From Amphiura filiformis (lineage: Eukaryota; Echinodermata; Ophiuroidea; Amphilepidida; Amphiuridae): 64,000 nucleotides of DNA. Under the pieces are notes generated by a model. The model was not told the DNA's origin and ran no database searches. It saw nothing but the letters and a program-made list of their open reading frames with translations. The position numbers and the translations under genes were made by a program. Shown here piece by piece: positions 1 through 64,000 of this stretch. The number at the start of each line of letters is the position of its first letter. Position 1 is the stretch's first letter. The stretch covers positions 16,087,208 to 16,151,207 of the forward strand of contig NC_092642.1 in assembly GCF_039555335.1 (NCBI RefSeq). The letters are read 5' to 3'.

Positions 1-594
1 ATAACTGCTAAATTGTTGGTCTAAAATATATAAAAATATACATATTTAGAATGGCAAAGACTTGATAAGTTCATCTGTGAGGTCCCAAATCCCAAAAAAA
101 TGGGTTTTGGCCCACTTCTTTTTCGTTAATCGTAACAAAATCAATTCTTTGGCCAAAAATAATTTTTTTTATATAGATAAAAATATCTAGGAGCTGTTTT
201 TCTTTTAATTTTTTTGAATTTCGACCAACTTTGAGAAATTTGCACCAAATGAATGGTAAAAAAATGCTGAATTTAAAAAAAATCATAAAAAAGCCCGATT
301 TTCGCTCAAATTTCATTTTGGTGAAGTTGGTCAAAATTAAAAAATAAACAAAAAAACGGCTCCTAGATATTTTTATCTAGTTTTTAAAAATTAATAAAAA
401 AATTTTGTTTGGCCCAAGAATTTTTTGTTACGTTTAACGAAGAAGTGGGCCAAAAACCGTTATTTTTGGGATTTTAGGCCAAAAATGGCACTTTGGCCCA
501 AATTTGACCTCACAGATGAATTGATCAAGTGTTTGCCATTCTAAATATGTATACTTTTATATACATAACATTACACCAACAATTTAGCAGTTAT
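1..594. repeat. Foldback (long inverted repeat) element
   Basis: Bases 1-20 and 575-594 are inverted copies (left arm begins ATAACTGCTAAATTGTTGGT). The similarity continues inward with mismatches: the words around the 'ctgtgaggtc' of the left arm and the 'gacctcacag' of the right arm, and the GGAGC/GCTCC segments near 190 and 360, are also inverted. The whole 0.6 kb is therefore one imperfect palindrome with its centre near 297. It looks like a non-autonomous foldback or MITE-type element. The window starts exactly at the arm, so the left target duplication cannot be seen. Confidence 0.8.
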
Positions 595-2519
595 GAAGCC
601 CGCTTGAGGGGGGAAGCAATAATTATTAGTATAAATATTGTTGGAACTTCATGGAAAGCTGAGAGAGGGGAAAGCATTTTTCCAGTTCATTTTGAAATGT
701 ACAACAAACCCCGGACAGTAGGCCTACTCAGTCTCTATAAATCAAACTTCTGAATTTCCAGTAGTACATTTATTGTGTAAAAAGAAAATCCTTTTATATT
801 TTTACGCCTTAATATTTATATCTTGATCATAAATTGTGAAAAAAAAAACATTTAAAAATTCAACCTTTCAACCGCTTGTTCAAAAATAGTGGTTTTTTTT
901 ATCTTGTAGTTATTCCGTGTTGATTAGTTGCATTGCAAATCGTAATGTGCATGGTGAAAGTTTGTGACCCGTGGCAAGGTGAAGGTCAAATTGAAATAGA
1001 ATAGGCCTAGCTGTATGGCTTCGTTTTTGCAGTACACGCGTGATCAGTGCATATATCTTCCGTGTTCACAAGCACTGTATAATATAATATTATTCCATGT
1101 TGTTTTAGAAGGTCTTTGATTATTCAACAATCAACACGAGTTACGACGACCTACTGCAGCAACATCAACATAGGCCCTATTACATATGAAGGCAATACTA
1201 CTTTTATTACAAAATGGTAAGTAAACCGCTGTGCATGCGGATTATTAATTGCTTCAATATAATTATGTTAGTTAATTTCACTTGGAATTCGGAAATATTG
1301 GAATTTATGAAACATTTAAATCAGTAGGCAAAAAGAGCAGCCTCACATGGCAGAACTATAGCGTGTGTTCCCGCCTGTGTTACGGTTTTTAGCTGAGACG
1401 ATAAATAGGCCTACTAATAAACATGTCACAAAAACTTCTCACAGTTGCAACTTTTGGAGCCAAATGTACAGTGCAGTGGTATTGCTAAGGGCTGTGGCGT
1501 TCCCCCTGTAGCCATAGGCTATGTCAAATTTTTGTGAACCCAACCCGGGGAACCCAACTTGGCCAACCTTAAATAGGTATAAGGCTAGCCTTATGCGAGC
1601 GTAGAGCGGATAAATTTTGCATAGGCCTATAGGCCTATCGTTTCTGTACTTTTTAGAGTGTTTTTAATTTGAAGTATACCCCATTTAGTGCGAAAAATCA
1701 GTTGACTTGCCTGAACTGTTGCCCCTTCCCCTTTCGACTTGCCAAAAATTGCTCCCCTTTCCCCCCTAGGCTGTCAAAATTGCTACCCCCAAATCTTTTG
1801 GTCACCCTGGATGGAAGTCAGATAATTCTTGGACATCCTCATAGTTCAATCATATCATATGTCAGCTCTATAGGAGTCATGTTCAGTCATCATCAGCTTC
1901 TCTGTATTCAACACTGAGTTACACATGTCATAATTATTATATGGTATCTTGTGCAATTAAAAATGAAGTCTTACATCCTGGCATGCCACATAAAATGTGT
2001 CCTGGTTGGGGGGGGGGGGTGGTAACGGCTGCTTTTTACATCGCCGGGAGACGATTTTGTTCGGAAAACAGATCTACATTTCAGAAAATCCAAACGCCTG
2101 GATGCCATTATCTTTCTCTGATTTGAGGTCATCATTATTGGTTTCGACACACCTCGTTTATTTCAAGTATTTGCTATAAAAATGTTATTACCTTTTAACT
2201 TTTGTTAATATAAAATATAATAATTGGTTTGTAAACCTGTGATTTGAATAACAATTAAACAACATGTCAAAAATTATAGTCTCCTTATCTGTGCCCACCT
2301 GGATCGTATATATTGGAGATATAAACAATGATAGAATTAAAATTTGAAACAAACAATTCAATAGTCATAAAATTTGTCATAAATATGTATGTCAATTGTT
2401 TTATAGATAACACTATGGATGAGGTTTCAAAAAATACAAAATAATGGGTGACTGTAGATCTATGTATATTCCGAAGTGTTTTTTGCTACGAATGTAGATA
2501 TAGATGTTTGGTGTTCGAC
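595..2519. other. Intergenic stretch, no gene recognised
   Basis: AT-rich sequence without a convincing long reading frame. A pyrimidine-rich C-tract region lies at 1715-1800 and a G-run at 2009-2019; both resemble degenerate dispersed repeat tails. The only gene-like signal is a short candidate exon at 1186-1216 (separate entry). Confidence 0.5.
1186..1216 (+). other. Candidate first coding exon (low confidence)
   Basis: An ATG at 1186 opens a short hydrophobic peptide (MKAILLLLQN) that runs into a good donor, ATG|GTAAGT, at 1217. This would be a phase-1 exon and could be the start of a signal peptide. I could not join it in frame to the next exon-like segment at 4491, so the gene it would belong to is not established. 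Confidence 0.2.
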
Positions 2520-4310
2520 TTAAGATGCTATCTAGAATAAAAGCAGTGTGTATATACAGTAGGTAGCAGTGACTGTTAATGTTTGGTGTCAGATTACTGA
2601 TGCTGTCTACTGTAGATAGCAATGCATGTTTTGTGGTATATTTAAGATGCTATACAGTAGGTAGCAGTGTGTGTTTGGTGTTAGATGACTGATGCTGTCT
2701 AGAGTAGATAGCAGTGTGTTTGTATTTAGATTTAAGATACTATCACAGTAGATAGCAGTGTGTTTGATGTTATATTTGAGATGCTATCTACAGTAGATAT
2801 CAGTGAGTGTTTGGTGTTAAATGGCTGATGAAGTATACAGTGGATAACGGTGTGTTTGGTGTTAGATGACTAATACTGTCTACAGTAGATAGCAGTGTGC
2901 TTGATGATGGATTTAAGATGCTATTTACAGTAGACAGCAGTGTGTGTTTGTTGGTATATTAATATATTAAAGATGCTATCTGCAGTAGATAGCAGGGTGG
3001 TATATCAAAGAAACTCTCTACAGTAAATAGCAGCGTGTGTTTGGGAGTGTATTAAAGACGCTATAGATAGCAGTGTGTGTGGTGTTAGATGACCATTGCT
3101 GTCTACAGTAGATAGCAGTAGGTGTTTGGTGGTATTAAATATGCTATCTACAGTGTGTGTTTGGGGGTATATTAAAGAGGCTATCTACAGTAGATGCAGT
3201 GTGTTTGGTATTAGATAACCATTGCTATCTACAGTAGATAGCAAAGTGTGTTTGTACATTAAAGATAATATCTACAGTATAGTGCAAGTTTTAAAGATGC
3301 TACCCGGTATCTAAAGTAGATACCAGTGTGTGTTTGGAGGTAAATTAAAGATGCTATCTACAGTAGATAGCAGTGTGTGTGGTGTTAGATGACCATTGCT
3401 GTCTACAGTAGATAGCAGTAGGTGTTTGGTGGTATTAAATATGCTATCTACAGTGTGTGTTTGGGAGTGTATTAAAGAGGCTATCTACAGTAGATGCAGT
3501 GTGTTTGGTATTAGATAACCATTGCTATCTACAGTAGATAGCAAAGTGTGTTTGTACATTAAAGATAATATCTACAGTATAGTGCAAGTTTTAAAGATGC
3601 TACCCGGTATCTAAAGTAGATACCAGTGTGTGTTTGGAGGTAAATTAAAGATGCTATCTACAGTAGATAGCAGTGTGTGTGGTGTTAGATGACCATTGCT
3701 GTCTACAGTAGATAGCAGTAGGTGTTTGGTGGTATTAAATATGCTATCTACAGTGTGTGTTTGGGAGTGTATTAAAGAGGCTATCTACAGTAGATGCAGT
3801 GTGTTTGGTATTAGATAACCATTGCTATCTACAGTAGATAGCAGTGTGTGTTTGTACATTAAAGATAATATCTACAGTATAGTGCAAGTTTTAAAGATGC
3901 TACCCGGTATCTAAAGTAGATACCAGTGTGTGTTTGGAGGTAAATTAAAGATGCTATCTACAGTAGATAGGAGTGTGTGTGGTGTTAGATGACCATTACT
4001 GTCTACAGTAGATATCAGTGTGTGTTTGGTGTCAGATTACTGATGCTGTCTACAGTAGATAGCAATGCGTGTTTTGTGTTATATTTAAGATGCTATACAG
4101 TAGATAGCAGTGTGTGTTTGTGGGAACATTAAAGATGTTATCTACAGTGGATAGCAGTGTAAGTTTGGAGGTATATTAAAGATGCTATCTACAGTAGATA
4201 GCAGTGTGTGTGGTGTCAGATCTCCATTGCTATCTACAGTAGATTGCAGTATGTGTTTGATGACATGACCGATGCTACCTACAGTAGATAGCAGTGGGTG
4301 TTTGGTGAAA
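2520..4310. repeat. Palindromic minisatellite with 300-bp higher-order repeat
   Basis: About 1.8 kb of tandem units of roughly 35-60 bp. Each carries the perfect palindrome CTATCTACAGTAGATAG or a variant, followed by CAGTGTGTGTTTGG and a variable spacer. Between about 3061 and 3960 the units form a higher-order repeat of exactly 300 bp, present three times with few differences. The palindromic core is closely related to the CTATCTACTGCTGATAG core of the arrays at 22.7 and 43.9-47.3 kb. Confidence 0.9.
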
Positions 4311-4490
4311 CATCGATTATTTTGTTCACCTCCCTCTTACAGTAATATACCGTTGGTATGTGCCTATGTCAAAATTCAAAGGAATATGTTTTTTTAAAGC
4401 TAGATATACATGTTTACATACGAGTCTTTTTTAATTATCCAGAAGCTCAAATAATTATCCTCTTTGTGTTATTCTGATTTATAATTTCAG

Positions 4491-4565
4491 ATGTTTTGCC
4501 ACAGTGACTGTCAATCAATTCATTCAGAAGTGGAATCATTGAGGTATTTGGAAAACCTTGAAAAG
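4491..4565 (+). other. Candidate internal exon, 75 bp
   Basis: A pyrimidine-containing acceptor (ATAATTTCAG) precedes 75 bp that are open only in phase 0 (start MFCHSDCQSIHSEVES) and end at a good donor, AAG|GTAAGC. The composition looks coding, but joined to the next candidate exon at 4722 the frame meets a stop after three codons. The product is not recognised. Confidence 0.3.
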
Positions 4566-4721
4566 GTAAGCTGTTCCTTTCTGTTTTATTTTGCATTCAT
4601 CATTTATCTTAATGTAATGTCAGATGAACATTTGTTATGTAAGAGGACTTTAAAAACATCATATAAAAGCAAGACATAAAGTTAATTTTCTTTTCTCTTT
4701 TATTTTCCTCTATCATTGCAG

Positions 4722-4795
4722 ATGTTATTTTGAACCAGTTTCAAGCGAACATACACTTTATCATGACATTGAGATCATTTCACAAATTGCTGAAT
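4722..4795 (+). other. Candidate internal exon, 74 bp
   Basis: Preceded by a strong acceptor (polypyrimidine tract then CATTGCAG) and followed by donor GTACGT. One frame gives a protein-like string (CYFEPVSSEHTLYHDIEII), but this phase does not fit the donor phase of the exon at 4491. It could be an alternative exon, an untranslated exon or a gene relic. Confidence 0.3.
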
Positions 4796-5070
4796 GTACG
4801 TATTTTCCCTCTTCTTCACTGGCTTTATTATTCTAGATAATGTCATGTGATGGAGAAAAGTATTGAAATCATCCACATTTTAAAGGAAGGTGACCTGATA
4901 TATTTTGAAAATCAAATTCTTTAAAACTTACGTATAACATAAAATGTCATCCCTTTCAAACACTCATGCAAAAAGAACATGTAAATGTTTTTTGTAAATG
5001 TGACTAATTCCCAATGGAATTACCGACATTTATACCGCGTGATATTGGTAGTCTACAGTGTTTTTATTAA

Positions 5071-5418
5071 TTCCGTTTTTTAAAGTTGCAAATCTTTTAA
5101 AAACTAGATTGTCTCAGCAGCAGGGGACATTAGGCTGTCATGTGCATCTAGGTGTAGAGGCTTATCCTCTTATTCCCACTTGAGCATTCTCAAGTACACT
5201 TAAAGTGTTTTGGTCTCCTGGTCAAGTCAGTTTTAATTTAGGGGTTGTTGTTATGTTGTTATAGCAACAAGCTCAGTTTTTCTGTCCAGTCAGCTGTCAC
5301 TTTAGTGGTGTGCAGCCATTCAGGTCTTCCGTCTTATTTTTTAATTCCTTTGTTATGTCCATAGTTCTCCTAGTGATGCACTTGCAATTGTTCCTTCGAT
5401 CTTGATGGACCAAAAAAT
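5071..5418. repeat. 345-bp dispersed repeat, copy 1
   Basis: Almost identical to 10530-10872, from TTCCGTTTTT to GATGGACCAAAAAA. The two copies differ only by a few small indels, so one is recent. At the second locus the repeat abuts the end of a 457-bp direct repeat, which helps to define its left end. No terminal repeat or coding capacity was recognised. Confidence 0.85.
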
Positions 5419-8400
5419 ATTTTGGGCTCTTGGTAGTGAAAAAAAGATTACCAGTAGCTAGTGTGGTAGTAATCTATAAGTATATGCTTGATAACTATAC
5501 ATTACTGCATCAGTGGATGTTATTATTTCATTAATATTTAAGTGTATAGAAGCGCTAATCAGCATCCACAGAGCAGAACTGGTTTTGTCATTTTCATGTT
5601 GGAATTGGCCATCGGCTTCACATTGCTTACAAACAGGCAAGTAGTCAAAACATTTCTCTGTAAATGCTTTGTTCGAGATAATCAACCCTAGTTACAATCA
5701 ATTAAGTATTTTATATCTGTTAGTGTTAGTCAGTTAAATGTAAGTCAGCAGAACTTATTAAAATTTTGGTGGTGGCTTTATCACTAAATCTTTTTATTTG
5801 CCTGTTTGCACTTTATATCACGAGTTGAATACGATAATAGATGAGGCAATAACAATTGTTTATATTATCAATTTTCTGCCATTATTAGCTCATGCATTAC
5901 CAGTATGATAAGATGACATATTAAATCACATATTGAGTATCAATTAATGGATTACATGTTGCTCGAAAAGAAATGGTCAACGTGCAAATCAGACAAGAGT
6001 ATTTGGACTTGTTCTATTAATGGGATGGGGATACATATTTATTTGTCAGCTGAATGTAAGCCTTATAAAGTTAAGATTTGTATCATGTTTGCATGCATAC
6101 CTTATCTGCATGCAAGTCGGTTATTAGTAAATAAAATCTAGAAGTTGCGTATCTTGGATCAGGCTTACATACCAACCATTAATATCAACATAATAAGGTG
6201 CAAAGGTATCAAACAATGGGGGGAAAGCACATAGTTTTCTTCTCTTTGCTGTTTGTTTTTTGTGGTTATATTTCAGAAATATCTTCCGCTGATATTGCAC
6301 TGAGGATTGCATCATATGTGGTTTGCAATATGTGAATAGACCCATAAGTTACTCAAGCTGACTAGTTGCATTCTCGGCCATGGCAGCAATACGTCGTTTA
6401 AATATGCACCTCGAAAATATTCAAGAAAGAAAAGAGGAAGATAACTGAGAATGATAATCCTGCAATAACAAATTTGGCAGAAAATAAATTGAGCAGACTT
6501 GAGATGTCAATTTACATGTTGTATACATCAGCATATTTCTTCAGCTCAACACGTATCAAGAGGAATAAAGTTTTGTTAGAATTAGCTTCTTACTCTTCCA
6601 CAAGCAAGAAGAACAATCCAAGACGGAGTTGAAATTGTTATGACAGCAGCTGATGACGTTCATTTACTTTAGATGAACAATTTAAATTGGCATCGGATAC
6701 CATTATTTTCTTCTTTCATAAAACTTTGCGAATATCCCGCTCTACGATATCAGTCGTTATTCTTCAGCAAAATACTGTTAACAATAAATAATGCTCATCC
6801 GGTGACTCGACTATAGACTTGTAATTCCCACGATTCTGAAATCTAACTTGAAATACAATAGAGACTATAAATGTACATGTGCATTGTATGTAAATTAGAT
6901 ACATTTCATATTGCATATTTTTTTACAGAACTGCTGAACTATTGCTTCAATGAAATACCGGTTAAATTTAAAAACAACAAGGTATATTTTTATACATCAA
7001 TACTTCATCGACCTGATATGATGTCCTTAATGTGATGTCCTTTGCTATGTACAAATATAAAACCATTTTAGTCTTATGGGCTGTTGTTCAGCATGAAAAC
7101 CAAATTTTATAATCTAAAAGACAGAAGTTACATGCCCTAAGGTGTGGAAAAGAATTGCAAAAAGACTAGGTCGATATTAATACAAGGGACACTTTGCATC
7201 ATTTATGCATACAGCAAAAGTTGTATAATGATTATGATAGGTCCAACTTTTATTAAGTGATTAAAATTGTATGTAGGCCCTACTATGCATCATTTACGCA
7301 TACACAATAAGTGGGATAATGACAGCATATAAATTATGGTATTTATCAATGATGTAAAAATATGTTCTATTGTAATAGGTTCAATTTTATTTTCACAGTA
7401 ATTTAAAGATTAAATATGTAGGCCTATTGGATATTACTATTTATCAATTTTGCATTACTTATCAATAAAGAGGAACACAGTCATAAATATAGAAGTCTAG
7501 ATTAGTGTTCCAGGATGATGGTGGCTTGCATACATGACATGCAAGATGTGAAACATCATAAGCTTGTCATTATAAATTATGATCAAAATTATGAATGGAT
7601 GTAAAAGAGTAGCCTAAAACAGACAGACATCCAGTTAGTCTAAAACAAAACAAAAACAAAACAAAACAAAACAAAAATAGATGTAAAATTTAATTTCTAA
7701 CTACAATAATGGTCCTTACATTATTTATACTTGGTAGAATGGGGAACATATTTAATATTCTGTGGGAAATTCAATATTTGAATTAAATTGCGGTTCAAGT
7801 AATTCAAACTTTTGTATTATTTGATGCTTTCGTTCATATGGAAAAAGAAAGTAACATTGTGTAAGGTAATTAAAAATAAGAAAACATATATATTTATTTG
7901 TATGTTTTTGTATGTATTTATGCCCTTTGCCCTTCTATGTATAAAGGACCCTTCAGAAATAAGCCTTTGGGCTTAAGGGCTATCCTGTGATATCTCCTTG
8001 CTGTGTTTTTTATGTGTATTATATGTCATTTATCTTAATGCATTTTATATCTATTTACCTTATATTGTTGTATGTGCAATATGGAGATACCGAATAAAAT
8101 CAAAATCAAATCAATCAAGTTGAATAGAAGATCACAAACAGTATCAAGTTTTAAAGGGTAGTTGATTATTGAATATATTCATGGAACATTTCAATGATTG
8201 ATTAATCTGTGGTACAGATAATATACATTTTTTTTTTCAATTCTTGAAAAAATTATTAGTAGATAACTATTCGATTTCTACTAGTTTATTTTTGCTGTAC
8301 TATCATCTATAAAGGGGTTATTAAGAGCTTTAACATTAATTATTGTGAATGATTAAACGTATTCAGTGCAACACACTTAAGATTATTTATGAGACTTTTA

Positions 8401-8742
8401 GCTTTGGTATCTTATTTTATTCATCTGCAAGAACTTTAAAGTTAGCAGTGAGAAAATTATTCTCTGGGTTACCATTCATTGGTAGTGAATTACTTTATTT
8501 TATAAATGTCACTTTTAAAATTGGATCAGGTAGGCCCCTATTCATGATCTGTTATCATTAATGGGTCTTTGAAATGGGAGCTACAGTAATATTTTGTGTG
8601 GCTCAATTGTCAAATAGCGATTTGTTATCATTTCTTTCAAAATTTGCCACTTACAGCTATTTCTGGTTTTGTTCTCAAGATCAAATAAGATGAACATATC
8701 TCTAGATAAATACATTTCAAGGTTAGGATCAGTTAATTAAAC

Positions 8743-9450
8743 TGAAATTTGATGCTTATGTCAATTTGCACATCATGTGAATTACTTCATACTATACACT
8801 ATTCTTTGTATACAAAGAACATCATTGTCTATCCTTAAGTATGTATTTGATAGCTTACACTAAACATGCTTGGAAATTGCAGCAAGCAATATTATATGTA
8901 AAGCGTTATCTAGCACAATTAATGGTGCTATCTAATCATGCTAATTGTATACTATATAAGTACATATGTACATTTCATACATTATATAATTATAGAGAGT
9001 GTATATATAGAGAGAACAACTAAATATATTTCTATTTCATTATTTAACACCAAACAAACAAATAAAAATCTGGTTGCTATGGCTTGTGCAGAAAATAAAT
9101 TGAGCAGACTTGAAATTTGATGCTTATGTCAATTTGCACATCATGTGAATATTATCATGTGAGTTACTTCATACTGTACACTATTCTGTCCATCCTTAAG
9201 TATGTATTTGATAACTTACACTAAACATGCTTGGAAATTGCAGCAAGCAATATTGTATGTGTAAAGCGATATCTGGCACAATTAATGGTGCTATCTAATC
9301 ATGCTAATTGTATAATTTATATATGTTCATATTATGTACATTTCATATAATTATAGAGAGTATATATAGAGAAAGAGAACAACTACATAATTTCTATTCA
9401 TTATTTTAACACCAAACAAACAATAAAAATCTGGTTGCTATGGCTTGTGC
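8743..9450. repeat. Tandem duplication of about 350 bp
   Basis: 8743-9088 and 9111-9450 are near-identical direct copies, both running from GAAATTTGATGCTTATG to GGCTTGTGC. They differ by small indels, including a short insertion with TTTGTATACAAAG in copy 1. No gene content is seen. Confidence 0.85.
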
Positions 9451-10072
9451 ACAACTATTATTATAGGTTTAAGGTTAGTTGCCTGAGCTTGACAACTTAT
9501 TAAAGTATTATTTATACAATTGCAGTCTTCTTTCCTAAAAGTTTGTCATGTTTATAGCATATTCATTTTTTTTGTTGGGCTTGGTGCATTTAATACAACT
9601 ATCATTATACCTATACACCTGTATGCTATTATAATAGATCCCTGTTTAGTTGTTTCATAGAATATATGGTTTAAATTTACAAAATAAATTGCCCCTTGTG
9701 ATTTAATAATATTTGTTTTTAACTTATTGGGTGTATGGGGTGATGCAATATTTTCCTATGTTTTCGGTACAGGCTGTACATAAATCTTTGGTGTATATAT
9801 TATAGTTTCCTCATTGATCATCAATAGAGATTTTGTAAGAAAACCACTACATGTGTAAATAAGAATTTTCAGCAGCTGATTACTTGCTGACATCAAGATG
9901 ATGGCGATGTGGCTGCCCCATTTAGATATGACAGCTTTCATTGGTCCTTAGAGGGGTTGGATTGGTTCAGGACTCATCTGGAGCATCCTGAGGCTTTTTG
10001 CTTTTCCACCTTTGTACATTGTTTTGAGGGAGGGAGGGGGGGTTTAATCAAGTTTCTCCATTGAGAAACTTG
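9451..10072. other. Intergenic stretch, nothing recognised
   Basis: AT-rich sequence with a short G-run near 10029-10041. No reading frame, repeat structure or RNA gene could be supported. Confidence 0.4.
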
Positions 10073-10529
10073 GTTGGCATATTTATTCTTTTGGAGATTT
10101 CTAATTATTTAATTGCGGTTAAAAATGCTGTTTTCCAATCCAATCCTCTGTTTGATCCAAAGATGTATCTGTTTAAGATATGCTTAAGATTTGCTTAAGA
10201 TGAAATTTGGTTAAATGTGATTCAGAAGTCAACTTTTGTTTGTCCAGCCTGTATGGTTGGCTTGTACACATTTTTCCAATAATTTGTGTATTTATTGATT
10301 TATATGAAGATGATAAATAATTCCAAATGCTTGCTGCAATTAATCATCTCAATGTATATAATTTGTTTAATTGATATGAAATCTGTTATTATCTCAATAT
10401 AGTCTTAATTTCTATGAGATTGTGAAATTATTATAAATAAGCTTATGTGTATTAAATGGTCCTCATGATCGTGGGGCAATGCGGAGTCTATTCTTTGCGT
10501 TGTTGTGCTTTCCTGCTGTCTCGAGACAA
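10073..10529. repeat. 457-bp direct repeat, left copy
   Basis: Nearly identical to 12722-13180, starting at GTTGGCAT and ending at CTCGAGACAA. The two copies flank the 82-bp minisatellite and one copy of the 345-bp dispersed repeat, so the whole 10.07-13.18 kb block is bracketed by direct repeats, as expected after a segmental duplication. Confidence 0.9.
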
Positions 10530-10872
10530 TTCCGTTTTTAAAGTTGCAAATCTTTTAAAAACTAGATTGTCTCAGCAGCAGGGACATAAACTGTCATGTG
10601 CATCTAGGTGTAGAGGCTTATCCTCTTATTCCCACTTGAGCATTCTCAAGTACACTTAAAGTGTTTTGGTCTCCTGGTCAAGTCAGTTTTAATTTAGGGG
10701 TTGTTGTTATGTTGTTATAGCAACAAGCTCAGTTTTTCTGTCCAGTCAGCTGTCACTTTAGTGGTGTGCAGCCATTCAGGTCTTCCGTCTTATTTTTAAT
10801 TCCTTTGTTATGTCCATAGTTCTCCTAGTGATGCACTTGCAATTGTTCCTTCGATCTTGATGGACCAAAAAA
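10530..10872. repeat. 345-bp dispersed repeat, copy 2
   Basis: Second copy of the repeat at 5071-5418. It begins directly where the left 457-bp direct repeat ends (ACAA|TTCCG), whereas the right direct repeat continues with different sequence. This suggests an insertion or a recombination junction at that point. Confidence 0.85.
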
Positions 10873-10975
10873 TCCCACCCACCCTCCCAAAAGCTGGAAG
10901 GGTGATTCAGTAACTAAATATGGTTAAAGATACTCCAATAAAATGGTATGTCCAAATATGCTGCTTAAAAATAGA

Positions 10976-12535
10976 GGCTTTGTATGGAATTTCTTGAAAT
11001 CTTGAAGAATATCATTAGTAGATTGTCTCCACTTTCTACTGCGTTTTATAGAAGGGGAATGAATGCTTTGTATGGAGTTTCTTCAAAACCTGAAGAATCT
11101 CGTCTGTAGATTGTCTCCACTTTCTACTGCGTTTTATGGTGTTTGAATGTGTTACGGAGTTTCTTCGAAACCTGAAGAATCTCGTCTGTAGATTGTCTCC
11201 ACTTTCTACTGCGTTTTATGGTGTTTGAATGTGTTATGGAGTTTCTTCAAAACCTGAAGAATCTCGTCGGTAGATTGTCTCCACTTTCTACTGCGTTTTA
11301 TGGTGCTTGGATGTGTTAAGGATTTTCTTCAAAACCTGAAGAATCTCGTCTGTAGATTGTCTCCACTTTCTACTGCGTTTTATGGTGTTTGAATGTGTTA
11401 CGGAGTTTCTTCGAAACCTGAAGAATCTCGTCTGTAGATTGTCTCCACTTTCTACTGCGTTTAATGGTGCCTGGATGTGTTAAGGATTTTCTTCAAAACC
11501 TGAAGAATCTCGTCTGTAGATTGTCTCCACTTTCTACTGCGTTTTATGGTGTTTGAATGTGTTACGGAGTTTCTTCGAAACCTGAAGAATCTCGTCTGTA
11601 GATTGTCTCCACTTTCTACTGCGTTTAATGGTGCCTGGATGTGTTAAGGATTTTCTTCAAAACCTGAAGAATCTCGTCTGTAGATTGTCTCCACTTTCTA
11701 CTGCGTTTTATGGTGTTTGAATGTGTTACGGAGTTTCTTCGAAACCTGAAGAATCTCGTCTGTAGATTGTCTCCACTTTCTACTGCGTTTTATGGTGTTT
11801 GAATGTGTTATGGAGTTTCTTCAAAACCTGAAGAATCTCGTCGGTAGATTGTCTCCACTTTCTACTGCGTTTTATGGTGCTTGGATGTGTTAAGGATTTT
11901 CTTCAAAACCTGAAGAATCTCGTCTGTAGATTGTCTCCACTTTCTACTGCGTTTTATGGTGTTTGAATGTGTTACGGAGTTTCTTCGAAACCTGAAGAAT
12001 CTCGTCAGTAGATTGTCTCCACTTTCTACTGCGTTTAATGGTGCCTGGATGTGTTAAGGATTTTCTTCAAAACCTGAAGAATCTCGTCTGTAGATTGTCT
12101 CCACTTTCTACTGCGTTTTATGGTGTTTGAATGTGTTACGGAGTTTCTTCGAAACCTGAAGAATCTCGTCGGTAGATTGTCTCCACTTTCTACTGCGTTT
12201 TATGGTGTTTGAATGTGTTACGGAGTTTCTTCGAAACCTGAAGAATCTCGTCAGTAGATTGTCTCCACTTTCTACTGCGTTTAATGGTGCCTGGATGTGT
12301 TAAGGATTTTCTTCAAAACCTGAAGAATCTCGTCTGTAGATTGTCTCCACTTTCTACTGCGTTTTATGGTGTTTGAATGTGTTACGGAGTTTCTTCGAAA
12401 CCTGAAGAATCTCGTCGGTAGATTGTCTCCACTTTCTACTGCGTTTTATGGTGTTTGAATGTGTTACGGAGTTTCTTCGAAACCTGAAGAATCTCGTCAG
12501 TAGATTGTCTCCACTTTCTACTGCGTTTTATAGTG
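10976..12535. repeat. 82-bp minisatellite, about 19 units
   Basis: Tandem units with a period of 82 bp (for example TCTACTGCGTTTTATGG at about 11123, 11205 and so on). Two main variant types alternate: one with TTGAATGTGTTACGGAG and TTCGAAACC, the other with CTGGATGTGTTAAGGATT and TTCAAAACC. The alternation gives a higher-order structure. The first unit (from about 10976) and the last are degenerate. Each unit also contains GAAACCTGAAGAATCTCG. Confidence 0.95.
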
Positions 12536-12721
12536 GGCTATTGGTTGCCTTCATGCTTTCCTCCCTTTCTGCTGCGTTTTTATACCAGGGTTATAAATGC
12601 TTTGTTGCTTATTTGGAGTATCTTTATTTACTTGGTTGTCAATACCAGTGGATTATATATCAGTAAATGGTTTAAGCATTGATGCCGTATCTTGCTGAAT
12701 ACAAAATGTTCGTTTGCTAGT

Positions 12722-13180
12722 GTTGGCATTGTTTATTCTTTTGGAGATTTCTAATTATTTAATTGCGGTTAAAAATGCTGTTTTCCAATCCAATCCTCTG
12801 TTTGATCCAAAGATGTATCTGTTTAAGATATGCTTAAGATTTGCTTAAGATGAAATTTGGTTAAATGTGATTCAGAAGTCAACTTTTGTTTGTCCAGCCT
12901 GTATGGTTGGCTTGTACACATTTTTCCAATAATTTGTGTATTTATTGATTTATATGAAGATGATAAATAATTCCAAATGCTTGCTGCAATTAATCATCTC
13001 AATGTATATAATTTGTTTAATTGATATGAAATCTGTTATTATCTCAATATAGTCTTAATTTCTATGAGATTGTGAAATTATTATAAATAAGCTTATGTGT
13101 ATTAAATGGTCCTCATGATCGTGGGGGCAATGCGGAGTCTATTCTTTGCGTTGTTGTGCTTTCCTGCTGTCTCGAGACAA
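12722..13180. repeat. 457-bp direct repeat, right copy
   Basis: Right-hand partner of 10073-10529. After CTCGAGACAA it continues with unrelated TGATAATCATC, marking the end of the duplicated block. Confidence 0.9.
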
Positions 13181-13232
13181 TGATAATCATCATGATCTTG
13201 TAATATATTGATTTCAAGTGAAAGGCCCTATT

Positions 13233-13428
13233 TTCTCATGAACATATTGAAATTAGAAATTAGAATTAGAAACTCATTGTATTTCCGAAGATATCATCAA
13301 AAAACTGCCGAATTAGTCTCAAATATGGTATACCATATTTGAGACTAATTCGGCAGTTTTTTGATGATATCTTCAGGAAATATACCGATTTGGAACGCCA
13401 AATTTCAATATGCTTATGAGAAAAATAT
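13233..13428. repeat. Large hairpin with a perfect 88-bp palindrome
   Basis: 13287-13330 and 13331-13374 are exact reverse complements with no spacer, centred on GGTA|TACC. After a one-base irregularity the symmetry continues outward: ATTTCC on the left with GGAAAT on the right, and TTTCTCATGAACATATTG near 13233 with CAATATGCTTATGAGAAA near 13410. The total imperfect inverted repeat is about 195 bp. Confidence 0.9.
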
Positions 13429-13666
13429 GAGCTTTCATCTGAAACCAAAATCAGCATTTTGATGAGGTAAAGTGGGGGATGAGATTTTCAATCAGGTTAT
13501 CTATTGTTGAAAGTGGTCAGTGCCTGTCCATGATAAAAATGGCAACGAAATAACGTACATCCATTTATTATGCTACACCTGTTCAACCAAAAATGCCAGA
13601 GATACTATCTTCGTTTAAAATTATAGCACAAATCACTTTATATAAAACAAACATTTATCAAACCAG

Positions 13667-14219
13667 GGGTCCATTTCACTAAACTTTTAACCCTTCGTAA
13701 CTCAAGTAACCGTTCGTATACCCAATACTAGACATAACTTTACGAAAGGTCCCTGTAGTAAACCCTATTACATGTACTTACGAAGGGTACCGTTCGTAAG
13801 TAAGTTTAGTGAAATGGAACTTACGACTAATTGTCGTAAAATTAAAAACAGGGACAATATGACACAGCATCCAATGGGGGAATAACACAAGACATATAAC
13901 CAAAGTTAAAAACCCGACGTTTCGAAAAGACAAAACTTTTCTTTCTCAAGGGATAAAATAAGAGACCTGCTCTCAATATAGTGGAGACCAGCTCTACTTT
14001 GTTTATATGTCTTGTGTTATTCCATCATTGGATGTTGTGTCATATTTCCTGTTTTTAATTTTATCCATTGCTAGTGTGACACTGTTGTATCCTTTTGGAT
14101 CCATCCTTTGGTTCCCTGCTGGTCAGTTGGAACAGATTTTTCCTGTTTTTATAATTGTCGTAAGTTACGAACGATTTCTAGACTTACGAAGCTTCGTAAA
14201 GTTTAGTGAAATGGATCCC
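13667..14219. mobile_element. MITE with GGTCCATTTCACTAAAC ends
   Basis: The left end GGGTCCATTTCACTAAAC is matched by the inverted right end GTTTAGTGAAATGGATCCC at 14201-14219. A second inverted copy of the end (GTTTAGTGAAATGGAAC) lies at about 13805-13823. TTCGTAAG/CTTACGAA words recur throughout. Inside, 13855-13900 and 14005-14042 form a second inverted repeat (TGACACAGCATCCAATG / CATTGGATGTTGTGTCA), so one element appears nested in another. Confidence 0.75.
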
Positions 14220-14298
14220 AGTTGCTATAAAAAAATAGTGTGTGATAATAATGATGTATGCAAAGGAGAAATAACACATTTTCCATTCATATTTTCAG

Positions 14299-14385
14299 GA
14301 ATTCAAAAATGAATTGAAAAGCAAGTACACCATGTACACGGCAGAAGTAAGACAACATCGTACGCTTGAAGAGGTGGCCAGATGA
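14299..14385 (+). other. Candidate terminal coding exon
   Basis: An acceptor (ATATTTTCAG) precedes 28 codons (beginning EFKNELKSKYTMYTAEV) that end at TGA 14383-14385. A donor-like GAA|GTAAGA lies inside, so it could instead be a 48-bp internal exon. It lies 287 bp upstream of the TRIM start and might be the end of a preceding gene or a 5' untranslated exon of the TRIM gene. The product is not recognised. Confidence 0.25.
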
Positions 14386-14671
14386 ACCTGAAGAACACGC
14401 TGACTGCTTTCATAGCTTTTCATCGTGACATTTCTGAAAAAAATTTCGACTTCGACACAGTTTTACTTCGATTTTACATCTGTATATGGGAAACTTTAGT
14501 AGTTCTTACAAGTTTCATTTTGTATTACCATGTTATCGTATATGATTTCAGTTGGAACTGACCATGCTGACAGACACTTTTTAAATTCTATCAACCACGA
14601 AATTATATACCTAAAACTACAACATATTAGGATGGTTTAATTCTGACGTGTTTTATTTACAACGGCACATC

Positions 14672-16795
14672 ATGATTGAATTACAATTATACGAACCGCA
14701 CACAGACCACAGTGACACTTACCAAGATTTGACACAATGTGGTATTTGTTTATCGCTGATTAAAGAACCCAAGGCCCTTCCTTGCCTACATTCGTTTTGT
14801 CTTAAATGTCTGTCCAAAGATGCTGAAGACAGGAGAGGTACAGTTGTGTGTCCAATGTGTCGTCAGGATTTCCTCATTCCACCAGAGGGAATCAAAGGAT
14901 TTATTACCAACTTTGTCATCAATACACTTAAAGATCGTCAGGAGGTTTTATCGAGGTTACAGACCAAAGATGCACGGATTCCATGCTCTTGTTGCGGGGC
15001 AACAGACAACAAAGCTGGGGCCTACTGCACAGATTGTGGCGGGTTTATTTGTGAAAAATGTGTCGACTTCCACAATACGGATTTATCTGTAAACAATCAT
15101 AAAACCGTTCCATTTGTAGATCTTCAGTCAGGAAAGGTTGATATAAAGAGCGTTATGAGACAAGAATACTGCAAAAAGCATAAGGGTCAGATTCTAGAGT
15201 TTTACTGCAAAACATGTGATGTATTTCTATGTGTCGGATGCACTGCTGACGATCATTCGGGACATACTCTGGTCAACCTAGAAAGAGCCACCGATGAGCA
15301 AAGATCAGAAATCAAAAAATTAACGATAGATTGTGGGCAAGTTAGCCAACAAGTTGCAAAGACTTTGAAGAGTGTTGAACAAGTTCGAAATAATCTACAG
15401 AAAAGTGAACAGAAAGCCAAAGCAGATCTACATCAAGCGGCGGAAGAATTACGAACGAAAGTGTTAGCTGAGATACAGCAGAGAGAAATAGAGATGGAGG
15501 CACAAATTACTCAAGCTGCAGCAGAGAACATCAAGCAGATTGACACACAGAAGGACAGACTTCAGTTACAGCAAATACGTTTACAGACTCCTTTACAGAT
15601 GGTATCAGAGATGACACAAAGTGGGTCAGATAATGACTTTGCTCTCATCTTCTCTTCTTTGAAAAGCAACATGAGTCACTTAAGAGATTTGAAAACACAA
15701 GATGCTGATGAAAGTTTTGGAGAGATTGATTTCATAAGAAGTGAAAGCTTGTTATCTTCCGTTCCGAATCTGGGATCATTGTCAGTTGGAAGCAAACGGA
15801 AGGGAACGACAATTACTCATGTCAGCGAGATACCAGCAACGTCAGCATCTGGAAGTCGTACCGACACTACCTCTTCAGTTTCATCATCAACTCGGATCGT
15901 GAGTCCAGGCTCATTCGCAACAGCGTCTGGGATTAGTGGTCCCATACAACGTACTCTTGGTAGTGCGAGTAGAACAAGGAATATTGAAACATGGAAGCTG
16001 ATCAAACAGGTTAATAGTTCTGGGAAATTATCATGCAGTCGTCATGCTGCATTTATGTCAGGGGGAGATTTCCTTATAACTGATTTTTCCCAACCATCTA
16101 TCTTGCAAGTGTTCAATCAATCTGGTCATTTCAAACGCAAGCTAGATATCGGACATGGATTGAAGACTGGACAGATATCTTACCCTTGGAATGTAGTAGT
16201 CAGTCCAGATGGACGAATATTCACTACCCAAGAGACATCTTTTGTGAATGTTTATGACCCAAATGGTAACTTTAAGTATCACTTCCCTACCAGGTCTCCC
16301 AGCAATGTATTATCCAAAACACGGGATGCACAACTCATGGGTCTGGCAATAGATAACCAGGGATGCGTATTAGTAGGAGAATGGACACAAAAGTATATCA
16401 GCAAGCATTCCGTGGATGGATCGCATATCAGTAGCATTAAGGTCCCGATATCTCCGCTGTATATTGCAGTCACGTCAGACGATCGTGTCATTGTCTCAAG
16501 TGGAGGAGGCGGTACACATATTCTTGACACCAATGGCAGCATCCTCCATACACTCAACTCTCCTCCATGTGTGTCTGACTGGTGTCCTTATGGTATTTGT
16601 TTTACACCAGATGATGAAATCTACTTGGCAAATTATAGTGTCAGTGATGGAAACATTTACCGATATTCGTGGTCAGGTCAATATCTTGGACGCATCATAA
16701 AGGAAGTGGATTGTCCTGCTGGTATTACTCGTACTAATGACAACACATTGGTTGTTGTTGAGGATGACAGTGTGAAGATGTTCTCTAGACAATGA
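14672..16795 (+). CDS. TRIM family E3 ubiquitin ligase with NHL-like C-terminus, intronless
   Basis: A 707-residue protein from ATG 14672; the frame is open further upstream but only from a GTG, so the first ATG is preferred. RING finger at about 23-63 with C23, C26, C38, H40, C43, C46, C60, C63. B-box 1 at about 105-143 (C105, C108, C119, C122, C127, C130, H134, H143). B-box 2 at about 167-198 (C167, H170, C179, C182, C187, C190, H195, H198). A Gln/Glu-rich coiled coil follows at about 205-310, then a Ser/Thr-rich linker. Residues from about 440 to the end have NHL-type repeats (PWNVVVSPDGRIF, LMGLAIDNQGCVLV, PYGICFTPDDEIYLANY, PAGITRTNDNTLVVVEDD). By family knowledge this is a cytosolic ubiquitin ligase with a beta-propeller for substrate or RNA binding, of the TRIM2/3/45/56-like group that is greatly expanded in marine invertebrates. 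The single exon suggests a retrocopy-derived family. The frame is intact with all zinc ligands present. The exact orthologue is not assignable. Confidence 0.93.
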   Translation: MIELQLYEPHTDHSDTYQDLTQCGICLSLIKEPKALPCLHSFCLKCLSKDAEDRRGTVVCPMCRQDFLIPPEGIKGFITNFVINTLKDRQEVLSRLQTKDARIPCSCCGATDNKAGAYCTDCGGFICEKCVDFHNTDLSVNNHKTVPFVDLQSGKVDIKSVMRQEYCKKHKGQILEFYCKTCDVFLCVGCTADDHSGHTLVNLERATDEQRSEIKKLTIDCGQVSQQVAKTLKSVEQVRNNLQKSEQKAKADLHQAAEELRTKVLAEIQQREIEMEAQITQAAAENIKQIDTQKDRLQLQQIRLQTPLQMVSEMTQSGSDNDFALIFSSLKSNMSHLRDLKTQDADESFGEIDFIRSESLLSSVPNLGSLSVGSKRKGTTITHVSEIPATSASGSRTDTTSSVSSSTRIVSPGSFATASGISGPIQRTLGSASRTRNIETWKLIKQVNSSGKLSCSRHAAFMSGGDFLITDFSQPSILQVFNQSGHFKRKLDIGHGLKTGQISYPWNVVVSPDGRIFTTQETSFVNVYDPNGNFKYHFPTRSPSNVLSKTRDAQLMGLAIDNQGCVLVGEWTQKYISKHSVDGSHISSIKVPISPLYIAVTSDDRVIVSSGGGGTHILDTNGSILHTLNSPPCVSDWCPYGICFTPDDEIYLANYSVSDGNIYRYSWSGQYLGRIIKEVDCPAGITRTNDNTLVVVEDDSVKMFSRQ

Positions 16796-16814
16796 TCCTG
16801 TTCATAATAATGTT

Positions 16815-17140
16815 ATGAACAGGTTATAAACACGTTTTAGTTTTGGTAAAACATTTTAATAACATTTAAACGTCGGGTTATAATTATATAAAGGTCATGA
16901 AAACACTTTAAAAACGTTTCATATGAAAAAAAAACCCACAAAAACATTTCAAAAATGTCAAAATGTTACTGCAAAATACGTTTTGACAAACATTTTTGCT
17001 GAATATTTTGTCAACAGTTAATAACATTATGTTAAAATATTTTGCATAAAGTTTGTATAAATGTTTTCTAAATGTGTTTTATACCATTTATATAACCCAA
17101 CATTTAAACATTTTCTGTAAAACGTTTTGTGTTTGCTGGG
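16815..17140. mobile_element. GTTTGCTGGG/AACGTTTT MITE family, copy 1
   Basis: Begins about 20 bp after the TRIM stop codon. It carries the family words AACATTTAAACGTCGGGTTAT, AAGGTCATGAAAAC, repeated AAAACGTTTT and ends with AACGTTTTGTGTTTGCTGGG. Related copies lie at 20012-20678 and 39325-39602. It may supply the 3' untranslated sequence of the TRIM gene. Confidence 0.75.
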
Positions 17141-17195
17141 AGTACGGTGTTTATGGAGTCACGGTGCATATAATAATTTGTTTATATACATAATA

Positions 17196-17642
17196 GTAGA
17201 AGACCAGCCTGTAGAGTTCGTGATTAACTCATAGAACAAAGATTTGAAAGTTAATTTGGGATATTTGATTGATTCTGAATCAATTTAGCTTGGGCTCACC
17301 TCCTGAAACTTCCGGGCATTCCGGGGAGGGGTCAATCAAGGTTACATGGGGGCCACATTTTCAGAATGCTCCAATTATGTCAAGTAATATATCAAATTAC
17401 TCGTGTGGTCACGAGGACTCCAAAAATGTATAGTTTGTTATGTGTCAGACCTTTCAAGAGGGCGATATGACGAAAAATTTGACCCCCATGTAACCTTGAT
17501 TTACCCCTCCCCGGAATGCCCGGAAGTTTCAGGAGGTGAGCCCAAGCTAAATTGATTCAGAATTAATCAAAGATCCCAAAATAAGTTTCAAATCTTTGTT
17601 CTATGAGTTAGTCACGAACTCTACAGGCTGGTCTTCTACTAT
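17196..17642. mobile_element. MITE with about 150-bp terminal inverted repeats
   Basis: The left end AGTAGAAGACCAGCCTGTAG is the reverse complement of the right end CTACAGGCTGGTCTTCTACT. The inverted match continues over about 150 bp, including GAACAAAGATTTGAAA / TTTCAAATCTTTGTTC and TTCCGGGCATTCCGGGGAGG. TA dinucleotides flank both ends, which fits a TA target site. A decayed relative of its right arm is at about 34800-35105. Confidence 0.88.
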
Positions 17643-17737
17643 AAGGACGTATCATGAATGCGAAGTATTATGTTAATGCTGCACTTACCATGCTCACTGG
17701 TAGTGGCAATATGCATGACATTTTGTTTGAATTATAG

Positions 17738-18160
17738 TAAAAGATGTCTCCGGCAATTACAACAGTATGCCTTATATGTTAGAAAAATTATTATTAAGCA
17801 CAGTTCGTATGGTTTTATTTAAAACAAACTCATATGGACCATATAAACACGAATAAAAATAGCCGGCTCTCAACACGCGATATTCAAAATCCCCGCGCTG
17901 AAATTGTCTAGTGCAATCGGACGTCATGGTTATTTGTGCTCAATTGTTGTCAGCCTTCATATATTACTGGGACGTCATTGCACTGGACAATTCGGCGCCC
18001 GGGAATTTTGAATATCGCGTGTTGAGAGACGGCTGTATTCATTCATTTTTATGGTCAATAATATGAGTTCGTTTCAAATAAACCACGTGATTCGTGCTTG
18101 ATAATAAATTTTCTAACATATAAGGCATAATGTTGTGATTGCTGGAGATATCTTTTAACA
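17738..18160. mobile_element. MITE with about 170-bp inverted repeats
   Basis: Left arm TAAAAGATGTCTCCGGCAAT pairs with right arm ATTGCTGGAGATATCTTTTA. Further inward, CTCAACACGCGATATTCAAAA pairs with TTTTGAATATCGCGTGTTGAG, and the centre lies near 17945. It starts about 100 bp after the preceding MITE. No coding capacity. Confidence 0.85.
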
Positions 18161-18752
18161 TTACATTTCTTAAGGTTACGTAATGTTTTGACAAAATCTG
18201 TCCTCACATTTGATGTAGGTAGCCACATTCAAAATGATTTTTCGTTTTGAAAAATAAAGATCGTTTGGAGGAAAATTCACAGTGCATCTTAAAGGTAAAT
18301 GTCTAAGGCTTGTTATTTTAGTAATCGTTTATTCGGAGACAAAGGAAAACCTTTGTTGGCAGTGTTTGTCTGACTGTTACTCTACATTTAAGCACCATGT
18401 CGGTTTTTTTTAATTCACTCGGGAATTCACTTCATTTTGGAAAGCTTAGGCTATAGATTTCGTTTAAATTTTGGATACGCGTTGCTAACGCACCGGGGGT
18501 TTCGAAAAGTTTTGTATGGAGATGGATCTGCCCCGCATAGTTCCGGGTGTTAACCTTTTCTGTACCTACTTTTGCTGTTTTTAGAACCCATCAGTACACC
18601 AATTTTTCAAAAAAGCACCCAAATTTGCCATAATTTGGAACATTTAAGGGTACCTTTGCACAAACGCGCCGAACAAACCATTGATCCCGGGATTGATCCC
18701 CACTGAAAAATCACCCATCGTTTTCCATATTTTCGCTGAAAATGCACCCCAA

Positions 18753-19689
18753 TTCTCGCTATTCGCAATAAGGGCGCCGCCAGCGGTTTGCGATGATCGT
18801 GATGTATCATGGGATGTAATCGTGATGTATCATGGGAAAAGGTCGACATCCAAGTCCGCGCAATACGAATATTACCATGCTCTTACATAGGAACACGTGA
18901 CAATATTTTTTTAGTTTGTCAAAATAAAGGTGTTACACGCGAATCGATACTCAATAATGGTTTTTAAATAAGCGAAGTTGAATTAAAACCAAATTGTCAA
19001 TGGGGAGAAATTTTTTGGCCAGGCGTATAAATGGGTTTTTTTACCCTTGTGTATAATATGGGTTAGGCCGTTCACCCACTTGGAGTTATGCACATCAGTG
19101 ATTTCAGATATGCGTTCACCCATGTTAAAACAGGTGCATGGTTATAATGCAAGCATAATGGTTTTGTTAAAGGTTTTTGTTGTTGCTATGATACAACCAA
19201 TCACTTGGCATAATGTAGCTGGTCAAATGCAAATGGGTTTTTGACTCACATCATGTTTTACCATCGAGAGATCAACGTCTACTAATTAAATATGCGCAGA
19301 TTATGGTATTGTCTGGTGTAGAGGCAGTTTTCTTTGGTGTGAGATACTTAAGAAATCCCATAGAGGATATTCGTTATAAATAAACCAAATGATCTCTCGG
19401 TTGGTATAGAACATTACCACCACAAAATGTTGTTGTCTCCCATGTTTGTTTTTTTGAGTTCAATGACAATACTTAATAATGTGATTTGAAATGTGCACAA
19501 TTAATTTTTTCTCTATCGATTTGCGTGTAATACCGTTATATTGACAAACTAAAAAATATTGTCACATGTTCCTATGTAATAGCATGGTAATATTCGTATT
19601 GCGCGGACTTGGATGTCGACCTTTTCCCATGATACATCACGATTACATCGCAAACCGCTGGCGGCGCCCTTATTGCGAATAGCGAGAAT
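18753..19689. mobile_element. Non-autonomous TIR element, about 0.94 kb
   Basis: Terminal inverted repeats of about 170-190 bp: AATTCTCGCTATTCGCAATA at the left and TATTGCGAATAGCGAGAATT at the right. Inside the arms, CAATACGAATATTACCATG and CATGGTAATATTCGTATTG pair. The left arm has an extra direct repeat of ATCGTGATGTATCATGGGA that is missing on the right. The internal 0.5 kb has no transposase-like frame. Confidence 0.88.
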
Positions 19690-20011
19690 TAACTGATCGA
19701 GATGATCAATTTCATGTTTGTTCCGACTTCATCATGTTCATCATGTTAATGATGTGTTTTTATTTTAATTTGAAAATTGTATACATTTCTGTATTTTAAT
19801 TTTGTATCTAACTTTGTATATTTTATATAAATTGCATGTTGAAAATAATTAACGATAGGAATTTTTGTTTTTACTATCCACTACCGTATGATAGACGATA
19901 TCGATAGGCAGGTCCAAATATATTTTGAGTAGCCGGTATCCACTAGGTCATACATTTTTGGAAAATTTGGGGCCCCTCTTACGAAGAAAATGATAGCCCC
20001 TGAAGAAATAT

Positions 20012-20678
20012 CCCAGCAAACACAAAAACGTTTTAAAAACGTTTTGAATAAGTTATATTTTGGCTTTTGGTTTAGATAAAAATGTTTTAATAACATTAAA
20101 ATGTCGGGTTATATAAAGGTCATGATAACGTTTTAAAATGTTTTGTATGAAAACACACTACAACGATATTTTGAAATGTTTTCAAAAAATGTTATTGTAA
20201 ACTATTTTTGCAAACATTTTTGCCAAATATTGTGTCAATACTTAAATAACATTATGTTGAAATATTTGAACCCAGCAAACACAGAAATGTTCTTAAAATG
20301 TTTTTTCAAAACCTTTTAATAACATTTAAATGTCGGGTTATATAAAGGTCATGAAAACGTTTTTAAACATTTTTCGCAAAATATTTTTTCAACCCCAAAA
20401 TAACATTCTGTTTCAGAAAGTTTTGTATCAAGTTTTCAAGAATGTTTTTGGAATGTTATTAAAACGTTTTTATACCATTTATATAACCCGACATTTAAAC
20501 GTTTTCTGTAAAACATTTTTGTTTGCTGAGCAGTAGATTATCAAAAAATGTTTTTTAAAGTTATGAAAACGTTTTATACTCTTAATATACCCTTTATATA
20601 ACCCGACATTTAAACGTTTTCTCACAACCTTTTATAACCTTTTGCGAATGATGTCGAAAACGTTTTATGTTTGCTGGG
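20012..20678. mobile_element. GTTTGCTGGG/AACGTTTT MITE family, copies 2-3
   Basis: Begins with CCCAGCAAACACAAAAACG and ends with AAACGTTTTATGTTTGCTGGG, an inverted pair. An internal CCCAGCAAACACAGAAATG at 20273 and TGTTTGCTGAG near 20520 show two or more copies nested or fused. ATGTCGGGTTATATAAAGG recurs in both. Confidence 0.8.
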
Positions 20679-20940
20679 ATGCTATCTACTGCTGATTACA
20701 ATCTGTCCCCAAGAGTGTTCTGTTATAAAAGGGCTTAAAAACACACTATCGCAAATTGTCATAAACTTTAAAAATGAAACACTCGCTCGTTATCCTGGAA
20801 GCACACAGTCATTAATTAATTGCATGAATCCAAACTTGCACCATAAAACCAACCAAAACCATACATGGTCCTGTGTAAAGTATTCTTACACTTGGAAAAA
20901 TAATCACAATTTCAAAACTGAACTAGAGCGGTTCTCGGGT
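20679..20940 (+). other. Relic of a duplicated gene A/B promoter region
   Basis: Starts with one minisatellite core (GATGCTATCTACTGCTGAT). It then carries words shared with the region upstream of gene B: CACAGTCATTAATTAATTGCAT here and CACAGTCATTAATTAGTTGCAT at about 47380, then CACCATAAAACC and ACAAAACCATACATG-type words. The order matches that upstream of gene B. No signal-peptide exon follows, so it appears to be the truncated 5' end of a third family member. Confidence 0.5.
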
Positions 20941-21280
20941 TGCGCGGTTTTCGGCATACGCGGTTGGTGTGTAAGGTTGTTGGGTGATGGTATGGTAGTG
21001 GTTGTGTTTAGATGTGAGTTTCTTTTCAGAACCCTGTATGGGCGAAGCCTGGATGGTGGATGGGGAGTGTGGGGTGATTAAAGAAGGAAATAATATGGAA
21101 ATGTAATAGGCCGCACAGCTGTGTAATGTTTATGTTTTACAAGATGCCCAGAGCACGGGTTGGGATATGGGATATCCCCTTGTGGTGTCGAGTTCACAAC
21201 AGGTGTTGGTATTGCTTTACCAAAACAACCCGAGCCGTGTGTTGGAAGTTTTTGTATGTATAGACAGTTTCCTAGCAATG

Positions 21281-21730
21281 TTGACTGTACCCACCAAGTT
21301 TCATGCCCATACGACAGATTTTAGTCATTTGACCTCAGATGACCCCTAAGTGACCTTGGATTACCCCCAAAATGACCTTCCAAACATTTGACTCTTAATG
21401 TTGACTGTACTCACCAAATTTCATGCTGTTATGTCAGTTTTTAGTAATTTGACATCAGATGACCCTGGGTGACCTCGGATGACACCGAAATGACCTTCCA
21501 ATAATTTGACTCTAAATGTTGACTATACCCACCAAGTTTCGTGCCCATATATAGTTTTAGTAATTTGACCTCAGATGCCCCTGGGTGACCTCGGATGACC
21601 CCGAAATGACCTTCCAAAAATGTTACTCTTAAGTGTTGACTATACCCACCAAGTTTCGTGCCCATATGACAGTTTTTAGTCATTTGACCTCAGATGAACC
21701 CTGGGTGACCTTGGATGACCCTGAAATCTA
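21281..21730. repeat. Tandem repeat, about 113-bp period, four units
   Basis: The segment TTGACTGTACCCACCAAGTTTC-like plus CATTTGACCTCAGATGACC and TGACCTTCCAAA recurs at about 21281, 21395, 21510 and 21630. Units are about 85-90% alike by eye. Open frames read across it are by-products of the repetition. Confidence 0.85.
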
Positions 21731-22754
21731 TTCAGCTCTGTAAGAACATCAACTACAAATACAACTGACCAAGTTTAGGCGATACACCATGTTGTTAAAA
21801 CCCCTGTAGACCCTATAAGGAACAAACCAAAAGATCGATGACGTCCTATAAACGTAACTAGTTTCATTTCTCAGCCGACCCCTCCCTCCCTGCCAGAAAC
21901 GTAATAATGAAATGTTGAAAATTTTGACATAATAATAATAATGACACATTCTTCAGACCGATGGTTTTGTACAAACGTAATCGAGTATTTTTACCCCCTC
22001 ACCCCTAAACGAAACTCGTTTATAGGACGTCATTGATCTTTGTGGCGTTAAAATACCCAAACAATTAAGTTTCTGACGATACAGTTCTTTCAGGGACACC
22101 CTGTATATAGCATGTTTGTACTACAGTATCGATTTTATTGAAGGTCACTGGTAAACAAACACTTGATAGTCTGTGCCTCGGGCAGACTGTATGTAGCTAT
22201 CACGATGTTTATTTGGATCGCCCGACACAAATTGGCTGTGTAGGAGACTAGGTCTGTGCAAACAAATTAACGACTGTATAGCGAACGCTAGTGTTTCCAA
22301 AAGCAGCACAAAAGCAAACAAAAAATACACCCATTGCCCGCTATTTACCGCACGAAATGAACGACTCTAATCATGTACCGCACGAAATGAACGACTCTAA
22401 TCAGCTGCGGCAATTCCCCAATGGTGGATAGGCCTATACTATACACGTATTCTTATTCGTGCATTTGACGGACTTGGGTGTTTTTGTTTTTGTTAAATAT
22501 CTCCTCTCCTGAACACATATTATTATAGAAAATCTATCTACTTCTTCATTCGATTACATACTATATACCCTGCAACTTTCAATCTACACAGTGGCTAGAT
22601 AAACCCTTAAACGTGCGAACAAATATTGCAAAACAAAATTAAAGTATGGCTCTCCGCCTATGGCTCCGCCCATACAATAATATTGGTGTAAATTTGTTTG
22701 TTCTCTAATCCTGCACATTATGACACCACATTGATTCCAATGTGACCTCAAGAA
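21731..22754. other. Intergenic stretch upstream of gene A
   Basis: No gene recognised. A 30-bp direct duplication (ACCGCACGAAATGAACGACT twice, about 22348-22402) is the only clear structure. 22075-22110 (ACAGTTCTTTCAGGGACACCCTGTATAT) resembles the end of a mariner-type element. Confidence 0.4.
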
Positions 22755-23067
22755 TGCTATCTACTGCTGATAGCAAAATGTCGTATTAAAACATGTTATC
22801 TACTGCTGATGGCAAAATGTCGTATTAAAACATGCTATCTACTGCTGATGGCAAGATGTCGTATTAAAACATGCTATCTACTGCTGATGGCAAAATGTCG
22901 TATTGAAACATGCTATCTACTGCTGATAGCAAAATGTCGTATTAAAACATGCTATCTACTGCTGATAGCAAAATGTCGTATTAAAACATGCTATCTACTG
23001 CTGATGGCAAGATGTCGTATTAAAACATGCTATCTACTGCTGATAGCAAGATGTCGTATTAAAACAT
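22755..23067. repeat. 39-bp palindromic minisatellite upstream of gene A, 8 units
   Basis: Eight tandem 39-bp units with core CTATCTACTGCTGATAGCAA followed by ATGTCGTATTAAAACATG. The core is an imperfect palindrome (CTATC...GATAG). The array is 2.2 kb upstream of the gene A signal-peptide exon. The corresponding position upstream of gene B (47175-47275) holds the same repeat, so array and promoter were copied together. Confidence 0.92.
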
Positions 23068-23112
23068 CTACACTGTCCACAAGAGTGATCTACTATCAAA
23101 AGCGCAATATGA

Positions 23113-24650
23113 AATGTGATCTGATCAAGCAAACTCAGTCAGAAGTCGGAACTATCAATATATTTATATATATATATATATGTGCTATATATACGAATGG
23201 AAATACCCATCCGATCGTCTACCCAGGGTAAGGTTACCCAGGGTAACCTTACCCTGGGTAGACTCTATATTACTTTTTAAAAATCTGGATATATATATAT
23301 CCGTGTGCTGTTACTAACCATGCTAACACATACAGGGTATGACGTATAACTTCTTGCCAACGTGTAATGTCTATGACAATTATACGGCTATGAACAGTAT
23401 ACATCTTTTGCAGTGTCAACCCAGGGTGACCGTTGAAGACATATTGTCAACTTCAGGTAGTTAGTTTAGTGTGCTGGTCAACCTGGGGTAGTCACGATGT
23501 ACACTTTAATACACATATATTATTTATGTGAACTTGAAAGATGAACATAGTTGAAATGCTACATTGGGAAATTTCGATATGTGCAATTTAGGCGCTCAAT
23601 ATTATTGTCAAAAATGTTACAGGTATTAATACTCATCTTTCTATTACGTGGTACTGGTATATATATAGTTTATTCTTCCTTTATCTTTTTAGTTTCTTTA
23701 TCTTTTTAACATTCCAAACCCCGGCCAAACCCCATCTCGTCTCACTCTTCATTTTGAACTTATGTACATTTTGTACATATTAAATTGTAAATACCAACTT
23801 GGATTACCGGAACATGTACCACGGCCATGTCCACGCTACGGACGTTCCGTGCTGTGTAAACACTGGGAACGCTGCATAATGTCATACCACTGTGTGGTCA
23901 TACTCATGAACTGGCCATGCTGTTCGGGGGTTCCCACACAAATACCACCAAACATTAATGCTTTGACCCGGTGCTGCATTGCAACCAACGGGCGTGTCAC
24001 GCTGCATGCATTAATGATGATATTGTACTTGTATGTTCTTTTAATACTCAGACCCCAGTCCCATCATTTGCATACCGGTATTACTTGGAGGCCAATTGAT
24101 GTTCTAATTGACATGTTCGTTATTTTATGTGCAAATTTGAAAGAAGATGTAGGCCTGCGCACACTGTACATATGTCCTTATTTAACGGGAATTTAATGTA
24201 TAAGAACAGCTCTAGGATGTCCATACATCGTAACTCTATATCAAAGTCCCTATCACATTGTCTACCCAGGGTAAGGTTACCCTGGGTAACCTTACCCTGG
24301 GTAGATGATCGGATGGGTATTTCCATTCGTGCATATATATATATATAGCCAAGTTTCGAAAACTCCTTAAAGTTTTGCCCCCTCCCCCTTTCCCCCTAGT
24401 GGGAGGCCTTTTTTTGTGTCATTTTTAGCCCATTTTGACCATTTCTGTCAAAGTCCCCCCCCCCTATTGAAAATTTGCCTTGCCCCATCCCCCTCTGAAA
24501 AAGTCCTGGCTACGCCACTGACTGGTTGTCCAATTTCAATGGGGTTTTCTGCAAGATGTAGCTTTGCAAATGTTTGTTACAATCAAATAAGACACTGCAA
24601 ATTTAATATGACCGACTTGAGACAGATTTTGCTGGATCACACCACAAATG
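23113..24650. mobile_element. MITE split by later insertions
   Basis: 23113-23155 (ATGTGATCTGATCAAGCAAA) matches the left end, and 24526-24650 (ACTGGTTGTCCAATTTCAAT to GCTGGATCACACC) the right end, of the intact 215-bp MITE at 25674-25889. The two halves are separated by a foldback element and a second repeat fragment at 24350-24525 that ends in a GGCTACGCCACTG word. This gives an order of insertion: MITE first, then the others. Confidence 0.65.
23157..24347. mobile_element. Foldback element bounded by perfect hairpins
   Basis: The ends are inverted: CGAATGGAAATACCCATCCG at about 23193 and CGGATGGGTATTTCCATTCG at 24310-24329, each next to an AT-repeat tract. Next to each end is a perfect hairpin: 23217-23263 with 22-bp arms (core TACCCAGGGTAAGGTTACC) and a CAG loop, and 24261-24305 with a CTG loop. 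The interior has further decayed ACCCAGGGT words and no recognised gene; a 144-codon open frame at 23762-24196 shows no family resemblance. Confidence 0.82.
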
Positions 24651-25237
24651 TTCAAAACCGCTAAGTATAGCTCATTACGTCAGCTCTAAAAATAACATAC
24701 GCTTTCAACATAAAACTAAACACAACCATATATGGATTGGAATAGCTACTAAACAAAAGGTGGATTCCGAGGTTTACAATTTTTGGAAACAAACTGGCAA
24801 CGCTTATACACACAATTAGGCCTATTTTAAGGTTCATGGCTTGGAATTTCACTCAATGTCAAGATGACATCACAATAATAGGATCAAAACAATAAACACT
24901 GCAAACCGTCATTGGTAAAAGGAGGAAATTAGTACTTTTCCGTTGTACTGGTAAAAAATCACGGAAAACAAAATTGTTCCGGCTTGCTTCTTTATTATCA
25001 TACCTATATTTGGAAGTTGGAACATAAAGCCATCCATCGAATGCCTTAAATCGGCTTCACGGGCAGTAATAAATAACTATTGTGTGTTAGCCATTACGTT
25101 TTCAAAATACATCATCTTGCATCGTATCAAGATTTATCTTGGTATTTCACTTTATTACTTTAAATATCATAATCCATTTCTACAAAGCCGCTACTAAAAC
25201 AACACGTTCGGACACACCCCGATTCTTATTATTAAGT
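24651..25237 (+). promoter_or_regulatory. Gene A upstream region, duplicated in front of gene B
   Basis: Matches 47300-47360 and 47640-48247 in order: CCGCTAAGTATAGCTCATTACG, GTGGATTCCGAGG, GGAAACAAACTGGCAACG, GACTTGGAATTTCACTCAA, CATACCTATATTTGGAAGTTG, GCATCGTATCAAGATTTATCTTG. Conservation up to the ATG suggests that the promoter and 5' leader were copied with the gene. No clear TATA box is seen just upstream of this ATG, unlike gene B. Confidence 0.65.
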
Positions 25238-25307
25238 ATGGCGATGTATCTTCGGTGGACATTTCTGCTTGTTGCTGTGCTAGCTGTCACTCCAACGGTC
25301 AACTCAG
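25238..25307 (+). CDS. Gene A exon 1: signal peptide
   Basis: ATG at 25238 opens MAMYLRWTFLLVAVLAVTPT, a typical signal peptide with an Arg in the n-region, a Leu/Val/Ala core and a likely cleavage near VNS. The exon ends TCAG|GTATGC after one base of a Gly codon (phase 1). The 70-bp exon is matched base for base in length by gene B exon 1 (48248-48317), with two or three changed residues. The upstream in-frame codons are less likely to be used because homology with gene B begins its conserved coding part at this ATG. Confidence 0.82.
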
Positions 25308-28300
25308 GTATGCTGTTTCTTTGTTTTCAAATAATGGTACATGATTGGTTTAAAATCATTAAAAACATGTTTTGACATCTTTTTGTGCAGCAAATGACAC
25401 AATTTTCGCCAAAATGTATAAGCTAAATATACAAACTGGTTAATTTCAGTCAATATCTCATCACTCTACATGTTTAATCATTAAAAACACGTTTTGACAT
25501 CTTTATGTGACACAAATGACGCCATTTTTGCCAAAATGTATAAGAAAAATATACAAACTGATTTATTTCAGTCAATATCTCATCACTGTAAAGGTTTAAA
25601 ATATTTAAAAAACATGTTTTGACATCTTTATGTGACGAATAGAACACCATGTTCGCCTAAAATGTATGCATAATATGTGATGCGATCAAGCAAAATCAGC
25701 CGGAACTCGGAAATGTTGATTTTGAGATAATAGCCAAAATATTGAAATATTTCCTTTTGTTTCATGTTGTTTTGGAAACTCTTAATTACTCATATCTTTT
25801 GAACTGGTTGTTCAATTTCAATGGGGTTTTCTGCACAATGCAGCTAATATTTCAGAGTTCCGACTGATTTTGCTTGATCGCATCACATAATACAAACTGG
25901 TTTATTTCAGTCAATGTCTCATCACTTGACCTTGAAATATTAAAAATAGCTTGTTAATTGTTAAAAAAACACATTTTGACATTATTATGTGAAGCAAATG
26001 GCACCATTTTCGCCTAAAATGTATAAACAAAATATACAAATTGATTAATTTCAGTCAATGCCTCATTACCTGACCTATAGAACTATTCCGAATGGCTTCC
26101 ATTTGCAGTGTATAAATTATTGTCTTCAAATTAAATCATGTTTGTATATTTTGCTTTAAATGCATTTAAGTGGTTACGGCCTTGGACTGATAATCTGAGA
26201 GCTTGCTCGACGTGCGTGGGTTCGATTCCCCGTCCCACCACCGTGTTGCGCCCTTAAGCAAGGCGCTTTGCCTCGCTTGCCTCACCCCACCCAGGTGCAA
26301 TGGGAAGCTGTTAGGGGTAGTCACAGTCGTTGTACTGATGGACCCTGCGCCACTTGTAGGCTGCAAACGTGGTTCCGACATATTCTAATGACGGCGGAAT
26401 AAATGTAAAGCGCTTTGAGGCTGTTTACGGCATAAAGCGCTATATAAATATCTACATTTATTTTATTTATTTTAAATTTAGGCGACAATGGTGCCACATG
26501 CGTCACATAAAGATGTCAACACATATTTCTTAATGAATTTTAACCTGTACAGGGCAAATGACAGCCATTTTGAATATTTCAAGGTTAGGTGATGAGATAT
26601 TGACTGAAATTCATCGGTTTATATATTTTACTTATACAATTTGGGCCAAAATAGTGTCATTTGCATCAAAGATGTCAAAACATGTTTTTTTATGATTTTT
26701 AACCCATACAGTGCAAATGGCAGCCATTTTGAATATTTCAAGGTCAACTGATAAGACATTGGCTGAAATTAATAAGTTTGCATATTTTGCTTATATATTT
26801 TGAGAGAAACTGGTGTAGTTTGCATCATATGAAGATGCAAAACATGTTTTTTAATCATTCTTAACCTGTACAGTGTAAATGGCAGCCATTTGGAATATCT
26901 AAAGGTCGAGTGAGGAGACATTGGCTGAAGTTAATAAAGTTTTTTATATTCAGTTTATACAGTTAAGGCTAGAAATGGTGCCAATCCGTCACATAAAAAT
27001 GTCCAAACATGTCGTTTCAATGATTTTTAACCTGTACAGTACAAATGGCAGCCATTTTGAATATTTCAAGGTCAAGTGATAAGACATTGACTGAAAATAA
27101 TAAGTTTGTGTATTTTTCTTACATTTGGATACATTTAAGGTGAAAATTGAGGTATTTGCTCCTCATAAAGATGCCAAAACATGTTTTTATAATTATTTTT
27201 TATACACTTGGTGATTTTGGGCACCATCTTGGATTTAAGGAAAAATCGAGGTGGCACAAAAGCTTATTTTCATTCTAGTAACCCAAGTAACATATGTGCC
27301 AAGTTTGGTTCTGGTAGGAAAATGCAGTATTTTTTTTCCTGTGATGAACCTGCCTATGTACCCACACTATTTGTTTCAGGGCCTCGAACAGGGGCGTAGC
27401 AAGAGCCTCGGGGTGGGGGCATGGACAAGGAGCAATACGGGGCCCTTTTAACATCCCCCTTCCAGTGTTTCTAAGCAAATAAGAAAACCTAGTGGCCTAA
27501 AAGTATATGGTTTAATTAGCCATAAATTGGCAAATGGCCATTTGCGACTGACTTTTGTATATTTAATCTTTATTAGGCCTATACATGAATTTTAAGACCG
27601 CTGTTAAATAGATTAACTTGATATTTTCATACCTTACATTAAGTAATTAACACACAGGAAACAAGAGGCAAACCTTTTGAATCTTTGTTGTTGGTTTAGT
27701 ACATGACTGGGAATGATGTTAACGTCCCAGGTTAACGTATTTATGCATCTGAGAGTGTCATCCTCATCGAGGGGTAGGCCACCTTTTTAACACGCTGGGC
27801 TAGAAATAAACTATGAAAAACTGCACGGGCTGCACATTTTTCAAAGTGCACTATTAAAATCATTTACAATAATTTGATTTGCTAATGTCCTATTTTGTCT
27901 GAATTAATTTGGTAAACTATGTAAATTAATTCAAATGTTTCCATGTCTAAAGTCTATAATCCTTGACCAAAATGTATGATTATGAATTTTGAAACTTTAA
28001 TGACTGCAGAAAAAAATGGAAGAGGAAGTCATTCCATATTTTTATCATCATAACTAAAAATAATAGTCCTAATACGTACATGTAATGAAGTTTATTCTTA
28101 GATATACAAAATTCACGGGTCATTTGATCATTATGAAAATTATTCACGTGTCTTCTCATGAATCAAGTAGTCATGGAAACCTTTGAAAAAATAATTTATA
28201 CATAAATCCCAGTTATATAAATCATCCCATGTCAACAAATTACATATTCTATAGAAAATATTTGACATTGAACATGTTGAAATAAAGAAAAAAGCGATCA

Positions 28301-31300
28301 CATCCCACGTAGGCCTACACTCGTACGGCACCTATTACCATGGACATTTTGCGTTCTAATAATAATAGTGTTAATACGATTTCGGTTACATTTTAATTTG
28401 ATTATTCTTTGCCAAATATTATGCAATATTATTAGGAAAGTTTTCTGGTCAGTTTAATCCAAACTTATGAGGTACTCCTTATCTCAGCCGCAATAACTGT
28501 GGTGTTCTAATGGGGGGATTTTAATTCAAAGTTGCTTTTGTCCTAAAAACCACAACGAATTTGGTTGAATCCAATTACGTTTAAGTTGGGACTGGTGTGT
28601 TAACATTACAAATAATGGCAAAAAATCAGTTTTGGAAAACAATTGACCAAACTCATTTTAAAAGATCGTAGGCCCCTACATTATGGCTTTAAATAGCTTT
28701 TTTAAAACTACTTTTTACTAACATAATCGGCCTTTTTGAACCACTCCCCCTAAACAAAAGGACTTTCGTTCATGACTTCATCATACTTTTGGGTTGTTCC
28801 TTTCAAGTTTTCATTTCAAATTTCTACACACCAAGATTGCTATATTTACCTTGCGTTGAGATTCATCATTAATATACCCGTCTTTATTACACAGTCATGA
28901 CAATAACAATGTCAAACTTGAATACATAAGGCCACTCAGAATGTACTACCCACACTATAGATTCTATCGAGATTGATTGTTTATATAGTACTACACCTGA
29001 TGAAGGCAATTCATTAAATCGTTTTTTCTTTAATTATTTTGAACATGGCAACACAATTTTCAAGATTTTCCGACCTACTATAGGGCTTCTTGCTACTAAT
29101 ATTGTAAATACCACAAAGATCGAAATGTTAACTTTGAAGAGTATCATTTTGGCGTATAATTTTATTAAACTGCTTTTATGGCGAATCTTACAGAGGCCCA
29201 TCAAGATCTGGTACAATAGGACCAACCTACCGCTTGACAAAACACTGGACTATTGTAATAATGTGAAAGTATGGCAAGTGTTACAATTTCAGCAATGAAG
29301 GCTCTACTTTCCGCACTCACTCCGACTCACTATGGAAAAGTAGTCTCTTTTGCTCAAATAAAAGGGGTCACACAGTTACGCAATGGGAGAAATTTGTCTT
29401 TTTTTCTCTTTCAACTTCAATTATTATGAAGGGAAAGTCTTTTATTTTTTGGCTCACTCTTAATTGTCTCATGTATATATTAAACTTTACTTTCCCCGAT
29501 TTTCAAGGAAATCTGATGAAAGACCTCGTCGTACAGGAGCACTAAACACCGCAAGGTATTCCCAAAATCTCACTCGATTTACGGCGAAATACACTGACAT
29601 GCACCCCGTGTCATTAAAGTAGCGTCTATAGACGGCCCTCACTTGATAATAGAAAGTCCGATTGACTTGGCTCAAACGGTATTCATAGGTATTTCCTAGA
29701 AATACTTTGCCAGATTCTACTCTCTAAAAAGGAATCTGATTGGTTACAAAGTGCTGTCGTACCGTAGGAAAAACCATACCCTCTTCCGCACAGCCCTGCT
29801 TAGTGTGTTGTGTGGTCATGTATGCATTGTGCATTGACCTCGAACGCCTCTGTACACACAGCGTGCACACACTGGAGTCGAGTATAATTTATTTAACATA
29901 GGAAAACTTTTCCATATATCCAGCTGAACCTCGAACCCTCGGCGCCCATGGACTTCGTCCACCCTATCCACCCTTGCTACGCCCCTGGCCTTGATATTTT
30001 CTGTTTTTGTCGTTTGTTTATCTCTTGATCACTATTTGTTTAGGGTCTCTATTTTATTTGTGTGTTTTACCAAATAAAAACCATTATAAAATGAATGGCG
30101 CTCATAACTTTTTAAACGCTTTCAATAACTTTTCTCTCAAATTAGTTTGTCAAATATCAAAATATTAACAACAGGAATAGCAAAATTAATAAGACATGAT
30201 AGCAGAAAGACACACAATGAATTTGAGAACATCTTCAGTCTACCAATTCATAGATAAAATTGAAATGTACATTTGAATTTCATCGCGCGATGCTGCGATG
30301 TTTATTAAAAAGCATCGGAACATCGCATCGCGCTGCGATGTGGAGTCAGAATACCCAAAGTCTGGCTTGTGTTACCATAAATATTAATATGCTACTTTAC
30401 GTTCTTTCCCCGTAGGTTGTTCTGTGGGGCAACGCGTTGTGAATCGAGCTGGAAAAGTAGCTAATGTACGAATCGCAATGGTCTTGGTTAACAACGTCAT
30501 ATCATGCAATGGAGTCATTGCATCATGGCAGTATTGGCCTAAGCAATCATTCCCATTCAAAGCTATCGTATTCAGACAGGTTTTGACAGGTACCACCGGT
30601 GGCTCTACTTCCACTTGGAATATAATTGGTATAAATGACATCCCCGCATCAAACGTGATAGCCAACCGGGTTAATAGATACAACATTCCAACTGGTGATC
30701 GAATCGAAGTCCAAACTGGTGATGTAATCGGGATTGCGCACTACGATGATGGTCCGGTGATAGCTGCGGACGCAGCCGACGCATCGAACCCTGGCACCTT
30801 TCATCAAGTGGTAGTTAATAGCTGCCAATTGCAGTGTAGAATTTTGACGGAATCTGAAATTGGTAACCTAGAGGTGGGCAGTACGATAACCACAGTCTCC
30901 ACCCCAGACATTTGGCAAGGATCCACCGCGAGGCTTCAAGTTTCGCTTTCAGCTGAAGTTATTGTGCCACCAGTTATTGTGCCACCAGATTCCACGACGG
31001 GTAAGACAAATGCCGGCTTTACATGGGCAATTCCATGCAAAAGTGGACATGGCCCAAAACATGAAAAATGCTTAGAACTTTAAAACTACAAGTGCTACAA
31101 TGGCAAATTTGGTATCAAATGAAAGAAGTTAACATGCTCCTTAAATTAAGTTGTCTTGCAATTACGTTGGTGCATGTTTACCATGAATTTGTTTTGAAAA
31201 ACCTGTTTGTTGCCAAATTTGTTACTTTTTTGAGTGAAAAAAACCCTTACATTTTGGATCTGCTTTGCACATCTTTATTAAGATTTTATTTCATGTTTTT

Positions 31301-34300
31301 TGTTTTAAATTGCTCAAGGACTATCTAAATTTACATATTCTGTGATGTTTTTTTTTATCTTGATAATGCATTTATTACGTAATTCGGTTCCATCTTTTTG
31401 GCCGGACAAACTGTAGCACGAGTTACCGTAGCATAATCAATTAGGCTTTATAGTGTTTTTGTTTTAAGACACCATCAAAATAAACAACAGGAATAGCAAA
31501 ATTAATCAAACATGATAGCAGAAAGACACACAATGAATTTGAGAACATCTTCAGTCTCCAGATGTTTCTTAAATGATGGCAATGAAGATGTGCAATATTT
31601 GATGGTAAATTGTTCCACAATTTGGGTCCAACAACAGAGAAACTTGACCTCTTGTTTAGTTAATACATAACGGAACAAAGGTTTTTTGTTGTCAGAGTTA
31701 GATTTTAAAGGGGGAGAACGATAAAAAAGTTTTAAGCCCATTTCAAGAAAATACTTAATCCAACATTATTGAAAGACCTAACAATGAATCAGAAGTATAG
31801 ATTTCCTACAATTTTGATCCAAATTTGAAATTTCTACCAACATGACCCGGGAACATGACCAATGTTAGCTAACACATTTGATGCAACAATTTTTTCACTT
31901 CCAACTGAAGCCGGTTAGAACATTACAAAGGTGGCAGTGACGTCATCATTCCTTTGTTAACATGGTGAAAAAGTCAAATGAACTGCAGCGAAAAGAAAAT
32001 ACCAATTCTTGATTTTTGGTGAAAATTATGGGAGATCTAAACTACCAATTCATAGATAAAATTGAAATGTACTTTTCAATTCCATCGCGCGATTCTGCGA
32101 TGTTTTAAAAGCATCGGAACATCGCATCGCGCTGCGACGTGGAGTCAGAATACCCAAAGAACGGTAAGTCTGGCTTGTGTTACCATAAATATTAATATGC
32201 TACTTTACGTTCTTTCCCCGTAGGTTGTTCTGTGGGGCAACGTGTTGTGAATCGAGCTGGAAAACTGTCTAATGTACGAATCGCAATGGTCTTGATTAAC
32301 AACGCCATATCATGCAATGGAGTCATTGCATCATGGCAGTATTGGCCTAAACAATCATTCCCATTCAAAGTTATCGTATTCAGACAGGTTTTGACAGGTA
32401 CTACCGGTGGCTCTACTTCCACTTGGAATATAATTGGTATAAATGACATTCCCGCATCAAACGTGATAGCCAACAGGGTTAATATATACAACATTCCAAC
32501 TGGTGATCGAATCGAAGTCCAAACTGGTGATGTAATCGGGATTGCGCACTACGATGATGGTCCGGTGATAGCTGCGGACGCAGCCGACGCATCGAACCCT
32601 GGCACCTTTCATCAAGTGGCAGTTAATAGCTGCCATTTTCAGTGTAAACTTTTGACGGAATTTGAAATTGGTAACCTAGAGGTGGGCCGTACGATAACCA
32701 CAGTCTCCACCACAGACATTTTTGTAGGATCCACCGCGAGACTTCAAGTTTCGCTTTCAGCTGAAGTTATTGTGTCACCACATTCCACGACGGGTAAGAC
32801 AAAATGCCGGCTTTACATGGGCAATTCCATGCAAAAGTGGACATGGTCTAAAACATGAAAAAAAAAGATATATCAAGATAAACCTCACCATAGTAGTTAC
32901 TTATCATAATCAATTAGGCTTTATAGTGTTTTTTGTTTTAGGACACCATCAAAATAAAAGCGAGTAATTTTTTAGCATGTCGTAGCTCGTAGCACGAGTT
33001 TCCGTTTTTCGCAGCTGTCCCAAACATACAATAGTTTATATCTTCATGTAGCAATACTATGAGGATCTAGCCTTGAATATTGGTAAATTAAAATACAAAA
33101 AATAAAGGTTCCACTCAAATGAGTTAAAAAGCTGGAGCATCAACGGGGCTCGAACCCACGCTGCACTGCTCCTCTATCATGTAGGCCTATACAGTATCGA
33201 CATATCACCAGCGCCTTAGACCACTCGTCCACAAGGACTTGATGGTGTCGTCGTGAAAATTTAAACATATAATCGCAACTTTATTACTTCAACATACCAC
33301 GTGACAAGCAAAGACAGAAAACGTACCATATTTTGGAATTTTATTTGTTTAAAAACATTAATGTGTATTAATAGCGCTCAATTGTTGATAACTGCGTGTT
33401 CTACATATAAACCCGACAATATACATGCACAATACATTATCGATTTGAACTCGCTGGGCTGCTATATGGCTGCACGTGCTATACTCCTATTATACCGGGT
33501 TATGTGATCAGCCATTTTTCTTGTATACACAGTCTGGATTTTTGCAATTTATGGGATATTTCCACGCAGGTCTCCAAAAGATTCTTCCAGATATTGGAGA
33601 TTAGATTCCCATAAAGACGAAACAGTAATCTTTAGTCGGGACCTCAACATCAAAATTTACATAAAATTTTTACCATCAATTGAGTGTTAATTTTGACTAA
33701 ATTCAGAAAATATTTTGGCGTATATAAAATTGAAATAAAATTCTCTGCCTCCTAAATCACGTAAATTTTAGCACGATTGGGTATTACGAATCGTTATATA
33801 TGATGTGCAGTTAATATTCATATATTCTTTTATACATAGGATGCTTCAGTTTTAACACAAAAAATATTTCATTGAAAACCCTCCCACTCGGCGATTTCAA
33901 AAAGGTAACCACGCTTCCCTAGAATGTGCAATAAATTAGCATTAAGAATTTTCTTATTTTAGCAGCATTCTAGAAACTCTGGCGTACGGCGAGTACTGCT
34001 GTAGAGCATCAAGTTTGTTATAGGAGGCGCAAATGTGTAGCACGAGTTACCATGGAATTGCCCACATGTATAAATGTTTATATAAACATCAAAATAAAGC
34101 TAAGATTATATTATTACGCAACAAGTATGACGTGGGATGATCTTTTATCTGTATACGGCATAGATTGAAGCAACAAAGACCCTACCATATGGGTCAGATT
34201 TCCATCGCTCATCGCCAGTACTGAAATGTTATTAAATTTCAAATTAAACCATGCGAATATTGAGATAAAAATGAGCAATGAAAAAATGTAAATGTTTCTG

Positions 34301-35450
34301 TTGGTCAAATGTGTCACGTGACCCACTCAAGGTGGGTCAAGGAGTGACACAATGATCCACTAAGTGTGTCACATGACTCACTGACCCACTAAATGAGTTG
34401 GTTGACTCACTTCAAGTGTGTCATTTGACTTACTTGACCCAATAATGAGTTGGTTGACTCACTTCAAGTGTGTCATTTGACTCACATTAATCGTAAAGGG
34501 GGTCACCAGGCGGACAAAATGAATACTCACGTAGGTGAGTCACGTGACCAACATAAGTTTTGTATGGGTCCATCGCAAGCTGGAAGTCATAGGAGGCCGA
34601 TTATAATATAAACTGGTAAAATAAAACCAAGTTGCCTGATTTTATGCATTTTGGCGGCCATTTTGAAAATTCAAGGTCAAGGCGACCATTTGGGTTTTTT
34701 TAAGTTGTTCAGTTGAATTTGTCATGTCAGAAAACATAACTAGACACCAAAATCATGAAAAGTGGAAACTCTTAACGATTTTAGTAAAAATGCACCTAGC
34801 CGAAAGCACCTTTGTCACATTTCTGACCATAGCTCCGTAATCAAAGGTCGCAGATAGGGCAAACTATACCTTTCTGGATTCCTTATAAACAGGCGGGTAA
34901 TTAATTTGGTATACTTCTTAAAAGATTTGGGATACTTTATAATTATGACCCCTGTTTGACCTTAATTGACCCCTACCGAAATGCCTGACACTTTGAAGAG
35001 GGCAGTCCAAGCCAAATTTGTTCAGTACCCTTCAGGCATGCCAAAAACACTTTCAAACCTTTGTTGTAAGATTTGGTCACGAAACAGCGCTGGTCCTCTA
35101 CTACAAGGTGGGTTTTCAAAAAAGATCCTTCAAAAGTAACATTTGCAAATATGCACTGGGCTAATTTTCATTAGCAAAATGTAAGTATTACTGCTAGCCT
35201 GGGATGTCAGCATGAGGGGACTATCTTAGGTCCTGGGTGGGGAAGTAATATGACATGTTGTTCCCATTTTTCTTTCGCCATTGCATGTTTCGTTTTACTC
35301 TCCTTTTCTAACCTATATTTGTCATATTTTTTTCTTCATCATGTTCATATAGGATCCCAAGGCAACGGTGCCTCGCATTATCTCTACCAATCCTGGATGA
35401 CAATGGCTATCTTCTTTGCATCCGTCTCGACGATTATTTATTTATATTAA
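25238..35450 (+). CDS. Gene A: modular surface protein, signal peptide + two novel domains + hydrophobic tail (spliced model)
   Basis: Four exons joined by GT-AG introns, 25238-25307, 30416-31000, 32224-32793 and 35353-35450, give 1323 bp, or 440 residues plus a stop, without a frame break. Order: signal peptide (residues 1-23), domain A1 (about 25-218), domain A2 (about 219-408), and a tail with GNGAS followed by a hydrophobic stretch that ends the protein. All introns are phase 1. The predicted product enters the secretory pathway and is anchored at the cell surface, by GPI or by a C-terminal membrane segment. The domain is not one I recognise. Gene B downstream is a paralogue with a longer domain set. 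Introns carry an inverted tandem array, a SINE, CR1-like tails and MITE relics. Missed small exons are possible. No transcript evidence. Confidence 0.75.
25674..25889. mobile_element. 215-bp MITE with 33-bp TIRs
   Basis: The left end ATGTGATGCGATCAAGCAAA and right end TTTGCTTGATCGCATCACAT are inverted copies (perfect except one base near AAATCAGCCGGAACTC / GAGTTCCGACTGATTT). Inserted into the left tandem array of gene A intron 1. A split copy of the same family is at 23113-24650. Confidence 0.85.
26166..26462 (+). mobile_element. tRNA-derived SINE
   Basis: The 5' part looks like a tRNA: A-box-like TGGTTACGGCCTTGG near 26171 and a perfect B box GGGTTCGATTCCC at 26218-26230. A body follows, then a tail with AAAGCGCTTTGAGG and AAAGCGCTATATAAATATC, a 3' end familiar from SINEs of many marine animals, then a TTTTATTTATTTTA tail. 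It sits near the centre of the inverted array of gene A intron 1. The internal polymerase III promoter words are intact. Confidence 0.88.
27231..30160. other. Gene A intron 1, remainder
   Basis: No coding exon could be supported in this part of the 5.1-kb intron. A fragment around 27380-27470 (AGGGGCGTAGCAAGAGC and G-rich flanks) and one around 29965-29985 (TACGCCCCTGGCC) are the words that mark many decayed transposons in this window. The rest is AT-rich with no structure seen. Confidence 0.4.
30168..30300 (-). repeat. CR1-like tail fragment upstream of domain exon A1
   Basis: AACAACAGGAATAGCAAAAT followed by AGACACACAATGAATTTGAG is the same sequence as at 31490-31560, cut off after GAACATCTTCAGTCT. 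The longer copies (31490-31741, 55960-56110) encode, on the minus strand, the C-terminal peptide typical of CR1-like reverse transcriptases. It marks the left edge of the duplicated block that carries exon A1. Confidence 0.6.
30416..31000 (+). CDS. Gene A exon 2: novel extracellular domain, copy A1
   Basis: Acceptor CTTTCCCCGTAG at 30415, donor ACGG|GTAAGA at 31001, 585 bp (195 codons), phase 1-1. The domain starts CSVGQRVVNRAG. Other hallmarks are a second cysteine in SCNG, SWQYWP, FKAIVFRQ, STWNIIGINDIPAS, YNIPTGDRIEVQTGDVIGIA and a final LQVSLSAEV. Alternating hydrophobic residues suggest an all-beta fold. The two cysteines kept in all five copies may pair. The exon has a five-residue VIVPP duplication near its end, missing from A2 and B2, which explains its extra 15 bp. 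The domain family is not recognised. The minus-strand open frame here is a shadow. Confidence 0.8.
31490..31741 (-). repeat. Decayed 3' end of a CR1-like non-LTR retrotransposon
   Basis: The minus-strand frame reads ...CWTQIVEQFTIKYCTSSLPS FKKHL..., a decayed form of the GPxLWNxLP...SLPSFKKxLK peptide at the end of many CR1/L2-like polymerases. Related fragments lie in front of exons A1 (30168) and B2 (55960), so the insertion predates duplication of these exons. Confidence 0.65.
32224..32793 (+). CDS. Gene A exon 3: novel extracellular domain, copy A2
   Basis: Acceptor CTTTCCCCGTAG at 32223, donor CGG|GTAAGA at 32794, 570 bp (190 codons), phase 1-1. It is nearly identical to A1 (offset 1808 bp) and the match extends into both flanks, from the 30237/32043 words CTACCAATTCATAG through CATCGCATCGCGCTGCG to the ACATGGGCAATTCCATGC downstream. 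It is therefore a recent tandem duplication of exon plus intron. Differences include NAISCNG for NVISCNG and FEIGNLEVGRT for SEIGNLEVGST. The conserved cysteines and the GDRIEVQTGDVIGIA core are kept. Confidence 0.8.
33133..33241 (-). ncRNA. tRNA-like pseudogene or SINE head
   Basis: On the minus strand the sequence has an A-box-like GAGTGGTCTAAGGCGCTGG and a B box GGGTTCGAGCCCC, with a start GTCCTTGTGGACGAGTGG like Leu/Ser tRNAs. The region between the boxes is enlarged by about 30 bases (TATAGGCCTACATGATAGAG) and the acceptor arms do not pair well (GTCCTTG versus TGCTCCA). It is thus a tRNA-derived pseudogene or SINE 5' end rather than a working tRNA gene. Confidence 0.55.
34309..34560. repeat. 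TGACTCA/TGAGTCA-rich simple repeat
   Basis: Short irregular tandem repeats built of GTGTCA(C/T)(G/T)TGAC, TGACTCACTT and GTTGGTTGACTCAC. Several TGACTCA or TGAGTCA heptamers (the AP-1 consensus) fall within 250 bp, together with CACGTGAC words. Whether they act as sites is unknown; the periodicity alone could come from replication slippage. Confidence 0.7.
35353..35450 (+). CDS. Gene A terminal exon: hydrophobic C-terminal tail
   Basis: Acceptor TTCATATAG at 35352, then 2 + 96 bp ending at TAA 35448-35450. The peptide is SQGNGASHYLYQ followed by WMTMAIFFASVSTIIYLY and the stop. Small residues (GNGAS) followed by a hydrophobic end with no charged cytoplasmic part are the hallmark of a GPI-attachment signal; a tail anchor is the alternative. 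The exon, its 250 bp of upstream intron and at least 260 bp of 3' sequence are duplicated at the end of gene B. Confidence 0.78.
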
Positions 35451-36880
35451 AATGACAGACTTTAAATTTTATGGGTGCATGAAGGTCATTCTAAGTGAGA
35501 AATTTCAGATGTTGTTTTGTATTGTATCTTTAAAAGATACATATTTCAAAAAGGAAATGATGCAAAGAATCCAACAAAGCACAGCAGATTTCTGACAAAA
35601 TGAGCAGTTCTTGCGAAAAACGCCAAATTTGATTTTACATGCCAATTTGTTTCATCCACCACAACCACTTACCTTAAATTACCAAATCGACAAAAACTGA
35701 ATAATATACGTACAAATCTAATTACTACTTTCTCTCTCAAGTTTTTGAATTAGAAACTTATACTATTTCTATACCTTAAAATATCCAAAAGTGGTCAAAA
35801 TTGTAAAAGAAAATCCTTTTTGACCTATATTTTTTAAACGAAGAACATTTCTCTAAAATTTGAGAAAGTAGTAAGTAGAAAGTAGTGCCTTTTGTATAAG
35901 TTTTGGTAATTTTAGGATAAAATTGTTACGATGGATGCAAAAATTGACATGGAAATTGCTCATTCTAGAGTGACCCTTCCTGCCCCTTAAGGACATGGTA
36001 ACATCTCATCCAGCTTTCCAGGAAGTGACCTTCGCCTGAGGCAATTGGTTAGATTCAAAGTGCTTGCTTATGTGATGGAATGATTTTCCAATACGATTTT
36101 GATATCAAATTGTACATTTTAGTAGATTGTGCAATCTTAAATTGCTATATCAAATTGAACATTTTGACATCTCATTTGTCAAAATCAGAGCATTTTAATA
36201 GTTTGGACCTTATACATGTTATAAAGCCAAACATTTCACCTTTGACCTTGTTGGGAATAGCCCAAGAACGGTACATCTTATAGATATGTCAAACTACAAA
36301 TTATCTGACTCCTTATGACTAGAGGAATGCTTTATAACACAATTTGAGTAAGTTTGAAATTTGACCCCGTGTAAAACTTGATGGCCTTTTACTCAAACCC
36401 CCGATGTTTGGGACTGGAAGCATTATATAGGGAGAAAGTGCATGTTATGCCGATTCCAACGATTGCAAGAAACCCTTGCTCCTAATTTTTTCCGACACCA
36501 ATTTTAAGGCAGCCTGTACTTACAAGTATGTGGCAAATTAATGAGCTGTTCCTATTATTTTAAGAAAACCGAGGTTGTGGAACAGTTGAAAACCATTACT
36601 ACGAGAATGTATTCTTAGTGTATCTTTTTATCATGTTAATACTGATTATGTACATCGGCAAATTTGTTTTTTAAACATCATTGCTGCAATATTTTGGTTG
36701 TTTTTAGATTACTTTTAGGGTGTAGTTTTTAATATCCAGTGTCATCAATCTTGTAATTTTAATCGGTTGTATGGGTAAATTTCATATTGTATATTTTATG
36801 TATGACTATGTGCATTCTCCTTTTTAATTTTAAAGCGCAATGGGGCATCTGCGATGCAAATTGTGCTGTAGAAATATTGG
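35451..36880. other. Gene A 3' region and intergenic DNA
   Basis: 35451 to about 35730 matches the sequence after the gene B stop (63604 to about 63866), including TTTAAAAGATACAT and CCACCACAACCACTTACC, and is probably the 3' UTR. No AATAAA was noticed in the shared part. Beyond it no gene or clear repeat is seen. Confidence 0.5.
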
Positions 36881-38890
36881 GTTATTATTATAGGTTTTCC
36901 TGGCCAATTTCGCAACTTGTGCGTTTGATTTAATAAAAGTGTCATTCGTTTTCGCGCAAGATTGAATGATCGCAACGAATCCCGATTTCTTTTTCGCATT
37001 ATGAGCAATCGATTTCATTTTAGTTCAATCAAATTAATGTATGATCAGAACAATTCATTATTGTGAATTCAATTTCGTTCTCGAATGTTTCAATTTCACG
37101 ATTAGACGTCTAATTTAAAGAAATAGGCAATCAATTTCGCCAAAGATGCACGGGGGACTGCGAAACGTTGTTAATCCTATTTTCAATTTCATGCATTGAC
37201 AATCTAATTAGCGAAAAGGAATTCAATTTGAAATTATACGCATTTTCAAGTATACTGACATAGGCCTATAGGCCCTACGTCTACGTTGCAGCAGAAAAAA
37301 AGTGAGTAGCCCTATGTAACACAGAATAAACACACAAATGTTTTAATGGGTAATGCTTGTAATGAGAATTATACAGTGTTCATTTATAAACACATTAACG
37401 CTTGCAAATACGAATACCAATGTAACATGTTAATATTGTTTTAAACACACGAACGCATTAAAATAGGCCTATGTTTAAACGTCGCTTAACACGTTCGAGT
37501 GTTAGCAATATTAACACTTTATCATGTCAGTTAAGCCAGTGGCGTAGCGTCATAGTGGCAGGGGGGGGGGGCACGTGCCTCCCAATCGATCTGAAATTTT
37601 TAAAAAAATCAGACAGGAAAATGGCCGAAAAACGGCTTGTGCCCCCCAATCAGACCCGGTGCCCTCCAATCATGGTCGGTGCCCCCCCCCCCTCCCCGCC
37701 GAATGAAAATTAATAAAATGTTATACTCTAGGCCTATATACAGATTTTCACACAATGAAATGGACACGAAATGGGTCTAACTATAAACAGGTTGTGATGT
37801 GAAGGATATGTTTAAATAAGTCGACTGTAAAATATGCTTAGCTATTTAATTTCTCGATGTTGTTTTGACTGTGTTCATTCAGTTTTTATCCTTATACGAT
37901 ACATATTATACAATTAAAAATACGAAGATTTAAAAAAAAAGACCTATCGTAAGAAGAAATAGCATTAACTTAAAGGAAGAGTTTCATTATATTTTTATAA
38001 TTATGATTAACTACACTGAGCTTGATTGAACTATGGGACATACATCACTTTATGGTTTCTGAACTAAACCGGGAAAAATGCTTTTAAATATTATAATTAG
38101 TTATAATTCATTTTCTTTTTACTAGGCCTATGCATATACGGCAATTTTAAACATTACTTAAAATATATTTTCCCTTCATATTTAATAGGCCTATAGCAAA
38201 GTGCTTGTTTGAACAATGTTGACGATACATATCATATCTAATGTTCAATATAAACACGATAAATAGCATTTTTATATTTGAACCATTGTCAAATATTTAA
38301 GAACTTCTGGATTTGATTCTGCACTATGCGAATTCGATTGAACATTTTTCCATTTTGATTCCCCATATGTGACTCCTCGCCACAACTGAGCCCGGATGTC
38401 GCCAATCATCATTTTTGAGATATTCAACCAAAATATTCTGCTTGAAATTAGCTTTAAAATGATGTATATCATGTCTATAGTACTTGACATTTAAGTAGTG
38501 AAAAATCAATAAAACAGTCAATAAATCCTTTCTTTCCTATTGTTTATTGTTAAGTTCGATGGAGCATATCTCAATAGTGGCACTGGCGACATCCGGGCTC
38601 AGTTGTGGCGAGGAGTCACATATATGAATTTGTATTACCAAATAGGCTCTGAATTCAAGGCCACGTGAATTTGGCTGTACAATTTGCGAATTTGGCTGCA
38701 CAATGTGCGAAATTGGGTGCACTATTTAGAATTTAGAATGCGTATTAAATGAAATAGATTGCACATTTGCTAAATTGAAATCGAGAATGCAAGCGTTCAT
38801 TCAATTTCGCGCGAAAAGGAATGACACTTATACTAAACTGAACGACCAAAGTTTGAAATTGGACGGGAAAACCTATATTATTATTATTTG
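36881..38890. mobile_element. TIR element, about 2.0 kb, with nested hairpin
   Basis: Left arm TATTATAGGTTTTCCTGGCC to about 36960 and right arm from about 38810 to GGGAAAACCTATATTATTAT are inverted (GTGTCATTCGTTTTCGCGC with GCGCGAAAAGGAATGACAC). The interior repeats ATTCAATTTCG-type words. It includes a fragment with CCAGTGGCGTAGCGTCATAG and long C/G runs (37540-37700). No transposase frame was recognised. Confidence 0.72.
38365..38627. repeat. Nested inverted repeat (MITE-like)
   Basis: ATGTGACTCCTCGCCACAAC at about 38367 is the reverse complement of GTTGTGGCGAGGAGTCACAT near 38603, and the following CTGAGCCCGGATGTCGCCA pairs with TGGCGACATCCGGGCTCAG. It forms a hairpin of about 260 bp within the larger TIR element. 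Confidence 0.8.
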
Positions 38891-38949
38891 TTAATACAAT
38901 ACCATTGGTTCTTTTTTTTTATCTGGTTGTAATATTGGTGTAAAAGAGA

Positions 38950-39140
38950 GAAGTCCAGTGTTGTAATGACTTGACTTGATGACTTGACTCGAGTCAGACA
39001 TAAGTCACGATTTTGTAGTGGCTTGACTCGACTCGAGTCAATGAGGGCAAAAAATGACAATGACTTGACTTGAGATAATTGGTAAATGACCTGCAATTCA
39101 CTCGAGTCACAACCACCTTGTTACTTGACTTGTGACTTGG
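38950..39140. repeat. ACTTGACTCGAGTCA simple repeat
   Basis: Irregular repeats of GACTTGACT, CTCGAGTCA and AAGTCAC. Several overlap the palindrome GACTCGAGTC. No coding potential. Confidence 0.6.
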
Positions 39141-39324
39141 TTCCAAGAAAAGTGGATGTAAGTGTGGTATGACGTATTATTTGGTGGTTGCATGTTGTAA
39201 TGCAATTAGGTGATTAATTTTTAGTGTTTGCTAAATTTATCTTTTGAAAAAAATCTTGTGATCAATTATTTTAATGTTTTTTTTACATATTTGTACATAT
39301 AAAATTAATGTTTATAAAGCAAAT

Positions 39325-39602
39325 AAATGTTTTTTCAACCCCAAAATAACATTCTGTTTAGAATGTTTTGTATCAATGTTTTTGGAATGTTATTAAAACG
39401 TTTTTATACCCTTTATATAACCCGACATTTAAACGTTTTCTGTAAAACATTTTTGTTTGCTGAGCAGTAGATTATCAAAAATGTTTTTTAAGGTTATGAA
39501 AACGTTTTATACTCTTACTATACCCTTTATATAACCCGACATTTAAAACGTTTTCTGATAACCTTTTGCGAATGATGTCGAAAACGTTTTGTGTTTGCTG
39601 GG
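39325..39602. mobile_element. GTTTGCTGGG/AACGTTTT MITE family, copy 4 (truncated)
   Basis: From TTTTTCAACCCCAAAATAAC to AACGTTTTGTGTTTGCTGGG. It is very close to 20384-20678, including TTTGTTTGCTGAGCAGTAGA and ATATAACCCGACATTTAAA. The left end is missing. Confidence 0.8.
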
Positions 39603-40026
39603 AAATGTGATATCTAAATGCTTTGTACAGAATAATAAATAGCTATAAATGTTAAACTGAAACCAGGAGATTATCACTTGGTATATTTGTATTCGTTGGC
39701 GAATTTGTTACGATAAGTTCGGACAAGCTATCAGTTATTGAACGTGTTGCAAATGGTTTTACCATTTCAATTCACAAAATATCATTTTTTTTTGACATTT
39801 GCAGAATAATGTAACAAATAGAACTTGTACTTTTGCCTTAGAAATTATGTAAGTAACACTCTGACATTGACTTGCACCTGTGATTGTAGACATAATTTTT
39901 CTAATTTATTGTTAAGTTAGTCAATTAAGCCAAAAATAATTGTTTGTTTGCTCTCCAGTGGGATATTTGGGGTGGGTCGGTAGGTCGGAAAAATATATAT
40001 ATATATTTTTAAATGACACACCACTG

Positions 40027-40709
40027 ATGTATAGACCTTTTTCCCTCTTTCCCATCATGCACTATTCCAGGGGGGTATGAGTGGAAACCTGCTTAAGGCA
40101 GCGGAAAAACCTGACGTCGCATGCCTTTTCGCTGGTTCGGGTATACGATACATATAGCAAAATGTCATATTGATCGCAAAATACATCATTTCCCCGGGGG
40201 AGTACAGAGTTATGTTCATTACATTCTGGAATACGGACATTTCGGCTGGTGCCTTCATCACAAAAAAGGAATCCCCGATAATCACGATAATGGCGCGCGA
40301 TCACAACACCTCCCTTTCGGGGGCAAAAAACAACATTTCTATGCCTTAGTGACATGGCGTCGTCGCCAAAAAAAGTTTCCTGCTATTGAAACCCAACTTT
40401 GTATACATTTTATAGACCTAATGGGGAAAAACTAATGACGGGACACGCAGTGATATTTAAAAAAAAATCTCTTACACAGATGTTCTGCATCGCTCCGTAA
40501 CTGCATCACTCGTGTATTCAATAATTGCATAATTAGTAACATCGATGGCCTTTACGATAATCCGCATATATGGAATCAGTATGCCCATATTAAGATAAAA
40601 TAATTGCAAAGGCCTGGCAAAGACCATCGGATGCACACGATCTATATGAGGTTGATGAACTACGTCATACCCCCTGGAATAGTGCATTGTGGGATAGAGG
40701 GGAAAAGGT
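40027..40709. mobile_element. TIR element, 0.68 kb
   Basis: Left end GACCTTTTTCCCTCTTTCCC and right end GGGATAGAGGGGAAAAGGTC are inverted. The match continues through GCACTATTCCAGGGGGGTATG and CATACCCCCTGGAATAGTGC, giving TIRs of about 45 bp. Open frames of about 100 codons inside it on both strands have no family resemblance. Confidence 0.82.
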
Positions 40710-42130
40710 CAATAGGCTATCAGCCTATAGGCAATGAGCATTGGTCATGTGGAAAGATAAATCAATACTTCGGACCGTCAAATACACACGAAACACCATA
40801 TAGAAATAGATCAATTAGGCTGACTAAATACTACTGTTACAGGCATAAGACGCGAAGTTTATTTTAAACATGTATGCAAAAACGGACAGTTATGAAAAGT
40901 TGTATGAGTTTATAGTAATGATTTTCTTCTTAACAAAATGTTGTTGGGCAAATTTAGCTTTGAAATGAAATTTACACACAGAAAAATTAATAAAACCAGT
41001 AAAATTAAACTAAAATCTAAAAAAACCAAAAAAAAAACCGATTTTGGAAAAGGGCCGACCCTGATTTTGGCCAATGTTGGGTTGGTCGGTGGAGGGCAAG
41101 CAAACGATTTTTTTACCTTATTCAGATATAGGAATTCAGGACCGATTCATAATTGTAATCGATGTCGAATATTTGATGCAGTAAGACACATTCTATTCAT
41201 TCAATTTGCTTCATGTCATTTTTATCTTCTAACAATTTTATCTTCTAACAAATGAAGAAGTATTTCACGTCGAATAAAATAGTATGTAGCAGACTTGTAT
41301 CAGGCGTTCGAACTAACTTGATGCCCAATGTGTATTGGTAGTACACATATGAATATTCATGAGTAAGTTTCATTATAATTTCTTTTAAAAGTGTAGATTT
41401 ATATTCCATTATTATTGCATGCTTCATGTTATATTAAAGGTCAGCGTCATCAACAATGTGTCATCTGTATTTTATTGCTTTGGTTGGGTTTGGCTACTTA
41501 CTTGACGTCATCTGGATCCTTGATCAAGGCTTTCTCTTTACTTTTTCTCTATTTATGCTCTTCATAGGACCCTTGTATAATCAATGGTAGAAGTAGGCCT
41601 ATCATATACTGGACTCTCTAAATTTTTTAGTCAGGTCAGTTGGCAACATGAGCTGGGGAGGAAGTGTGCCTTGTGGGGTGGGTGTGGTGGGCATTTTGCT
41701 TAAACACTATCCCTGCAGTGCACAGTATGCCTGGAGTAAAGTAAAGATAAGAAAGTCCACTATCTGGTCTCAACAATTCAAATGTCAAATAACTTTTTAC
41801 AAAGTTTAATATGATGGTAAAATAATAATTTTTTATTTCGAAAGAATAACTTTTGAAACAGAAATGTTTGGAAGATGCATGTGGCAAAGCTTCCATGAAT
41901 TTTACATTCACTAACTATGGACGCCAAAGGACTTGAAGCAAGTCTAAAACCTGGGGGCACTCAACATGTTGGTAGGTGTGTGCGGCTCGGAGCGTCAACT
42001 TTAAGAAATAAGAACTGATTTTCGGGCAAAATAGGGACTTGAAATTTCATTTTGGGGGGGTCTAGTGAACTAAAATCGGGCCAAATTATAGGCTGTGGAG
42101 CTAAAACATTCCATATTTGCCCAAATTTGA
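40710..42130. other. Intergenic stretch, nothing recognised
   Basis: Mostly AT-rich. A-rich runs near 41010-41040 and a G-run near 42053 are the only visible low-complexity features. No gene could be supported on either strand. Confidence 0.4.
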
Positions 42131-42132
42131 GG

Positions 42133-42500
42133 TTAAGGTGGTACTACACCCCTTGATAAATTTGTGATTATTTTTGCATTTTTCTCAAAAAAATAATAAC
42201 ACACTGGTAACAAAAGTTGTGTATATTATACATGTAGGGGCAAGGAATCCAGTTACTACACTGGAATTTCAGTGACTCAAGACAAGCGGTACGTTATTTA
42301 TGATTAGAAAAGAGGTACCGCTAGAATGTACCTCATTTCTTAACATATAATGAACCACTTGTCTAGAATAAGTGAAATTTCAGTGAAGTAATTGGATTCC
42401 TTGCCCTTTAATATACATAACTTTTGTTACCAGTGTGTAGTTATTTTTGAGAAAAATGCAAAATTAATCTAAAATTTATCAGGGGTGTAGTATCACTTAC
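42133..42500. mobile_element. TTAA-type MITE, 0.37 kb
   Basis: Left end TTAAGGTGGTACTACACCCC and right end GGGGTGTAGTATCACTTA are inverted. The inverted match includes TTGATAAATTTGTGATTA / ATTTATCA and AACACACTGGTAACAAAAG / GTTACCAGTGTG. The TTAA border and GGTGGTACTACACCC end are shared with the element at 49016-49267. TTAA target sites point to the piggyBac superfamily. Confidence 0.82.
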
Positions 42501-42984
42501 AAGACGCTGAGGCTAAAGAACCGGGGCTTGGTCCAAATCTGGAATGACCGGAGAGCCTGAAAAAGGGACCATTGACCGCCGCATACCCGTACCACCTTTA
42601 CATGTGAGTGATGGGGATCTAAACACGGGGGGGGGTTCTAGTTGAAGGTGTACGGGGATGTGCCACAGTTTTGGGGTATCTTTTCAGCGAGTTTGGTATA
42701 TCGATTGGTGGGTTTCAGTGGAGAACAATGCACCAATTGGGAGCATTTGGGTAAATTTGGGCAAATTTGTGTGCTTCTTGTGAAGACTATCTGTAGAAAG
42801 TCAGAATCCGAAAGTCTGCGTGGCACCTCCCTGTACATTTGTTTTTCGAAATACCCGTCCCCGGGATCTAAATCTTTTTTGAACAATCCAATTATAGGCC
42901 TAGTCATTATTATGTTTTGATGGATCCAAGTGTGTGAACATATATGATCCAAAATAATGATAAAATTGGATGCTTTACTTGCTT

Positions 42985-43510
42985 ACTTGCTTATTTCGGG
43001 TGGTTTTCCCGAACCACGACAGCTTTCCATATCCTCCTGTCCTGCATCGCCGTTCCCAGGTCCGATGCTTGTAGTCCAGTGTCCTGCTTGAGAACATCTA
43101 CATATGTAAGGGGTGGTCTTCCAGGGTTTCTTGTTCCATGTTTGGGTGTCCAGGTTATCAGATTGGCGACAGGTTCGCACTTACTCCTGTAGCAGTGTCC
43201 AGCGAAGCGTGTCCTCCTTTCTCTAATCTTCTCTGAGAGTCTTGGAAGATCTCCATACAGCTCTTTGTTGTTTATATGCTGCTTCCAATGGATGTTGTAC
43301 ACTGCCCTGAGCATTCGAGTGTAACAGCCGTCCAGCTCTTTTGATAGTTTTGGAGTTATGGTCCAGGCTTCGCATCCATATGTTAACACAGACTCCACTG
43401 TTGCACTGAAAACCCGCAGTTTAAATTTCTTTGGTAGAGCAGACTTCCAGATCTTGTTTAGGCTGTTACATGCTCTCCAAGCCGCTGCCTTACGTGTATT
43501 GGATGCTTTA
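42985..43510 (-). pseudogene. 3' fragment of an RTE-like non-LTR retrotransposon
   Basis: The minus strand encodes the thumb and C-terminal part of a non-LTR reverse transcriptase: KIWKSALPKKFKLRVF, ESVLTYGCEAWTIT, LDGCYTRMLRAVYNI, ELYGDLPRLSEKIRERRTRF and RNPGRPPLTYVD. These are the conserved words of RTE-like elements. The part upstream of the catalytic centre is missing, so this is a typical 5'-truncated copy. The frame from 43398 to 42991 is still open, pointing to a fairly recent insertion. Confidence 0.85.
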
Positions 43511-43511
43511 C

Positions 43512-43612
43512 GCCCAATATTTATTGGTCTCGCTATGAGTTGTAAAATATTAGACTCGACTACGTCTCGTCCAGTATTTTAAAACTCATAGCTCGACCAA
43601 TAAATATGGGCT
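43512..43612. repeat. Small inverted repeat (about 100 bp)
   Basis: GCCCAATATTTATTGGTCTC and GACCAATAAATATGGGC are inverted, as are GCTATGAGTTGTAAAATATT and ATTTTAAAACTCATAGC. It lies directly beside the truncated end of the RTE-like fragment. Confidence 0.75.
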
Positions 43613-43902
43613 CAATCGATCCAATTTTATATCAGTGGCGTTGCTAGGTGGCAAGAAGGCACGTGCCCTGGGCGCCGTATTAGGGGCGCCGAATTGGCGT
43701 CGGGGGGGGCGCGCCGAATCCACCCTGGTAAAATGTTGGGTAAACAATTCATAATTTTGTGAGTACTGATATAATATGTTGCCACAATTTGCGATTTGCT
43801 TCTTCCCTTTTGTCTGTTTGCATGAAAATGAACCGAATTTGGCCATATTGAAGGATTAATATTGCTACAAATAATGTGCATTGACATTTTTTGACCCCTA
43901 CC

Positions 43903-44332
43903 CCCATATTAAAACATGCTATTTACTACTAATAGCTAGATGTCATATTATAACATGCTATCTACTGCTGATAGCAAGATGTCATATTGAAACATGCCAT
44001 CTACTGCTGATAGCAAAATGTAATAATATAACATGCTATCTACTGCTGATATCAAAATGTTATATTAAAACATGCTACCTATAATGCTGATATCAAGATG
44101 TCATTAAAACATGCTATTTACTGCTGATAGCAAGATGCCATATTGCAACATGCTATCTACTGCTGATAGCAAAATGTCATATTGAAACATGCTTTCTACT
44201 GCTGAGAGCAAAATGTCATATTGAAACATGTTATCTACTGTTGATAGCAAAATGTCATATTGAAACATGCTATCTACTGCTGATAGCAAAATGTCATATT
44301 AAAACATGCTATCTACTGCTGATAACAAAATA
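43903..44332. repeat. 39-bp palindromic minisatellite, array 2a
   Basis: About eleven units of CTATCTACTGCTGATAGCAA plus AATGTCATATT(G/A)AAACATG. Period about 38-39 bp with frequent small changes. The unit differs from the gene A array by TCAT for TCGT. Interrupted at its right end by a mariner relic. Confidence 0.9.
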
Positions 44333-44630
44333 CAGGGTGCCCCCCCCCCCCAAAAAAAAAAGCCCCTCATTGAGCCCTCTTTTTCTCCTATTTCTGAAAC
44401 GTTGATTAAATATATTTTGGTATGTAAAGAAACCTTTAATCGTTAGCTTTAATAAACCAAAACAATTATTTCAATCAGCTCACAACTTTTGAATATATGC
44501 CCTTTTGAATAAAAAATACCCGTTTTTCACTCTGTCCACGGATAGCAAACAGAGTGGTTGGGATGGCTCATGCTGTGGAATGGCCTGCACGATCACCAGA
44601 CCTCACACCACCACTTGATTTTTTGCTGAT
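44333..44630 (+). pseudogene. Mariner-type transposon relic inside the minisatellite
   Basis: Starts with ACAGGGTGCC and a run of C then A, a common end of mariner-type elements. Near 44565-44620 one frame reads AVEWPARSPDLTPPLDFLL, close to the conserved transposase word RSPDLTPLDFFLW of mariner-related families. Only about 300 bp remain. It splits array 2a from 2b. Confidence 0.65.
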
Positions 44631-45368
44631 GGCAAAATGTCGTATTTAAAAAAAAAAAACATGCTATATCTACTGCTGATAGCAAGATGTTATATTAAAA
44701 CATGCTATCTACTGCTGAGAGCAAAATGTCATATTGAAACATGCTATCTACTTCTGAGAGCAAAATGTCATATAATTTGAAACATGCTATCTACTGCTAA
44801 TAGCAAAATGTCATATTAAACATGCTATCTAGGCCTACTGCTGATGGCAAAATGTCATATTAGATCATGCTATCTATACTGCTGATAGCAAGATGTCATA
44901 TTGAAACATGCGATCTACTTCTGATAGCAAGATGTCATATTGAAACACGCTATCTACTGCTGATAGCAAAATGTCATATTGAAACATGTTATTTACTGAT
45001 GATAGCAAATGTCATATTGAAACAATGCTATCTACTGCCAATAGCAAAATTTCATATTAAAACATTCTGCTGATGGCAAAATGTCATATTAGAACATGCT
45101 ATCTTTTGCTGATAGTAAAATGTCACATAATGCTATCTACTGCTGATAGCAAGATGTCATATTAAAACATGCTATCTACTGACTGCTGATAGGAAAATAT
45201 CATATTTACACATGCTATCTACTGCTGATAGCAAGATGTCATATTTAAACTTGCTATCTACTGCTGATAGCAAAATGTAATATTATAACATGCTAGCTTC
45301 TGTTGATAGCAAGATGTCATATTGAAACATGCCATCTACTGCTGATATATAGAAAAATGTAATATTAT
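44631..45368. repeat. 39-bp palindromic minisatellite, array 2b
   Basis: About eighteen more divergent units, some with inserted AGGCCTA (CTATCTAGGCCTACTGC) or changed spacing. Interrupted at 45369-45650 by about 280 bp of other sequence rich in GCAGCA words (GGTGGCAGCAGCATTTTTCTG). Confidence 0.88.
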
Positions 45369-45650
45369 AACATGCTATCTACATGGAAGAAGAATAGAGC
45401 ACGAAGTGCGATGGAATTGCAACTCCGATCGTCGATGTGAGGTCAGCGATCGTCACGCTTGCAACATGTGGACGTAGATGGCAGCATCATTTTTCTGTCA
45501 TTAGCATAAGTCTCCGCAGCACTACGCAGTACTATCGTAGGTGGCAGCAGCATTTTTCTGCAGTTTTCAATAGGCTATCAGCACAGTAATACACAGGGGA
45601 AGCCGACGCTGACGCCATCTTTTTGTATTGCGCCAGTATAGAAGTTGCAA

Positions 45651-45959
45651 CGGCCTGCTATCTACTGCTGATATCAAAATGTTATATTGAAACATGCTAT
45701 CTACTGTTGATGGCAAAATGTCATTTTAGATTATGCTATCTACTGCTGATAGGAAAATGTCATATTGAAACATGCTATCTAGGCCTACTGCCAATAGCAA
45801 AATGTCATATTAAAACATGCTATCTTCTGCTGATAGCAAGATGTCATATTAAAACATATGCCATCTACTGCTGATAGCAAAATGTAATATTATAACATGC
45901 TATCTACTGCTGATATCAAAATGTTATATTGAAACATGCTATATCTATTGCTGATAGCT
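45651..45959. repeat. 39-bp palindromic minisatellite, array 2c
   Basis: Eight units of the same repeat, ended by the insertion of a TIR element at 45960. The array resumes at 47170. Confidence 0.88.
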
Positions 45960-45961
45960 GA

Positions 45962-47164
45962 CAGGGGGGTAAATAAGGATAATTTACTGGGTGGGCAATT
46001 TAATTTATTTTTGCCCTCAAATTAGGGAAAATAATTTACTAGGTGGGCAGCAATAATTAATTTCATCCAGGCATTTAGATTTTTGGAAATGTAGACCTCA
46101 TTTTGCGTGGAAGTTGGCTTTGATGTAAAAAGTGGACTTTACCCTCCCTCTAAATGCATCTTAACATAATTTACCAAGAAAAATTGCATATCGTATTATA
46201 ATATTTCACTTTGGACATTTAAAAATCTTACACTAATTATTATTCACCATTACACCTAGGCAGTAAAGTTCGATGGGAAGGGTAATGTTTTTATTTGGTA
46301 TTACAGTGAAATAATACTCTGTGACTTCTTGTCACAGACACACATCACTCACAGATTAAAGAAATATAAATTTCTGTTTGGACGAGTGGCATTTTCTAAA
46401 ATGTATTGAAATTATTTGATAAGAATTTATGAAAATGTGTTAAAAACATGAACAAAACTATTTCTAAAATTTATTAAAAAAATATTACCAAACCAGTATT
46501 TGACAAGATATTTACTAGTAATTTCAATATTTAAAGTATTTCCCAGTAATTTACCGTATCAGAGATGCCACTTTTCTTTCTCATGCTGGAATTCCTTCTT
46601 TTGTTAAGTCAAAATGACCACACTTTTAATTATCTTCAGCCTATTTTTGTGACTTTTTATCCAAATTTTCACAAAGTTTCAGGGTTTTTGAGTGGCCCAA
46701 AGTTGCATTTTTGCGGTATCTGTTGGTATTCCTCGGTAATTTCCACCCTTGTGCACGCTCAAAGACTTGAAATGAGAACTGTATATTATCTGGATTCAAA
46801 TATAATGTTTCAAGTCTATTAAAACACACCTTGTTCAAGAATAAATTTATGGTCTCATAAGAATTCTTTTAGGTCTTGTGTGGAAATTGCTCAAAATGAT
46901 ATTAATTTTTGGCTTCACATACCATTTTGTACTGTGTGATAATTATTCCTACCCCAAAGTTGTAAACATGGTAAATGAAAAAATTGGCAAATGTTAAGAA
47001 AAGACACATCACTTTCATTATTTAACATCACTTTCAAAATGCAAGGTGATTTCAAGATATGCACGTTGGTACTAGTTTTATGATAACTATTATATGGAGC
47101 CCAATTTTTTGTGGGCAAAATAATTTACTGGGTGGGCATTTGCCCACCCAGTTAACATGTTATT
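45962..47164. mobile_element. hAT-like non-autonomous element in the minisatellite
   Basis: Left end ACAGGGGGGTAAATAA and right end TTATTTACCTCCCTGT are inverted. GATAGCTG precedes and GATAGCAA follows, a near-perfect 8-bp target duplication. CAGGG ends with 8-bp duplications are typical of the hAT superfamily. Subterminal TTTACTGGGTGGGCA appears at both ends. Open frames inside are short and have no transposase resemblance. Confidence 0.72.
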
Positions 47165-47169
47165 TACCT

Positions 47170-47275
47170 CCCTGTGATAGCAAGATGTCATATTAAAACA
47201 TGCTATCTAATGCTGATAGCAAGATGCCCTATTGAAATATGCCATCTACTGCTGATGGTAAAATATCGTATTAAA
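47170..47275. repeat. 39-bp palindromic minisatellite, array 2d next to gene B promoter
   Basis: Three units (GATAGCAAGATGTCATATT, GCTGATAGCAAGATGCC, CTGCTGATGGTAAAATATCG) continuing array 2c after the hAT-like insertion. They end in TATTAAAACATCTAAACTGT, like the end of the gene A array (TATTAAAACATCTACACTGT at 23058). Confidence 0.9.
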
Positions 47276-48247
47276 ACATCTAAACTGTACGCAAGCACAA
47301 TATCAAATGTCCAAAACCGCTCAGTAGCTATTACGCCAGCTCTAAAAATTAAGCATACGCTGGTTCTTTTGGAAGTCCACAGTCATTAATTAGTTGCATT
47401 AACCCAAAATGTCACCATAAATCTCAGGTGGTGGGCGCCGTGCATTCTCTAAATTCAGTAAATTTCCATCGTCAACCGTGTAATTGAATGGGATTATTTT
47501 GAAATTTTAAAACGCTTGAAATATCACAAACTCGTTGGGGTTCGATAATGAACCCCACAAAACTAACCGAGTATTATGGAAAATGCCATGCGGCCGAGCG
47601 GTTTTGCCGGCGCTCTCCGACCATCATGCCACTCGCCGCCTGATAGATCAAACAAAACCATACATGCATGATAGAAACAAATCAATAGCTAGGTGGAGTC
47701 CGAGGCTTTCAATTTTAGGAAACAAACTGGCAACGTTATTTTATTTTACGGTTCACGACTTGGAATTTCACTCAAGGTCAAAATAACATCACAGTCATGT
47801 GATCAAAACAGTAAAACCGCGAAATGCGGGCGAAATGACGGCAATACCGGGCGGCAATAATACAGTATTTTTCCGTTGTGTGCTAGTGAAGAATCATGGA
47901 AAACAAAATTATTCCGGCTTTTATATTATCATACCTATATTTGGAAGTTGACGCCGGGGCTGGTTTATCGGGTGGTTTATATACTGTATAATAACGTAAG
48001 CAAAATAATACAAAGCTCCATCGAACGCCTCAAAGTGGCTTCAAGCTAATTAATAAATGAGCACTACCGTATCGGTAATGACCCATTTATTGCATGTTTA
48101 TTAAAGATATTGTGTGGTAGACATCACGTTATACTTGCATCGTATCAAGATTTATCTTGAAATTTCAATTGTTGCTTTAAATTTCATAATCCATGACACC
48201 ACGATTCTTTATATAAGCATTGGTACCGCTAGTATATAGGATATAGA
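47276..48247 (+). promoter_or_regulatory. Gene B upstream region with TATA-like box
   Basis: Homologous to the gene A upstream region, with an extra inserted segment at about 47430-47640 (TGCCATGCGGCCGAGCGG etc.). A TATA-like TTTATATAAGC lies at 48208-48218, only about 30 bp before the ATG, so either the leader is very short or this box is not the one used. Gene A has TTATTATTAAG in its place. Confidence 0.55.
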
Positions 48248-48317
48248 ATGGCGATGTATCTTCGGTGGGGATTTCTGCTTGTTGCTGTGCTAGTTGTCAC
48301 TCCAACGGTTAACTCAG
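48248..48317 (+). CDS. Gene B exon 1: signal peptide
   Basis: MAMYLRWGFLLVAVLVVTPT then VNS and a split Gly; the donor is TCAG|GTAGGC at 48318. Same 70-bp length and phase as gene A exon 1. The Kozak context is ATAGAATGG with G at +4. Confidence 0.82.
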
Positions 48318-51300
48318 GTAGGCTGTTTGTTTGTTTTCAAATATATTATTCACAGGAAAATGTATTTATATGCTGGTCATGCTGCAAATACAAATTTATA
48401 GAGCACACATTTCCGTGACATTTGTAAATTAAAATAAGTGTCAAAGAGAACGTATGAAAGTGTACGAGTATTATTTTGTTTAAACAATGTACGGTATAGC
48501 TCCGCATTGTCGGTATACTAGTACATGTGTATAATTTTGTATATACATTGATTTATCAGCAAAACCGTGCTGATTACTATATGTTTAGTTTTAAAGTCGC
48601 ATGGTTCGGTAAATATAAAGGTACTGAGTTTAGTATTTATGTTTATTTTGGTGTAAATTTAGATTCTGCTTTAGTCTTGCTTGAGAAAGAGGGAAAGTTG
48701 GGAATTATATTTTAGCTATCGTCAGTAGATAGCACAATGATAAGTAGCCTATACGTACAATGTTGCTGGGTCCAATCTATCAAAGTCAAATTATACGTTA
48801 AAGGGAAAGGCCTATTTCGTGATTTTAGTGTGCTCTTTTCACGGTATGGTTTAATAGATATCCACGAAAACAGCTCCCCCCCCCCCATTTTTAGCTGTAA
48901 TTTATGAGCATAATTACATGTAGGCCTATTCCTTACTCGCCTTAAAGTCATATTTTTTTCTCAGATATATTGTCCTGTGTTTTTGTAAGTAGTCTGACAC
49001 TAAATTTACAATTGTTTAAGGGGGTACTACACCCATTGTATTTTTTATGCGGTTTTTTGTATTTTGTGAAGAAATGAGTGATGTACCTCTTTTTGGCTTC
49101 TACCTTGAAAAGCATGTAAGCTACATTGATACCGATGCCACCAATAGATCGAGAAGATTTGCCCCTTCATTTTGCATATCATTTTGTCCATTTTTATTCT
49201 TATTTTTTTTCTATAAAATGTAAAAAAACGCAAAAAAAAAAATGCAATGGGTGTAGTACCCCCTTAAAGAAGTTACATTCTACACTCACCATTGAATACA
49301 TTGTTAGCAAGATTATTAGCTTCATGTTTCTAGAAGATTAATATGAAATCCGGGGTATACATGTACTGAGAAAGTAAACAAAATGGCCGCGTAGGTTTGA
49401 AAAATGGTAAAGAAAATAGTCCTAGTAAAGTATTCGGTATCAAACCACATAATTTTATTGTTATTTTTGCTATGCAATAAAATGTGTGGTTTGACACCAA
49501 ATACTTTACTTGGACTATTGTCTTTTCTACTATATGCATTTCAAATAGACCTCACTGTTATGTGAAAATTTGTAGAATGCGTAGGCCTACGTGTACGTGT
49601 TTCACTATTTGAAAAGTGAATTCAGCATCAATGACTTTCAGGTTCACTGACAGAATACAAAGAATTAATTCGTAATTAATGCGTTTATGCATAAGATGCA
49701 TGATTTGAGTATTACCACTTGTTTGCACTAACATGTACATGTATAATACGCGAATCAGTATTTTATAGAATGGATTGAAATTTGTCACGGCCATATCGTC
49801 TGTGTCATAGCCAGTTACCATGGTAACATGATGTGGGTCAATAACAAATCTGATTTCCTTTCAGACCTTTTCCCACTTAATTTTAACCAGAAAAGTGTAA
49901 ATTCTACAAAATTGGTATTGAAATAAAGGTATAAATCAGTTGTTGCACCGCGCAAAAAGCTGACCCAGCTAAGTGCTTCAACCGGCCTAGCCCCCGGTTT
50001 TCTTTTTTTTCTTCTTCTTCTTTATTGTACTTTTTACCTTTTTTTCTTTCATTTGACACCAGCCGTGAGTCATACCTTTTTTCAGTTTTCGAGATGTTTA
50101 ATTGAAAAACATCCCAAAATGTGTGTAACTTTTAAAACTATGGAGTACTACCACCCTCGTTGTTTTTAATGTTTTCTTGGCATCTGTCTCTTTTATTCGA
50201 CACCACCCAAGGGTCACATCTTTCCCCCGAGATATTTAAAAATGCTTAAAAAGACCAAAATATGCCCTTACCAAAGGTCGAGGCCTTATCTAAGCCTCGA
50301 CTTAGCCTCAGAAAATAAGCCTCATGAATAGCCTCATATCCTTAGCCTCGTCTTAGCCTTACCTTAGCCTCACCTTAGCCTGAAAATTAGCCTAATTATG
50401 CAAATTAGATAAGCCTCAAATAATTAGCCTCAAATAATAAGCCTCAAATCATTAGCCTCAAATCATTAGCCTCGCATTATTAGCCTCGTAATATTAGCCT
50501 CGTAAATAACTAGCCTCGTCTTAGCCTTACCTTAGCCTCACCTTAGCCTGAAAATTAGCCTAATTATGCAAATTAGATAAGCCTCAAATAATTAGCCTCA
50601 AATAATTAGCCTCGTAATATTAGCCTCGTAAATAACTAGCCTCGTCTTAGCCTTATCTTAGCCTCGTCTTAGCCTGAAAATTAGCCTAATTATTTAAATT
50701 AGTTAAGCCTCGCAATATTTAGAGGCTAAGCTAAGACAAGGCTAATAATTTGAGGCTATTTTACGAGGCTAAACATTACATGCATGCAGGGACGGTTGGG
50801 CTATTTATTGATCCAGCTAGGTGATAAGTGTTACTGATATTTTTGGGGTGTTATGAAGTGGGGGTAGGGTTATTTGGTGAGTTGCATTTGGAGAGTTCCA
50901 ATATGGTGAGTTGTCAATTGGAAAATCCAACTATGGTGAGTTGTCATTTGGTAAGAGTTCCAATATGGTGCAAGTTGTCACCTTGAGCATACTAGTATTG
51001 GAAAGTTTTATTTGTAAAGTTGGGATATGGTGTGCTGTCAATGTTACAGGACAGTTGTATTTTGAAGTGGGAGGGGGTAATTTGTAGAGTTGTCACCTTT
51101 AGCGTATTGGAAGAGTTTATCTTTATGACACGTACACCATATCCCAATGTCACCAAACAACTCTTTTAATATGCTAAAGGTGACAACTCACCATAAGAAC
51201 TCTCAAAATGACCATCCCCCACTTAAAAGTACAAACATCCCCATATACCACATGTCCACATCTCAACTTTTACCAAATAGAACTCCCGCATATAACTCTT

Positions 51301-54300
51301 TCAAATCGGGTGTAGGTGAAAACTCACCACACTTGAACTCTCCAGATGACCCTCACTTCAAAGTAGAAACATCTCCAATACATTGACTATATTGCATGCA
51401 CACCACTTCATCCCAACTTAACATAACACTTCCAATATGACAACCTATCATATTTCATTATTTGAACTTTCCCAACAACATTAACTCACCATATTTGAAC
51501 TCTCTAAATAACCCACCCCCAATTTAAAGTACAAACATCCCCAAACATCAATTAACATAACACCCTAACAACATCAGTGCAGTAACACGTTTTCACCAGG
51601 GTCAGCCAGCATCAAACTGCAGTATACATGTCTGCAGACTACAATACATGCATGTCTGCTGAATTCGACAACCTCAAAAAGGCCATATTTCCTGATGAAA
51701 AAGAAGCAATAAAATACATACTTTGAAACTTACGAAAAGCTGATTTTTCTTCCAGAGACATGGTTGCCATGCTCCCCATGAACTAGGCACCAGTAAAAAA
51801 GCCTAAAATACCCTTTAAACTGTTAATTTTTCAAAATTATTGGCAATTCTGAGCAGCATACAGTAGTCTGCTCCCTGACAGTTGGTGACCTCTGACCTAT
51901 CATGTGACCATATTTTTGAGGCTAATAATAGCCTCAAAAAAGTTGAGGTTAATTTTAGCCTCAAAATTAAAGCAGGCCAAGACGAGGTTAATTTTTAGCC
52001 TCAAAAACATTTCAGGCTAAGACGAGGTTAATTTCTTAGCCTTGTCACCGATAAGGTTAATTTCTTAGCCTCGATGGCTAAGTTGAGGTTAATTTTTAGC
52101 CTCAAAAGATATCGAGGCCAAGTTGAGGCTAAGGTAAGGCTTATTTAGCCTCGACTTATGGTAAGGGTGAATATTGACCCCGGGTAGGGGAACATTCTTT
52201 TCTCTTTTTTTTTCGAGACGTTTCAATGCTAAAATGAACAAAATTGAGGACAATATGTACCCTAAAATCGTGCCAAAGGATGATGCATAGGGCTTTTACA
52301 ACTTTTGGTTAATTTAGTCCCGGTATTTTGATCCAGTACACAAGTTTTAGCTTTTTCCAGACATTTAGAGGAGCTGCCGTATACGATTTACATTATAGAA
52401 AGGATGGATTATAACTCTCATTTTTGAGATCGAGATGAAAAAAAGAAATTTCCAAGGGGACGTCTCGCAGATCTGTTTACAGAATTGCTTTCCCGAGAGG
52501 AATGCGCGCGAAGCGTGCGGCAGTTTGGCATTTTAATACTAAATGGCCTAAAATGGGGTGAATTTTGGGTCTAAAATATGTAGACCAAAAGGAAGATGCA
52601 AATCGTAAATTTTGCCACAACATATATCTGTCGACTGAGCAGGGGAGGGACAGAAATATGGCTCAAATGTAGAATAAATATAGGCGAAGCTCGCAAAAAT
52701 TGGCACTTTTGTGGCTAAAATGACCAAATGTTAGGATAATTCGGCCAGAAACCCACTTCCAGGCGGAAACATGGGGGGGTGATTGTATGGACCACCATAA
52801 CAAAATATGGGGGTTATCCCCCATCCCCCGGGAAATACGCCTATAGGCTGATGAGGGCGATTTGTGGAGAGGTGATGGGATGCGCACATTATTTTGTCGA
52901 TCTTGCAAAATCATTAGTTCTTTATCTGCATCACCGCAACGCGCCTGACCAACATCATTGTAGGCCCAATAGGGGCTATATTACGAATTTATTTATTGTA
53001 ATCGTAATGTCCCCACTTTTTATTTTAGTCCCCACTTTGACGGTGAAAATCCTATGGTCCACTTTAACGGTTCGGTGGTACCTTCCCCTTCTCTCTCCCT
53101 TTCTCTCTTCCCGTCTCTCTTTTCCCTCTTTTTTAAGGATCCCTGTAGGTAACGCGCGCAGCATTGGATCCAACACAAATGCTCTTGTGAGAAGGAAGGT
53201 AGATTTGGTCTTGCAAGTTGGCGACATTACACTGGTACATTTTTACCACTTTGTAACATTGACTTCAATTTTGTTTTTCAAACTTTGCCTTTTCAGAATG
53301 TTCAGTGGGTCAAGAAGTAGCTAATCGGAGTGGATACTTATATACAATTACAATTGTATTAGTTGATAATGTCATATCATGTGATGGTATCATAACGTCG
53401 TGGCAGTTTTGGCCTAAAAACTCATTCTCATTCAAAGCCTTGGTATTACGACAATTAGCGGATGGGAATCCATCAAGCTGGACCATTATAGGAACCAATG
53501 ACATTCCTGTATCCGATGTGGTACCTAACCAGAAGAGTACATACATTGTCCCAGTTGGTGATCGAATTGAAGTCCAAAATGGTGACGTCATCGGGATAGC
53601 GCAGTACCATGTAAATCCGTTGATAGCGGCAGGTTCCTCTTATTTCCATGGTTCTACTGGAAGTGGTACACTCCTGCACGTTGCTATCAATGCACAAACA
53701 TCTAATTATTTAACAAATGGTGAGATTTTCAGTCTAACGCCAGGTAGCACGATAAGCACTGTAACGAGTCAATCGATTGGAGGAGCAGCTGAACCTTTAC
53801 AGGTGTCGCTTTCTGCAAACGTTGAACCAGGTATTTGAGATGTCAGTATAGTACAGGGCGTATCAAAATAAAGTAAACAGTTCGAAAAATTCTACTAGAT
53901 TAACAAGTACGAGGTATTTGGTCAAACTGCTCTATAGTCGATCGCTTAATCAACATCTTATCCACTCGCAACTGCAAAGTCACTGGAGTGTGACCACCCG
54001 GCTATAGATCTCACACCACTAAATCAGAGTCCTATAGAGATATGTGCTAAATTTGCCTTAAGAAAACGTCATTTTTTCTTCACAGGAGCGACTCAGTTTT
54101 TTAAAGCGACAGCTATGATGGTTGAAATCAGCCCTTGCCTGATCCCTCTGGCTGGGAAAAAATATAGGTTGACCGTCATTATTTTTTACGACTGGCCCTC
54201 GAAGTCTCGATGTCCGGGAATTGCCTATTTTACAGGCAAAATCATGCCAGTGTTTCTGTAAAGAAAAGGTTGCTTAAAATCATTAAAAGTTATTCGATCT

Positions 54301-57300
54301 CTCCCATCTGTGGTACACTTGCAGTATTTAACATTACTAATCATGACCAATCCAAATTTTGCCAAAATTATGCAAATTTCTGCTCATTTTAATGCATAAA
54401 TTGGGAATGCATGGTTTTTTTCTGAGAAGTAAAATTAAGGGCGCACAACCATATAATTCTATTCGGTGGTGTGAAATCATAAAGACTCAATGGCTATTTC
54501 GTGAACCGAGTACAAATGCAGTTGTGCGAATCGTTGCAGGTGGTCACAAGATGGTGCTCCTCCATAGCAAAGGAGAACTCATGTGCACAGTTTATCCCTT
54601 ACATATCCTGTGTCTTGAATAGCTATATGTGGTTAACCAGTGTGGTTAAGAGGCTAGGAAATAATTCCTAATATCTCATACCCTAGTATGCCTTTATCTA
54701 ATCTTGCCACGCATGACAACTTAATATTTAGCCTTACACCCGGGAAAGAGTCTGTTAAGTGGAGGAATTTTTTAGCCTTTTTTATAAACATGTTTTCAAT
54801 TGGCTTATAGCCATCACATGCTGACAATATACATAACTGATTGGTTAATCAAAACTACCATTTCATGGTCAGGCCTAATCACAAAGTAAACACATCATCT
54901 GTAATTAGAAAACTATGCAGCAGGCGATTTACTTCAGAAAAAGTTTAATATAATTACATTGCACAAAACTAAGTCCATTATCTATAGTTAATTGAATGTT
55001 TATTGACTCTTGTAATAACCCAGTTAATTAAATGTTAGAAATCACTTTTGACCCTGACATAAAAATTCCTTTAAAAAGGAACGTGCGCCCAATGTGAGCT
55101 TGGTCGTGATGTGGTGAATTTCATGGTGTTTAGATTTAGCACTACCGGGTAATTATCTCTTGCAAACCCGGTGATCGACACTTCATTATAGAAATCAGAC
55201 CTGTTGATAGGTTGTAAGAGGGGATAGCCTTTTCCAGGCATAAATTGGGCCATATATATAAAGAAAGTTTTGCTACTTTGCAACGCAATAAAAAACTAAA
55301 TACAAAATGAGGTTTTTTAAAATATTGTTTTCCAGAGTCAAGACGCAGGTATCATTATTAAGTCTCATATGACTTATTTATTGTCGAATAAGTGCAGAGT
55401 AGGTTAGATATGAATATTAAATGTTAGACCAAAGTAGCTCAAAGTACATGTACTATACACCTGATCCGTGAACTTGTCTTTTTTAAAGACAAATTCTTGT
55501 TTGGTATTGTGATCGCTTTGAATCCCCACTAATGGCCCCAGATCTCCTGATCTTATTTACACCACTAGATTTCTTGTAGGCTATCTGAAATCAAAGATTT
55601 TCACAAGTCCTCCTTTTCATGTTGTATTGACCTTGCGCAACTGCATTTTATTCGTCTCACAAAAATAGCCACCGAGTCCTTATTAAATGGTCACACGCCA
55701 GTTATGTTACGGTTACTAGTTGTTGGAGGACAAGGAGTTGACTCGGCTATCACCTAGGACCAAGTACCTCGTACATTTTAATGTGGTACCATTTTTAAAC
55801 GGTTTACTTTATTTTGTTTAATATGCTCTGTATAACACATGCATACATACGGTATACTTAAATACATACATGACATACGGCTACAAGTTTTATATAGCTC
55901 AATTACATCTAAAACAAGGCGCTGTACCTTGAATAAACAAAATTAGAACATATAAATATGAACAACATGAATAGCAAAATTAATCAAATATGGTACAGAA
56001 AGAATCAATCAATATGAGAACATGTGAGTCGTCAGATGTTTAAATGCTGGCATCGAAGATGTTTTAATATTTGATCGTAAATCTTCCGCAATTTGGGTCC
56101 AAACATTCACCTCCGGTAATCATCACATTACATCGTCATATCATTATTATATACTACCTACACCGGGCCACATCTAACATTTACCATCATAACCGTAGCA
56201 CAGCCATAACTAACATTGTTCCACTCTATGTTCTTTTCTCTAGGTTGTTCAGTCGGGCAACAGGTTGTGAATCGAGGAGGAATACTGTCTAATGTACGAA
56301 TCGCAATGGTCTTGATTGACAATACCGTATCATGCAATGGGGTCATTGCATCATGGCAGTATTGGCCTAAACAATCATTCCCATTCAAAGCTATCGTATT
56401 CAGACAGGTTTGACAGGTACCACCGGTGGCTCTACTTCCACTTGGAATATAATTGGTATAAATGACATTCCCGCATCAAACGTAATAGCCAACAAGATTA
56501 ATAGATACAACATTCCAACTGGTGATCGAATCGAAGTCCAAACTGGTGATGTAATCGGGATTGCGCACTACGATGATGGTCCGGTGATAGCTGCGGACGC
56601 AGCCGATGCAGCGAACCCTGGCACCCTTCTTCAAGTGGCAGTTAATAGCTGCCAAATGCAGTGTAATGTTTTGACGGAATCTGAAATTGGTAACCTAGAG
56701 CTGGGCAGTACGATAACAACAGTCTCATCCGCAGACATTTCTGGAGGATCCTCCTCGAGCTTTCAAGTTTCACTTTCAGCTGAAGTTATTATGCCACCAT
56801 ATTCCACGACTGGTAAGACAAATTACTGTCTTTACATGTTTAAATGTTGATATATAAAATTTTCTGTTGAAATAGTGTGCTGATTATTGTTGCTCAAATT
56901 GCAAAAAAAAAAAAAAGAATAAAAGTGTATTTCTGTTGGCAAACTTACTCTAAGAGCACACTGATCTACTCAGTAGATAACGTTAGATGTCCTTTACAAG
57001 TAACATATCTTAAAATACCAATCATGGCCCACATTTTATATTATAATGTACCTGCCATGATGCAGTCATGTCTACAGTAGAATTCAATTCGACCTTTGCA
57101 GGACTTAAACCCCATTAAAAGCTATTAAACCAAGATAACACTCATTGAAAACAGCTCAACTGATTAAATCATATCTTCTCTGGTTAAATACACACAACAT
57201 ATGTGTCTGCTTTAAACGTACAATGGAGCAATGAGCTGGGATTATACTTTCAGTTGGGTGAACGATTATAAAGCGAGCGCTAGAGAACAATTGTGTGTGG

Positions 57301-60300
57301 TCTTTGTTTACGAAATGAGACAATACATGCTTATTGTTAACCAGCGTTCTTGAAAATGAGAAACATGGTGGTTTGCAGACTTAACACGGGTTGGAAATAA
57401 TTTCTTCATATTTTTTGGTGTTATCTGTCGTTTACATATCCTTCCTAAAACACCAAAGTACGAGTATTTCCAAACATCTAAATTAGCTAAAATTTAGGAC
57501 ATGTTACAAAACTATATTGTCTAGAATTTTAGAAGAGTACTTTTAATATTGGCCGGTTATTTTTCACACAGCGACGTTAACTAGGCAATGTACTATTACC
57601 TATAACATTAACTAAAACACCAAAGTACGAGTATTTCCAAACATCTAAATTAGCTAAAAATTTAGGATATGTTACAAAACTATATTTTCTAGAACTTTAG
57701 AAGAGTACTTTTAATATTGGCCGGTTATTTTTCACACAGCGACGTTAACTAGGCATATCCCCATACTTTTAACGTAGGCTATTTGTAGAGGTCACGCGTC
57801 AATGGGAAAGAGCACTGTGTATTTTGTATAGGAAAACGGACAGTAACTGCAGTATGCATGCCGTTTTACTAATCAAACTATTTAAAACAATATTTATTTT
57901 TATCCTCAACTCTTGTTCAAGGTTCTGTGTGGTTCAGCAAATCGTTACATCAAATATCAGAAAGTCGTGGGAGTATAACCCTTACTATAGAAACCAATCC
58001 CTCTATTACATTAACCACTGTGGGTAAGTTGAATATTCATCAAATGGCGGGAAATACCATTTGAAACATTTTCTACACTGTTCACACCAATATGTATAAT
58101 AGTACAACCGTACTATGATACTGTATTGTATATACTTACTTATTACACAGCGTCAGACAGATCTAGATAGACTTTGAAAATTAACTATTTCTATCTTTGA
58201 ACAAGTTCATTTGGATTGTTAGATTTAAATGTTGGCAACTCTTTTTATACGAATCCAATAAAAATGAAGATGTTAAACTCACAGTTTAGTGACGTTTCAC
58301 TAGAGGTTTCATCAGACTGGCAACTCTGACTGCTTCCTTTCATACGGACGTAATGCAGTGAGAGACCTCCGATCGCTTGAAAACACTGAACGGAAAATAT
58401 CGCGTTTCAGATGTCATAGAGTATTCTCACTACGGACAAAACACAGTGATCTGATTCCAACCAGTTTAAAGCTCAAATGTCCAATCAATACAGTCCGAGC
58501 ACGTGCTTTCGTTAAATAAGCAGAGAAAGCTTTGTTAAATGAGAGCATTCGCGTAATTTCCAACAAAACCAGGTTTTTAGAGGAAGAGAAAACTCGATTT
58601 AACGCCGATTTAAAGTCCCGCGATGTAAACAAAGACCTGTCAATTCAAATCTCGCGCCATGTTGAAAACTCTCGCGAGAAAGAATTCCAATATGTCCGTG
58701 CCCGTCAAACACGGAAGTTGAAAGAGCTAGCGGAAAAACAGGGCAAATCGGCAAATAGTAATGCAAATGGGAACAATTCTCATGCGGAACCGGACTTGAG
58801 TGGCACTCAACTGAAGCGATAGGTCAAAAACCTGTCAAAATACAACATGATGCAGTCATGTCTACAGTAGAATTCAATTCGACCTTTGCAGGACTTAAAC
58901 CCCATTAAAAGCTATTAAACCAAGATAACACTCATTGAAAACAGCTCAACTGATTAAATCATATCTTCTCTGGTTAAATACACACAACATATGTGTCTGC
59001 TTTACACGTACAATGGAGCAATGAGCTGGGATTATACTTTCAGTTGGGTGAACGATTATAAAGCGAGCGCTAGAGAACAATTGTGTGTGGTCTTTGTTTA
59101 CGAAATGAGACGATACGTGCTTATTGTTAACCAGCGTTCTTGAAAATGAGAAACATGGTGGTTTGCAGACTTTACGGTTTGGAAATAATTTCTTCATATT
59201 TTTTGGTGTTATCTGTCGTTTACATATCCTTCCTAAAACACCAAAGTACGCATATTTCCAAACATCTAAATTAGTTAAAAATTTAGGACATGTTACAATA
59301 CTATATTGTCTAGAATTTTAGAAGAGTACTTTTAATATTGGCCGGTTATTTTTCACACAGCGACGTTAACTAGGCAATGTTCTATTACCTATAACATTAA
59401 CTAAAACACCAAAATACGCATATTTCCAAACATCTAAATTAGCTAAAAATTTAGGACATGTTACAAAACTATATTTTCTAGAACTTTAGAAGAGTACTTT
59501 TAATATTGGCCGGTTATTTTTCACACAGCGACGTTAACTAGGCATATCCCCATACTTTTAACGTAGGCTATTTGTAGAGGTCACGCGTCAATGGGAAAGA
59601 GCACTGTGTATTGTGTATAGGAAAACGGACAGTAACTGCAGTATGTGAACTGTCAGAAGCTCAAAATAGAGTGTTAGCTCGCGGCCTTGGATACGGGGTA
59701 AGTCCAGATAATCTAACTCACTCGTCCATTGTTGATGAGCATATCGTTGCGTGTGAGAGAGCGTGTTGGAAGCTTCCCAAACCTGAAGCAGCACAGTTAC
59801 CAGCTGAAATAGTAGGAACGTTAAAATCCGCGAAATTACCACCCTCAAATATCAGTCAAGTTGAGCGTGTCAATCTCCAAAAAGAGGAGTCCATCATGGT
59901 CTTGGGGGCTGACAAAGGACGGGCAACGGTTGTCATGGACAAAACGGGGTACCAACAAAAAATGTGCTCTCTCTTCAGCGACTCCAAGACTTATGAGAAA
60001 TTAGATCGAGATCCCACGCCAAAACACAAAAGAGAGCTGGTTTCAATACTACAAATGCTAGCGAAAGAAGACAAAATCAAGAAAGTGTTCCCAGAATTTA
60101 TGGTAGTCCTAAAATTCATAAGGACGGTACGCCACTTCGCCCTATAGTGGACTTTACTATGGGTCATAACGTGGCCAAATCTCTTGCCGATATTTTGAGC
60201 CCTATTGTTGGCCAACATGAGCACCATGTTCTAAACTCTAAAAGTCTAGCGGAAGATCTTAAAGATGTTACCCTTGAGGAAGATGAGATCCTTAATTCAC

Positions 60301-63300
60301 ACGATGTGGTGGCGCTTTTTACAAGCACCCCCATTGATACCACCCTTCACATACTCAGAGAAAGACTTAACGAGGACAAAGATCTCAAAAATAGAACCCT
60401 CCTCACTGCTAATGACATAATAGAACTTACTAAATTTTGTCTCGCTACGGTTGCCTACTTCAGCTATTCAGGTCAGATTTATCGACAATGTTTCGGCATG
60501 GCCACGGGTAGCCCCCTGAGCCCCATGTTGTAATATCTTTATGGAGTGGCTAGAGCAGAAAGCTATCTCCAAGGCCCCGGAAAGCTGTCGCCCACGTCTC
60601 TGGAAGAGATACGTTGATGATGTGTTAGAAATTTTACGCAAAGGACAAGTTGACAACCTAACTGATCGTTTAAATACCATTGATCCCACCGGTAGCGTCA
60701 AATTTACTTGTGAGCAAGAGCAAGACGGTTCTATTCCCTTCCTTGGTACCCTGATCACAAGAAAGCCAGACGGGTCAGTGAAACTCAGTATATACAGGAA
60801 GAAAACGCACACTGATCAGTACCTTCAGTTCTCCTCCCACCATCCTCTCTATCAAAAATTAGGAGTCGTCAGAACCCTACTAGACAGGAGTGAGGCGTTA
60901 GTCACTGAGGAAGCGGACAGACAGAAAGATATACGCGAAGCGTTATCTGGCTGCGGTTATCTAGATTGGTCGATCACAAAAAGTCAAACAAAATAGAGCC
61001 ACTCCAAAAACAAAGTCTACCCCAAAGAATAAAGATGACAGTGAAAAACTAAAGGCATAGTTGTAGTCCCCTTTATAGAGGGATTATCTGAGCGAGTTTC
61101 AAGAGTTTTCAAAAAACATGGATTTTCTACTGCTATGAAACCCCATCGCACCATCCGCAGTATGCTTGTTCACCCCAAGGAGGACAAACTCCTCTCTCGA
61201 TAAAAGCAGAGGCAATCTATGAAATCCCCTGCGGGGATTGTGCTGGTACTCATTGGAGAAACCGGCTCGGTGTTCCTCTCAAAGAACACCAAAAAGAGGT
61301 GGAGAAATTTGAAACTAAGCACTACACATGAGCCAGCCGCAAGTCATCTATCACAGACATTCACAAATCAGCTATCACCGATCATGTTGCCTCTACAAAT
61401 CATTCCATCAATTGGGAGGACTCAAAAGTCATCGACAGAGACCACTAGGTGGCTGAAAGAAGCCATCTTGATACGCCGAAAAGAAAACGACACTATAAAC
61501 TAGCCTTAACTAGCTGCAAGGGGGCTTACTCATTCAACAACAACTTTGACCAACTCATAACACCCTCTATAGCGGTTCCTGTTGCCTATAAAAGGAAGCA
61601 GTCAGATGTGATGAGTTGCCAGTCTGATGAAACCACTAGTGAAACGTCACTAAAAATGTGAGTTTAACAAACTATTTCTATGTTTACAAACAGAAATCCA
61701 GACGGCCGATAGTCGAGGTACAGCACGAGCCGGTACTGATTATACACCCATTAGTAGCAAATTGGTAGAGATTGGCCCTTCACAAACATCCAAGTCATTC
61801 TCGGTGTCAATCCTCCCTGATGAAGAAGAGGAATATGATGAGACGTTTGTAGTGGCTATCGTTAGCAGTACATCAGGAGCAATATCTGAACCTAGAGAAA
61901 CAACTATTACCATTGTGGATGATGACGAGTCTGCTAAATCAGGTAATTTGTGAGCTACCATAGACGATCAGCAGAAGGAGATGACCATCATATTGGCACA
62001 TGATAAAATTTGTTATACGTATATTATTATACGATATATAAGTCTTGTTTTTCTAATATGTAGGCCTAGCAGAAAAACAAACATTGTGTAATACTTACTA
62101 AACTAGCGCAACAGTTTTTTTCATAATCCTTTTCATGATCTGCAGGGGCGTATTCAGGGGGTTCGAAGTGCGTGAGCGCAAACATGCAGAATCTGCCAGT
62201 TTTGTGGCTATTCGTGTCGCCGCGTACCTTGGGATACAAGGTTTCTGTAATCTTCCCTCGTGTGGACCCATATTTTCCTCAACACGTTCAAGAATCTCTA
62301 ATAAATCATTTTCTTACCATTTGCACCCAGGATGTTCTATTGGACATGAGGTTGTAGATCGAACGGCAGATTTTTCCCATCACAAACTTGTTGCTGTTCT
62401 TCAGGATAACGCAGTTCCATGTAAAGGACTCGTAACCAAATGGGAGTTTTGGCCTCACAAGTCGGCATCTTTTAAAGCTGTGGTGTTCAGACAAACTGAA
62501 TCTGCAAACACCGCGATGTGGAAGATTATCGGTGTGAATGACATTCCCGTATCAAGTGTGGTAGCAAACAAGATTAAGAAGAACACATACATTGTCCCAG
62601 CTGGTGACAGAATCGAAGTAAAGAGAGGTGATGTAATCGGCATAGCTCAGTACGATGATAATCCACTTCTAGCATCTGATTTGTCTGAGACTGGGACTAC
62701 ATTGTATGTTGCTTATAGTACCGAGACCTCAGAAATTCTTTCCGAATCTGAGATAACCGACCTTAAGCCAGGTAGCATCATTAAAACGGTTACAATTGAG
62801 ACACTGGGTGGAGCTGGACCATTGTTGGTCTCTTTCTCAGCCGAAGTTGAGCCAGGTGCGTACATAGGGACATTTACTTTAGTCTATAGACACTCCGGTT
62901 AATGTATCTTTGCCCCCTTGAAATGAGACGCCCCCTGATGAGAATTTTGTGAATGAATTAAACCGATGCACTACACTGACCCAATTATAGTGGAGCTCTG
63001 CCAATTTTCGTAATCAAAGTGGCAGCAGGGATTATAGAGCAATTGCCGGCTGGGGTCAAAGTTCGAGAGGGAGAAATCTTAGCGCTTCTGGGACAGCATT
63101 CTCGAAGCTGTCTACATGGACAGGGCATGGTGTTGTGATCGAGGTTCTATTTTTTGTAACAAGCGATTAAAATTGTGAAGATCAAAATCGTTACTTATAA
63201 AATGCAGTAAAATATATCCACATCAAAATACCGGTCCCTGTTGTGTGCTTTTCCTAGATGAGTTTTCACGAAGGACCCTTGAAATGTATAATTTGCAAAT

Positions 63301-63603
63301 TATGCACTGGACTACGTTAACATTAACAAATTGTAGGTTTTACTGCCAGCCTGTGGGGGTCAACATCAGGGGACCAGTTAAGTCCTGTGTGGGAAGAGAT
63401 TATGACATGCTGCATGCTGTTCACTTACGCCCTGTTCTTATACGACACTACATGTTTCGTTTTACTCTCCTTTTCTAACCTCTATTTGTCATATTTTTCT
63501 TCATATAGAATCCCAAGGCAATGGTGCCGCGCATCTCTACCAATCCTGGATGACAATGGCTATCTTCTTTGCATCCGTCTCGACTCTTATTTATTTATAT
63601 TAA
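48248..63603 (+). CDS. Gene B: modular surface protein with three novel domains and a Calx-beta domain (spliced model)
   Basis: Seven exons: 48248-48317, 53297-53830, 56244-56812, 57922-58023, 61694-61942, 62331-62855 and 63509-63603. All junctions are GT-AG and phase 1. If the one-base deletion in the third exon is discounted, the product is 714 residues: signal peptide, domain B1 (about 25-201), B2 (202-391), Calx-beta (392-508), B3 (509-683) and the hydrophobic tail. As read, the deletion shifts the frame inside B2. Thus the gene is a pseudogene, skips exon B2 (which as a symmetric exon would restore the frame), or contains a sequence error. The Calx-beta domain suggests calcium binding and adhesion. 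Introns hold a mariner-like relic, CR1-like tail and a Penelope-like element. Confidence 0.7.
49016..49267. mobile_element. TTAA-type MITE, 0.25 kb
   Basis: Perfect ends TTAAGGGGGTACTACACCC and GGGTGTAGTACCCCCTTAA, with inner CATTGTATTTTTTATGCG / GCAAAAAAAAAAATGCAATG. TTAA at both borders marks a piggyBac-type insertion. Same family as 42133-42500. Confidence 0.88.
49412..49530. repeat. Small hairpin repeat
   Basis: GTAAAGTATTCGGTATCAAACC and GGTTTGACACCAAATACTTTAC type arms, with AATAGTCCTA / TGGACTATT outside them, form an imperfect hairpin with a loop of about 40 bp. Confidence 0.65.
50268..52175. mobile_element. TTAGCCTC foldback element, 1.9 kb
   Basis: Ends CTTACCAAAGGTCGAGGC and GCCTCGACTTATGGTAAG are inverted. 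The left arm (50268-50770) is a tandem array of TTAGCCTC-type octamers (CCTTAGCCTCACCTTAGCC, AAATAATTAGCCTC). The right arm (51910-52160) has the inverse TTGAGGTTAATTTTAGCCTC. Between them, 50870-51130 and 51140-51500 form inner inverted arms (GGTGAGTTGTCA / TGACAACTCACC; AGAGTTCCAATATGG). Confidence 0.82.
53297..53830 (+). CDS. Gene B exon 2: novel extracellular domain, copy B1
   Basis: Acceptor TTGCCTTTTCAG at 53296, donor CCAG|GTATTT at 53831, 534 bp (178 codons), phase 1-1, intact. The domain starts CSVGQEVANRSG and keeps SCDG, SWQFWP, FKALVLRQ, SSWTIIGTNDIPVS, YIVPVGDRIEVQNGDVIGIAQY and LQVSLSANV. It is clearly diverged from A1/A2/B2, with a shorter variable loop before WTIIG, so it is an older copy. 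Confidence 0.8.
53854..55830 (+). pseudogene. Mariner-like element relic in gene B intron 2
   Basis: Left end CAGGGCGTATCAAAATAAAG and right end CTTTATTTTGTTTAATATGCTCTG are inverted and flanked by TA. This fits a Tc1/mariner-type element of about 2 kb. Near 55530-55590 decayed transposase words can be read in two frames (WP, RSPDL, TPLDFL, GYLKSK), resembling the C-terminal signature of the mariner-related group. There is no intact transposase. Confidence 0.7.
55960..56110 (-). repeat. CR1-like tail fragment upstream of exon B2
   Basis: ATGAATAGCAAAATTAATCAA and the following sequence match 31490-31620. The minus strand reads WTQIAEDLRSNIKTSSMPAF, the conserved end of CR1-like polymerases. 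It sits 130 bp upstream of exon B2, in a position like those before A1 and A2. Confidence 0.65.
56244..56812 (+). CDS. Gene B exon 3: novel domain, copy B2, with one-base deletion
   Basis: Acceptor TTCTTTTCTCTAG at 56243, donor CTG|GTAAGA at 56813. 569 bp instead of the expected 570. Close to A1 and A2 throughout, including TGGTDGSTSTW-type loop coding and YNIPTGDRIEVQTGDVIGIA. At 56409-56411 it has TTT where A1 and A2 have TTTT (CAGACAGGTTT-GACAGG), which breaks the frame after FKAIVFRQV. Before and after this point the coding sequence is otherwise intact, so the change is recent or is a sequencing error. Confidence 0.75.
57057..57856. repeat. 0.8-kb repeat, copy 1 (gene B intron 3)
   Basis: About 95% identical to 58847-59645, from ATGATGCAGTCATGTC to ACTGCAGTATG. 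The ends are a weak inverted pair (CATGATGCAGT / ACTGCAGTATG). Each copy contains an internal tandem duplication of about 160 bp (ACACCAAAGTACGAGTATTT to ACGTTAACTAGGCA). This copy ends only 65 bp before the Calx-beta exon. Confidence 0.9.
57922..58023 (+). CDS. Gene B exon 4: first part of Calx-beta domain
   Basis: Acceptor TCTTGTTCAAG at 57921, donor GTGG|GTAAGT at 58024, 102 bp, phase 1-1. The peptide SVWFSKSLHQISESRGSITL matches the first two strands of a Calx-beta domain (V.FS...Y.V.E..G...LT). It is open and joins in phase to the exon at 61694. Confidence 0.72.
58291..58315 (-). ncRNA. Hammerhead-ribozyme-like motif, left end
   Basis: On the minus strand CTGATGA (58315-58309), ten bases, then GAAAC (58298-58294) and GTC (58293-58291). 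It is the inverted partner of the motif at 61624-61648. Penelope-like elements are known to carry minimal hammerhead ribozymes in their terminal repeats. Stem II is weak here. Confidence 0.45.
58847..59645. repeat. 0.8-kb repeat, copy 2, nested in the Penelope-like element
   Basis: Second copy of 57057-57856. It interrupts the Penelope-like coding sequence between NLSKYN (58830-58846) and ELSEAQN (59645 on); both flanks are retroelement sequence. ATG is present at both edges, possibly a short target duplication. Confidence 0.85.
61624..61648 (+). ncRNA. Hammerhead-ribozyme-like motif, right end
   Basis: CTGATGA (61624-61630), ten bases, GAAAC (61641-61645) and GTC (61646-61648), with AGT before and ACT after able to pair as the base of stem I. 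These are the conserved core words of a minimal type I hammerhead with a very short stem III, as described in Penelope-like elements. The weak stem II makes activity uncertain. Confidence 0.45.
61694..61942 (+). CDS. Gene B exon 5: second part of Calx-beta domain
   Basis: Acceptor TATGTTTACAAACAG at 61693, donor TCAG|GTAATT at 61943, 249 bp (83 codons), phase 1-1. It carries the Calx-beta signature words GTARAGTDYTPIS, QTSKSFSVSILPDEEEEYDE, TFVVAI and TTITIVDDDESA. Acidic clusters (DEEEEYDE, DDDE) are the usual calcium ligands of the fold. With exon 4 it makes a complete domain of about 110 residues. Confidence 0.85.
62331..62855 (+). CDS. Gene B exon 6: novel extracellular domain, copy B3
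   Basis: Acceptor ATTTGCACCCAG at 62330, donor CCAG|GTGCGT at 62856, 525 bp (175 codons), phase 1-1, intact. Starts CSIGHEVVDRTA and keeps PCKG (second cysteine), KWEFWP, FKAVVFRQ, WKIIGVNDIPVS, YIVPAGDRIEVKRGDVIGIA and VSFSAEVEPG. It is closer to B1 than to A1/A2/B2. The open frame extends upstream through the acceptor to 62135, but homology with the other copies starts at the cysteine, supporting the splice site. Confidence 0.8.
63509..63603 (+). CDS. Gene B terminal exon: hydrophobic C-terminal tail
   Basis: Acceptor CTTCATATAG at 63508, stop TAA 63601-63603. The peptide SQGNGAAHLYQS then WMTMAIFFASVSTLIYLY is like gene A with one residue fewer. The start of a GPI-type signal (GNGAA) is kept. 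The following 260 bp match the gene A 3' region. Confidence 0.78.
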
Positions 63604-64000
63604 AATGATGGACTTTAAATTTTAAGGGTGCATGAAGGTCATTCGAAGTGAAACATTTCAGATATTGTTTTGTATTGTATCTTTAAAAGATACATTTTCA
63701 AAAAGGAAATGATGCAGGGAATCCAACAAAGCACAGCAGATTTCTGACAAAATGAGCAGTTCTTGAGAAAAATTTTGATTTTATATGCCAATTGTTTTCA
63801 TCCACCACAACCACTTACCTTAAATTACCAAATCGACGAAAACTGAATAATATACGTACAAATCTATAAACAAGTTCACCAGGATTGTCAGTAGATATCA
63901 TTTATAAAATTTCATGTAAACAAATCCAATTGATTATTTGGTAAAATGATGTTAAACATACCTAACAATGACGTTTTATTTCGTGCTACATCGTCAGTAG
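63604..64000. other. Gene B 3' region to window end
   Basis: 63604 to about 63866 is the duplicated 3' region (putative 3' UTR). The last 130 bp differ from gene A and end within the window without a recognisable gene. Confidence 0.5.

Follow-up and report, generated by a model that had tools for sequence, protein, structure and literature searches.

The GPI-anchored modular adhesion and recognition proteins of animals, as a class, combine a signal peptide, repeated extracellular-type modules each encoded by a single exon, phase-1 introns, and a hydrophobic C-terminus without a tail. Two tandem genes of the ophiuroid Amphiura filiformis appear to resemble this class in these respects, with a GPI anchor being putative, and differ from it in that none of the named families searched matches their main module. 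The second gene also resembles the Calx-beta proteins (PF03160), in that it carries one nearly full Calx-beta domain, and differs from them in that this domain sits between copies of another domain. Modular anchored surface proteins, the kind proposed here, are a familiar class; the module itself is unnamed in the libraries that were searched.

The window analyzed, a stretch of 64,000 nucleotides of contig NC_092642.1, contains both genes on the + strand where the preliminary description had placed them, gene A at 25238-35450 and gene B at 48248-63603, as established by tblastn and exon joining; 12.8 kb separates them. When both strands of the window were searched by tblastn with domain copies A1, B1, and B3, the signal peptide and terminal exons, and the Calx-beta domain as queries, these exons were recovered, including the five claimed domain exons (two in gene A and three in gene B), and the next best match had an E value of 0.34. 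The exons were the following:

25238..25307, + strand: gene A exon 1, containing the start codon and encoding the signal peptide MAMYLRWTFLLVAVLAVTPTVNS, which has a hydrophobic core; 66/70 identical to gene B exon 1
30416..31000, + strand: gene A exon 2, domain copy A1; GT/AG, phase 1-1, open
32224..32793, + strand: gene A exon 3, domain copy A2; GT/AG, phase 1-1, open; 95.3% DNA identity to A1
35353..35450, + strand: gene A exon 4, terminal exon GSQGNGASHYLYQSWMTMAIFFASVSTIIYLY*, a putative GPI-type or short membrane anchor; 90/95 identical to the gene B tail exon
48248..48317, + strand: gene B exon 1, encoding the signal peptide; matched by gene A exon 1 in tblastn (E = 1.7e-11)
53297..53830, + strand: gene B exon 2, domain copy B1; open, phase 1-1
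56244..56812, + strand: gene B exon 3, domain copy B2; 569 nt, one base short near 56409, with an immediate TGA in the acceptor frame
57922..58023, + strand: gene B exon 4, Calx-beta part 1; PF03160 when joined to exon 5
61694..61942, + strand: gene B exon 5, Calx-beta part 2; PF03160 when joined to exon 4
62331..62855, + strand: gene B exon 6, domain copy B3; 52% identical to B1, dN/dS 0.19
63509..63603, + strand: gene B exon 7, putative terminal anchor exon; tblastn with the gene A tail, E = 2.8e-15

The four exons of gene A join into one open frame of 440 residues comprising the signal peptide, two domain copies, and the hydrophobic tail, in agreement with the four-exon model proposed for it. 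All nine introns of the two genes have GT/AG borders, and every junction is in phase 1, apart from the shift inside B2, as had been read from the sequence; the chance of one stop-free 178-codon run at the base composition of the window is ~3e-6. The outline of the preliminary description holds with one important correction, a frameshift inside B2 that it did not mention: the seven exons proposed for gene B do not yield a single open protein, and the joined frame stops after 257 residues, inside B2. The Calx-beta domain that had been assigned to gene B was confirmed by Pfam (exons 4 and 5 joined, 62.4 bits against a cut-off of 27, E = 5.3e-17, profile positions 7 to 119 of 119), and none was found in gene A by tblastn with the gene B domain. 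A direct repeat of ~800 nt (57056-57856 and 58846-59645, 97.8% identical) flanks the first Calx-beta exon on both sides.

Both the signal peptide exon and the terminal exon are common to the two genes, as had been claimed. With gap columns set aside, the signal peptide exons are 94.3% identical in DNA, compared with 72.8% upstream, and the terminal exons are 94.7% identical, compared with 77.6% in the preceding intron and 89.1% in the 300 bases after the exon. Because these end exons are more identical than their flanks, genes A and B are, on sequence grounds, paralogues with conserved ends.

The locus as a whole is probably best explained as a pair of tandem paralogues encoding modular, anchored surface proteins of adhesion or recognition. 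Inspection of the exon for the putative signal peptide showed a hydrophobic core and conservation. The terminal exon is consistent with a hydrophobic C-terminus that no further residues follow; its best 17-residue stretch has a mean hydropathy of 1.72 in gene A and 1.68 in gene B and is preceded by small residues, and it may represent either a GPI anchor or a plain C-terminal membrane stretch. A signal peptide, repeated extracellular-type modules, a Calx-beta domain, and a hydrophobic end without a tail together point to an anchored surface protein, and the layout suggests adhesion or recognition. The sequence supports the earlier proposal of two tandem genes for modular proteins with a common domain, both probably secreted and anchored.

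Both genes would give rise to secreted proteins that stay attached to the outside of the cell membrane, the most likely means being a predicted GPI anchor. The signal peptide would probably be cut at the exon 1/2 junction, so that the mature protein would begin beside the first domain cysteine. Each protein would consist of beta-rich domains in series, every one encoded by its own symmetric phase-1 exon and probably containing one disulfide. Their most likely role would be to bind a ligand, either in the matrix or on a second cell, and the Calx-beta domain of gene B may serve as a calcium-dependent module.

The repeated domain spans ~175 to 195 residues and occupies one exon per copy. Among the motifs that had been listed as conserved, two cysteines, W.(F/Y)WP, W.IIG.NDIP, and GDRIEV..GDVIGIA are present in all five copies, B2 being read as two pieces in different frames; F.A.V.RQ is present in only four, with A2 reading FKVIVFRQ. 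In the alignment of the four full copies (201 columns), the invariant cysteines correspond to positions 2 and 31 of A1; both also occur in the first piece of B2, and A1 and A2 have two extra cysteines, at 137 and 141. An averaged Chou-Fasman calculation, crude and run without a control, gave 43% strand and 5% helix. The match between B1 and B3 scored 175 bits, compared with 27 bits for the best of 1000 B3 shuffles.

The earlier impression that the domain belongs to no known family was borne out only within what was searched: Pfam, NCBIfam, PHROGs, and PDB sequences, of which only Pfam and PDB cover animals, and DNA of prokaryotes, viruses, phages, and plasmids scanned by tblastn or with a limited set of patterns; the domain has no name in these libraries. 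No Pfam-A family exceeded its curated cut-off, with the five open reading frames as queries (B2 being represented by its post-break part only) and then with the four full copies. The best sub-cut-off matches of the four full copies were DUF7408 (PF24157, E = 0.027) and DUF5372 (PF17342, E = 0.034), which scored 13.8 bits against a cut-off of 27 and 14.3 bits against a cut-off of 25, respectively, in the open reading frame search; each involved one of four copies and a short stretch and was taken as chance. PDB sequences gave no significant match (best E per search of 0.46, 0.056, and 0.57, and none below 10), and the weak matches to the endoglucanase 1vho (E = 0.46 and 0.056) and to 2nyn (E = 0.57) were likewise attributed to chance. 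The four copies had no convincing match in NCBIfam, where infA, GroES, MamP, and PRK04388 (E = 0.042 to 0.16, one of four copies each) were dismissed, or in PHROGs, where the best E value, 0.0089 for phrog_854, came from one of four copies and was discounted together with two weaker PHROGs. No convincing match was found in GTDB genomes or IMG/VR, which were scanned with a few short peptide patterns that distant relatives could escape, or, with copy B1 as the query, in phages and plasmids; restriction subunit S, at an E value of 3 in seven plasmid records, was considered a chance match. No title on this domain was found among the literature matches listed for the domain, its layout, and exon evolution, and the motif GDVIGIA was absent from the five papers listed out of 297 matches to one of these searches.

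There is an even chance that the domain is a member of a described animal family that Pfam does not include or that these searches were not sensitive enough to detect. Pfam was queried with single sequences only, rather than profile to profile, and animal coverage was limited to Pfam and PDB; stretches like GD.I.V..GDVIG, which presumably occur in unnamed invertebrate proteins, were also counted for such a family, whereas the best E values from Pfam, under the cut-off, and from PDB count against it. As a further lead we took an actinobacterial surface domain that presumably has a similar GD.IG stretch, using a hand-written consensus that may be wrong. This consensus gave one weak match in Pfam (E = 0.048), nothing in NCBIfam, and a best E value of 0.46 in PDB. 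A bacterial origin of the domain gained no support: the consensus found nothing in plasmids, GTDB genomes, or IMG/VR (short-pattern scans), and no bacterial sequence matching the window domain was found in GTDB (short patterns) or plasmids. An hhalign match of the consensus to the window domain (77% probability) was set aside because the consensus had been composed with the window domain already in view.

Judged by dN/dS and codon positions, the older copies are clearly coding. In all five comparisons (A1 or A2 with B1 or B3, and B1 with B3), dN/dS was 0.15 to 0.24, a rough range given that dS between old copies is saturated (1.6 to 2.9), and third codon positions had an excess of differences (P = 4e-5 to 8e-7). 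Between A1 and A2, dN/dS was 0.93 on 27 differences that were spread evenly over the codon positions (10, 8, and 9; P = 0.89), and thus no constraint is measurable in these sequences since the two copies parted. Their identity was 95.3% in the exon (plus one 15-nt gap) versus 95.7 to 96.5% in the near flanks, and they appear to be a recent local duplication. The identity between A2 and B2 was 92.1% in the exon, 71.8% over the preceding 40 bases, and 47.1% over the following 70, with a further-upstream block of 159 columns common at 80.5%; this pattern would fit an older duplication of the exon unit followed by conversion confined to the exon, or breakpoints close to the exon ends. Domain number would change via the duplication of exon units, as in A1/A2 and the related B2. 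It is a tentative proposal, and on the unlikely side, that the domain is the founding member of an unnamed family of recognition modules restricted to animals, with a beta-sandwich fold stabilized by disulfides, and that this family diversified as single symmetric exons were duplicated, and possibly converted, between tandem genes.

B2 is 569 nt long versus 570 in A2 and has TTT where A1 and A2 read TTTT, and its acceptor frame runs straight into TGA (FRQV*). The loss may be a sequence error, B2 may be dead and skippable, or gene B may be decaying. The other six exons of gene B join, with GT/AG borders, into an open frame of 524 residues; because the internal exons are symmetric, the broken B2 could be omitted without loss of frame, and an anchored protein of this length would still be made. 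It is possible, if somewhat doubtful, that the missing base is an artifact of sequencing or assembly (TTT for TTTT) and that gene B is intact, with all seven exons: a single base is lost in a short T run, and beyond the break the original B2 frame is open past the donor (frame 56371-56850). A run of three to four Ts is, however, an atypical error site, and the dN/dS values of B2 against A1 and A2, 0.39 and 0.39 before the break, become 1.02 and 1.6 after it, a rise that rests on few changes and could reflect relaxed constraint. The constraint signal of B2 as read from these comparisons is mixed. That gene B is decaying into a pseudogene and that only gene A works seems decidedly unlikely: it would account for the base loss and immediate stop in B2 and for a ~3.4-kb retroelement-like insert with broken frames in the Calx-beta intron, but the remaining six exons retain their open frame and borders, the lesion is the only one in ~2.1 kb of coding sequence, and dN/dS between B1 and B3 is 0.19, though this value mostly reflects old history. 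A mini-intron at the break, which would be about nine bases long, was rejected from the sequence.

The retroelement-like insert occupies 58285-61654, in the intron that separates the Calx-beta exons, and contains reverse-transcriptase-like fragments at 59578-60996, with shifted frames, and inverted 42-nt arms that are 98% complementary. It may be a Penelope-like element, and the reverse-transcriptase label is likewise putative; Pfam searches with three fragments and with four gave no reverse-transcriptase match (only CRF, E = 0.011, with the four). The arms hold letters that we took for a hammerhead core; a hammerhead ribozyme was rejected, there being no Rfam match at gathering score over the window, and a search of the 3' arm at E values up to 1 yielding nothing beyond a weak match to snoU6-53 (E = 0.68).

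Elsewhere in the window, a TRIM-like gene at 14615-16795 consists of one uninterrupted frame, 726 residues long, in which RING, B-box, and NHL-type matches were found. A satellite of 82-nt units (10986-12535, 18.8 copies) is flanked by two copies of a 460-nt repeat (10073-10530 and 12722-13181, 99.3% identity), and arrays of 39-nt units occupy 22754-23067, 43905-45382, 45656-45958, and 47175-47279. The near-palindrome GCTATCTACTGCTGATAGC occurs in the consensus of three of these four arrays, and a similar sequence, GCTATCTACAGTAGATAGC, is found in the arrays at 2580-4301, whose period is 45 nt. On the minus strand, a 195-residue frame at 42991-43578 with a weak match to DUF6451 (18.5 bits against a cut-off of 28) is presumably the end of a LINE-type reverse transcriptase.

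Read as tandem paralogues encoding anchored surface proteins, the locus as it stands is a sound but ordinary gene pair with an uncharacterized module. If the domain is truly an unnamed family, naming it would annotate a class of invertebrate surface proteins, and the exon-limited similarity between genes A and B would offer a way to study how proteins of this type alter their module number.
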